From Bacteroidales bacterium (lineage in GTDB: Bacteria; Bacteroidota; Bacteroidia; Bacteroidales; Tenuifilaceae), in NCBI GenBank assembly GCA_003818205.1, contig RPRQ01000039.1:1-44671 (forward strand): a DNA stretch of 44,671 nucleotides, written 5' to 3'. This document shows, in pieces, positions 1-44,671 of the stretch. The position numbers and the translations under genes are program-made. Position 1 is the stretch's first letter; each line of letters starts with the position of its first letter. The notes under the pieces are model-generated. The model was not told where the DNA came from. It saw nothing but the letters and a program-made list of their open reading frames with translations, and ran no database searches.

Positions 1-1916
1 CCGCTAGTGGTGAAGTAACTTTCTGTGAAGGGGGCAACGTAATTCTATCGGGGAATGTTGGTGGTACATGGAGTACCGGAGCGGTAACCCCAACCATTAC
101 CGTAACTACAGCGGGCGACTATTTTGTTACTAATGCTAATGGTTGTGGAAGCGTAGTATCAAATCATATTATTGTAACAGTCAACCCACTTCCAATCGCT
201 TCAGTTATCACTGCAAGTGGGGATATTACATTCTGTGAAGGGAATAGCGTTATACTATCTGGAAATATTAATGGTACTTGGAGTACTGGAGCAACAACCC
301 CAACCATCACAATAACCACAAGTGGGGATTACTTTGTAACCAATACCAACGGTTGCGGGAGCGTTAGCTCGAATCACATCACGGTTATCGTTAACCCATT
401 ACCTATTGCCATAACTGGAATTGATGCTAGTATTTGTTTTGGTAGCAGTATAGAAATTGGAACATCTTCAATAGTAGGTCATACTTACTTATGGACACCA
501 GCAACAGGCCTAAGTTCAACAACAATATCGAACCCGATTGCCAACCCGATTGAAACAACAACTTATATGCTGACTGAAACTATCACTGCAACAGGTTGTC
601 AAATGTCAAATTCTGTTACGGTAACAGTCAACCCACTACCAGTTGCATCAATAATTTCGGCTGGTGGAGCAACAACATTCTGTGCAAATGAGAACGTTTT
701 GCTTTCAGGGAATGTTGACGGGGTTTGGAGTAATGGGTTAACAACACCATCCATAACCGTAAACACTACTGGCGATTACTTTGTAACCAATGCTAATGGT
801 TGCGGTAGTTTAACCTCAAATCATATTTTGGTAACGGTTAATCCTATACCAGAAGCAATAACCGGAATCGATGCAAACATCTGTTTCGGGGACATTGTAA
901 CCCTCGGAGCTTCTTCAGTATTAGGAAATACTTACTTATGGTCGCCAACAGCCGGGTTGAGCTCATCAACAATATCCAACCCCGTTGCGCTCACATCAGT
1001 AACAACAACCTACACGTTGACAGAAACCATTACAGCAACTGGTTGCCAGAATTCGAATTCTGTTACCGTTCTAGTTAACACAAACCCTTCCATTACGTTA
1101 CAACCCACCAATGAAACGATATGCATTGGTAACTCTGCTCATTTTACAGTTGAAGTAACAGGGTCAGGTTTAACCTATCAATGGAGGAATGGAACTGTAA
1201 ACCTAACCGATGGAGGGAATATTTCTGGTGCAACAACCTCAACGCTTACTATTAATCCTGTTGATATTTCCGATGCAGCATTAAACTACAACGTTGTTGT
1301 TGCAGGAACTTGTTCTCTAAAGGAGACTTCAATGAACGTTTATTTAGTGGTTAACACATCACCGAGTATTACAATAGAGCCTATAGATCAAACAGTATGT
1401 GAGGTTGGAGGTTCTGCAAGTTTTTGGGTAAATGCAATTGGAACAGGTCTTACCTATCAATGGAGAAATGGTAATGCAAACATAACCGATGGAGGGAATA
1501 TTTCTGGTGCAAATACTGCTATGCTAACAATTAGCCCAGTGAATATCTCTGATGTTGACTCAGACTACAATGTAGTTGTTTCGGGAACCTGTTTCCCTAC
1601 AATCACATCTCTAGACGCAGCACTCTCGATATGCAATACCACGGAAGTTGCTATTAGCAAAGAAGCAAATAATGTGGTTAGTTTTTTCCCAAATCCTTTC
1701 AAAACATCAATAAATATAGTGATAAATGAAACATCGCAAAACAAAGAATACGTATTAAGGATTTATAATATTCTGGGAGAAAAGGTATTTGACACTACAG
1801 TTACAAAACAGTTAACTACTCTTGAAATTGGGAGTCTTCCCCAAGGAACCTATATATACAGAGTAATTGACAACAATAAAGTCATTCAAACCGGGAAACT
1901 GATTACCCAGAAGTAA
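1..1916 (+). CDS. T9SS-secreted repeat adhesin, 3' part (5' end outside window)
   Basis: The reading frame is open from base 3 without a stop, so the gene enters from outside the window and the first internal Met codon (567) is not its start. The protein is a chain of extracellular Ig/PKD-like repeats. A-type units contain GDYFVTNANGCGS, B-type units contain TYTLTETITATGCQ, and they run in the order A, A, B, A, B. Two C-type units with LTYQWRNG follow (about 1076-1630). The end (about 1680-1916) has FFPNPF, VLRIYNILGEKVF and LPQGTYIYRV, which is a type A C-terminal sorting domain of the type IX secretion system. Such proteins are exported through the outer membrane and the domain is removed at the cell surface. 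Paired Cys in each unit may form disulfides. An adhesin or gliding/SprB-like surface role is inferred; the ligand is unknown. Confidence 0.9.
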   Translation, partial: ASGEVTFCEGGNVILSGNVGGTWSTGAVTPTITVTTAGDYFVTNANGCGSVVSNHIIVTVNPLPIASVITASGDITFCEGNSVILSGNINGTWSTGATTPTITITTSGDYFVTNTNGCGSVSSNHITVIVNPLPIAITGIDASICFGSSIEIGTSSIVGHTYLWTPATGLSSTTISNPIANPIETTTYMLTETITATGCQMSNSVTVTVNPLPVASIISAGGATTFCANENVLLSGNVDGVWSNGLTTPSITVNTTGDYFVTNANGCGSLTSNHILVTVNPIPEAITGIDANICFGDIVTLGASSVLGNTYLWSPTAGLSSSTISNPVALTSVTTTYTLTETITATGCQNSNSVTVLVNTNPSITLQPTNETICIGNSAHFTVEVTGSGLTYQWRNGTVNLTDGGNISGATTSTLTINPVDISDAALNYNVVVAGTCSLKETSMNVYLVVNTSPSITIEPIDQTVCEVGGSASFWVNAIGTGLTYQWRNGNANITDGGNISGANTAMLTISPVNISDVDSDYNVVVSGTCFPTITSLDAALSICNTTEVAISKEANNVVSFFPNPFKTSINIVINETSQNKEYVLRIYNILGEKVFDTTVTKQLTTLEIGSLPQGTYIYRVIDNNKVIQTGKLITQK

Positions 1917-1935
1917 ATTAAATTTATTAATAAAG

Positions 1936-1971
1936 CGGAATCTCACCACTTGATTGTGGTGAGATTTCGCC
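1936..1971 (+). terminator. Strong hairpin after the adhesin gene
   Basis: A 15-bp stem (1936-1950 with 1957-1971, one G-U pair) closes a 6-base loop 19 bases after the adhesin stop. There is only a weak T-run after it. The most likely role is transcription termination of the adhesin mRNA. Confidence 0.75.
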
Positions 1972-1994
1972 TATAATAACGTTTTTCAAAAAAT

Positions 1995-2060
1995 CTGTAA
2001 ATTATGTAAATTTTTAAAAGAATATTGTAACGATATTACACCTTTTGCGCCGTATATTTA
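1995..2060 (+). promoter_or_regulatory. 21-bp direct-repeat promoter, copy A (csbD-like gene)
   Basis: The upstream half-site is CTGTAAATtATGTAAA (1995-2010). The second half-site has TTGTAAC with its TGTAA register exactly 21 bp after the first. The -7 element TATATTTA lies at 2053-2060, in the same position as in the other six copies. The predicted transcript start is near 2067, giving a leader of about 33 bases to the ATG at 2100. Confidence 0.7.
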
Positions 2061-2099
2061 ATCCGATTAAAATTTCTTATTGCACTAAAACCATAAATC

Positions 2100-2285
2100 A
2101 TGAATACTAATGTAATAGGATATTGGAACGGTAAGAAGGAAAAGCTCAAACAAATATACCCAACGATTTCTGATGAGGATTTGAACTTTCAGGAAGGAAA
2201 AGAAAAGGAGATGATGGAAATGTTGGGTTATAAACTAGGAAAGACGAGAGAAGAATTAAATAGCATTATCTCATCTATTAAATAA
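2100..2285 (+). CDS. CsbD-like general stress protein
   Basis: A 61-residue acidic/basic helical protein. It begins MNTNVIGYWNGKKEKLKQ and contains DEDLNFQEGKEKEMMEMLG and LGKTREELN, the Bacteroidota form of the CsbD-like fold (usually 55-70 residues). CsbD was named as a sigma-B-controlled stress protein in Bacillus; its biochemical role is not known. No signal peptide is seen, so it is cytoplasmic. It lies directly under promoter copy A and upstream of the first HMA-AraC gene, with 56 bases between them and no clear terminator, so the two may be co-transcribed. Confidence 0.8.
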   Translation: MNTNVIGYWNGKKEKLKQIYPTISDEDLNFQEGKEKEMMEMLGYKLGKTREELNSIISSIK

Positions 2286-2341
2286 TACCTCACTCTTTTT
2301 TATTTATTTATTAAATTAGTTCAATTTGATGACTAAACATT

Positions 2342-2902
2342 ATGATGATCCAGGTTAGAAATATGGAGAGCGATCGTTGTATAGCAACGGTAAAGAGCGA
2401 GTTAAATAAACTTGGCCTTCGTTATAAAAGAGTGGAATTGGGCGAGATAGAATTGATCGAGAATATATCGGCAAAAAAAATATTACTCATCGACAATGCG
2501 TTAAGGCCTACTGGGCTTGAATTGATGAAAGATAAGAATGCTCAGCTAGTCGAAAACATTAAGGTTTCAATCAGTCAATTGATAAACCTTTCCGAAGAGT
2601 TACCTAAACCGAAAACTTCCGAATTTATAAGCAAAAAAGTTAATTCCGATTATTCTTATCTAAGCAATATCTTCTCAAGCATTCAAGGAATTAGTATTGA
2701 GAAATATATTATAATTCGAAAAGTTGAACGCATTAAGGAATTGCTAGTTTACGGCAAATTAAGCCTTGTTGATATTGCTTTTAAGCTGCATTACAGCAGT
2801 GTTGCTCATCTATCAAATCAGTTTAAAAAGGTAACCGGGCTAACCCCTTCTTTTTTCAAAATACTTCGCAAAAAGAAAGATTCCAATTCACAGAATGTGT
2901 GA
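2342..2902 (+). CDS. HMA-AraC regulator 1 (one metal-site Cys missing)
   Basis: The N-terminus (1-65) resembles the beta-alpha-beta heavy-metal-associated fold, as MMIQVRNMESDRCIATVKSELNKLG then VELGEIELIENI. The C-terminus (about 105-180) is an AraC-type helix-turn-helix domain with LSLVDIAFKLHYSSVAHLSN and FKKVTGLTPSFFK. Compared with the paralogue at 3904, the first Cys of the CxxC motif is Ser (S10), leaving only C13. The start at 2342 is chosen because it gives the same distance to the CxxC site as in the paralogue. This small regulator type is common in Bacteroidota; its inducer is unknown. Promoter copy B overlaps its stop codon, and it is a candidate regulator of the seven-copy promoter set (inference). 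Confidence 0.85.
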   Translation: MMIQVRNMESDRCIATVKSELNKLGLRYKRVELGEIELIENISAKKILLIDNALRPTGLELMKDKNAQLVENIKVSISQLINLSEELPKPKTSEFISKKVNSDYSYLSNIFSSIQGISIEKYIIIRKVERIKELLVYGKLSLVDIAFKLHYSSVAHLSNQFKKVTGLTPSFFKILRKKKDSNSQNV

Positions 2903-2962
2903 ATGATGTAACTCCTCTTTGCAATTGTGTAATAATACTACATTATTGAAGGCATAACTTTA
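2897..2962 (+). promoter_or_regulatory. 21-bp direct-repeat promoter, copy B (lmo0937-like gene)
   Basis: GTGTGAATgATGTAAC (2897-2912) overlaps the stop codon of the upstream regulator gene. The second half-site TTGTGTAAT follows in the 21-bp register, and the -7 element TAACTTTA is at 2955-2962. The predicted transcript start is near 2969, 20 bases before the ATG at 2989. Confidence 0.8.
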
Positions 2963-2988
2963 CGCAAGTTTATTTCAATTTCATCATT

Positions 2989-3153
2989 ATGATATCAAGA
3001 GTGCTATTCATAGTCAGTTTAATACTGATTTTGGTTTGGTTGGTTGGGCTTTATGAGTTTTCTGGAGATTGGAAAATTCATATTTTTCTCGCAACAGCTA
3101 TTATTATCCTAGTAATTAGGCTGCTATATAATAAATCGTTGATGAAATTTTAA
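2989..3153 (+). CDS. lmo0937/DUF5670-like small membrane protein
   Basis: A 54-residue protein beginning MISRVLFIVSLILILVWLVG. It has two hydrophobic segments (about 4-21 and 31-46) joined by a short GLYEFSGDWKIH loop and a basic end (NKSLMKF). The layout matches the lmo0937-family two-helix proteins that Bacteroidota carry in many copies, often with stress genes. Function is unknown. The start is supported by the short distance from promoter copy B. Confidence 0.75.
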   Translation: MISRVLFIVSLILILVWLVGLYEFSGDWKIHIFLATAIIILVIRLLYNKSLMKF

Positions 3154-3162
3154 GCATTACTA

Positions 3163-3275
3163 TTTATATGGTAACTATTCAGCAATACTATGAAATATAA
3201 ACCACGGAGACACGGACCTGCCGGTAGGCAGGGTAGGCAGGTCCGTGTCTCCGTGGTGAATGGTTACTTTATATG
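3163..3275. mobile_element. MITE-like element, GTAACTATTCAG family, copy 1, 8-bp TSD
   Basis: The 97-bp element 3171-3267 starts GTAACTATTCAG and ends TGAATGGTTAC. It is flanked by perfect 8-bp direct repeats TTTATATG (3163-3170 and 3268-3275), a target-site duplication. Inside is a perfect 22-bp inverted repeat (3201-3222 with 3236-3257) built from ACGGAGACACGG words, which would form a very stable hairpin. It encodes nothing. Confidence 0.8.
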
Positions 3276-3373
3276 ATAATTATCAATTAAAAAAGTGGAG
3301 TCAGTAAACCACCAGAAAAAACAGGGCGTATCTGAAAAGCCAAACGAGTAGGAAATATTTAATATTCATACTT

Positions 3374-3844
3374 ATGAAAAATTTTGCAATAACATCATTA
3401 CTATTAATTTGTTTGCTTTCCTTCGGATATGCACAAGATTATAGAACAGGCATTGGTTTAAGGGGAGGATTTGCGAATGGATTAACGATAAAGCATTTCA
3501 TGGGAGGAAGCACTGCATTTGAAGGCATTATCGCTAGCCGATGGAAAGGTCTTGAGTTGACTGGTCTTTTTGAATTTCATAACCAAGCCTTTCAATCCGA
3601 CAGATTGTATTGGTATATTGGTTTTGGCGGACATGTTGGCTTCTGGAACGGTGATAATACGAGATGGGGTACAGATGGAACGAGCTATACGGTTGCAGGC
3701 ATTGATGGGATATTAGGTTTAGAATATAACTTCAGAGAGATTCCATTTAACATTGGTATCGACTGGAAACCTGCTTACAATTTTGTAGGTTACTCAGGCT
3801 TTTGGGCTGATGGTGGCGCACTTTCAATACGTTATATTTTTTAA
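3374..3844 (+). CDS. Small outer-membrane beta-barrel protein, function unknown
   Basis: A 156-residue protein with a clear signal peptide (MKNFAITSLLLICLLSFGYAQ, cleavage after about residue 20). The mature part is rich in Gly and aromatic residues with alternating polar/nonpolar strands and ends in SIRYIF, a typical C-terminal beta-strand with a terminal Phe. It therefore looks like a compact (6-8 strand) outer-membrane barrel. No ligand or enzyme motif was recognised. It is followed by a hairpin terminator and then by HMA-AraC regulator 2. Confidence 0.7.
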   Translation: MKNFAITSLLLICLLSFGYAQDYRTGIGLRGGFANGLTIKHFMGGSTAFEGIIASRWKGLELTGLFEFHNQAFQSDRLYWYIGFGGHVGFWNGDNTRWGTDGTSYTVAGIDGILGLEYNFREIPFNIGIDWKPAYNFVGYSGFWADGGALSIRYIF

Positions 3845-3848
3845 AGTT

Positions 3849-3875
3849 AATAGTGTCAGATATTCTGGCGCTATT
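3849..3875 (+). terminator. Terminator after the small barrel gene
   Basis: An 11-bp stem with two G-U pairs (AATAGTGTCAG with CTGGCGCTATT) and a 5-base loop, followed by ATTTTATT, lies 4 bases after the stop codon. Confidence 0.65.
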
Positions 3876-3903
3876 ATTTTATTGATATTAAAAAATCCAA
3901 ACC

Positions 3904-4464
3904 ATGAAACTCTATATAAAAAATATGGTATGTGGTCGTTGTATAACGAATGTAAAAGCCGAATTGGACAAAATGGGTATTGAATACAGTTTAGTCGAAT
4001 TGGGCGAAGTAACAATTATGAAGAAACTTTCTTCAATACAGCACAAACAGCTTTTTAATGCATTAAAAAAGAAAGGATTTGAATTAATTGATGCACTTAA
4101 AAATGATATTATAGAGAGATTAAAGGTTGCTATCGCTCATTTGGAGAGCAACTCCGATGAAAACTTAAAAACAAGCTATTCAGATTATATAAGCCTTAGC
4201 GTAAACGATAATTTTATTTATCTAAACACATTGCTAGCAGATATTAAAGGAACTACCATTGAGAAATTTATTATTAAACATAAAATTGAAATGGTTAAAG
4301 GATTACTACTAAACAAATCGCTTAAACTAGATGCTATAGCACTCAAAATGCGCTATAGCAATGTTAATAAGCTGTCGGTTCAGTTTAAAAGCATAACCGG
4401 CTTAACACCCTCTCATTTCAGAATGCTCCAGCAAATGGAGAACAAAAATTTTAAGAGTAACTGA
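3904..4464 (+). CDS. HMA-AraC regulator 2 with intact CxxC
   Basis: Same architecture and length (186 residues) as the regulator at 2342. The N-terminal HMA-like fold starts MKLYIKNMVCGRC with both metal-site Cys (C10, C13) and continues with VELGEVTIMKKL. The C-terminal AraC helix-turn-helix has LDAIALKMRYSNVNKLSVQF and ITGLTPSHFRM. The CxxC pair makes metal or thiol-redox sensing plausible (inference). Its own upstream region lacks the seven-copy promoter motif. With regulator 1 it is the only transcription factor of its type in the window. Confidence 0.87.
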   Translation: MKLYIKNMVCGRCITNVKAELDKMGIEYSLVELGEVTIMKKLSSIQHKQLFNALKKKGFELIDALKNDIIERLKVAIAHLESNSDENLKTSYSDYISLSVNDNFIYLNTLLADIKGTTIEKFIIKHKIEMVKGLLLNKSLKLDAIALKMRYSNVNKLSVQFKSITGLTPSHFRMLQQMENKNFKSN

Positions 4465-4519
4465 TTCATTAATCAATAGGAAAAAAACAAAAAAATTAAA
4501 GTATAAGTAACGAATCAGT
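4460..4519 (+). terminator. Weak dyad after HMA-AraC regulator 2
   Basis: ACTGATTCATTA (4460-4471) pairs with TAACGAATCAGT (4508-4519) with one mismatch across a 36-base AT-rich loop, overlapping the stop codon. A T-rich stretch follows. It is a possible terminator, not a strong one. Confidence 0.35.
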
Positions 4520-4551
4520 GATAATTTTAATAATTTTAACTTTACAGAAAA

Positions 4552-4704
4552 GAGTTTGTCTGAAAAGCCAGAAAAAACTTAACCACAAAGTTCACGAAGT
4601 ACATCACGAAGTTTACAAAGTATATATATTCAATACTTTAACTTTGTTTCCTTTGTGTAACCTTAGAGTTCTTCGTGGTTAAGTTTGACTTTTGAAACAG
4701 CCTC
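4552..4704. repeat. Imperfect intergenic dyad repeat
   Basis: The ends are GAGTTTGTCTGAAAAGCCAG and, read on the other strand, GAGGCTGTTTCAAAAGTCAA, a degenerate terminal inverted repeat. Inside, ACTTAACCAC (4577-4586) pairs with GTGGTTAAGT (4675-4684), and between them are CACGAAG/ACAAAG-type words. It probably is an old MITE-like insertion; no clean target duplication remains. The rest of the 4465-4822 gap shows only AT-rich leader sequence for the gene at 4823. Confidence 0.5.
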
Positions 4705-4822
4705 TTTAACAGGGTGAATAGTTCCAATAATTTGGTATAAGAATGCAAGTTTTCTATATCTCAGCTGTTTTTACATAAAATGATTTATATCTTTCTTAAC
4801 AACCCGCTTTATCAGTTCTCTG

Positions 4823-5743
4823 ATGAGAAATAAAATACACATATTTTCACTAATGTGTATATTGCTTGGGGTTAGCTCTGTCTATTCTCAGGATACTCTG
4901 AATAATCCATCAATGGCAGTATCAACATTAAACATGTTTCGCGAACCAAGCTATATTCTCTTTGGAAGCGGTATAGGAAATATGAACCCATTGATGTTTG
5001 AAGGTGATATTGTACCATATTACCTATTAAGTTTAAAAAGAAACATCAAATGGGGGATTCAATTGTCCCCTCGTATTATAGTTCGAATGGAGAATATGTA
5101 TTCGCACCCAGTTCGTACACCATCATTTATACCAACCATAACTTTTTTTTACCATTTAATTGACTCTAAAAACGAGAGTAGAGATTTATTTACCTATTGC
5201 AGCTGGTATCATCATTCGAATGGGCAGGAAGGTGATTTTTATGAGACCGATAGCATAGCTATTAATACAACATCAGGCAGTTTCTACTCAAACTGGATAG
5301 AGGGTGGCGTTTTCCTTTCCCGACCTGATCGAAACCTTTCCAATACATTTAATTATATTAAACTTTCAATGGCATACAATTATATGCTAAATAATGAGCT
5401 GATAGGTAATTATGGACAGTTACGTTTTTTTGCAGATTTTCAGAGCACCATTAACCTTTCAAAAGCATTTAGAATATTTAGAAGTTCAGATAATAACCGC
5501 AGCGTTATATTAAGCCAATCGGTCCGCTTCGGGTGGATTGCTGATAATCTTTCAGATTCAAAAACAATAGATAAAAATCGGTTAATATTCCGCTACACGC
5601 TATCTTTTAAACCTTCGTTTTTTAAAGACGTTAGCCTTTTCTGCCAGTACTACTACGGGCAGGATTATTACAACATCAACTTTGGCAAAACTCTCAATGT
5701 AATTCGTTTTGGAATATCATCAAAAATTAAAATCTTTAATTAG
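4823..5743 (+). CDS. Outer-membrane barrel resembling phospholipase A (OMPLA)
   Basis: A 306-residue protein with a signal peptide (cleavage near VYSQ, residue 23) and amphipathic strands throughout. YHHSNGQ at residues 129-135 resembles the OMPLA active-site strand YxHxSNG, with H130 and S132 in the H-x-S spacing of the catalytic pair. N157 in FYSNW could match the third residue, but it is 25 residues after the Ser rather than 12 as in E. coli PldA. The family hydrolyses phospholipids misplaced in the outer leaflet. The call is tentative: it could be an unrelated barrel with a similar strand. A MITE inserted exactly at its stop codon, but the target duplication keeps the frame intact. Confidence 0.55.
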   Translation: MRNKIHIFSLMCILLGVSSVYSQDTLNNPSMAVSTLNMFREPSYILFGSGIGNMNPLMFEGDIVPYYLLSLKRNIKWGIQLSPRIIVRMENMYSHPVRTPSFIPTITFFYHLIDSKNESRDLFTYCSWYHHSNGQEGDFYETDSIAINTTSGSFYSNWIEGGVFLSRPDRNLSNTFNYIKLSMAYNYMLNNELIGNYGQLRFFADFQSTINLSKAFRIFRSSDNNRSVILSQSVRFGWIADNLSDSKTIDKNRLIFRYTLSFKPSFFKDVSLFCQYYYGQDYYNINFGKTLNVIRFGISSKIKIFN

Positions 5744-6054
5744 CATTCAATGTCGTTTAATTAGAGTCTGTCTATAAAGTCAGAAACTCTAAATCAAATT
5801 GAATAATGAACAAGGATTAGCTTCACTGAGCTCACTTTGTTCGGTTGCCTTCGGCAATCTTAAATCGTTGTTCCCTGCCTCGCCGGCAGGCAGGCTTGTT
5901 CTTAAATCAAAAAAAAAATCATATTATGGACAGACACTAATTAAGGCTTTTATAATTGACGCTTTCAGGTCTTCCGACCCTGAAAGGTCAATCAAACTGG
6001 TTAACCTGACTGTCAGCGTTTTCAACCTTAAGTAAACGACATTGAATTAGCATT
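5738..6054. mobile_element. MITE-like element, CAATGTCGTT family, copy 1, 10-bp TSD
   Basis: The 297-bp element 5748-6044 begins CAATGTCGTTTA and ends TAAACGACATTG. It is flanked by perfect 10-bp direct repeats AATTAGCATT (5738-5747 and 6045-6054). The left duplication contains the stop codon of the barrel gene. Inside is a second, nested inverted repeat (AGTCTGTCTATAA near 5766 against TTATGGACAGACACT near 5924) and a GCCTGCCGGCGAGG-type hairpin. An open frame across it is repeat-derived and not a gene. The rest of the 5744-6337 gap holds promoter copy C and the leader of the next gene. Confidence 0.85.
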
Positions 6055-6112
6055 GCAAAGAATATCCTTTTATCATCCACATGCTATACCCTACAATGCT
6101 ATACCCTACAAT

Positions 6113-6178
6113 GTGTGAATGATGTAACATTTTAATAAAGTTGTGTAACACCTTTCGTGATTAAGAAACTCACCTTTG
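6113..6178 (+). promoter_or_regulatory. 21-bp direct-repeat promoter, copy C (exported protein)
   Basis: GTGTGAATgATGTAAC (6113-6128) is followed by AGTTGTGTAAC in the 21-bp register, then the -7 element CACCTTTG (6171-6178). The predicted transcript start is near 6185. This is one of the two best copies and is nearly identical to copy D at 36024 over both half-sites. Confidence 0.85.
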
Positions 6179-6337
6179 TATTACCCATCAGTTGAACTTT
6201 TATAATAAGTTTTGCAACGGTTATTAAAGTGCAATATGGAACTGAAATCTCAACTGTTTTCATGTTTTTTCACAAATACAAATACAATGAAAAAAATAAT
6301 ATCATTCCACGCTGCAAAAGGATCTACGGTAAGGATT

Positions 6338-7174
6338 ATGCTGAAAAAAAATCTTCTTATTTTAATTATGATTTTTTTGGGTCTTAGCGTTTTTGCTAAC
6401 CCAAAGATGGCGTCGAAGCAGCAAATAGGGATGTTTATTAACTCCAAAACATGCGTTGTGCTCGAAAGCGGAAGCCTATCCTACAACGTTCTAATAAAGG
6501 ATGCCGTTCAGAAGTATTGGAAATCAACGGAATTTGAGTTCATCGATCAGTATGAATTCGAAAAACGACGCTACGACTCGAAGTATTCATTCTTGGTCCT
6601 AATGAGAAATGTTTTTGATAAAGACCCAAGCGGTGTGGGCTATAACTACATAAGCCTTGTGCTAGGCGATAAGGCGAAAAACATTACCAATATGCCTGAA
6701 TTGTGCTGCATTCCAATTTCATACTCTGACGATAATAATTTAGAATATGGTTATGCCATACCTGCAATAATTAAATTCATGCAGATACATGTAAAAAATC
6801 TTGAGAAAAAGCGTTTTTTAATTTTACTAAAGGGATTAAAATACTATAATGGTTCTGATTGCTTTAAATATCAAGCATTACTATTGAACGAGAAAATGAT
6901 GGCTCCGAATGCTAATTCGGATGCTAAAATCAAATCGGCCTACCAACACTTTTTCATGCTGCTTAACACTTCACAAGTTGAAGCAGAAATTCCGAATAAA
7001 CCAACGAATACACTATTTCTTTTTCATGTTGGACCTACGATTAAAACTGGTTCTGGGAAGTGTTTTGAGATGATCTTTGATGTAGAAGGAAACCTTTATT
7101 ACTATAATTATCGCAATGTTACCAATGATAATCCAGATGGGTTTAATCTAAATGACTTCAAACATATACGGTAA
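6338..7174 (+). CDS. Exported protein of unknown function
   Basis: From the ATG at 6338 the protein has 278 residues and a good signal peptide (MLKKNLLILIMIFLGLSVFA, then NPKM). In-frame ATG codons at 6287 and 6236 and a TTG at 6212 are also possible starts, but they would add an unusually long polar stretch before the hydrophobic core. The mature part contains KTCVVLESGSLSYNVLIKDA and a C-terminal FEMIFDVEGNLYYYNYR. I do not recognise a family; similar exported proteins of about this size occur in Bacteroidales. It stands alone under promoter copy C and so belongs to the putative stress regulon. Confidence 0.7.
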   Translation: MLKKNLLILIMIFLGLSVFANPKMASKQQIGMFINSKTCVVLESGSLSYNVLIKDAVQKYWKSTEFEFIDQYEFEKRRYDSKYSFLVLMRNVFDKDPSGVGYNYISLVLGDKAKNITNMPELCCIPISYSDDNNLEYGYAIPAIIKFMQIHVKNLEKKRFLILLKGLKYYNGSDCFKYQALLLNEKMMAPNANSDAKIKSAYQHFFMLLNTSQVEAEIPNKPTNTLFLFHVGPTIKTGSGKCFEMIFDVEGNLYYYNYRNVTNDNPDGFNLNDFKHIR

Positions 7175-7218
7175 CCTAATTTAATAAAAGTGAATTATTT
7201 TCAAAATTGATAAGAATA

Positions 7219-7421
7219 ATAAAATTGTAACTATTCAGCCACAAAAAATTATTCGTAAACTGATATACATGCCACAGATTCACAGATTTAATAATTTTCT
7301 CAAATCTCAACTGGTAGTTGGAATGTCCAATTTTAATGAAATAGTTGTTTTTATTCGACAGAGTTAAGAAAAACAATCTGTGAATCTGTGGCTTAATTTG
7401 GGTGAGTAGTTACATAAAATT
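7219..7421. mobile_element. MITE-like element, GTAACTATTCAG family, copy 2, 8-bp TSD
   Basis: The 187-bp element 7227-7413 begins GTAACTATTCAG and ends GTGAGTAGTTAC. Perfect 8-bp direct repeats ATAAAATT flank it (7219-7226 and 7414-7421). It holds a perfect 18-bp inverted repeat (7271-7288 with 7375-7392) made of CACAGATTCACAG words, different from the words in copy 1. The remaining part of the 7175-7560 gap is covered by the hairpin at 7426-7504 and a short AT-rich leader. Confidence 0.8.
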
Positions 7422-7425
7422 TAAT

Positions 7426-7504
7426 AACCCCCATGTTTATATAAAAGAATCAGGGTTTAGGTTTTTTAAGGTTAAATAATCTATAATAAGGGAACATGGG
7501 GGTT
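7426..7504 (+). terminator. Long-loop hairpin with T-run before the OmpA-like gene
   Basis: AACCCCCATGTT (7426-7437) pairs perfectly with AACATGGGGGTT (7493-7504), with TTTTTC at the right arm and a 55-base loop. It may terminate transcription arriving from upstream, or may be a small repeat. Confidence 0.45.
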
Positions 7505-7560
7505 TTTCTTTCATTCTGTAATAATGGATTCGAATATTTACAATATAAACATCAAATAAA

Positions 7561-8088
7561 ATGAGAATAATAGTAATTGGTTTTGTTACATTTTCTATTT
7601 GGTCGGTACTTTCAACCTATATCTATGTCTGTAAGATAAATGGATTGTGTTACGACTCTATAGATATGCAAGTTGAGGCAGTAAACCCAAAGAGTACCAT
7701 CAGTGATGATACTTTGCATAAGGCTTTAGTTCGGGGAATAAAAATAATTCCTAACGACCTAACAATCCACTTTGCATTCGATAAATATGATTTAGTTCTT
7801 AATGAAGATCTTGACAAATATTTTGTTTTATCGAACGAATATTTGGTTCAAAACGCTCTCGCAAAACTAGATATCACAGGACATACCGATGCCGTTGGAA
7901 ATGATGAGTATAATCAGGCTCTTGGATTTCGAAGAGCTCAAAGTGTGCAGCGCTATTTTAAAAGTAAAGGAATGCTTGCAAATAGGATTATTATTGATTC
8001 TAAGGGAGAGAAAAAACCTTTGGATGATAATAATACTGTATCAGGAAGAGCAAAAAACAGAAGAACCGAAATAACCATTAAAAAATAA
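7561..8088 (+). CDS. OmpA-family peptidoglycan-binding protein
   Basis: A 175-residue protein with an N-terminal hydrophobic segment (about 3-24, signal anchor or signal peptide). The OmpA C-terminal domain (about 60-173) has ITGHTDAVGNDEYNQALG, RRAQSVQRYF and GRAKNRRTEI, including the Asp and Arg that bind diaminopimelate in this family. It presumably tethers an envelope component to peptidoglycan. Six bases separate its stop from the next gene, so the two form an operon. Confidence 0.88.
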   Translation: MRIIVIGFVTFSIWSVLSTYIYVCKINGLCYDSIDMQVEAVNPKSTISDDTLHKALVRGIKIIPNDLTIHFAFDKYDLVLNEDLDKYFVLSNEYLVQNALAKLDITGHTDAVGNDEYNQALGFRRAQSVQRYFKSKGMLANRIIIDSKGEKKPLDDNNTVSGRAKNRRTEITIKK

Positions 8089-8093
8089 AAACT

Positions 8094-9305
8094 ATGAATA
8101 CATTAATAATTCTTTTATCACTTACAAAAGGTGAAGCAACCATTGAGATTCTTTCATTATTACTGGTTTCCGCAATCATAGGTTATGTAACGGCATGGCT
8201 CTACTATAAATCAATTTATGTAAAGAGAATAAAGACTCTTGAGAATGAAATTGACAAGATGCAAATTCAGCTAATTGAATATAAAGAGGATAAAAGGAAT
8301 TTTGATAAAACTCTCCGCGACAAGGATGCTGAGAAAGAGCATTTAATTTTAGAAGTAAAAGCACTTAAAGCACTTCATGCTGAGGCAGTTCACGAAACCG
8401 ATAGCATATCATTAAAAAACAAAAGGAATGAGCAGCTACTATACGAAAAGGATGAAGCGCTATTAAATATTGCACAACGCAAGCACTTACTCAATTATAC
8501 TAGCTTTGGAACAGCAACATTCGAGGAAAAAGATGATTTGAGAATGATCAGCGGAATTGGTCCTTTCATCGAGGAGCGACTACATGCCTTGGATATTTAC
8601 ACTTTCAGGCAGATTAGCAAATTCACTAAACAGGATATTGAAACGATAAACAATGCCATAGAATATTTTTCAGGTAGAATTGAACGGGACGAGTGGATTG
8701 CACAAGCCAAGGATTTATATCAGAAAAAAGACAGATGGAACGAGGTCCTTAAACTTATTAGAGAAAAAAAGTCTCGTATTTACTACGATAGAATTGGAAT
8801 TGCCAAAAAAGAAGAAGCAGATGACTTAACCGTCATTAGTGGCATTGGTGGCTGGATTAAGGAAAAACTTCATGCATTGGATATCTATACATTTCGTCAG
8901 ATCAGCCATTTTAATCAAGAGGATGTTGATGCAGTTACCGAGGCAATTGAATATTTCCCTGGTAGAATTGAAAGGGATGAATGGATTCTTCAAGCACATG
9001 AACTTGTTCGAATTGCAGGTAAGAAGACTGAAATTTTATTGCATCTCAAGGAGAGAAAGGAAAAAATCTATTTTGATAGGCTCGGGGTTGCTCACAAACA
9101 TCAGGCTAATAATTTAACGCTGATTAATGGAATCAGCTTATGGGTTGAAGAAAGGCTAAACATGTTAGATATATACACTTTTGAACAAATCAGTAAACTT
9201 ACAACCAGCGATATTGAAACAATAACAGAAATCCTTGGGGTTTCTTTGGGTCGTATTGAAAGAGAAGAATGGGTGATTCAAGCCAAAGAATTAGCAAAAT
9301 CATAA
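8094..9305 (+). CDS. Membrane-anchored protein with three helix-hairpin-helix repeats
   Basis: A 403-residue protein. One transmembrane helix (about 18-37) is followed by a basic/acidic coiled coil (about 42-125) and then three repeats of about 95 residues (near 145, 243 and 338). Each has the pattern DDLxxISGIGxxIxExLHALDIYTFRQIS, then GRIERDEWIxQA. The GIG hairpins of repeats 1 and 2 are normal; repeat 3 has GIS, so it is degenerate. Similar domains follow some ribosomal L21 and predicted nuclease-like (COG3743) proteins. No catalytic residues are seen. DNA or protein binding at the inner membrane is possible (inference). It is in an operon with the OmpA-like gene. Confidence 0.75.
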   Translation: MNTLIILLSLTKGEATIEILSLLLVSAIIGYVTAWLYYKSIYVKRIKTLENEIDKMQIQLIEYKEDKRNFDKTLRDKDAEKEHLILEVKALKALHAEAVHETDSISLKNKRNEQLLYEKDEALLNIAQRKHLLNYTSFGTATFEEKDDLRMISGIGPFIEERLHALDIYTFRQISKFTKQDIETINNAIEYFSGRIERDEWIAQAKDLYQKKDRWNEVLKLIREKKSRIYYDRIGIAKKEEADDLTVISGIGGWIKEKLHALDIYTFRQISHFNQEDVDAVTEAIEYFPGRIERDEWILQAHELVRIAGKKTEILLHLKERKEKIYFDRLGVAHKHQANNLTLINGISLWVEERLNMLDIYTFEQISKLTTSDIETITEILGVSLGRIEREEWVIQAKELAKS

Positions 9306-9366
9306 GTTGAACGAGTTATAAGTTGTAAAACGCTACGTTTTATAATGGATTCTTTAATAGCATGTT

Positions 9367-12300
9367 ATGCCCAAAATAAAAACATTGGTTAAGCCAAGTA
9401 TCAGTGGAAAAAGTATTATCACGCAAAATAAAGAAAGAAGAAATCGTGATACAGAACTACTCATTGCAAACAAGGAATTAGCTTATCAGAATCAAGAAAA
9501 AGGTAAACGAGCGGCCGAACTAATTATTGCAAACAAGGAACTTGCCTTTCAAAACAATGAGAAAGAAAAACGTGCTGCAGAGCTAATTATAGCAAACAAA
9601 GAGCTTGCTTTTCAGAATGCAGAGAAAGAGAAGCGTGCAGCCGAGCTGATTATAGCTAATGAGGAGTTGGCGCTTCAAAACAAGGAGAAGGAGAAACGGG
9701 CAGCAAAACTAATCATCGCAAATAAAGAATTTGCCCTTCAAAACCAAGAGAAGGAGAAACGGGCAGCTGAACTAATCATCGCAAATAAGGAACTTGCCTT
9801 TCAAAATGTTGAAAAAGAAAAACGTGCTGCTGAGCTTATCATTGCTAATAAGGAACTTGCCATACAAAACAAGGAGAAAGGGAAGCGTGCTGCAGAACTA
9901 ATCATTGCGAATAAGGAACTCGCTTTTCAAAACAGGGAAAAGGAGAAGCTTGCAGATGAGCTAGTTATGGCAAATAAAGAGCTTGCTTTTCAGAATACCG
10001 AGAAAGAGAAACGTGCAGATGAAATAGTAAGGGCGAACAAGGAGCTTGCCATTCAAAACGAGGAGAAAGAAAAAAGGGCTGCAGAGCTAGTTATCGCGAA
10101 TAAGAAACTTGCTTTTCAGAATAAGGAGAAAGGGAAACGTGCTGATGAGCTAGTAAAGGCAAATAAAGAACTTGCTTTTCAGAATAGGGAAAAAGAAAAG
10201 CGTGCTGATGAGCTAATCATGGCGAATAAGGAGCTTGCTTTTCAAAACGAGGAGAAGGAGAATCGTGCTGCAGAGCTAATCATTGCAAACAAAGAACTTG
10301 CCTTTCAAAACTCAGAAAAAGAGAAACGGGCAGCAGAGGTAATTGTAGCCAATAAGGAGCTTGCCTTTCAAAATGCAGAGAAAGAGAAAAAGGCAGCCAA
10401 GCTGATCATCGCTAACAAGGAGCTTGCCTTTCAGAATGAGGAGAAAGAGAAACGCGCAGCTGAGTTAATCATAGCCAATAAAGAGCTTGCCTTTCAAAAC
10501 AAAGAAAAAGAGAAACGTGCTGCAGAGCTCATTGTAGCCAATAAAGAACTTTTTTTTCAAAACTCAGAGAAAGAGAAAAAGGCAGCCAAACTAATTATTG
10601 CCAACAAGGAGCTTGCCTTTCAGAATGAGGAGAAAGAGAAACGCGCAGCAGAATTAATCATTGCGAATAAGGAACTTGCCCTTCAAAATAAGGAGAAAGA
10701 AAGGCGTGCAGCAAGGTTAATCATAGCCAATAAGGAGCTTGCCTTTCAAAATGCAGAGAAAGAAAAACGTGCTGCAGAGCTTATCATAGCCAATAAGGAG
10801 CTTGCCTTTCAAAATGCAGAGAAAGAAAAACGTGCTGCAGAGCTTAATATTGCCGATAAAGAACTCTTATATCAGAACGAGGAGAAGGAAAAGCGTGCAG
10901 CTGAATTAATCATTGCTAATAAGGAACTTGATTATCAGAATGAAGAAAAAGGGAAACGTGCTGCCGAATTAACTATTGCTGATAAAGAGCTTGTCTATCA
11001 GAATGAAGAGAGAGAAAAACGTGCTGACGAGTTAATCATTGCAAATAAAGAGTTAGTCTATCAGAATGAAGAAAAAGAAAAGCGTGCTGATGAGCTAATA
11101 ATAGCCAACAAGGAGCTTGTTTATCAGAATGAAGAGAAGGAGAAACGTGCTGCCGAGTTAACTATTGCTGACAAGGAGTTAGTCTTTCAAAACGAAGAGA
11201 AACAGAAGCTGGCAGATGAGCTAATCGTCACAAACAAGGTGATTGAAGATCTTGTCGCTGAACGGATTTCAGCATTGCGCGAAAGCGAAGAACGAATGAA
11301 TTTCTTTATTGACAATACCAATGATTATGCTATAATATTTTTTGATGTCAATGGCAATATTACATCATGGAATTCAGGGGCTCAGCGCATTACGCTTTAT
11401 CAGAGTCAAGAAATTATTGGTCAGAATTTCTCAATTTTTTTCACTGAAGAGGATCAGCAAAGTAATAAACCACAGCTACTACTCGACAAAGCTAAATCAG
11501 AGGAACATACTGATGATGAAGGTTGGCGGGTAAGAAAAGACGGTTCTGTTTACTGGGAAGCTGTTACCATTATATCATTACGAAAAGTTGATGGTACTCA
11601 TTACGGTTTTGTAAAGATTGCACATGATCTTTCTGAGCGCAAACAGGCCGAGGAGGAAATCAAAAAGTTGAATGAAACTTTAGAGGTGAAAGTAATTGAG
11701 CGAACATTGCAACTCGAAGCTGCAAATAAAGAGCTCGAAGCATTCAGCTATTCTGTTTCTCACGATTTACGAGCACCCCTAAGGCATATTGGCGGGTTTG
11801 TTGATTTATTGATTAAAAGCTATTCGGGTTCACTCGATGCGGCAGGGTTAAGATACCTGAATATTATATCAGAATCATCCGTTGAAATGGGAAATCTTAT
11901 CGATGCTTTATTAACATTCTCTAGATTTAGTAGGACTGACCTGCAACGAACAAATGTTAATTCAAAAAATATGGTAACCCGGGTTCTTAAAACTTTCAGC
12001 GATGAATTAGCGGGTAAGAATATTGAAATTAATGTGCTAGAACTTCCAGATATAATGGGTGACGAAAGTTTAATCAATCAGGTTTGGGTTAACCTAATCT
12101 CCAACGCTTTGAAGTATTCACGAAACGAAGAAAAATCAACGATTGAAATTGGAGGTAAAATCGAGGATGATACAACAATATTTTATGTTAAGGATAACGG
12201 GGTGGGATTTGATATGAAATATGCCGATAAGCTATTCGGCGTTTTCCAGCGGCTGCATAAGGCAAAGGATTTTGAAGGGATCGGGATTGGGCTTGCAAAC

Positions 12301-12396
12301 GTGAATAGAATAGTTATACGGCATGGAGGAAAATGTTGGGCGGAAAGCGAAGTTGGCAAGGGAGCCAAATTTTCATTTAGCGTACCAATAAATTAA
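9367..12396 (+). CDS. Soluble PAS histidine kinase with a 29-unit coiled-coil repeat
   Basis: A 1009-residue kinase with no signal peptide or membrane helix. Residues 22-630 are 29 tandem 21-residue units with consensus xEKEKRAAELIIANKELAFQN; the last is degenerate. A PAS domain follows (about 640-760, with ending FVKIAHDLSERKQAEEE), then a HisKA domain with SVSHDLRAP, phosphoacceptor H799, and a HATPase domain with NALKYS, DNGVGFD and GIGIGLANV. The 21-residue unit is three heptads, with Leu/Lys in one core position and Ala/Asn in the other, as in parallel dimeric coiled coils. The kinase core resembles the phytochrome-like group. The receiver gene at 12422 follows after 25 bases and is its likely partner. 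What the long rod connects to is unknown. Confidence 0.92.
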   Translation: MPKIKTLVKPSISGKSIITQNKERRNRDTELLIANKELAYQNQEKGKRAAELIIANKELAFQNNEKEKRAAELIIANKELAFQNAEKEKRAAELIIANEELALQNKEKEKRAAKLIIANKEFALQNQEKEKRAAELIIANKELAFQNVEKEKRAAELIIANKELAIQNKEKGKRAAELIIANKELAFQNREKEKLADELVMANKELAFQNTEKEKRADEIVRANKELAIQNEEKEKRAAELVIANKKLAFQNKEKGKRADELVKANKELAFQNREKEKRADELIMANKELAFQNEEKENRAAELIIANKELAFQNSEKEKRAAEVIVANKELAFQNAEKEKKAAKLIIANKELAFQNEEKEKRAAELIIANKELAFQNKEKEKRAAELIVANKELFFQNSEKEKKAAKLIIANKELAFQNEEKEKRAAELIIANKELALQNKEKERRAARLIIANKELAFQNAEKEKRAAELIIANKELAFQNAEKEKRAAELNIADKELLYQNEEKEKRAAELIIANKELDYQNEEKGKRAAELTIADKELVYQNEEREKRADELIIANKELVYQNEEKEKRADELIIANKELVYQNEEKEKRAAELTIADKELVFQNEEKQKLADELIVTNKVIEDLVAERISALRESEERMNFFIDNTNDYAIIFFDVNGNITSWNSGAQRITLYQSQEIIGQNFSIFFTEEDQQSNKPQLLLDKAKSEEHTDDEGWRVRKDGSVYWEAVTIISLRKVDGTHYGFVKIAHDLSERKQAEEEIKKLNETLEVKVIERTLQLEAANKELEAFSYSVSHDLRAPLRHIGGFVDLLIKSYSGSLDAAGLRYLNIISESSVEMGNLIDALLTFSRFSRTDLQRTNVNSKNMVTRVLKTFSDELAGKNIEINVLELPDIMGDESLINQVWVNLISNALKYSRNEEKSTIEIGGKIEDDTTIFYVKDNGVGFDMKYADKLFGVFQRLHKAKDFEGIGIGLANVNRIVIRHGGKCWAESEVGKGAKFSFSVPIN
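9430..11256 (+). repeat. Tandem 63-bp coding repeat, 29 units
   Basis: In-frame units of exactly 63 bp encode the 21-residue coiled-coil repeat. Synonymous differences between units are common, so the array is not a very recent slippage product. Blocks of about three units (for example the SEKEKKAAKL-containing blocks near 10310 and 10560) resemble each other more than their neighbours, which points to later multi-unit duplications. Confidence 0.95.
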
Positions 12397-12421
12397 TAAC
12401 CATTAATAAACGAATCTACTT

Positions 12422-12865
12422 ATGCATACTGAAGTAAAAAGAATCCTTATTGTAGATGATAGCCCTAAGGATGTTGAGCTTGCTATAGCAGCCCTATCTG
12501 AAAAAAACCTTGCTAACGAAGTTGTTGTCGCTGAAGATGGCGAAGAAGCATTAGACTATTTGTATAAACGCGGGAAGTTTGTTAATGAGAATGGCAGTCC
12601 TGCAGTTATTCTTTTAGATATAAAAATGCCTAAGATGAATGGAATTGAAGTGCTTAAACACATCCGCTCCGATCCTAAATTTAAGTTTATTCCGGTTATC
12701 ATGGTAACATCATCGCTGGAAGAGCGAGATTTAGTTGAGAGCTACAAGTTGGGTGCTAATTCTTATGTGGTTAAACCAGTTGATATTATTCAGTTCATTG
12801 ATGCTATTAAGGTTTTGGGACAGTATTGGGCTATCATTAACCAACCACCACCTGAACGTATGTAA
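12422..12865 (+). CDS. Single-domain response regulator (Rcp1/CheY-like) 1
   Basis: A 147-residue receiver domain without an output domain. The acidic pocket is D12/D13 (LIVDDS), the phosphoacceptor is D66 (LLDIKMPKMNG), with T96 (VIMVTSS) and K118 (VVKPVD). The insertion KRGKFVNENGSPAV and the C-terminal LGQYW match the Rcp1 type that receives phosphate from phytochrome-like kinases. It follows the giant kinase by 25 bases and is its likely partner. Confidence 0.93.
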   Translation: MHTEVKRILIVDDSPKDVELAIAALSEKNLANEVVVAEDGEEALDYLYKRGKFVNENGSPAVILLDIKMPKMNGIEVLKHIRSDPKFKFIPVIMVTSSLEERDLVESYKLGANSYVVKPVDIIQFIDAIKVLGQYWAIINQPPPERM

Positions 12866-12924
12866 TTAGGTTTACTCCTACTGCATTACATCTAAGTAAA
12901 TGATTGCTAATAACAACAGTACAA

Positions 12925-14328
12925 ATGAAAATCAGCATTCTTCAAAAACTTTTTATTTTTTCTTGCATCATTTTGGCTGGCAATAGCCTTTTGGGTTATG
13001 CTGTGTATAAAAGCAATCAAAAACTTCATGTCTCAGAAAAATGGGTACAGCATACCGAGCAGGTCATCTCCCAATCAGGGAATATACTTTTATTAACCTT
13101 AGATATAGAAACCGCTTCGAGAGGTTTTGTCATTTCTAACGACAGTTTATTTCTTGAACCCTTAAATACTGCCCAAAAAACAATCTTTGCAAACATAGGA
13201 CAACTCATGCAGCTTACTCAGGATAATCCTGCCCAGCAAAGACGTATCGATTCGCTTAACTTTTATATGAAAAAGCGTTTGGGTTTCTCACTAAAAACGA
13301 TTGAGTTAAGAAAAAAACAAGGATTAGCATCGGCCATTGCCTATTCTTCTACTAAAGAAGGTAAATACTATACCGACTGCATACGACAGATTACCAATGC
13401 TATTCAACAGGAAGAAACCTCCTTGCTTAAACAACGAAAGCAAACGAACGAGCACAGCATGGCTGTATTCAACCAATTTTCAGTGGTAATGTTCGTTTTA
13501 ATGGCGGTATTCACAATTCTTTTGTTAATCCTCATCGGTAATTATTGGATTGAAAGCATAGAGAAAGAAAAGCGGGTTGCAGAATTTGTCATTATTAACA
13601 AAGAACTTGCCTTTCAGAACAAGGAGAAGATAAAACAAGAAGTGGCAAATAAAGAGCTCGAAGCATTCAGCTATTCTGTTTCTCACGATTTGCGAGCTCC
13701 TCTAAGACATATTAGTGGCTATGTTGATTTGTTGATTAAAAACAGTTCGACCCAACTCGATGAAATTGGTTTAAGGTATTTGAACACCATCTCAGAGTCA
13801 TCCCATGAAATGGGGAATCTTATCGATGCATTGCTGACATTTTCTAGGCTAAGCAGAACCGAATTGAAGCGAGTAAAGATTAATTCAAAAACCATGGTAG
13901 CTCATATACTAAAAACTTTCGGCGATGAATTATCGAATAGGAATATTGAAATAAATCAAAAAGACCTTCCAGATATAATGGGTGACGAAAGTTTAATCAA
14001 TCAGGTTTGGGTTAATCTCATCTCCAATGCTTTGAAATATTCCCGAAACCAAGAAAAATCGGTGATTGATATTGGAGGAATTATCGAAAATGGGAATGTT
14101 AATTTTTATGTCAGGGACAATGGGGTTGGTTTTGATATGAAGTATTTAGATAAACTATACGGTGTTTTCCAAAGGTTACATAAAGCAAAGGATTTTGAAG
14201 GGATTGGGATTGGACTTGCTAATGTGAATAGAATAGTTGCTCGTCATGGTGGAAGATGTTGGGCTGAGGGTGAAGTAAATAAAGGTGCCACATTCTTTTT
14301 TAGTATTCCAAATAATTACAACCATTAA
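12925..14328 (+). CDS. CHASE3-type membrane histidine kinase
   Basis: Translation is taken from the ATG at 12925 (MKISILQKLFIFSCIILAG), giving 467 residues. A TTG frame extension to 12904 is less likely. Two membrane helices (about 8-28 and 190-210) flank a CHASE3-like periplasmic domain with TASRGFVISND. About one unit of the 21-residue coil (EKRVAEFVIINKELAFQNKE) leads into HisKA with SVSHDLRAP (H254) and a HATPase domain with DNGVGFD and GIGIGLANV. The kinase core is closely similar to that of the giant kinase upstream, so the two arose by duplication. The receiver gene at 14343 follows after 14 bases. Confidence 0.92.
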   Translation: MKISILQKLFIFSCIILAGNSLLGYAVYKSNQKLHVSEKWVQHTEQVISQSGNILLLTLDIETASRGFVISNDSLFLEPLNTAQKTIFANIGQLMQLTQDNPAQQRRIDSLNFYMKKRLGFSLKTIELRKKQGLASAIAYSSTKEGKYYTDCIRQITNAIQQEETSLLKQRKQTNEHSMAVFNQFSVVMFVLMAVFTILLLILIGNYWIESIEKEKRVAEFVIINKELAFQNKEKIKQEVANKELEAFSYSVSHDLRAPLRHISGYVDLLIKNSSTQLDEIGLRYLNTISESSHEMGNLIDALLTFSRLSRTELKRVKINSKTMVAHILKTFGDELSNRNIEINQKDLPDIMGDESLINQVWVNLISNALKYSRNQEKSVIDIGGIIENGNVNFYVRDNGVGFDMKYLDKLYGVFQRLHKAKDFEGIGIGLANVNRIVARHGGRCWAEGEVNKGATFFFSIPNNYNH

Positions 14329-14342
14329 TAAATAATCAAGTT

Positions 14343-14786
14343 ATGTACACCGAAGTAAAAAAAATTCTAATTGTGGATGACAGTCCAAGGGATGTTGAAC
14401 TCACTATAGCCGCCCTAAACGAAAAAAATCTAGCTAACGAAGTTGTCGTTGCTGAAGATGGCGAAGAAGCATTAGACTATCTGTACAAACGCGGGAGATT
14501 TGTTAATGAGAATGGTCTTCCTGCTATTATTCTATTAGATATTAAAATGCCCAAGATAAATGGGATTGAGGTGCTTAAAGACATCCGTTCTAATCCTAAA
14601 TTTAGCTTTATCCCGGTCATCATGGTAACATCATCCCATGAAGAAAAGGATCTTGTGGAGAGCTATAAACTTGGGGCTAATTCTTATGTGGTTAAACCTG
14701 TTGATATAACTCAGTTCATCGATGCAATAAAATCGTTGGGACAATATTGGGCTATTATTAACAAGACTCCATCTGAACATTTATAA
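14343..14786 (+). CDS. Single-domain response regulator (Rcp1/CheY-like) 2
   Basis: A 147-residue paralogue of the receiver at 12422, with the same length and most residues identical, including D12/D13, D66 in LLDIKMPKINGIE, T96 and K118. It is placed immediately after the CHASE3 kinase, repeating the kinase-receiver order upstream. The pair of pairs is therefore a tandem duplication of a kinase-receiver cassette, with a different sensor part on each kinase. Confidence 0.93.
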   Translation: MYTEVKKILIVDDSPRDVELTIAALNEKNLANEVVVAEDGEEALDYLYKRGRFVNENGLPAIILLDIKMPKINGIEVLKDIRSNPKFSFIPVIMVTSSHEEKDLVESYKLGANSYVVKPVDITQFIDAIKSLGQYWAIINKTPSEHL

Positions 14787-14824
14787 TTAGTATGAATTTC
14801 TTTTAGCATTATTGGTAATTTTTT

Positions 14825-16444
14825 ATGAAGATAACAAGAATACTGCATCTTGAGGACTCTTTAAATGACTCAGAGCTAATACACTCATTAATTGAAAATG
14901 GATGTGTTGGTTTTGAATATCTATTAACCGATAACGAAAAAGATTACCTAAAAATTTTAGAAACTGAAAATATTGATATAATCCTATCGGATTACAGTCT
15001 GCCCGATTACAATGGTAACGATGCCTTAAAAGTTGCCAGAGAAAAATATTCTCACATACCATTTATTTTCGTTTCAGGTGCAATGGGTGAAGATAGAGCT
15101 ATTGATGCGATGTTAAATGGAGCCACAGATTATGTACTTAAAAACAAACTTGAACGATTGGTTCCTGCCATAAAAAGGGCAATGCATGAGTATGAACTTG
15201 AGAATAAAAAAAAGCAGGCAGAGGTAAATCTCAGAAGTAAAAACGAGCTCATTGAAGCGCAAAACATAAGGTATATAAAAATTAATAAAGAGCTGGAGGA
15301 ATCAAAAGAAAAGGCTGAAGAGAGTGACCGGATTAAGTCCATATTTCTTACTAACCTTTCACAAGAACTACGCACGCCACTTAATGTTATCCTTAACTTC
15401 TCTCAATTGATAACGGGTATTGATGATAAGCAGCAGATCATCGATTATGCAAAAGTTATCAATAAAGGGGGTAATCAGCTCTTGACTATCATTGAAGACC
15501 TTTTTATTGTTGCCTCGATTCTTTCGGAGAATATAACAAAAAAAATCAAAGAGATTCAGCTGAGCGACTTGCTTGATAAAGCCCGTTTCATAATCAACGA
15601 TGAGCTGATTAAGTGTAATAAGGAGGGGCTTAATTTTTCGGTATTCGATAAATCACCGGAAGAGGATGTTCATGTTTTGGCCGATTATGATATGTTCGGA
15701 GGGGTGATCCGAAGATTGATGCTAAACGCTATAAAGTTTACCAATAACGGGAGAATTGAAGTGGGATATCATATTAATGAGAAAGAGATTGTTTTCTATG
15801 TAAGGGATACAGGGATTGGAATCCCCATTGAGAAACAGGATATTATTTTCGATTTTTTCAGGCAAGCCGAGGAGTCTCCAACAAGAGAGTTCGGAGGCAT
15901 TGGTTCAGGGCTAGCAATATGCAAAAGTTTTATCGATAAAATGAATGGAGCCATTTGGGTTGAATCACAAATTGAGAAAGGTTCAACATTCTATCTATCA
16001 CTACCGCTAGTGAACCAGCACTCTCCTCCCCTATCTAACATCAGCAATGAAAAACATACAAACATTAAAAATGGAACCGTTTTGATAGTTGATGATGTTG
16101 AATCGAATCGTTTATACCTCGATTATATTTTAAAGGATAATGGTTTGAAAGTTTACACCGTAGCAAATGGTCAAGCAGCGCTTGATTTAATAAAGCGGAT
16201 CAATGCTATTGACAAGGTATTAATAGTAATAAATATATTATCTACAGATATTTACGAATTGACTCGTTTAATAAAAAAAGTTCGACCTGAGATTCCGATT
16301 ATTATTCAAATAACTTCCTCCCTCCCATTGCAGGATGAAAGAGCAATCGATTCAGCGTGCGATTTCCTCATCAAAAAACCGATAGAAATTCAGGAGCTGG
16401 TTCGTACCATAAACGATTGCTTAAAAAAAACGAAAGCGAGCTAA
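14825..16444 (+). CDS. REC-HisKA-HATPase-REC protein lacking phosphoacceptor His
   Basis: A 539-residue soluble protein. The N-terminal receiver (1-125) has LHLEDS and ILSDYSLPD, with D56 as phosphoacceptor. A coiled coil (about 130-165) leads to a HisKA-like domain in which the usual SHELRTP is SQELRTP, so Gln replaces the phosphoacceptor His (Q180). The HATPase domain keeps its ATP motifs (LNAIKFTN, DTGIGI, GGIGSGLAI). The C-terminal receiver (about 415-535) has LIVDDVES, but N470 sits where the phospho-Asp should be (VINILS). It may act as an ATP-binding allosteric partner or scaffold controlled by its N-terminal receiver (inference). Its stop is immediately followed by the transporter start. 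Confidence 0.87.
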   Translation: MKITRILHLEDSLNDSELIHSLIENGCVGFEYLLTDNEKDYLKILETENIDIILSDYSLPDYNGNDALKVAREKYSHIPFIFVSGAMGEDRAIDAMLNGATDYVLKNKLERLVPAIKRAMHEYELENKKKQAEVNLRSKNELIEAQNIRYIKINKELEESKEKAEESDRIKSIFLTNLSQELRTPLNVILNFSQLITGIDDKQQIIDYAKVINKGGNQLLTIIEDLFIVASILSENITKKIKEIQLSDLLDKARFIINDELIKCNKEGLNFSVFDKSPEEDVHVLADYDMFGGVIRRLMLNAIKFTNNGRIEVGYHINEKEIVFYVRDTGIGIPIEKQDIIFDFFRQAEESPTREFGGIGSGLAICKSFIDKMNGAIWVESQIEKGSTFYLSLPLVNQHSPPLSNISNEKHTNIKNGTVLIVDDVESNRLYLDYILKDNGLKVYTVANGQAALDLIKRINAIDKVLIVINILSTDIYELTRLIKKVRPEIPIIIQITSSLPLQDERAIDSACDFLIKKPIEIQELVRTINDCLKKTKAS

Positions 16445-19400
16445 ATGAATAAAACATTTCTCATATCGCTTTTGAGGTTGTTTGCAAATATTACCGCTTT
16501 GCACGCCGAGGTGGTATATGGGTATTCCCGAAGTTTTATTGAAAAACTGCTGAGGAATGATTTTCATCTTCAGGATATTGAGCACTATATCAAACTTTTA
16601 GATGATTTCTACAAAGAATACTTACCAAAAGAAAAAGAATTACCCAAGGACTCCGATGAACAAAACCTTTTAAAAACAATTTGTAATTCTATAATCTCAG
16701 ATCTTCCGATCAAAGAGAGAATAATAATTGTAGTTCATCTGCTTCAGTTCATCAAGTTTTACCAAATAAACCATTTTAATGGTTATAAAACCGATAATCG
16801 CTTAAGAGTTACCATTGACTCTATCGCAGCCAATTTTTGTATAAAAGCTAACGAATATCATTCGTTGTGTGAATTTGTTTTCGAGAACCTTCATCGGATA
16901 AACGGTAAAAAAAACCTGATCATCGTGGGTAAATTCAATATCTTCAACGATATCAAGTTTATTCGAAGAGAAAATCTAAAAGGTCAGATCTATTTTCTGT
17001 ATTTGCCATCGGTAAATATGTTAATGTTTTACTACAATGGCGATGAAAATATTTACCTCAACAACAATCAGATATTTCCGCTTACCATATATTCGTTCAG
17101 CAAGAGCTCCGTTATATCGGCAATGAATAACATTCCGATATACTACCACGAGGTAATCGAATATTTCCTAGATAAAACAATTAACGAGTCTATTCATTTA
17201 GCGGTAATCGATATTGAATATCGTTTCAAAAAAGGGGATAATGGAATAAAAAGGCTATCCATACACGGCGAATCGGGTGAACTATTAGGCATTATGGGTG
17301 CTAGCGGTACAGGAAAAACAACTCTGATGAACATTCTGAATGGTACAATTAAACCGCCCAATGGCTCCATTCGAATCAATGGGCACAGCATCTATGATGA
17401 GCATATCAATTTTCAGAATATTATAGGTTTTGTGCCACAGGACGATCTTCTTTTCGAGGAGTTGACCGTTTACAAGAATCTTTACTATAACGCAAAGTTA
17501 TGCTTTGGATTAAGCGCAAACGCTGAAATCGATGATAAGGTGAATAGCCTCTTGCTAAATCTTGATTTATATGATATCAGGCATCTGAAAGTTGGTTCAC
17601 CTCTCGATAAATATATTAGCGGAGGACAACGAAAACGGCTAAACATAGCCCTTGAGCTAATCCGTGAGCCTGCAATTCTTTTACTCGATGAGCCAACATC
17701 AGGCCTTTCCTCCAATGACGCTGAAAATATTATCCGATTACTAGGTGAGCAAACGCATAACGGCAAATTGGTCATCATCAATATTCATCAGCCATCATCT
17801 AATATTTTTAAGCAGATAGACCAATTGTTAATCCTTGATGTTGGGGGTTACCCCATTTACTTCGGGAAGGCCATGGAGGCAATCAATTACTTTAAGCGTA
17901 TTTCCGAAAAAATAAATTCAACCTCCTATGAGTGTGAATTTTGTGGAAATATTAGCCCTGAAGACATCCTTAACATCATTGATGAAAAGAAAACCAATGA
18001 GCAGGGGAAATTTCTGAGCCAACGAAAAGTTGAGCCAAAAGAATGGAACCAATACTACACCGAAAACATAAACATTGCAGAGCAAACATTACCAAAACAT
18101 ACTACAATTCCAGAAGTTCATTTCGAACTCGCTAGCAGACTAAATCAATTCAAGATATTCTTTAAACGTCAAGCGCTATCAAGGCTGTCCGATAAACAAT
18201 ACCTAGCAATGATAATCCTGATAAGCCCTGCGCTTGCTTTAATACTTGGTTTCTTCTGCAAATATGCAATTGGCACTATAGATAATCCCAAAAAATATCT
18301 ATTTATCGAAAACCTTAATCTGCCTGTATATCTATTTATGAGCGTAATTTCTTCCCTATTTGTGGGGATGATAATCAGCGCAGAGGAAATTCATCGGGAT
18401 CGAAAAATACGGGAGCGAGAGAAGTTTATTTCGCTCAGCCGGTTCAGCTACATTAACTCAAAGGTTTCTTTTCTTTTTGCTATATCGGCCATTCAAAGCT
18501 TTCTGTTTGTTCTAATCGGGAATTCCATATTGCAAATCAACGGGATGAATTTGACCCATGGAATAATATTGTTTTCTGTATCCTGTTGTGCCAATCTGAT
18601 TGGGTTAAATATCTCATCCGCCTTTAAGTCGCTCGTGGCCATTTACATTCTAATCCCATTAATGCTAGTACCACAAATCTTACTAAGCGGTATAATCGTA
18701 CCGTTCGATAAGCTGAACTACACCATGAAGTCGGAGAAATATGTACCCATTATTGGCGATATAATGCTATCGAGATGGGCGTTCGAAGCGCTCGCCGTTT
18801 CGCAATTCAGGGATAACGATTATCAGCAGCATTGGTTCGATATCGAACAGCATAAAAGCAACACCTCCTACATTCAGCTTAATCTTATTCCGTTTCTAGT
18901 AAACCTCATTGACGATATTGAGACAGAAACATTGAAAGGGCAGATCAAACTTGAAGATATTAAGGTACTAAACAACGGGTTGAAATTAATAAATAGCAAG
19001 ATTCGTAACCCCTTTAACTATTCCCTCAATGAAGATGATACAAGTCTATTAAAATTAAAAGAGGTTAACCTTTTCTTGAGCCGTTGTAAGTCAATTCTAT
19101 CAGAGCAAATGGATAAATTTAAGGAAGAAGAGAATGGCGTTTTCGATAACTTGTATTTAGCATTTAATCGTAACGACAAGGCGATGCTCAAATTTAAACA
19201 GGAAAATTACAATAACAGCATAGCTGATTATGTCCTCAGCAATAATGAATTCAAGAAGTTGATTATTCAGGATGGGGAAATAGTTCGAAAGGCTGAACCG
19301 ATATACGATGTACCCGAGAATTCATTTGGCAGAGCTCAATTTTACGCAGCCGATAAAAGAATTGGTAGCCTGCTAATTGATACGGTTTTATTCAATTCGA

Positions 19401-19492
19401 TAGTAATATGGATAATGTCCTTGGGTTTATACATTGTATTAATTGCTGATGGCCTGAAAGTCTCCATCGATGCTCTTGAAAAACTCAGGTAG
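16445..19492 (+). CDS. TerB-like/ABCG-type ABC transporter fusion
   Basis: A 1015-residue half-size-plus transporter. Residues about 1-160 are helical and resemble the TerB-like domain seen on this Bacteroidota family. The ABC ATPase domain has Walker A GASGTGKT (about 286-293), signature ISGGQRKRL and Walker B LLLDEPTSGLSS, the eye-pigment/ABCG subtype. About 590-770 holds several membrane helices, a polar region of about 200 residues follows, and a last helix is near 985. The start codon directly abuts the stop of the REC-kinase-REC gene, so translation is probably coupled. Such transporters usually export lipids or hydrophobic compounds; the substrate here is unknown. Confidence 0.85.
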   Translation: MNKTFLISLLRLFANITALHAEVVYGYSRSFIEKLLRNDFHLQDIEHYIKLLDDFYKEYLPKEKELPKDSDEQNLLKTICNSIISDLPIKERIIIVVHLLQFIKFYQINHFNGYKTDNRLRVTIDSIAANFCIKANEYHSLCEFVFENLHRINGKKNLIIVGKFNIFNDIKFIRRENLKGQIYFLYLPSVNMLMFYYNGDENIYLNNNQIFPLTIYSFSKSSVISAMNNIPIYYHEVIEYFLDKTINESIHLAVIDIEYRFKKGDNGIKRLSIHGESGELLGIMGASGTGKTTLMNILNGTIKPPNGSIRINGHSIYDEHINFQNIIGFVPQDDLLFEELTVYKNLYYNAKLCFGLSANAEIDDKVNSLLLNLDLYDIRHLKVGSPLDKYISGGQRKRLNIALELIREPAILLLDEPTSGLSSNDAENIIRLLGEQTHNGKLVIINIHQPSSNIFKQIDQLLILDVGGYPIYFGKAMEAINYFKRISEKINSTSYECEFCGNISPEDILNIIDEKKTNEQGKFLSQRKVEPKEWNQYYTENINIAEQTLPKHTTIPEVHFELASRLNQFKIFFKRQALSRLSDKQYLAMIILISPALALILGFFCKYAIGTIDNPKKYLFIENLNLPVYLFMSVISSLFVGMIISAEEIHRDRKIREREKFISLSRFSYINSKVSFLFAISAIQSFLFVLIGNSILQINGMNLTHGIILFSVSCCANLIGLNISSAFKSLVAIYILIPLMLVPQILLSGIIVPFDKLNYTMKSEKYVPIIGDIMLSRWAFEALAVSQFRDNDYQQHWFDIEQHKSNTSYIQLNLIPFLVNLIDDIETETLKGQIKLEDIKVLNNGLKLINSKIRNPFNYSLNEDDTSLLKLKEVNLFLSRCKSILSEQMDKFKEEENGVFDNLYLAFNRNDKAMLKFKQENYNNSIADYVLSNNEFKKLIIQDGEIVRKAEPIYDVPENSFGRAQFYAADKRIGSLLIDTVLFNSIVIWIMSLGLYIVLIADGLKVSIDALEKLR

Positions 19493-19530
19493 TAATAACA
19501 ATTCCTTAAATAATAATTAAAATAAATAAA

Positions 19531-20436
19531 ATGAAAAAATCGAACTCAATATTTATCGTTCTTCTATCCCTCCTACTGCTTTCCGCATGCCGGGGTGGAA
19601 ATTCAGATAATAAAAAAACCACTGACAGCTCATTTGAAACTTCGGCAGATATTATCGACCTAAAAAAAGCCCTAGTGAACATCTATTTTCTTTTCCCTTC
19701 GCCAGCCGAAATACTCTTTACAATTAATGATGTAGGGCTTATCTACATTTCGAACCTAACAAATTCAGCGAAAAAAAAGGAGATGTACATCAAATCCAAT
19801 GAGAAATATCTGAACCTTGGCGTTTACATGGCCGACCTATCGTATTGCGCCCTGTTCAAGAGGTTAAACGAGGTTGAGGAATACCTTGAAGCCATTAAAC
19901 GGTTGAGCGATGAATTACGGCTATCCAGCAAGGTCAAAAAAGAGCTAATCGAGAAAATAAAGGAGGATGTCAATTCAATCGATTCCATTAAATCAATAAC
20001 GAATCAGTTTTTCTTCGATGTAATAAATGATCTTGAAGCCAACAATCGGCAAAGCGATGTTACCCTTATAACCACTGGTGCCTATGTTGAGTGCCTATAT
20101 CTCACCGTTAATCAGGTCGATAAATACTCGAAGGATAACCTAATAGTACAAAAAATTGCAGAACAGAAACATGCGTTTAATATTCTCTATCAGTATTCAA
20201 AAAAGCATATTTCAAAGAAGGAACTAGCACAATCTTACTCTTTAATAAAGGAGGTTAACGATGCTTTTTGGATGTTGAGCCAAGAGGATGAAGAGCTAGA
20301 AATAACAAATGACACCATTAATCATATAATAATTGATGGAGGTGGTGTAATCATATCCTCTGAGGCTGAATTTATGTCGTTCAAAGAAAAAATAACCAAA
20401 ATCAGAAATACAATTACCAAACAAACCATGAAATGA
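19531..20436 (+). CDS. Lipoprotein of unknown function
   Basis: A 301-residue protein with a lipoprotein signal (LLLLSAC, lipid-modified Cys at about residue 20). The mature part is mostly helical (YLEAIKRLSDELRLSSKVKK) with a terminal IIIDGGGVIISSEAE segment. No family was recognised. It overlaps the next gene by 4 bases (ATGA), so it belongs to the operon that contains the ABC transporter and may be its periplasmic partner (inference). Confidence 0.75.
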   Translation: MKKSNSIFIVLLSLLLLSACRGGNSDNKKTTDSSFETSADIIDLKKALVNIYFLFPSPAEILFTINDVGLIYISNLTNSAKKKEMYIKSNEKYLNLGVYMADLSYCALFKRLNEVEEYLEAIKRLSDELRLSSKVKKELIEKIKEDVNSIDSIKSITNQFFFDVINDLEANNRQSDVTLITTGAYVECLYLTVNQVDKYSKDNLIVQKIAEQKHAFNILYQYSKKHISKKELAQSYSLIKEVNDAFWMLSQEDEELEITNDTINHIIIDGGGVIISSEAEFMSFKEKITKIRNTITKQTMK

Positions 20437-20897
20437 TAAAAATAAAATTCATATTACTTCTTCTAGGCCTATCATCTATCAACGCTTTCGGTCAGGATTG
20501 TAGTAAGTTCAATAGGTGGGCTGAGTGCCGACCAAGAATAAATCATTACCAAACCTACCTCCAACCAAAAAGCATTGCCGTTGGCATTAACGATACGCTA
20601 ACATTTAACATTGTATTTGAGGGGAATAGAGATTATATAATATCCTTTTGTGCTAATAAACTGTATTATCCTATCCATATCAGGTTGTTAAAATTTGATA
20701 CGAAAGAGGAGATTTACGATAATGCCGCCGATAACTACTGCGTATCAATCGGGATAGGATTTTATAAAACTCAGAACCTAATTGTCGAAATATCGTTCTT
20801 ATCGGAACTATTAGGCGATAAAAAATATAGAATGACAGATTTGGTATGCGTTGGCATGATAATGCATTGGACCAGAATAATTAAAAATAAAACATGA
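20433..20897 (+). CDS. Exported protein, paralogue A of a tandem pair
   Basis: A 154-residue protein with a signal peptide (MIKIKFILLLLGLSSINAFGQ). The mature part has INDTLTFNIVFEGNRDYIIS, FCANKLYYPIHIRLLKF and VCVGMIMHWTRI. It shares this pattern with the next gene, so the two are tandem paralogues. Four Cys suggest disulfides. The function is unknown. Both ends overlap the neighbouring genes by 4 bases (ATGA), so translation is coupled. Confidence 0.75.
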   Translation: MIKIKFILLLLGLSSINAFGQDCSKFNRWAECRPRINHYQTYLQPKSIAVGINDTLTFNIVFEGNRDYIISFCANKLYYPIHIRLLKFDTKEEIYDNAADNYCVSIGIGFYKTQNLIVEISFLSELLGDKKYRMTDLVCVGMIMHWTRIIKNKT

Positions 20898-21400
20898 GAA
20901 AAATATTTATCATATCCATCCTATTTGCTGCTAGCTCCACTATTTCATTTAGCCAGGACTGTAATGAATTTTTCAATTACTCCAAATACGCTAATTGCAA
21001 TAAGTGCATAAAAGCGAACTACAAAATTTATTTACAGCCAAAACACAAAATGGTTCAAATAAATGACACATTAACATACAACGTACTTTTTTATGGGGGT
21101 AGAGATTATATGATCTCCTTTTGTGCCGATCAGAAGTACTACCCCTTACATATTCGATTATTGAACCCCGAGACTAGAAAAGTATTGTATGATAACGTTA
21201 AAGACTATTACCTCGAATCTATTGGAGTAGGCGTATTTAATACCCAAAATCTAATTATTGAGGTAGTCATGAAGGCCGAAAACCCAAGCTATAAAAATGT
21301 AAATAGCACCGAAAAGGTATGCCTAGGGATGATTTTACAGTGGAAGAAACTCATATCAAAGAGCAATAAGCTGCACTTAAAGTATAAAAGGCCAAGTTGA
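20894..21400 (+). CDS. Exported protein, paralogue B of a tandem pair
   Basis: A 168-residue protein with a signal peptide (cleavage near SFSQ). It contains INDTLTYNVLFYGGRDYMIS, FCADQKYYPLHIRLLNP and VCLGMILQWKKL, parallel to the gene before it, with an added CNKCIK motif near the mature N-terminus. The function is unknown. It probably folds as a beta-sandwich lectin-like domain (weak inference). It is the last gene of the overlapping trio that follows the transporter. Confidence 0.75.
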   Translation: MRKIFIISILFAASSTISFSQDCNEFFNYSKYANCNKCIKANYKIYLQPKHKMVQINDTLTYNVLFYGGRDYMISFCADQKYYPLHIRLLNPETRKVLYDNVKDYYLESIGVGVFNTQNLIIEVVMKAENPSYKNVNSTEKVCLGMILQWKKLISKSNKLHLKYKRPS

Positions 21401-21439
21401 TTAATAGGTTCAAGGCAAAGTGCCGTTGAATAATAAACT

Positions 21440-23218
21440 ATGAAAAAGAAAATTAAAATATTGCACCTTGAGGATTCTTCGAACGACTCTGAATTAATTC
21501 GTACATTAATTGAGATCGGGGAAATTGAGCATGAATATTTTCTGGCCGATAACGAAAAAGATTTCTTAAATATCCTAGAAACTGAAGATATTGATATAAT
21601 CCTTTCAGATTACAACCTACCCGACTACAATGGCAATGAGGCCCTAAAAGTATCAAGGGAAAGATATTCTCAAATGCCATTCATATTCGTTTCAGGTGCA
21701 ATGGGTGAGGATAGAGCAATAGATGCAATGCTAAACGGAGCAACCGATTACGTGCTTAAAAACAAGCTTGAACGGCTGGTTCCTGCAATTAATAGAGCCA
21801 TCAATGAGCATGAGCTTACCATAAAGCAGAAACATGCAGAGGATGCCCTGCATGATAGCGAGAGGAAATATAAAGATTTTGTTAACGAAGTTAACGATGG
21901 CTACTTCATTACGAATAATCATGGTAAAATCACATTTGCCAACATATCGATGGCTAAAATACTAGGATTTAAGAGTCCCGAAGAGCTATCGGGGCGGTTT
22001 TTTACCGATTTTAATAAAATCGGAAATATAAAGGGCGTTAACTATACGTTCAAAAAGATAATTGAAAACAAGGAACGTTTCGATGGTTTGGAGCTTGAAG
22101 TCCTACGTATTGATGGTAATATTATTCATATCGAAATAAAAGCCATTCCTGTACTAGAGTACGGAAAAATAACGGGTATGCAGGGCGTAGTTCACAATAT
22201 CACGGAAAGAAAGCTAGCCGAAATCGACCTCAAAGAAAAAAATGAGCAAATAGAAGCCCAAAACGAAAAGTATATCATAATAAATAAAGAACTCGCCTTT
22301 CAAAATGAGGAAAAAGTTAAACGAGCAGCAGAGCTAGTTATTGCTAATACAGAGCTTGCTTTCCAAAACGAAGAGAAGGAAAAACGGGCTGACGAATTGA
22401 TTATTGCCAATATTCAAAAAGAAGCAGAAGAGAAATATAAACTTCTACTTGAAGAAAAAAACTTAGTGATTACGGATAGTATAATATATGCAAGGCATAT
22501 CCAGCGAGCAATCCTGCCAAGGAAGGAAGATATCCATTCTTCTCTTCCTGAAAGTTTTATAATCTACAAACCCAAAGATATAGTAAGTGGAGATTTTTAT
22601 TTCTTTCATAAGAAGAAACAAACTGTTTTCATAGTTGCAGCAGATTGCACGGGACACGGTGTTCCTGGAGCATTAATGAGTATGATGGGTTCAGAGATAA
22701 TAAGAGATGCCGTTTTACAAACTTCCGATACTTCTGAAATACTAAGATATTTAAATAATGGAATCAAAAATTCATTGCATCAATGGGATGAAAATGAGTT
22801 GGTCCGGGATGGAATGGATATAGCGATTTGTTCTATAAATACGAGAAAACGTAATGTTCAATATTCAGGTGCAAGAATTCCTTTTTGGCTAATTAGGAAA
22901 GGGATGAGTTACGTTGAGGAAATTAAAGGTACCAGAGAGGTAATTGGAGGTTCAACTCCTTATAATCAATGTTTTGAAAATCATGAACTAATGCTTAGTA
23001 AAGGTGACACTTTTTATCTCTCAACTGACGGCTATGCCGACCAATTTAATGGGCAAAATAAAAGAAAATTGATGAAAAATAATTTTAGAAATATTTTACT
23101 TGAAATTCAAAATAAATCAATGCCAGAACAAGAAAAACATCTCGAAAATTTCATTGAAAATTGGCGAGAAGGAACAAGGCAAATAGATGACATTTTAGTA
23201 ATCGGGATTCGATTATAA
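21440..23218 (+). CDS. REC-PAS-coiled coil-PP2C (SpoIIE/RsbU-like) phosphatase
   Basis: A 592-residue protein. The receiver (1-125) has LHLEDSS and phosphoacceptor D57 in ILSDYNLPD, and is closely similar to the receiver of the protein at 14825. A PAS domain follows (about 140-260, ending VHNITERKLAE), then a coil with about 2.5 copies of the same 21-residue unit as in the giant kinase (NKELAFQNEEKVKRAAEL). The SpoIIE-type PP2C domain (about 370-592) keeps its metal-binding motifs: VSGDFY, ADCTGHGVPGALMS and DDILVIGI. Such enzymes dephosphorylate anti-sigma-factor antagonists or similar Ser/Thr targets. No antagonist gene lies nearby, so the substrate is unknown. Confidence 0.9.
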   Translation: MKKKIKILHLEDSSNDSELIRTLIEIGEIEHEYFLADNEKDFLNILETEDIDIILSDYNLPDYNGNEALKVSRERYSQMPFIFVSGAMGEDRAIDAMLNGATDYVLKNKLERLVPAINRAINEHELTIKQKHAEDALHDSERKYKDFVNEVNDGYFITNNHGKITFANISMAKILGFKSPEELSGRFFTDFNKIGNIKGVNYTFKKIIENKERFDGLELEVLRIDGNIIHIEIKAIPVLEYGKITGMQGVVHNITERKLAEIDLKEKNEQIEAQNEKYIIINKELAFQNEEKVKRAAELVIANTELAFQNEEKEKRADELIIANIQKEAEEKYKLLLEEKNLVITDSIIYARHIQRAILPRKEDIHSSLPESFIIYKPKDIVSGDFYFFHKKKQTVFIVAADCTGHGVPGALMSMMGSEIIRDAVLQTSDTSEILRYLNNGIKNSLHQWDENELVRDGMDIAICSINTRKRNVQYSGARIPFWLIRKGMSYVEEIKGTREVIGGSTPYNQCFENHELMLSKGDTFYLSTDGYADQFNGQNKRKLMKNNFRNILLEIQNKSMPEQEKHLENFIENWREGTRQIDDILVIGIRL

Positions 23219-23237
23219 TTATTTTAAAACAAAAAAA

Positions 23238-23798
23238 ATGGGGATAAGATATATGTTTCTATCAGTTATCATTATAGGGTTTACGGGGTGTAATATTCTA
23301 AGAAATGATATTTCAACGGTAAATACCAATAACGATAAAATTCTATTCCATTCAAAAAATTACTTTACAGACTCGAGTAAAGTAACATTTATTGAGTGCA
23401 ATGAATTTGTATCAAATGCGTTAAGCAGGTATAATATAGCAATTATTACGAAAATATATCCAATGTTTGATTGCACCATTGAACCGGTCATCAATTCGCA
23501 CGATTCTTCGTTTATCGATACGGTTTATACTTTTTCCGATTCTAAAAATAAAATTCAAATCTACAGGGCAAGGCATAAGGATTTCGTCATTACCTTCGAT
23601 GTTACCAACTCAAAATTTGGCCTAAGGAGCAACGTTAAAGTGGGCATAACAAAAAAACTCTTTATCCGGAAATTTCAAATAAAAAAATCGATTAGCAATG
23701 AAGTTCAAGTTGTTAATTCAGATAGCAGCATGAAGTTTATCTTTTATTTTGAAAACAATAGGTTAATTCGCATTAAAAGCGATTTATACCTCGATTAA
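23238..23798 (+). CDS. Putative lipoprotein, unknown
   Basis: A 186-residue protein with a lipoprotein signal (MGIRYMFLSVIIIGFTGC, Cys 18). The mature part has a repeated polar beta pattern (TVYTFSDSKNKIQIYRARHK) and ends FYFENNRLIRIKSDLYLD, reminiscent of small exported beta-rich proteins. No family was recognised. It follows the phosphatase after 19 bases and could be in the same transcript. Confidence 0.65.
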   Translation: MGIRYMFLSVIIIGFTGCNILRNDISTVNTNNDKILFHSKNYFTDSSKVTFIECNEFVSNALSRYNIAIITKIYPMFDCTIEPVINSHDSSFIDTVYTFSDSKNKIQIYRARHKDFVITFDVTNSKFGLRSNVKVGITKKLFIRKFQIKKSISNEVQVVNSDSSMKFIFYFENNRLIRIKSDLYLD

Positions 23799-23838
23799 AT
23801 CTACTTGAAAATAAGAACTGCAATTAATAAAATGAAAA

Positions 23839-24270
23839 ATGAAAAAATTCACATTAACTGCTCTAATATTCTCCATTCTAATTGTATTTGCTTGTAACAG
23901 CAAAGACAGTAAAAAGAATAAGTTTAGGCTTAATCGCGAAAGTATTATACAGGAAATCATAACAACTTCTCCACGCTATAAAGAGCTTACTAAGGGACTT
24001 TATGATGTAGTAATAAAAAATGGAGGTTCGTCTATTGGAATTAGCTTAGAAGGAAGTCCGGATGCGAAAAAAGATAAAGTAATTAGCTATTCTAAAACTT
24101 ACGATTTCACTCTTTATGAAATGTATACCGAAAGGAAGATGAATACTACCCGATTTTCATTTAGCCCCGAAAAAAAACAGCTCTATGAATACGATGCCGT
24201 TAACGACACGCTAAAACCGATTGACTTTGATAAAAACCTATTGATAAAATTTGAAAGTTTTAATAAATAA
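23839..24270 (+). CDS. Putative lipoprotein, unknown
   Basis: A 143-residue protein with a lipoprotein signal (LIFSILIVFAC, Cys about 19). The mature part contains GGSSIGISLEGSPDAKKD and ends LYEYDAVNDTLKPIDFDKN. No family was recognised. It lies between the phosphatase cluster and the first universal stress gene, with 25 bases to the latter. Confidence 0.65.
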   Translation: MKKFTLTALIFSILIVFACNSKDSKKNKFRLNRESIIQEIITTSPRYKELTKGLYDVVIKNGGSSIGISLEGSPDAKKDKVISYSKTYDFTLYEMYTERKMNTTRFSFSPEKKQLYEYDAVNDTLKPIDFDKNLLIKFESFNK

Positions 24271-24295
24271 CCAATAATCAGATAATACATAAAAA

Positions 24296-24772
24296 ATGAA
24301 AACAAATAAGATTAAAAAAGTACTGATAGCGTTGGATTATGACCCAACCGCTCAGAAGGTTGCAGACATAGGTTTTTCACTGGCTAAGACAATGGATGCT
24401 GAAGTTATATTGCTTCATGTTATAGCAGATGTTACCTATTATTCAGCCCTTGAATATTCACAAGTAGAGGGTTTTCAAGGCTATATGGATATGGGATCTT
24501 TCCAATCCGATAGCATGAAAAAAACGGCTGAGCATTTTCTTGAAAAAGTAAAGACCCATTTAGGTGATAAATCCATTAAAACTATTGCGAAAGAAGGCGA
24601 TTTTGCGGACTCAATATTAAAAACAGCTAAAGACCAGCACGTTGATTTAATTGTAATAGGTTCACATAGCCGAAGATGGTTGGAGAATATAATCATGGGG
24701 AGTGTTACAGAAGAGGTTTTGCGTCACACGACGATACCGCTTTTCATCATTCCAACTAAGAAACACAAATAG
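24296..24772 (+). CDS. Universal stress protein (UspA family) 1
   Basis: A 158-residue single UspA domain. It begins KVLIALDYDPTAQKVAD and ends with the nucleotide-binding segment VIGSHSRRWLENIIMGSVTEEVL and PLFIIPT. The second Gly of the usual GxxG is Ser, as in many Bacteroidota members, but the GS before the last helix is present, so ATP binding remains possible. It is paralogous to the gene at 24965, from which it is separated by a MITE. Confidence 0.88.
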   Translation: MKTNKIKKVLIALDYDPTAQKVADIGFSLAKTMDAEVILLHVIADVTYYSALEYSQVEGFQGYMDMGSFQSDSMKKTAEHFLEKVKTHLGDKSIKTIAKEGDFADSILKTAKDQHVDLIVIGSHSRRWLENIIMGSVTEEVLRHTTIPLFIIPTKKHK

Positions 24773-24800
24773 AAATTTTTAAAACCACTACTTAATGGGA

Positions 24801-24945
24801 ATACTACATTCAATGTCGTTTAGTTAGTGTTTTTTTAATCAACTCTTCCGAGCCCTACGGACTATGGAAGGTTTATTAACCTAGCATAGTCCGCAGGACA
24901 TGCTAGCGTCAAATTCCTTAATGCTAACGACATTGATACTACATT
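24801..24945. mobile_element. MITE-like element, CAATGTCGTT family, copy 2, 10-bp TSD
   Basis: The 125-bp element 24811-24935 begins CAATGTCGTT and ends AACGACATTG. It is flanked by perfect 10-bp direct repeats ATACTACATT (24801-24810 and 24936-24945). An inner hairpin pairs CGGACTATG with CATAGTCCG. Its ends match copy 1 at 5748-6044, but the interior is shorter and different. It separates the two universal stress genes. Confidence 0.85.
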
Positions 24946-24964
24946 TTCAGATAAAACCCAAAAA

Positions 24965-25420
24965 ATGAAACCAAAAAAGATAAAAAAGGTATTGATTGCG
25001 CTAGATTATGATCCTACGGCACAAAAAATAGCGGAAAGTGGATTTCTATTAGCAAAATCGATGGGTGCTAAAGTTATATTGCTGCATGTTGTTGTGGATC
25101 TTGTTTATTATTCAGTATCGTACTTGAATATGGGTCCATTGCAATTAGATAGCGTTGCTGATTTGAATCATGCATCATTACTTTTTCTTGAAAAAACAAA
25201 AAAACACCTTGGTGATGAAACCATTCAAATCATTGTAATGGAAGGCGGTTTTGCCGATTCAATATTAATAGTTGCAAAAAATTTGCATGCCGACATTATT
25301 GTAATGGGCTCTCACAGTCAGAAATGGTTTGAGAATATTCTAATGGGAAGCGTAACTGAAAAAGTTTTACATCACACTACAATACCACTTTTCATCATAC
25401 CAACTAAAAAGCATCAATAA
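24965..25420 (+). CDS. Universal stress protein (UspA family) 2
   Basis: A 151-residue UspA domain, close to the protein at 24296 (KVLIALDYDPTAQKIAESG; VMGSHSQKWFENILMGSVTEKVL). It arose by tandem duplication. Its stop is one base before the start of the P-type ATPase gene, so the two are an operon. USP-ATPase pairing suggests nucleotide-responsive control of ion transport (inference). Confidence 0.88.
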   Translation: MKPKKIKKVLIALDYDPTAQKIAESGFLLAKSMGAKVILLHVVVDLVYYSVSYLNMGPLQLDSVADLNHASLLFLEKTKKHLGDETIQIIVMEGGFADSILIVAKNLHADIIVMGSHSQKWFENILMGSVTEKVLHHTTIPLFIIPTKKHQ

Positions 25421-25421
25421 C

Positions 25422-27968
25422 ATGCTTAAAGTTTCTGATAAATACAAAGGGCTAACAGCCAATCAGGCCAAAGAGAAATTACGTGCTGAGGGATTAAACA
25501 ATCTCCCATCATCAAAACCTAAAAACTTTTTCTCTATTGCATTTGGAGTGGTTAAAGAACCAATGTTTATCCTTTTGGTTGCATGTGGATCTTTATATCT
25601 GATTTTAGGTAATATTCAGGAAGGCTTAATGCTGATGGGTTTTGTTTTTGTAATTATGGGCATCGAATTCTATCAGGAAAAGAAGACCGAAAAAGCGCTC
25701 GATGCTTTAAAAGATATGGCAAGTCCTAGGGCTATAGTAATCAGAGATGGTGTTGAGGTTCGAATTGCAGGTGTTGAGGTAGTTACTGATGATATTATAG
25801 TGTTACAGGAAGGCGATAGAGTCCCTGCTGATGCTACAATCTTACAGTCGAGTAGTTTACTTGCTGATGAATCGTTACTTACAGGAGAGCCAGTCCCAGT
25901 TCGAAAAATCGACTGGGATGAGGTTGAGAAAGTCACACAACCGGGTGGCGATGATTTACCTTTCGTTTATTCTGGAACCATGATTGTTCAGGGAAACGGT
26001 ATCGCACGGGTGACTAGTATTGGTGTCAACACAGAAATTGGAAAAATTGGCAAAGCGCTGGAGAGCGTAAAAGAAGAACCAACCAGACTTAACCGTGAGA
26101 TGGGATCGCTGGTAAAAAAAATTACAATAATTGCTGCGATACTCTGTGTTATCCTAATCATCGGTTATACCCTTACTCGCGGAAATCTGGTCAATGGATT
26201 TCTGGCAGGATTAACCTTGGCTATGGCTATGTTGCCTGAAGAATTTCCAGTAATTCTCACAATATTCATGGCTGTTGGGGCATGGCGAATGTCTAAGAAG
26301 AAAGTTTTAACTCGAAAGCCATCGGCAATAGAAACACTTGGTTCGGCAACGGTTCTATGCACTGATAAAACAGGTACGCTCACCGAAAATAGGATGACCG
26401 TTACAAAACTTTACAACGGGAAAGATTTTTTGACTGTTGAAAAAGCCAAGGATTTTAATTCCGAATTCCATGAAATAATTGAGTACGGTATTCTATCGAG
26501 CCAAATCAATCCTTTCGATCCCATGGAAAGGGCAATCACCAGTATTGGTGATTTATACCTAAAAGGTACAGAGCATATCCATAAAAGTTGGGAAATGGTA
26601 AAAGAATATCCTTTGTCAAAGGAACTTCTTGCCATGTCGAGAGTTTTTTCATTTAAAGAAACAAAGGATAGAGTTATTGCAACTAAAGGTGCACCAGAAG
26701 CTATATTTGATCTTTGTCATTTGGATGCAGAAAACAAAAAACGATTATCATTGGCAATTGAAGAATTAGCATCAGAAGGGTTGAGGGTTTTGGGTGTAGC
26801 CAAGGCAAAAATTGATTCGAAAACCTTGCCCGAAATACAGCACGATTTTACTTTTGACTTTATTGGACTAATTGGCCTCTCCGATCCCATTCGCAAAAAT
26901 GTTAGGCATGCAGTAAACGAATGTAGTAAAGCGGGTATCAGGGTAATAATGATTACAGGAGATTATCCAATTACCGCAAAGCATATTGCTCAAGAAATTG
27001 GCCTTGAGAATCCAGATAATATCATAACTGGTCAGGAATTACAGGCAATGACAGAAAAAGAATTATGCAAAAGAATAAAGGAAACAAATGTATTTGCCAG
27101 AGTTGTTCCAGAACAGAAACTTAAAATTGTAAACGCATTAAAGAAAAACGATGAGATTGTTGCCATGACTGGCGATGGAGTCAACGATGCGCCTGCATTA
27201 AAATCAGCTCACATTGGTATTGCAATGGGCGAAAAGGGTACCGATGTTGCCAGAGAAGCATCTTCACTAGTTCTTATGGATGATAATTTTGCATCTATTG
27301 TATGTGCTATTAAAATGGGAAGACGAATTTTTGATAACCTCCAAAAGGCTTTTGGATATATCTTTGCCATCCATGTACCCATTGCTGGCTTATCGTTAAT
27401 TCCAATTTTGCTGGGCGATTTCCCGCTTATTTTATGGCCTGTGCATATTGTTTTCCTCGAATTAATTATCGATCCGGCATGTTCAATCATATTCGAAGCC
27501 GAAAAAGAAGAGAAAAATATAATGAGCCGACCACCAAAGAGAATAGGTGAGCCATTTTTTGGAGGCAAAAAAATCTGGTTTACCTGTTTACAAGGAGTGG
27601 GTATATTAATAATAACCCTTACCGTTTACCTCGTAGGATTGCACTTTGGTTATAGCGAAAAGGAGGTACGAGCAATGGCATTTACAACCTTAATTGTTTC
27701 AAACATTGCGGTTATACTAACCAATCGGTCTTGGACCGATAATATATTTAGGATAATTGCAACACCCAATAAAGCCGTTTTATGGGTTGTTGGAGGGGCA
27801 ATTTTCTTTATGGCTCTAATTTTAAATATTCAATTTTTTTTGGATTTATTCCAATTTCAAAAACTTACAATGATAAATATTGCCATTTGCATTTGTGCAG
27901 GTTTATCAACCATTGTTTGGTTTGAAATTTATAAATTTTTTAAGTTGAAAAGGCATGTATCGCTTTAA
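25422..27968 (+). CDS. P-type ATPase with PEEFP motif (ion unknown)
   Basis: An 848-residue cation-transporting ATPase. It has an N-terminal cation-ATPase domain, an actuator TGES-like segment (LLTGEPVPV), the phosphorylation motif DKTGTLTEN with D315 and the hinge TGDGVNDAPALK, with about ten membrane helices. The M4 ion motif is PEEFP (272-276) in place of the PEGLP of Ca pumps, and M6 has FLELIIDPACS in place of NLxTD. This subgroup is widespread but its ion is not established to my knowledge. It is translationally adjacent to a universal stress gene. A Ca, Mn or H role would be a guess. Confidence 0.87.
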   Translation: MLKVSDKYKGLTANQAKEKLRAEGLNNLPSSKPKNFFSIAFGVVKEPMFILLVACGSLYLILGNIQEGLMLMGFVFVIMGIEFYQEKKTEKALDALKDMASPRAIVIRDGVEVRIAGVEVVTDDIIVLQEGDRVPADATILQSSSLLADESLLTGEPVPVRKIDWDEVEKVTQPGGDDLPFVYSGTMIVQGNGIARVTSIGVNTEIGKIGKALESVKEEPTRLNREMGSLVKKITIIAAILCVILIIGYTLTRGNLVNGFLAGLTLAMAMLPEEFPVILTIFMAVGAWRMSKKKVLTRKPSAIETLGSATVLCTDKTGTLTENRMTVTKLYNGKDFLTVEKAKDFNSEFHEIIEYGILSSQINPFDPMERAITSIGDLYLKGTEHIHKSWEMVKEYPLSKELLAMSRVFSFKETKDRVIATKGAPEAIFDLCHLDAENKKRLSLAIEELASEGLRVLGVAKAKIDSKTLPEIQHDFTFDFIGLIGLSDPIRKNVRHAVNECSKAGIRVIMITGDYPITAKHIAQEIGLENPDNIITGQELQAMTEKELCKRIKETNVFARVVPEQKLKIVNALKKNDEIVAMTGDGVNDAPALKSAHIGIAMGEKGTDVAREASSLVLMDDNFASIVCAIKMGRRIFDNLQKAFGYIFAIHVPIAGLSLIPILLGDFPLILWPVHIVFLELIIDPACSIIFEAEKEEKNIMSRPPKRIGEPFFGGKKIWFTCLQGVGILIITLTVYLVGLHFGYSEKEVRAMAFTTLIVSNIAVILTNRSWTDNIFRIIATPNKAVLWVVGGAIFFMALILNIQFFLDLFQFQKLTMINIAICICAGLSTIVWFEIYKFFKLKRHVSL

Positions 27969-28057
27969 AATACTAAGATTTTTTTTTGTAGATTTTCGAT
28001 TACCTGAAGATAGAATTACAACAAGAGTTTTTTATACATAAAAATATTAGGTGCAAT

Positions 28058-29146
28058 ATGACAACATCTTCATCTTCGATAATAAAAAAACTGCTTATAC
28101 TATTTCTAGTTATTGCAGGATTATACTATGCTAAAGTTTTCCTTATGCCTCTGGCTATTGGGGGTATTTTAGCTACACTCTTTTTACCTCTCTGTAAATG
28201 GTTGGAAGGTAAGAAAGTGCCCAAAGGGCTCGCAGCGATATCATGTCTATTAGCGTTTTTAATCACCTTATCTGGAATAGGTATATTGCTTGGTTGGCAG
28301 ATTTCTGAATTGGCCTCCGATTTCTCCAACATTACCGAAAAAGCTATTGATACTGGCAATCGAATTCAAGAATTTATTTTTAATAATTTCAATATTTCGT
28401 TAAAAGAGCAATCGCAGATACTAAAAAAGGAGCAACCATCAATTACTGGTATCATGCAGAAGGTGGTAGGATCACTTACATATGTTCTCACTAATTTTAT
28501 TTTAGTTCTTGTATATATTTTTCTTCTATTGTATTACCGAAATCATATCCGCCGTTTCATAGTCAAACTTACTCCACCTTCTCAACAAAATGAAATGGAA
28601 CAGGTATTAAATAGCATCACCAATGTATCCCAACAATACTTGCTTGGACTCGCTAAAATGATAGTATGCTTATGGATAATGTATGGCATAGGATTTTCCA
28701 TAATAGGTGTTAAAAATGCTCTCTTTTTTGCCATTATCTGCGGTCTTTTAGAAATAGTCCCGTTCATTGGAAATATTATTGGAACTTCGCTCACCTTATT
28801 AGTTGCTGCAGCAAATGGAGCCAGCCTTACTATGCTGATATTGATATTAAGTACTTATTTAGTAGTGCAGGCGATACAGGGATGGTTACTAAGTCCACTA
28901 ATTGTAGGTCCACAGGTAAAAATTAATCCTTTCACAACCATTGTTGTGCTTATAGTAGGTAATTTAATTTGGGGTGTACCCGGTATTTTTATTGCCATTC
29001 CTCTTATTGCTATGATTAAGATTGTTTGTGACCATATTGACCAGCTAAAGCCCTATGGATTCCTGATAGGTGAAATTGAGAAAATAAAGGAAGAACCAGA
29101 TTTTGTCAAAAAGATAAAAAGCAGGTTTATAAAAAAAATTAAATAA
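28058..29146 (+). CDS. AI-2E family (UPF0118/PerM) permease
   Basis: A 362-residue membrane protein with about eight helices in the usual 2 + loop + 5-6 arrangement. The family pattern WGVPGIFIAIPLIAMIKIV and the preceding PLIVGPQVKINPFTT are clear. Members include the TqsA AI-2 exporter and sodium/proton antiporters, so the substrate cannot be assigned. It follows the PEEFP ATPase after 89 bases and may share its transcript. Confidence 0.85.
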   Translation: MTTSSSSIIKKLLILFLVIAGLYYAKVFLMPLAIGGILATLFLPLCKWLEGKKVPKGLAAISCLLAFLITLSGIGILLGWQISELASDFSNITEKAIDTGNRIQEFIFNNFNISLKEQSQILKKEQPSITGIMQKVVGSLTYVLTNFILVLVYIFLLLYYRNHIRRFIVKLTPPSQQNEMEQVLNSITNVSQQYLLGLAKMIVCLWIMYGIGFSIIGVKNALFFAIICGLLEIVPFIGNIIGTSLTLLVAAANGASLTMLILILSTYLVVQAIQGWLLSPLIVGPQVKINPFTTIVVLIVGNLIWGVPGIFIAIPLIAMIKIVCDHIDQLKPYGFLIGEIEKIKEEPDFVKKIKSRFIKKIK

Positions 29147-29283
29147 CAACTAATCAATAAATTGCAAAACATAAACAATGAGATTCATAATTATAGACTC
29201 TTTGAAGATAAGACACAAAGCGAATTCTCAAGCGATAAGATTATGTGTCAAGGTTGTCTTTAATGGTTAACATTTCAACTATT

Positions 29284-29613
29284 GAACTATTCAGCAGCAA
29301 TAAAAACTCTCACGCAAAGGCGCAAAGACGCAAATACACTATGGTGTTCTATGAGCACACAGAAGATTACAATTAAAAAACATAGCCGAAAACTCATTGG
29401 GAAAATGTTTTTTTGTTAGAATAAGTCTGGGAAAATGAAGTTGCTGGAATTACAATCAATTAGCACGCAAAGGGAAAAAACGAATACGTTTTTTCTTTCT
29501 TTGCGGTCTTTGCGGCTTTGCGAGAGATGAAAGCGAGTAACAGTATTTATTACTGTAGTTTAATTTTACCCATGAAAGAAAATGGTTACCTGAAAATGTA
29601 TCTGAGTAGTTAC
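29284..29613. repeat. Degenerate MITE-like element, GTAACTATTCAG family, copy 3
   Basis: The left end GAACTATTCAGC (29284-29295) and the right end CTGAGTAGTTAC (29602-29613) match the family ends, but no target duplication is left. Inside, CGCAAAGGCGCAAAGACGC (near 29315) pairs with GTCTTTGCGGCTTTGCG (near 29507). The rest of the 29147-29628 gap is AT-rich and holds no gene; the promoter of the ATPase at 29629 must be close to or in this element. Confidence 0.55.
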
Positions 29614-29628
29614 TTAAATTTTTAAGAA

Positions 29629-32292
29629 ATGTGGTTTTCCAAATCAATTATCGATGTTCTTAAAGAGTTGAAAGTCGATCCATCATATGGTCTTTCAGAG
29701 GATGAGGCAAAAGTACGATTTGAAAAATATGGTGCAAATAAGCTGCAAAAGAAGAATAAGAAAAGCGTTTTCCTATTATTCATTGCACAGCTTAAGGATT
29801 GGCTTATTTATATACTATTTGTTGCTGTTATTATCACCCTTGTTTTGAGTGAATACGCCGATTCAGTTATTATCATTCTTGTTATTATTATTAATGCTGT
29901 ACTTGGGGTTCTTCAGGAGGTTAAGGCAGGTAAAGCTATTGAGGCTCTTAGCAAGATGTCGCACCATAAAGCTCTTGTCCTCCGAAATAGGATAGTAAAA
30001 GAGGTAGATTCCGAGAAGATTGTACAAGGTGATATTCTAATTCTTGATACCGGACGATTTATTGCTGCGGATATTCGTTTAATTGAGTCGGCAAATCTTC
30101 AGATAGAGGAATCAGCCCTCACCGGTGAATCTGTGCCTTCTGATAAGGATGCATCGCTTATTATCGAAGATCCAAAAACACCTCTAGGTGACCTTGCAAA
30201 CATCGCTTTCATGTCCACTTTCGTAACCAAAGGAAGAGGTGTTGGTGTGGTGGTTGAAACTGGAATGAATACCGAAGTAGGTAAAATTGCTAATATCATT
30301 AACACCGAAAAGAAATCAAAAACACCATTAGAAATTCGACTGGGTAAATTGGGAAAAACCATAGGCATGTTTGCCCTCGGTATCTGTGTTATTATTTTCG
30401 TAATAGCAATGCTTCAGGGACGAGAATTAGCTGAAATGTTCCTTATGTCGGTTTCATTAGCCGTAGCGGCTATTCCCGAGGGTCTTGCTGCAATCGTAGC
30501 AGTTGTTCTTGCGATTGGGGTAACCCAAATGTCAAAGAGAAACGCCATAATAAAGAAATTGCCTGCCGTTGAAACGCTTGGTTCGGTCAATATTATCTGT
30601 TCCGATAAAACGGGAACATTAACCCAGAATAAGATGACTATTACAAGGTATTTCAACCTGGAGGGTGATATACCTGTTGAATTGGATAACAAAAGTACTG
30701 TCTCGGAGGATGGGACATTACTAGCAAAAGCTATGATTCTTTGCTCCGATGCAACCTACGAGAATGGACAAGGAACAGGCGACCCAACCGAAATTGCATT
30801 GCTGGTTCTAGGAGATAACATTGGAATTAATAGAAAAACATTAAATACCGATAACAAACGAATTGGTGAATTTGCTTTTGATTCTGACCGAAAATTGATG
30901 TCAACACTAAACGAAGAGAATGGAAAGTTTACAGTTTACACAAAAGGAGCAATCATTAGCCTACTAGAACTTTCTACTCATGTGTTAGAAAATGGAGTAG
31001 TTATCCCTATTACAGATTTACACAAAGAGCAATACTTTACTGCAACTGAAAAAATGGCAAACGATGCCCTTCGTACTCTTGGTGTGGCTTACAAACCTGT
31101 AGATTCAGTTATTGAAGCCTCTGAAATGGAAAAAGACTTAATACTTATAGGGCTTGTAGGAATGATTGACCCTCCTAGAGCGGAAGTGAAGTCCTCGATT
31201 CAAAAAGCAAAAACGGCTGGAATCACCACTATTATGATTACTGGCGATCACAAGAATACAGCTTTTGCAGTAGCCAATGATTTAGGAATTGTTGATAATA
31301 TTAATCAAACAATTACGGGTAAAGAGATTGATGAATTCACTGAAAAAGAGTTTTCAAGTAAAATTCTTGAATTTTTAGTATTTGCACGGGTGTCGCCGGA
31401 GCATAAAGTGAAAATAGTTCATGCTTTGAAATCAAATGGGAATATTGTATCCATGACCGGTGATGGGGTAAACGATGCACCATCGTTAAATGCAGCTGAT
31501 ATAGGCGTTGCAATGGGGATTTCGGGTACTGATGTTGCCAAAGGGGCTTCGGATATGATTCTTACCGACGATAACTTTGCAACCATCGTTTCGGCCATTG
31601 AGCAAGGTAGAAACATATACAATAACATCAAGAAATCAGTTGTCTATTTACTTACCTGTAACCTTGGAGAAGTGGTTGCAGTATTTGTAACAATTCTTAT
31701 AGGTTGGAAAGCTCCACTTATTGCCACACAACTTTTATGGATTAATCTTATTACCGATTCTTTTCCAGCTATTGCATTAGGCATGGATCCTGGTAACCCC
31801 GATGTGATGAAAGAGAAACCCCGAGATCCGAACGAGAGTTTCTTTGCTGGAGGTGCAGGTTTACATATCATACTTGGAGGGCTTTTAATAGGTGTTTTAA
31901 CCATTATTGCATTCTGGTTTGGATACTATGAGCATGGATATAGCCCACTTGATAATGCAGTTCCAGAAAACGTTGTAAATTACTCTAGAACCATGGCTTT
32001 TATGGTTCTTGTTGTTTGCCAATTGTTTTACACATTAACTGTTAGGAATAGCTCAAAATCGATTTTTCAAATTGGCATTTTCTCAAATAAATATCTGGTT
32101 GGTGCAATTATACTGGGAGTTCTTCTTCAATTGATTGTAATTGGAATTCCAGTAATGCAACGTGCATTCCACTTACAAATGCTTGATTTGCGTGGTTGGG
32201 TAATAGCTATTTGCTTAGGACTGGTTCCTCTGCTATTAAATGAGATGGTTAAGGTATTTATTCGTGTTCATAAGAATAAGTTAGCGGTATAG
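29629..32292 (+). CDS. Ca2+-type P-type ATPase
   Basis: An 887-residue P2-type ATPase. The phosphorylation motif is DKTGTLTQN (D326), the actuator has LTGESVPSDK and the hinge has TGDGVNDAPSLN. The ion-binding motifs are those of SERCA-like Ca pumps: M4 PEGLAAIV (283 on) and M6 WINLITDSFPAIALGMDP. It probably expels Ca2+ from the cytoplasm. It lacks the PEEFP signature of the ATPase at 25422, so the two are not recent duplicates. It faces the Kai cluster in a convergent arrangement with 48 bases between stops. Confidence 0.9.
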   Translation: MWFSKSIIDVLKELKVDPSYGLSEDEAKVRFEKYGANKLQKKNKKSVFLLFIAQLKDWLIYILFVAVIITLVLSEYADSVIIILVIIINAVLGVLQEVKAGKAIEALSKMSHHKALVLRNRIVKEVDSEKIVQGDILILDTGRFIAADIRLIESANLQIEESALTGESVPSDKDASLIIEDPKTPLGDLANIAFMSTFVTKGRGVGVVVETGMNTEVGKIANIINTEKKSKTPLEIRLGKLGKTIGMFALGICVIIFVIAMLQGRELAEMFLMSVSLAVAAIPEGLAAIVAVVLAIGVTQMSKRNAIIKKLPAVETLGSVNIICSDKTGTLTQNKMTITRYFNLEGDIPVELDNKSTVSEDGTLLAKAMILCSDATYENGQGTGDPTEIALLVLGDNIGINRKTLNTDNKRIGEFAFDSDRKLMSTLNEENGKFTVYTKGAIISLLELSTHVLENGVVIPITDLHKEQYFTATEKMANDALRTLGVAYKPVDSVIEASEMEKDLILIGLVGMIDPPRAEVKSSIQKAKTAGITTIMITGDHKNTAFAVANDLGIVDNINQTITGKEIDEFTEKEFSSKILEFLVFARVSPEHKVKIVHALKSNGNIVSMTGDGVNDAPSLNAADIGVAMGISGTDVAKGASDMILTDDNFATIVSAIEQGRNIYNNIKKSVVYLLTCNLGEVVAVFVTILIGWKAPLIATQLLWINLITDSFPAIALGMDPGNPDVMKEKPRDPNESFFAGGAGLHIILGGLLIGVLTIIAFWFGYYEHGYSPLDNAVPENVVNYSRTMAFMVLVVCQLFYTLTVRNSSKSIFQIGIFSNKYLVGAIILGVLLQLIVIGIPVMQRAFHLQMLDLRGWVIAICLGLVPLLLNEMVKVFIRVHKNKLAV

Positions 32293-32340
32293 ATTATAAC
32301 ATTTGTTCCAAATGGGATATACTTTACGAATATAATATTT

Positions 32341-33048
32341 TCAATTAATAGCTTTCTTTCGATTTTGCTTCATTTTTGCGACTAACCGATTAAGTTTGGT
32401 GATTTCTTTATACAGCTTATTATTCGCAATCTCAAGTTTATTTTTTCTTCCTTCAGCATCTAAAGTTTCATTAATATTGTCGATGCGTAATGTCTGTAAC
32501 GCTTTTATGTGGTTAGCTAATTTGCCAATTATTTCCTTTAGCTCTTTTTCTTTTCTCTTTAAGTCTGTTATGTCAGTTGCTATAAGTATATAATTATCAC
32601 CTTGCAGGTAAGGTGGCAAAAGGTGAATGGAGAGTCGAAGGTATAGCGTGTTGGTTAGGGATACTATTAAAACATCATGTTTGCCATGCGTCAACTGATC
32701 AAGAAAGTGATCTAATTTTGAATTATCATTCGGTGTGACATAACGTTTAAGGGATGAACCAACAACACTTTCGTGTGGAGTCTGTACAATTTCAGCAAAT
32801 CTCTGATTACAATAAAGAATTGTACCCTCTTTCGTAAGAGTAACCGCCCCTTCGCTCATCTCCTCTATAAAAGTGCGATATGGTGTTTCAGCAGAGCTGA
32901 CAGAATAAACCTGATCTCCCTTTTTGCCAGAAACAATTATTGCATCTACTTCTCCATTGCGGATTGCTGTAAGCGCTTCTTCAATTTCGACCAAGCGTGA
33001 ACGTAGTTCTTTATTTTCAATAATGAGCTGTTCTTTTGTTTTGATCAT
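32341..33048 (-). CDS. PAS-domain protein of the Kai cluster
   Basis: A 235-residue protein. A short N-terminal coil with EALTAIRNGEVDAIIVSG is followed by a PAS domain (about 55-165, with EEMSEGAVTLTKEGTILYCN and DITDLKR) and a long C-terminal coiled coil. There is no kinase or DNA-binding domain. Similar N-terminal segments occur on PAS kinases. It is the last gene of the kaiC-kaiB-kaiB run, 38 bases after kaiB, and could deliver a signal to the Kai proteins or act as an output adaptor (inference). Confidence 0.8.
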   Translation of the reverse strand: MIKTKEQLIIENKELRSRLVEIEEALTAIRNGEVDAIIVSGKKGDQVYSVSSAETPYRTFIEEMSEGAVTLTKEGTILYCNQRFAEIVQTPHESVVGSSLKRYVTPNDNSKLDHFLDQLTHGKHDVLIVSLTNTLYLRLSIHLLPPYLQGDNYILIATDITDLKRKEKELKEIIGKLANHIKALQTLRIDNINETLDAEGRKNKLEIANNKLYKEITKLNRLVAKMKQNRKKAIN

Positions 33049-33086
33049 TGATATTTCTGTTTAAACTCCAAATTTACTAAAATTCC

Positions 33087-33440
33087 TTAAAGTCCCTTTA
33101 TCTTTACCAAATCCAGCCCCATAAGCACTTTCTCTTTATCTGACATATCGCCTATAATCCGACGGAATGGAAGAGGAAGTTTTTTAATCAATGTTGGGGC
33201 TGCAATTATCTGCTCATCTTTTGCTAAACTTGGTTTTTTATATAGGTCAATTACCTCAAGATCATATTGACCTTCAAGATATTCATCGCAAATCTTTTTT
33301 AGATTTGTTATGGCCATAGTTGATCGAAATGTTTTACCGGTTACGTATAAACGCAAAATATATTTCTCCTTTTCTGATCCAGAAATTGTCTGATCAAACT
33401 TTTCCGTTGAACTTTTAGCTTTTGTTTTTTTCTCTTTCAT
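33087..33440 (-). CDS. kaiB: KaiB-family protein 1
   Basis: A thioredoxin-like KaiB domain (about 27-115) with YILRLYVTGKTFRSTMAITNLKKICDEYL, DLYKKPSLAKDEQIIAAPTLIKKLPLP and RRIIGDMSDKEKVL. The ATG at 33440 is chosen because a rare perfect Shine-Dalgarno (GGAGG) lies 7 bases before it; a GTG at 33458 is inside that leader. KaiB binds the CI ring of KaiC after a fold switch. A charged N-terminal tail of about 25 residues precedes the domain. Confidence 0.88.
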   Translation of the reverse strand: MKEKKTKAKSSTEKFDQTISGSEKEKYILRLYVTGKTFRSTMAITNLKKICDEYLEGQYDLEVIDLYKKPSLAKDEQIIAAPTLIKKLPLPFRRIIGDMSDKEKVLMGLDLVKIKGL

Positions 33441-33489
33441 AATTATTCCTCCATTCACATATTGTAATTATAAATCAGCTAATAATATG

Positions 33490-33670
33490 AATTAAGGGTT
33501 GAAATTTATATCTTTCTTATAAACTTGGTGATAATTAGTGTCTTAGTGGCAAAAATAAAAAATGCCACAAAGACACAAAAGCACAAAGATTCACTAAGAA
33601 AATATTTTACATATTGCTAATAATTAAACCATTAACAAAATATACGTAATTGTTTTTTCAACCCTTAATT
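33490..33670. repeat. Inverted-repeat element between the two kaiB genes
   Basis: Perfect 15-bp inverted repeats AATTAAGGGTTGAAA (33490-33504) and TTTCAACCCTTAATT (33656-33670) bracket 151 bp. The right arm covers the kaiB2 stop codon. Inside, CTTAGTGGC and CACTAAG with CACAAAGACACAAA words form a second stem. It may be an inserted repeat or an mRNA structure that lowers expression of kaiB1 relative to kaiC and kaiB2 (inference). No target duplication was found. Confidence 0.6.
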
Positions 33671-34012
33671 CGCATTCATAGACAATAAATTCAATCCAAC
33701 AAGAACACGTTCCGTATTCGAAAGATCACCGATTATCTTACGAACAGGCACTGGTAATTTTCTTACCAACGTTGGTAAGGCAAGAATCTGATCTTCGGCA
33801 CCCAGCTGTGGATTTATCAAAAGGTCAATAACTTCAATAGAATATTTACCCTTTAACTGCTCTTCGCAAATCTTTTTTAGATTTGTAAATGCAGTAAGGG
33901 CTTTGGGGGTTTGTCCGGCAACGTATAGACGAAGCACCCACTTATCATCTACTTTTTTTGTAGATTTCTTTTCTTTATTTTTTTTCTCCGAATTCTCTTT
34001 TATTGCTTTCAT
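33665..34012 (-). CDS. kaiB: KaiB-family protein 2
   Basis: A 115-residue KaiB domain protein ([45 protein letters not shown]) with a lysine-rich N-terminal tail. It is clearly similar to KaiB-family protein 1 but not recently duplicated. It begins 16 bases after kaiC and ends in the 15-bp inverted repeat. The pair may have different partners, for example KaiC and another target. Confidence 0.9.
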
Positions 34013-34028
34013 CGAATACTTCTTTTAA

Positions 34029-35762
34029 TTATTTTTTCAACTTCTTAACTGTATTCTTTTCAGTCTTAGCTTTTCTGCTTTCTGCCATTTTAATTTTGTC
34101 TTGTTCCAACCGTTTAATTGTGTCTTGCTCTGTTTTTATCATTTTAATGGCTTCTGATTCTTCCGATTCAAAATCGGTTTGCAGAGTAGCAATTTGAGCC
34201 TCCAATGCCTTGCGTTTTCTTTCTATTTCTCGTTTCTTTTGCTCAATATCTTGCTTACGCGTCAATAGTTCGGCATTTTCATTTGCTTCTTGGGCTATAC
34301 GAGCTGAACCGGTTAACACTCCACTTGCCCCAACATAAACCTCACGTAATTCTACACCATGGTCAGTTAAAATGAACTCACGAATTTGATTAGAGTGAGC
34401 CATACCGCGCGATTTAAGTACATACATTCCTCTGTTCCGTTCACCGCTTAATTCTATATCACGAAGTAACAACCAGGTATCAATTAACGATGATATTCCA
34501 ACATCTGTTTGCTCTAATATGCCTCCATTTGAATTTAAGTTGGTAAACAATGCTGTTATTTGATTTGACTTTAGGTAATCAACAATTCGCATTAACATTA
34601 TTTTTACTTCAATATCTTTTTCACCCATGGTGAAAGTATTTATTGGATCTAGAATTACAATACTAGGTTTGAATTCATTAACAGCTTTGTGAGTTGCAGC
34701 TAGGTGCATTTCCAATCCATAAAATGTTGGACGGGTTGCTTGGAATTGTAATAATCCTTTCTTTACCCAAGGTTCTAGTTTTATACCAATAGAAAGCATA
34801 TTACGCATTAGCTGGTTTGGCGATTCTTCGAAACAGAAATACAAAACACGCTCACCACGTTTACAAGCCGCTTCAGCAAAGTGTGCCGCTACGCTTGTTT
34901 TTCCTACTCCGGCAGTACCGGAAATAAGTACAGTGCTACCACGGTAATACCCTTTTCCCTCAAGCATATTATCGAGCGCAGTAATACCGCTTGAAATTCT
35001 TTCATTTGATATTTGATGTTTTAATCCTAAGGAGGTTACAGGTAATATTGAAAAACCATTTTCATCAATCAGGAATGGATACTCATTAGTGCCATGCATT
35101 GAACCACGATACTTAACAACTCGTAAACGACGCGTAGAATTCTGTTCCGTTACCCGATGGTCGAGAATAATAACGCAATCGGAAACATATTCCTCCAAAC
35201 CTTGTCTTGTTAAAGTTTCTTCTCCACGCTCGCCGGTTATGATTGCCGTAACACCTTTAACTTTTAACCAGCGGAATAAACGCCTTAGCTCAGCACGTAA
35301 AATCAGCTGGTTTGGCAATCCTGCAAATAGCGATTCAATGGTGTCTAATACAACACGTTTGGCTCCAATAGAATCAATTGCATAACCGAGTCGTACGAAT
35401 AAACCTTCTAAATCGTATTCACCAGTATCGTCTATTTCACTTCGCTCAATATGAACGTGGTCAAGTGCAATTTTTTTATGCTTAACAAGATATTCCAAAT
35501 CGAAACCGAGTGAAGCAACATTTTTGGTCAATTCTTCATTCGTTTCTTCGAATGACATAAACACACCCGGTTCGTTAAACTGCGTTGCACCACGTATAAG
35601 AAACTCCATTCCAAAAAGTGTCTTTCCACAGCCTGCCCCTCCACATATAAGTGTTGGTCTGCCAGTAGGCAATCCACCGCCAGTTATTTCATCGAATCCC
35701 TGAATTCCCGTTGGAGACTTTGGGAGAGTTTTATTTAAGATTTTACTTTCTTCCTTTTTCAT
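34029..35762 (-). CDS. kaiC: KaiC-family double-RecA ATPase with coiled-coil tail
   Basis: A 577-residue protein with two RecA/KaiC domains. CI has Walker A GGAGCGKT (41-48) and catalytic E72/E73; CII has GTAGVGKT (282-289) and E312/E313. The segment that carries the phosphosites in cyanobacterial KaiC (T426, S431, T432) is QTDVGISSLIDT here, with T419, S424 and S425, so phosphorylatable hydroxyls remain. Residues from about 490 form a charged coiled coil of about 85 residues in place of the short KaiA-binding tail, and there is no kaiA nearby. Upstream on the minus strand a weak -7-like TATATTTC lies at 35832-35839. Outside cyanobacteria such systems have been tied to stress resistance rather than a proven clock. 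Confidence 0.93.
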   Translation of the reverse strand: MKKEESKILNKTLPKSPTGIQGFDEITGGGLPTGRPTLICGGAGCGKTLFGMEFLIRGATQFNEPGVFMSFEETNEELTKNVASLGFDLEYLVKHKKIALDHVHIERSEIDDTGEYDLEGLFVRLGYAIDSIGAKRVVLDTIESLFAGLPNQLILRAELRRLFRWLKVKGVTAIITGERGEETLTRQGLEEYVSDCVIILDHRVTEQNSTRRLRVVKYRGSMHGTNEYPFLIDENGFSILPVTSLGLKHQISNERISSGITALDNMLEGKGYYRGSTVLISGTAGVGKTSVAAHFAEAACKRGERVLYFCFEESPNQLMRNMLSIGIKLEPWVKKGLLQFQATRPTFYGLEMHLAATHKAVNEFKPSIVILDPINTFTMGEKDIEVKIMLMRIVDYLKSNQITALFTNLNSNGGILEQTDVGISSLIDTWLLLRDIELSGERNRGMYVLKSRGMAHSNQIREFILTDHGVELREVYVGASGVLTGSARIAQEANENAELLTRKQDIEQKKREIERKRKALEAQIATLQTDFESEESEAIKMIKTEQDTIKRLEQDKIKMAESRKAKTEKNTVKKLKK

Positions 35763-36023
35763 GTTTTAACTTGATATAGCAATCTAATGGTTTAATCCCC
35801 TACTAATCGGATTTTATTGTTGAAGATCTGAGAAATATACAATTTATTTGATGGCTATTGCAATAAAAAGGGAAAATCAATTAGTTTCAGTCTATCTTTT
35901 ATGGAAAAAACGTATTTTTTCCAATTTTATAACTAAGCTACTCCTTATCATGTTCCTAATTTAAGGATTTAGAAAGAAATATATCATTCTCATAATCACC
36001 CCAACTCTTACAGAACTGAATAG

Positions 36024-36089
36024 GTATGAATGATGTAACTTTTATAAAAAGTTATGTAACACCTTTCACTATAGTTGTATTCACCTTTG
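36024..36089 (+). promoter_or_regulatory. 21-bp direct-repeat promoter, copy D (MCE operon)
   Basis: GTATGAATgATGTAAC (36024-36039) is followed by AGTTATGTAAC in the 21-bp register and the -7 element CACCTTTG (36082-36089). The predicted transcript start is near 36096, leaving a leader of about 100 bases. The rest of the 35763-36195 gap is AT-rich, and its left part must carry the divergent kaiC promoter. Confidence 0.85.
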
Positions 36090-36195
36090 CCGTATAATTA
36101 TCATGAATATCTTAATTGGCCTAATATCAGTTAACAACTTGTACATCTTTTCTTTTATGTATAAGTAGTATCTGTTAATAATTCAAATCGGTTTA

Positions 36196-36990
36196 ATGAT
36201 TAATAACAATACTAAAAAGTATATTTTCTCAAGAGGAATTGACGACTACTTTACGGGTGTTCACAAAGCCTATAAGTTTACTTCCCTTTTTTTTAAGGAG
36301 GTAATTAAAAAGCCCTTTCACATTCGTGAGGTAATTAACCAGTGCTTTGAGATAGGCATTAGAGCATTACCATTGATTACCCTTACCGGTTTTATTGTTG
36401 GTATTGTTTTTACAAAACAATCGCGCCCCTCGTTAGAGGATTTTGGGGCAACATCGTGGCTTCCCTCCCTTATTGGAATTGCAATAGTTAGAGCATTAGG
36501 ACCACTTGTAACTGCGCTCATTTGCGCAGGTAAGGTTGGTTCAAGCATAGGTGCTGAACTAGGCTCTATGAAAGTGACCGAACAGATTGATGCCATGGAG
36601 GTATCGGCAATTAATCCATTTAAATATTTAGTCGTTACCCGTGTTCTAGCCACTTCCATTACTATTCCTATTCTTGCTTTGTATTGTAGTTGCGTTGGGC
36701 TATTTGGCTCTTACATAAATGTACATACCGAAGAAACCAGTAGCATTATCAGTTTTTATCAAGACGCATTTTCAACCATCTCCTTCCTTGATATTTTTAC
36801 AGGTGTAGTTAAGTCAATCGCTTATGGTTTAACCATTGGTTTGGTTGGGTGCTACAAAGGGTATAATGCTACTCAGGGTACACGTGGCGTTGGCAAAGCA
36901 GCGAATCAAGCTGTAGTGCTTTCCATGTTTCTGATATTTATTGAGGAAGTTATTATTGTCCAGGTTTCCAATTGGATTAGATATTTTTAG
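36196..36990 (+). CDS. mlaE: MlaE-family permease of an MCE lipid transporter
   Basis: A 264-residue integral membrane protein with the MlaE permease pattern: IGIRALPLITLTGFIVGIVF, LGPLVTALICAGKVGSSIGAELGSMKVTEQIDAMEV and IAYGLTIGLVGCYKGYNA. It forms the membrane part of the Mla/MCE phospholipid transporter between inner and outer membranes. It is first in a three-gene operon with the ATPase and the MCE protein. The operon is preceded by promoter copy D. Confidence 0.92.
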   Translation: MINNNTKKYIFSRGIDDYFTGVHKAYKFTSLFFKEVIKKPFHIREVINQCFEIGIRALPLITLTGFIVGIVFTKQSRPSLEDFGATSWLPSLIGIAIVRALGPLVTALICAGKVGSSIGAELGSMKVTEQIDAMEVSAINPFKYLVVTRVLATSITIPILALYCSCVGLFGSYINVHTEETSSIISFYQDAFSTISFLDIFTGVVKSIAYGLTIGLVGCYKGYNATQGTRGVGKAANQAVVLSMFLIFIEEVIIVQVSNWIRYF

Positions 36991-36994
36991 ATTT

Positions 36995-37774
36995 ATGGAT
37001 AAATCAAGATTACAGCATATTATAAATACTGATGAATCGGTTATCTCAATCAAGGGATTATATAAATCGTTTGAGGATTTGGAGGTTTTAAAGGGTATTG
37101 ACTTTAATCTTTTTAAGGGCGAAAATATTGCTGTACTCGGTAAATCTGGTACTGGAAAATCGGTTTTAATAAAAATTATAGTTGGACTACTTAAACCCGA
37201 TGAAGGTGAAGTGTATGTGTTGGGACAACAGGTCGATAAGCTAAATCGCAAGGAATTAGATGCACTACGGTTACGGATTGGATTTTCGTTTCAACACAGC
37301 GCATTGTACGACAGCATGAATGTTTACCAGAATCTTGCATTTCCGTTAACCATGAACATAAAAAACCTAAGCAAAAAAGAGGTTAATAATGCGGTGGATG
37401 AAGTACTTGATGCTGTTGGCTTAATGGATAAGTTAAATCAAATGCCATCGGATCTTTCAGGTGGTCAAAAGAAACGAATTGGAATTGCACGCACATTAAT
37501 ACTTAAACCCGAAATCATGCTGTACGATGAACCCACATCGGGTTTAGATCCAATTACAAGCACTGAAGTTATTGCGCTTATCAATGAAGTGCAACAGCAG
37601 TATAACACTAGCTCTATCATTATAACACACGACCTCACATGCGCAAAAAATACAGGAAATCGAATAGCTATGATGCTTGATGGACAGTTTCTAAGAATTG
37701 GGAAATTTGAAGAGGTATTCGATTCAAACGATGAAGAGGTAAAAGGATTTTTTAATTACAATTTTATACAATAA
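36995..37774 (+). CDS. mlaF: MlaF-family ATPase of an MCE lipid transporter
   Basis: From the ATG at 36995 (MDKSRLQHIINTDESV) the protein has 259 residues; a TTG extension to 36941 would overlap the permease and is unlikely. The Walker A GKSGTGKS, signature LSGGQKKRIGIARTL and Walker B IMLYDEPTSGLDP are intact. It powers the permease encoded 4 bases upstream and is followed by the MCE gene after 3 bases. Tight spacing indicates one transcript. Confidence 0.92.
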   Translation: MDKSRLQHIINTDESVISIKGLYKSFEDLEVLKGIDFNLFKGENIAVLGKSGTGKSVLIKIIVGLLKPDEGEVYVLGQQVDKLNRKELDALRLRIGFSFQHSALYDSMNVYQNLAFPLTMNIKNLSKKEVNNAVDEVLDAVGLMDKLNQMPSDLSGGQKKRIGIARTLILKPEIMLYDEPTSGLDPITSTEVIALINEVQQQYNTSSIIITHDLTCAKNTGNRIAMMLDGQFLRIGKFEEVFDSNDEEVKGFFNYNFIQ

Positions 37775-37777
37775 GCC

Positions 37778-38746
37778 ATGAATAAAACATCAAATAAACG
37801 AGCAGTAATAGTCGGCCTATTTATTTTTATAGGACTTCTATTTCTTATAGCAGGAATCCTTATTGTGGGTAATCTTCGCAATACTTTTAAAGATAAAATG
37901 AAAGTGGTTTCACTTTTTGATGATGTAAACGGTTTGCAGAAAGGGAATAACATTTGGTTCTCCGGTGTGAAAATTGGTACAGTGTTTAACCTTCAATTTT
38001 ATGGAGAATCACAGGTGAAAGTAATTTTGAATATTGAAACAAGCGCACAGCAATACATTCGTAAGGATTCAAAAGTTAAAATAACCAGCGATGGAATTAT
38101 TGGGAAAAAGATTTTAGTTATTTATGGAGGAACATCAAAATCCAACGAAGTGCAGGAAGGTGATACCCTAGAGGTGGAAAAGTCGTTCACATCAGAGGAT
38201 ATGATAAACACACTTCAGGAGAATAACAAGAATATTTTAGCGATCACCACCGATTTTAAAGTCATTAGTAAGAAGTTAGTTGCAGGTGAAGGAACAATTG
38301 GGAAATTCCTTAACGATAATTCAGTTTATTCAAACATAAATGCAGCAACAATATCATTGCAAAACGCTTCGGAAAAGGCACAAAAACTGATTGGCTCGCT
38401 TGCTGCTTTCAGCGAAGGGCTCAATAAAAAAGGCACACTGGCAAATGAATTGACTACCGATACAATAATCTTTAATTCGATTAAAACTACTGTTTTGCAA
38501 CTACAGAGCATTGCAGATACCGCAGCTGTATTTATTGCAAATCTCAAACAAACGGCAAGCAATCCCAATTCTCCAATCGGAGTTTTACTTCACGATAAAG
38601 AATCAGGTGCTCGTTTGAAAGAAACGATAAAGAATCTGGAGAGCAGTTCCAAAAAATTAGACGAAGACCTTGAAGCTGCGCAACACAATTTTTTGCTTCG
38701 AGGCTATTTTAAAAAGAAAGCAAAATCAAGTAATGCGGATAAATAA
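37778..38746 (+). CDS. mlaD: MlaD/MCE-family lipid-binding protein
   Basis: A 322-residue protein with an N-terminal membrane anchor (about 9-29) and an MCE domain (about 40-115, with DDVNGLQKGNNIWFSGVKIGTV and SDGIIGKKILVIYGG). A long helical C-terminal part follows, as in MCE proteins of Bacteroidota. It would form the periplasmic hexameric ring that passes lipids to or from the permease. Co-regulation with the DUF748 protein (promoter copy G) suggests a joint role in envelope lipids. Confidence 0.9.
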   Translation: MNKTSNKRAVIVGLFIFIGLLFLIAGILIVGNLRNTFKDKMKVVSLFDDVNGLQKGNNIWFSGVKIGTVFNLQFYGESQVKVILNIETSAQQYIRKDSKVKITSDGIIGKKILVIYGGTSKSNEVQEGDTLEVEKSFTSEDMINTLQENNKNILAITTDFKVISKKLVAGEGTIGKFLNDNSVYSNINAATISLQNASEKAQKLIGSLAAFSEGLNKKGTLANELTTDTIIFNSIKTTVLQLQSIADTAAVFIANLKQTASNPNSPIGVLLHDKESGARLKETIKNLESSSKKLDEDLEAAQHNFLLRGYFKKKAKSSNADK

Positions 38747-38750
38747 CAAT

Positions 38751-38816
38751 GTATGAATAATGTAACTTAATAACATAATTGTATAATTAATATAAAGTTA
38801 AAACCCATCATATTTG
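38751..38816 (+). promoter_or_regulatory. 21-bp direct-repeat promoter, copy E (ECF sigma gene)
   Basis: GTATGAATaATGTAAC (38751-38766) is followed by TTGTATAA in the 21-bp register and the -7 element CATATTTG (38809-38816). The predicted transcript start is near 38823, only about 16 bases before the TTG start codon at 38839. Confidence 0.75.
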
Positions 38817-38838
38817 AATTCTAATTAACCATCGAGCG

Positions 38839-39330
38839 TTGACAAAAGTAGAATTTCAAAACGAGCTAATTAGCCTTCAGGATTGCTTGATGAGGTATGC
38901 GTATAGTTTAACCTCTGATAATGAAAATGCTAAAGATTTGCTGCAATCAACAAATCTAAAAGCACTCGCTTATTGCAATCAGTTTAAGGATAATACAAAT
39001 CTAAAAGCTTGGACTTTTACAATAATGAAGAACACATTTATTAATATCTACCGAAAAGCCAAAAAGCAGAATACTAATTATGAAATAAACGAGAACCTGC
39101 TTTTGATGAACAGCAAATCAGAAAACAATAGACCTGATTCTCAGTATTCTCATAATGAAATCAATAAAAAGATTGAGGAGTTGGATGAAAATTTCCGTAT
39201 TCCATTCCAGATGCATACTTCTGGTTATAAGTATATAGAGATTGCCGAAAAACTTAATTTAAATCTTGGAACAGTAAAAAGTAGGATTTTCCTTTCACGA
39301 AAGAAATTGATAGATCAACTGAGCAGGTAA
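38839..39330 (+). CDS. ECF-type sigma factor, TTG start
   Basis: A 163-residue sigma-70 family protein. The sigma-2 region is MRYAYSLTSDNENAKDLLQSTNLKALAY with KAWTFTIMKNTFIN, and sigma-4 is IPFQMHTSGYKYIEIAEKLNLNLGTVKSRIFLSRKKL. An in-frame stop at 38815 leaves no ATG before the conserved N-terminus, so TTG 38839 is the start; this matches the usual family N-terminus and the promoter E transcript start. The usual VQETFLKAL is LQSTNLKAL, a change in the -10-recognition helix. There is no anti-sigma gene adjacent, so control is probably through the promoter. Confidence 0.85.
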   Translation: MTKVEFQNELISLQDCLMRYAYSLTSDNENAKDLLQSTNLKALAYCNQFKDNTNLKAWTFTIMKNTFINIYRKAKKQNTNYEINENLLLMNSKSENNRPDSQYSHNEINKKIEELDENFRIPFQMHTSGYKYIEIAEKLNLNLGTVKSRIFLSRKKLIDQLSR

Positions 39331-39529
39331 GAAGTACACGTGAATTTAATTAGTGTTTGTCTTTAAAGTAAATATTGACTGCTTTCGATGTTGAATCTAT
39401 AATCCATAAAAATGCAGATATAAAGCATATATTTCTTGACAAACCCATCGTAACAATTTAACCAAATAAACTCTTGGGAAAGTCGGAAACTCGAATATAA
39501 ATATTCATCGAGTAAAAAATAAATTACAA

Positions 39530-39952
39530 GTGAAAAAATATCTATTCCTGAAAAGTATACTTATAATTCTCCTTTTATCAATAGCTCTGAGATCCATGGC
39601 TCCTGAAATAAAAGCCTTTTTCATTTTTACATCAGAACCAATAAAACCTTATGACAGACTGATTAAAGCAGTGGTTCATGTTGAAAGTCGAGGCGATACG
39701 TTAGCATATAATCTGATAGAAGAAGCAGCTGGAGCATTTCAAATCAGACCCATTAGACTTCGCGATTATAATCAGAGAACAAATAAAAATTACAAATTAA
39801 AAGATCGCTACAACTTTCGTATTTCGAAAGAAATATTCCTTTACTATGCTATGTTAGTAGGCTTTTCGGATTATGAAAAAATCGCTAAGGATTGGAACGG
39901 ATCGGGAAAAGAAACACTTCAATACTGGGAAAAAGTCAAATTGCAACTATAA
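39530..39952 (+). CDS. Transglycosylase-like (lysozyme-fold) exported protein
   Basis: A 140-residue protein with a GTG start and an N-terminal hydrophobic helix (MKKYLFLKSILIILLLSIAL). The domain shows LIKAVVHVESRGDTLAYN (candidate catalytic Glu in VESRGD), AAGAFQIRPIRLRDYN and DWNGSGKETLQYWEKV, which resemble the ES, GxxQI and YW elements of SLT-type lytic transglycosylases. It is shorter than most enzymes, so it may be a minimal form. It has no copy of the seven-member promoter upstream. Confidence 0.7.
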   Translation: MKKYLFLKSILIILLLSIALRSMAPEIKAFFIFTSEPIKPYDRLIKAVVHVESRGDTLAYNLIEEAAGAFQIRPIRLRDYNQRTNKNYKLKDRYNFRISKEIFLYYAMLVGFSDYEKIAKDWNGSGKETLQYWEKVKLQL

Positions 39953-40090
39953 TCTACAATTCGAAAGAATACAAGTTTTTCAATAGTAATAAATTCAGAA
40001 AATGCAATTTTGATTGCACCAAAAGTTCAGAATTAGATACTTCATTAAAAAATAAAACTGTGTAAATTATTAATCTATTAATTAAACAAC

Positions 40091-40279
40091 ATGGCAAAAT
40101 ATTCAAAAAAAGCTCAAGAAAAAATTGAGGAAGTAATGCATGAATTTAAGGAAGGAACCTTAAAGTCGGGCAAAAATGGTAAAAATGGCAAAGTAACAAG
40201 CAGAAAACAAGCTATTGCAATTGGAATTAGTGAAGCAAAAGAAGCTGGATTAAAAGTGCCTTCCAAAAAAAACAGCTAA
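40091..40279 (+). CDS. DUF6496-like small basic protein
   Basis: A 62-residue basic protein (MAKYSKKAQEKIEEVMHEF, then KSGKNGKNGK and RKQAIAIGISEAKEAG). The pattern matches the small DUF6496 proteins that many bacteria carry. A nucleic-acid or stress role is often suspected but not shown. It is monocistronic and followed by a strong terminator. Confidence 0.75.
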   Translation: MAKYSKKAQEKIEEVMHEFKEGTLKSGKNGKNGKVTSRKQAIAIGISEAKEAGLKVPSKKNS

Positions 40280-40341
40280 TTATTGAATTTTTTCCCGATC
40301 CTCTTTCGACAACCAATGAAAAGGTTATCGAGTATATTACT

Positions 40342-40379
40342 AGCGTAATGTTAAGTATGAATTATTACGCTTTTATTTT
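40342..40379 (+). terminator. Rho-independent terminator after the DUF6496 gene
   Basis: AGCGTAAT (40342-40349) pairs with ATTACGCT (40364-40371), followed by the T-rich tract TTTATTTT. This is the clearest intrinsic terminator in the window. Confidence 0.8.
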
Positions 40380-40403
40380 AACCGACGGGTTAACCCGTCG
40401 GTT
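40380..40403. repeat. Perfect 24-bp palindrome between convergent genes
   Basis: A perfect palindrome centred on GGGTTAACCC lies directly after the terminator and 90 bases before the end of the convergent DUF748 gene. It could act as a terminator for the minus strand or be a small dispersed repeat. Confidence 0.6.
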
Positions 40404-40492
40404 ATAGATATAAATACTATTACGTCATAGTATGATTAATATAACACTAGTTTTTTGGCTAATCAGAAAAGACTTCCATTAAACGAAATCTC

Positions 40493-42823
40493 TTAAAGTT
40501 CACTATCATTTTTCTGACGCTCCTTTTTAAATTTCTTTCTCGGAACCTCATTATTTAATTCATTCATCTGCTGGTAGGCTTTGATTAAAAATTTAGGGAA
40601 TTCTCCCTCATATTCTATTTTATAGAATGAAAAACCATTGTAGGGTATTACGTTTTCGTCACTAAGAATTCTTAATTGACCTTCTACTTTTCTTTTCTTA
40701 AAATAGGAAACAAAAACATTCTTTCTTTCTTTTTTGAGATTTTCAAATTTGACGTTAACGGTAGTTGAATCAATAAGTCTGGTACATTTTTCCTGAATGG
40801 TAAATACAATAGAGTCTTTTATCATTCGGTTTAAATAATGGACAAACGAAGAATCCTTTACTGACATTTTATCAACCTTTTCTGAATCTGCAGCGCTGAA
40901 TGATTGGAGTTTTTTATTTTTAGTCAACAGAAAATACCTTTTCTTGGCTTCAAAAAACAGGATGTACTCCTTTTCTTTTATTTCATATTGTTGAGGTAGA
41001 ACAGTAATGGACGCTTCAGGTGTATCTGCGAGAAAATCTGCCATCCTTTTAATAAACACTTCCTGTTCATTCCGAAGAGAGCTAAGTCGCATCTCCCACT
41101 TCAATGTGAGCGATTTTTCAATCTCATTTTCAATATTGTCAACTTCCATTCTGTAAGGAGTTGTAGGAGGTTTTATGAAAATATTACCAAGAACATCAAA
41201 TATTACATCCCAAAAATGAAATTTGGGATCCCTTAAATTCCCAGTTATCGGAATTTCGTAATCGATTACGTTACCACGTTCCCGTATAAAAAACATTATT
41301 AACGGCATGGGTATCCATTTATTATCTTTATTTCTTAGCCGCTTGGTTACTCGTGGATCAATAATAATCAGATGATTATCGCTTTTTATCCTTCCGTTTC
41401 TCACCTTCCATGCACCCTTAAGTTCAAGAGTACCCCTGTCTAAGGGGAAAGAAGTATATGAAATAGTGTAAGGATTAAACATGGAAACTGGTAGTTTCTG
41501 AAGATTGTAATGCAAATCAAACTCTCCGCTATCCTTTGGGTTTACGCTGAGGTCCACCGATAAATTTCCATATGGCTTTAAATCTGATTTAAACGATATC
41601 GATACCCGATTACGATTTTTATCAATCGAATCTGAAATTACAGTTAAAGGGCTTAATTCCAAAGCGAACTTTTCACTTGTCGAAAAGTCATTGAATTTTA
41701 CATCTCCTTTGTAAATTACCAGGCGGTTAATCTTGTAATCACTTTCAAAAAAATTCTTCGATAGCACTTTTACATATTTGGCTATTTCAATAACAAGGTT
41801 AAACTTAGATTTATCAGCGTTAACGCCTGCTACATTAGCTCCATCCTTTCCAAACATTGTTTGTACATTATCTAAATAGTCGTAACGTTCATATTTGAAG
41901 TAAGGGTGGCTGATAGCTATTGAATCGAAAAGATATTTATGATTCTTTGGATTAAGTTCAATTATTGCTACAGCTAATTTGTCAAAAGAAGCATAATCCT
42001 CCTTAATATTTTTTCCGAAATGAAATTCATTAATTGCCAGCTGACCCGAGGCAGAAAGATTTTCTTGGTCTTTGAAATTTCCTTTCGCATTTATTTCAGC
42101 ATCAAGGTTTGCATTAAAACCTCCATAGTTCGTTAAGGCTTTGAGATACTGTCCGATAATATTCAAATCTAATTTATTAGAGATAAAAGCGAAACGATAA
42201 TCCAAATTTTTAAAATTAATTGTAAAATTGCCTTTTATATCACCGCTTCCTGTGCCTGGTAAAAAGGAAAACTTTGCGGCAATTGTATCTGCATTCCAAC
42301 GTTTCCCAGTGCTTTCAATATTCACACTTTTTATAGAATAGTTTATTGGAATCAACTGTTCATGGTAATAGAATTCCCCATCGATTATTTTTATACCAAG
42401 AATATTAAAATGGACAGGTGCTTTGGTAGTATCGGAATTTGAGGAGAATTTCTTTATAAGATCGTTAAAATTGAGATCCTTTTTGTTTTGAATTATTGTT
42501 CCGCGTGGGTGATTTAATGTGATTTTGCTTATTTCATATGTTTTTGAGAATAGTTTAAGCATGGCAATATTTGCACCTACCCCATCGGCTGAAAAAAAGA
42601 TGCTATCACTCTTTAGCTCATAAATTTTAAGGTTCCTAAAATAAATATAACCTGTAAACGGATTAACATACGCCCAACTCATTTTAATTTGCCGACCAGT
42701 GTATTTCTCGTCATACCTATGAACTAAGTATTTTGTGATGGGTGAAATAAATATAATCACGACCAATACAAAAATTAAAATGGAACTAATAAAGATTATT
42801 AGGGGTCTTTTAAGTTTGTGCAT
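40493..42823 (-). CDS. DUF748/AsmA-like envelope protein
   Basis: A 776-residue protein with one N-terminal membrane helix (about 9-29) and a long beta-rich periplasmic part. SWAYVNPFTGYIYFRNLKIYE and NHPRGTIIQNKKDLNFNDLI are typical of DUF748, a relative of AsmA. Proteins of this type are thought to bridge the periplasm and carry lipids (established for related AsmA-like proteins, inferred here). The start codon lies about 17 bases after the predicted transcript start of promoter copy G. The nearest partner by regulation is the MCE operon. Confidence 0.82.
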   Translation of the reverse strand: MHKLKRPLIIFISSILIFVLVVIIFISPITKYLVHRYDEKYTGRQIKMSWAYVNPFTGYIYFRNLKIYELKSDSIFFSADGVGANIAMLKLFSKTYEISKITLNHPRGTIIQNKKDLNFNDLIKKFSSNSDTTKAPVHFNILGIKIIDGEFYYHEQLIPINYSIKSVNIESTGKRWNADTIAAKFSFLPGTGSGDIKGNFTINFKNLDYRFAFISNKLDLNIIGQYLKALTNYGGFNANLDAEINAKGNFKDQENLSASGQLAINEFHFGKNIKEDYASFDKLAVAIIELNPKNHKYLFDSIAISHPYFKYERYDYLDNVQTMFGKDGANVAGVNADKSKFNLVIEIAKYVKVLSKNFFESDYKINRLVIYKGDVKFNDFSTSEKFALELSPLTVISDSIDKNRNRVSISFKSDLKPYGNLSVDLSVNPKDSGEFDLHYNLQKLPVSMFNPYTISYTSFPLDRGTLELKGAWKVRNGRIKSDNHLIIIDPRVTKRLRNKDNKWIPMPLIMFFIRERGNVIDYEIPITGNLRDPKFHFWDVIFDVLGNIFIKPPTTPYRMEVDNIENEIEKSLTLKWEMRLSSLRNEQEVFIKRMADFLADTPEASITVLPQQYEIKEKEYILFFEAKKRYFLLTKNKKLQSFSAADSEKVDKMSVKDSSFVHYLNRMIKDSIVFTIQEKCTRLIDSTTVNVKFENLKKERKNVFVSYFKKRKVEGQLRILSDENVIPYNGFSFYKIEYEGEFPKFLIKAYQQMNELNNEVPRKKFKKERQKNDSEL

Positions 42824-42846
42824 ATAACTTATATAATGATTTTATG

Positions 42847-42912
42847 CAAAGTTCAGCGAGTCTGATGAAAAGAGTATTACACAACTTTTAGAATTAGTTA
42901 TAAGATTCACAC
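42847..42912 (-). promoter_or_regulatory. 21-bp direct-repeat promoter, copy G (DUF748 gene)
   Basis: On the minus strand GTGTGAATcTTATAAC (42912 down to 42897) is followed by AGTTGTGTAAT in the 21-bp register and the -7 element GAACTTTG at 42854-42847. The predicted transcript start is near 42840, 17 bases before the ATG at 42823. It is the only copy on this strand. Confidence 0.75.
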
Positions 42913-43120
42913 ATTAAACCCGAATTACGCATTAGGAGGCTGTTAAGCCGAACTGATGTGTAAATGAGGGTTAACCCCGATTTAGAAATAGTTTTAATTC
43001 ACAGAATGCGAATTAATTACTATTTCTTAATCGATTCAGCATTTTCTAATACTGAATTTGGGTTAAAGCAAATAAGTCTAAACGCTTATGTTAAGGCATT
43101 AGATAAAAGTTGAAAAGACT

Positions 43121-43413
43121 AAATTAGTGGTTATTCGACAAAACTAATGGATAGTTGTAATTCTACAAGTGCAGGGTTTTATCGGTGATCTCTTGAAAAC
43201 CTTACTCACTTTTTATTCATTGGCTTTCTTAATCCCAGAGGGATTATATGTTTATAGAAAATATCTATCCCTAGGAACATTCGACCCCAGCCGGGGTCGA
43301 ACCATAAATGGGCATTGTTTCTATAAACATCCGACCCCTCTGGGGTCAATATCGGAGCAAGCCCAAATTATCTCTCTCCCCTTCCATACCTTTTGTCGAA
43401 TAACCAAATTAGT
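43121..43413. mobile_element. MITE-like element, GGTTATTCGACAAAA family, 8-bp TSD
   Basis: The 277-bp element 43129-43405 has perfect 15-bp terminal inverted repeats GGTTATTCGACAAAA and TTTTGTCGAATAACC. Perfect 8-bp direct repeats AAATTAGT flank it (43121-43128 and 43406-43413). Inside are GACCCCAGCCGGGGTC and a TGTTTATAGAAA/TTTCTATAAACA stem. The open frame running over it is not a gene. The rest of the 42824-43621 gap holds promoter copies G and F and an uninformative AT-rich stretch with a degenerate dyad (42912-43068). Confidence 0.85.
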
Positions 43414-43475
43414 TGATGGCATAATAAACCTCTCTCAAAACCCACCAACAGAACTGATTCTTCATTGGATAAGAT

Positions 43476-43541
43476 GTGTGAATTATGTAAAATATTTCAA
43501 AAGTTCTACAACACTTATTATTTCAAAGAGACCGACCTTTG
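43476..43541 (+). promoter_or_regulatory. 21-bp direct-repeat promoter, copy F (CheB-like gene)
   Basis: GTGTGAATtATGTAAA (43476-43491) is followed by the weaker AGTTCTACAAC in the 21-bp register and the -7 element GACCTTTG (43534-43541). The predicted transcript start is near 43548, giving a leader of about 74 bases. Confidence 0.7.
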
Positions 43542-43621
43542 ACTTGGCAATATTCTATAATGCATATTTAAAAAAGAGACCTTAAAGAGATATTTAAATT
43601 TTTTAATGCAATTTATTTAAG

Positions 43622-44218
43622 ATGAAAAAAAAGAGTATTGCCAAAGATTTTCCCATAGTATGTATAGGGGGTTCGGCTGGTGGGCTCGATGCCTATACTC
43701 TTTTACTAAAGAATCTTCCGTCAAATATGGGTGTTGCTATTGTCATCGTTAATTACTTGAGAAACGTAGCAACAACACTCCATGAAATTCTCCCAAGCTA
43801 CACGGATATGCCTGTTGAATTGATCACGGAAAAATTGGACATTGAGCCCAACCATGTATTTATAATTCCCGAAAAGAAAGATTTGCACGTTTTAAATGGA
43901 GAATTCCGTTTAAAACCGATATCAAAGCCTTGGGGATGGCCCGATGTGATAACTGTTTTCATGAAATCCCTGACGAAGAACTGGGACGGCAAACTTATTG
44001 CCGTAATTGTTTCGGGTTATGATGGTGATGGGGCTGATGCGCTAAGCAGCATAAAAGAAGTAGGTGGAATTACCATCGCACAAAAGCCAAACACAGCTAA
44101 ACAGCCAGATATGCCTGAGAGCGCAATAGCAAGCGGTTATATTGACTTTGTGCTTGCTCCTGAGAAAATTGCTCAGGAGATTGTCCGGATCGCTCGCACA
44201 GAATCAGTATCGAAATAG
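43622..44218 (+). CDS. Single-domain CheB-like protein lacking catalytic His
   Basis: A 198-residue CheB methylesterase domain without a receiver. The Ser motif GGSAGG (S18) and the Asp motif VSGYDGDGADAL (D136) are present. The position of the catalytic His (VVQHL in the family) is VNYL here, with Tyr 45, so the Ser-His-Asp triad is incomplete. It may be an inactive binding protein or use another base. No chemotaxis gene lies nearby. It has promoter copy F about 74 bases upstream of its start. Confidence 0.85.
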   Translation: MKKKSIAKDFPIVCIGGSAGGLDAYTLLLKNLPSNMGVAIVIVNYLRNVATTLHEILPSYTDMPVELITEKLDIEPNHVFIIPEKKDLHVLNGEFRLKPISKPWGWPDVITVFMKSLTKNWDGKLIAVIVSGYDGDGADALSSIKEVGGITIAQKPNTAKQPDMPESAIASGYIDFVLAPEKIAQEIVRIARTESVSK

Positions 44219-44337
44219 TTGTCCTATTGCCGTACAACTAGTTTGTTCTGCAATTGAAATATAGAATTGAGATCAATCGATGATAAGCACTGTTCGATCG
44301 AAATAATTGAAAACTAAATAGTGAAAGGATAAAACAA

Positions 44338-44547
44338 ATGAATGAAAATGGACAGAATCAAAATAGACCAGAAGTGAACGATCATATCATGGTTGGACTT
44401 GATCATAAACCTTACTGGAAAAGGGTACATCATAGCTGGATTTTTTGGGTTTTCCTGTTTCTGACGCTTGCGTCAATTACAATTTACATAGTGAGTGTTA
44501 ATTTTGCATTTGTCCCACAAAAAACAGAGTCGTCCAGCATAAAATAG
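44338..44547 (+). CDS. Small single-helix membrane protein, unknown
   Basis: A 69-residue protein. A polar N-terminus with HIMVGLDHKPYWKRVHHSW precedes one transmembrane helix (WIFWVFLFLTLASITIYIVS) and a short tail. Similar small proteins appear in other Bacteroidota, but no function is known to me. It follows the CheB-like gene after 119 bases with a likely ribosome start ATG at 44338. Confidence 0.65.
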   Translation: MNENGQNQNRPEVNDHIMVGLDHKPYWKRVHHSWIFWVFLFLTLASITIYIVSVNFAFVPQKTESSSIK

Positions 44548-44570
44548 CCATTTCAAATAAACTGAAAACT

Positions 44571-44669
44571 ATGAAAAAAAAAAAAACAAAAAAAAAACCC
44601 GAAAAAAAACAAGAGGAGAAACAAAAGGAGGAACAAAAAAAAAAAACCAAAAAAAAACAAATTAAATAA
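44571..44669 (+). CDS. Possible lysine-rich 32-residue peptide
   Basis: An ATG 23 bases after the membrane-protein stop opens a frame of 32 codons, two thirds of them Lys or Gln/Glu (MKKKKTKKKPEKKQEEKQ...), ending in TAA. It lies in an A-rich tract at the end of the window, so it could be a true tiny basic protein or a by-product of low-complexity sequence. Confidence 0.3.
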   Translation: MKKKKTKKKPEKKQEEKQKEEQKKKTKKKQIK

Positions 44670-44671
44670 AA

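Follow-up and report, generated by a model that had tools for sequence, protein, structure and literature searches.

The window analysed here, a stretch of 44,671 nucleotides from a Bacteroidales bacterium of the Tenuifilaceae (contig RPRQ01000039.1; G+C content 35.4%), contains seven copies of a 66-bp element in which a 21-bp direct repeat is followed, at a set distance, by a promoter -7 element. Such a layout raises the question of which protein reads the repeat, and of how a promoter built in this way might work. The architecture and its fixed spacing recur well beyond the window, and the sites are linked to genes encoding a family of small proteins, here called HMA-AraC.

Architecture of the promoter sites

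The seven copies lie where the first-pass annotation had placed them, each on the strand and with the -7 octamer attributed to it. A matrix made from all seven and run over both strands of the window gives the copies 47-69 bits and the runner-up place 9.5 bits, which rules out chance; in a leave-one-out scan every copy ranks 4th to 7th among all positions of both strands, which places it within the group of six training copies or directly after it. The distance of 21 bp between half-sites and the offset of 27 bp from half-site to -7 element, both claimed for every copy, hold in seven of seven. Three copies have a degenerate half-site: the second one at 43476 (TACAA) and 38751 (TATAA), the first one at 42912 (TATAA).

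Site 1 (1995..2060, plus strand) comprises the activator repeat at 1995-2037 and the -7 element TATATTTA at 2053-2060, with a predicted transcript start at about 2065; a 61-residue open reading frame (ORF, 2100-2285) comes next, which resembles CsbD-like proteins by eye and has no CsbD match in Pfam, and then an HMA-AraC gene (2342-2902). Site 2 (2897..2962, plus), with TAACTTTA at 2955-2962, precedes a 54-residue ORF (2989-3153). The claim that every copy sits 5' of a start codon stands, while the leader lengths given with it are refined, since these two short ORFs come first behind sites 1 and 2 and give predicted leaders of about 35 and 22 nt, respectively. Site 3 (6113..6178, plus; CACCTTTG at 6171-6178) has the top score of the window copies, and the ORF behind it (6212/6236-7174) has no Pfam match. 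Site 4 (36024..36089, plus) carries the same octamer, CACCTTTG, at 36082-36089 and precedes genes for MlaE, an ABC ATPase and an MlaD-type protein (36196-38746); a KaiC-type ATPase gene and two with a KaiB domain (33087-35762, minus) run divergently from it. Site 5 (38751..38816, plus; CATATTTG at 38809-38816) precedes an ECF-type sigma factor gene (38839-39330), site 6 (42847..42912, minus; GAACTTTG at 42854-42847) a DUF748 gene (40493-42823), and site 7 (43476..43541, plus; GACCTTTG at 43534-43541) a gene with a CheB methylesterase domain (43622-44218). The MlaE, ABC ATPase, MlaD, ECF sigma, DUF748 and CheB assignments are Pfam-supported. Between 9367 and 24772, histidine kinases, response regulators, a SpoIIE phosphatase with a receiver domain, an ABC transporter and a Usp gene follow one another in a run; no site lies directly 5' of these genes.

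A model of the upstream 45 bp only, from which the -7 element was excluded, was searched against the 5.17-Mb genome and found 27 places at E < 1e-3. A weak 28th site (C120:8228; E 0.85 by the repeat model) was added by a matrix scan of about 194 kb of contigs picked by repeat-model matches, window included; genome-wide statements on this organism refer to the model searches and to that scanned sequence. On C100, another weak match of the repeat model (E 0.8), the matrix scan gave nothing above 7.2 bits. Among the 21 new sites outside the window, TTTG or TTTA stands at offset 63 in 18 and at offset 62 in two, the remaining one having TTCA at the -7 place, so that the fixed -7 distance proposed from the window extends to sites found without it. 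The genome's sites share the consensus GTGTGAAT-n-ATGTAAC-T, an A/T-rich middle, AAAAGTT-n-TGTAACAC, a variable stretch and then CTCACCTTTG. Had genome-wide hits not been enriched 5' of genes, the promoter reading would have failed by the annotation's own standard; 27 of the 28 have an overlap of under 20% with ORFs of at least 100 residues, as do 19% of positions drawn at random from those contigs. Moreover, 24 of the 28 fall on four contigs that make up 2.3% of the genome, hence the regulon is clustered.

As a direct repeat, the matrix has its highest autocorrelation at 21 bp (0.58). An inverted-repeat reading was rejected, the reverse-complement match reaching 0.41 at centre 22, below the value for the direct shift; this partial dyad symmetry could still be used by another dimer. 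A mobile repeat was likewise discarded, as the flanks of the window sites (20 bases before and 54 after each) look unrelated by eye.

Linkage to HMA-AraC genes

The candidate regulator of the sites is most likely HMA-AraC, a protein of about 190 residues that joins an Atx1-like fold to an AraC-type DNA-binding domain and would bind the repeat through the latter. The first HMA-AraC gene of the window (2342..2902, plus; 186 residues) encodes a protein that has SDRC where CxxC would stand in its metallochaperone-like N-terminal region, and an HTH_18 domain at the C terminus (Pfam, 2.9e-14); this product shares 50% identity with the copy on contig C102. The second (3904..4464, plus) keeps the CxxC intact as CGRC and is counted as having no site near it: site 2 ends 942 bp upstream, and an ORF (3374-3844) lies between. 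In all, the genome has four copies, on C66 (two), C72 and C102, which are the three contigs richest in sites. A site lies within 1 kb of three of these four genes and of none of the 15 other HTH_18 genes (19 in the genome; p = 0.004).

Outside this genome, relatives were sought with an alignment of the four copies as query, and the best 80 of 490 confirmed relatives were taken as loci on their genome contigs. Nearly all belong to Bacteroidota, among them Flavobacterium, Labilibaculum, Prolixibacteraceae, Chitinophaga, Mucilaginibacter and Lutibacter, and two to Ignavibacteria. The matrix of the window's genome found 165 matches above 16 bits in 72 of the 80 loci, and ten column-permuted matrices found 0.0 on average; as a further control, 23 LytTR loci of the window's genome gave two matches, which are taken to be one C31 site counted twice where L003 and L023 overlap. 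Merging of overlapping matches reduced the 165 to 163 sites, and the dropping of three near locus ends left 160 for the offset counts. The -7 element lies at offset 62-63 in 155 of the 163; TTTG or TTTA is found at offset 63 in 133 of the 160 and at offset 62 in 20 (153/160 with one base of play).

A first gene, defined as an ATG ORF of 60 residues or a GTG/TTG ORF of 120 residues within 400 bases, follows 148 of the 163 sites and is missing behind 15. The predicted leader has a median length of 31 nt and does not exceed 60 nt in 117 of the 148, within the 400-base cut that the rule imposes. The largest cluster of first genes outside this genome is the regulator itself (53 loci, single linkage having also pulled in at least one histidine kinase from the window's genome); the second, of 15 loci, includes ice-binding-type proteins, one member having been tested against Pfam. 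On C102 (L056, L057), a site precedes each of the genes for four large, apparently secreted proteins that cluster with an ice-binding protein; they look like a family that expanded together with its promoter. Further Pfam-supported genes behind sites in other loci encode Usp, Band 7/SPFH, DUF6600, ice-binding and ferritin-like (Dps type) proteins, and CsbD is clear in G257 (3.2e-15) and weak in C72 (0.0013). To judge from gene names, then, the genes behind the sites appear to be of a stress and envelope type, and the term stress regulon is used in that sense.

Because the 80 loci were selected by protein, their site density alone is no proof of linkage, and the converse search was therefore made from the repeat. 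With the protein ignored and under strict filters, the repeat model found a site in 27 of 296 genomes of the phylum (E <= 1e-3), with two genomes of the same order among the matches listed; the protein profile found a homologue in 139 of the same 296 (E <= 1e-35). Homologues occur in 26 of the 27 site-bearing genomes against 113 of the 269 others (Fisher p = 2.4e-8, genomes being taken as independent despite kinship). A site lies within 1 kb of a homologue in at least ten of the 27 genomes (0.15 expected) and, once the window's genome is set aside, in at least nine of 26 (0.11 expected). Up to three best sites were also inspected in each of 30 loci; as these loci overlap and one is from the window's genome, no count is drawn from them. 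In G011, G016 and G280 the sole homologue is on another contig than all sites found, and the site of G280 has no -7 element. Conversely, at the cut-off no site was recovered in 113 of the 139 homologue-bearing genomes, nor in 11 of the 23 with the closest homologues; in five of those 11 (G143, G061, G151, G171 and G033) weaker sites of 16-22 bits adjoin the gene. The model, being trained on one genome, misses diverged operators.

The candidate regulator and the place of its putative operator

In the AlphaFold2 model of HMA-AraC (22 rows, pLDDT 86.1), a linker helix connects a beta-alpha-beta-beta-alpha-beta domain to the AraC DNA-binding domain. The order E H E E H E within residues 2-62 is that of a ferredoxin-like fold, and Foldseek matches this head to the metal chaperones Atx1 and GolB (TM of target 0.70-0.73, with E only 0.07-0.15) and the tail to the YesN, AraC, MarA and SoxS domains. 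Pfam HTH_18, the two-HTH domain of AraC/XylS proteins, is recognised in 22 of 22 aligned members, and Pfam HMA in three of 22 (best E 0.007). At the position of the chaperone CxxC, 109 of 127 homologues have SxxC and 18 have CxxC, so that most lack the metal-binding pair of an HMA domain; a change between the two states occurred at least three times on a FastTree tree, as a minimum. The model thus suggests an Atx1-like fold for the head, and the claim made here is confined to the fold, metal binding being left aside.

Homologues of 44-47% identity over nearly the full length occur in copper and metal-efflux plasmid clusters of Mucilaginibacter robiniae, Hymenobacter monticola and Aureibacter tunicatorum. 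They differ from the proteins described above in having metal-efflux or copper genes as neighbours and in keeping the CxxC, which is present in all three. In Aureibacter the regulator gene and a Cu/Zn efflux transporter gene flank a 21.8-bit site of the same architecture; near the Mucilaginibacter and Hymenobacter plasmid genes no site was found, the best matches scoring 0.5 and -6.0 bits. In G124 (L193) and G070 (L194) a site precedes the gene for a small HMA-domain protein that adjoins a CxxC-type HMA-AraC gene. The sites of Aureibacter, G124 and G070 precede differing genes, hence the target varies and the adjoining regulator family is constant. In Runella rosea, whose homologue is of the SxxC type, a 32.7-bit site faces a divergent gene of the ice-binding family at about 300 bases. 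Taken together, these cases are read as a single regulator family that shares one operator architecture and has some members linked to metals and others to stress, the direction of change between them being presumed.

The position of the site was counted for 127 homologues, after those missing either end of the profile and exact duplicates had been dropped, on the same strand and within 400 bp of the open frame, contig ends being able to conceal sites. A site above 12 bits is found at 78 of the 127, upstream in 56 and at the 3' end in 22; none is found at 38 of the 109 SxxC-type and 11 of the 18 CxxC-type homologues. The 56 upstream sites make autoregulation of the HMA-AraC gene probable.

Of the 22 sites at the 3' end, 12 lie in one identical register, with the gene's final sense codon as the first bases of the site and the stop inside it, and thus the final residue of the protein (V or L in the listed loci) is encoded by operator bases. 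In the window, site 2 begins at the last sense codon of the regulator, GTG, and includes its stop; the gene at 2342 and the C72 copy both end in AAT GTG TGA (N V stop), of which the final six bases are the first six of the site. The same register is seen in L106, L115, L125, L131, L132, L142 and L054 (C72) as well as at 2897. In six further homologues that stay under the score limit, the best match falls in this register; four of them are CxxC types, and by eye their half-sites have drifted towards TTACA/CACAA.

An autoregulated gene may be a target only, and some other regulator might use the site, with the HMA-AraC gene merely one of the genes it controls. The upstream position in 56 of the 78 cases is what a mere target would show, and G192 has two good sites with a -7 element (L156, L206) and no HMA-AraC homologue at E <= 1e-15. 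In 22 of the 78, however, the site lies at the gene's 3' end, where the gene is linked to the site and is not its target; besides, CxxC-type relatives have the same architecture before different genes, and near diverged homologues the best match holds its register while the letters drift. That another protein is the reader is therefore improbable.

A LytTR response regulator was the first candidate examined, for such proteins bind direct repeats about 21-22 bp apart, and it was dropped on gene linkage. The 21-bp period fits, one LytTR gene (C31:84389) has a site within 1 kb, and the half-site on the complementary strand (AAGTTACAT) contains the GTT core of the LytTR consensus. That consensus is nonetheless a partial fit only, 21 of the 22 LytTR genes of this genome have no nearby site (a 23rd match, a fragment of 26 positions beside the same C31 site, being left out of the count), and the HMA-AraC linkage repeats across genomes, which leaves LytTR little probability against HMA-AraC as the regulator.

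A probable activator-dependent promoter

The housekeeping promoter of Bacteroidota has a TTTG element at -33, and the first-pass annotation had suggested that the repeat replaces it. In agreement with this, no conserved TTTG is present at site positions 31-45 of the 160 external sites, and the part of that promoter which the sites do have is a -7 element ending in TTTG or TTTA at a fixed distance. PMC9723704 places the -7 box TAnnTTTG at -12 to -5; on that alignment one half-site would span about -69 to -55 and the other about -48 to -34, and at -12 the 160 external sites have C in 47% of cases and T in 20%. The sites thus resemble the housekeeping promoter in having TTTG where its -7 box lies, and differ from it in that -12 is more often C than T and that an activator repeat stands where the -33 TTTG would be.

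An alternative, ECF-type sigma factor that reads all 66 bp, with the TGTAAC half-site as its -35 box, would accord with the ECF-type gene behind site 5 and with the commonest -7 octamers being CACCTTTG or CATCTTTG and not TAnnTTTG, but it is hardly to be expected: about 40 bp are conserved, with the second half-site 21 bp further up, which exceeds the footprint expected of a sigma factor; the CGT that the proposed -10 box of Flavobacterium psychrophilum ECF promoters holds (PMC9723704) is absent here; and no first gene among the 148 that follow sites in the 80 loci falls into a cluster with the window's ECF protein. It was dropped on the first two of these points.

Activator-dependent promoters of a comparable layout are familiar from the AraC family. 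At araBAD, as at class II promoters of AraC/XylS proteins, the activator site is a pair of direct half-sites spaced by about 21 bp, of which the proximal one adjoins the -35 region. The sites described here share with araBAD a direct repeat of this spacing and a candidate regulator with an AraC-type DNA-binding domain, and their position (-69 to about -34 from the predicted start) is close to that of E. coli araI1-araI2. They differ from it in having a Bacteroidota -7 element instead of -35 and -10 boxes, stress-type genes and, in a subset, an operator over the regulator's stop codon, while the candidate regulator has a metallochaperone-like N-terminal domain of about 65 residues where AraC has a sugar-binding cupin. 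SoxS, MarA and Rob are small AraC-type activators of stress regulons in enterobacteria and bind one asymmetric site as monomers; HMA-AraC is likewise small, of AraC type and seemingly tied to a stress regulon, and differs in its 21-bp direct repeat and its additional sensor-like domain.

I therefore consider it probable, at about 0.82, that the sites are activator-dependent promoters run by HMA-AraC. Two protomers would bind the direct half-sites GTGTGAAT-n-ATGTAAC and AAAGTT-n-TGTAACAC, 21 bp or two helical turns apart, the proximal half-site ending near -34 and replacing the -33 box. Once bound, the regulator would be able to retain RNA polymerase, with the housekeeping sigma factor, at a -7 element that is weak (CACCTTTG as against TAnnTTTG). 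In the simplest reading this would be class II activation, in which the proximal protomer substitutes for the -33 contact on a weakened promoter. The input may be stress, or a metal or a thiol. Many regulator genes carry such a site at what would be their own promoter and, in a subset, the last codon and stop of the gene would open the operator of the next one.

Narrow literature searches, in the portions of the sources they reached, returned no published description of the site or the regulator and no general stress regulator of Bacteroidota, a search by motif letters being weak evidence of absence. The balance tips slightly towards an unrecognised one-component stress regulon, scattered over Bacteroidota and some Ignavibacteria, in which HMA-AraC proteins related to copper-linked CxxC regulators, with the first cysteine missing, would switch on protective genes. 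They would do so through a rigid promoter with a 21-bp repeat in place of the -33 box; in a subset, the closing bases of the regulator's frame would double as the first bases of an operator, the register being locked over long evolutionary distances.

To sum up, HMA-AraC is a concrete candidate for a stress regulator of Bacteroidota, with an operator precise enough to allow prediction of the regulon in other genomes of the phylum. It joins a metallochaperone-like fold to an AraC activator, and one form of its operator includes a stop codon in fixed register. The sites themselves would represent a natural activator-dependent promoter module, which might serve as a genetic part.
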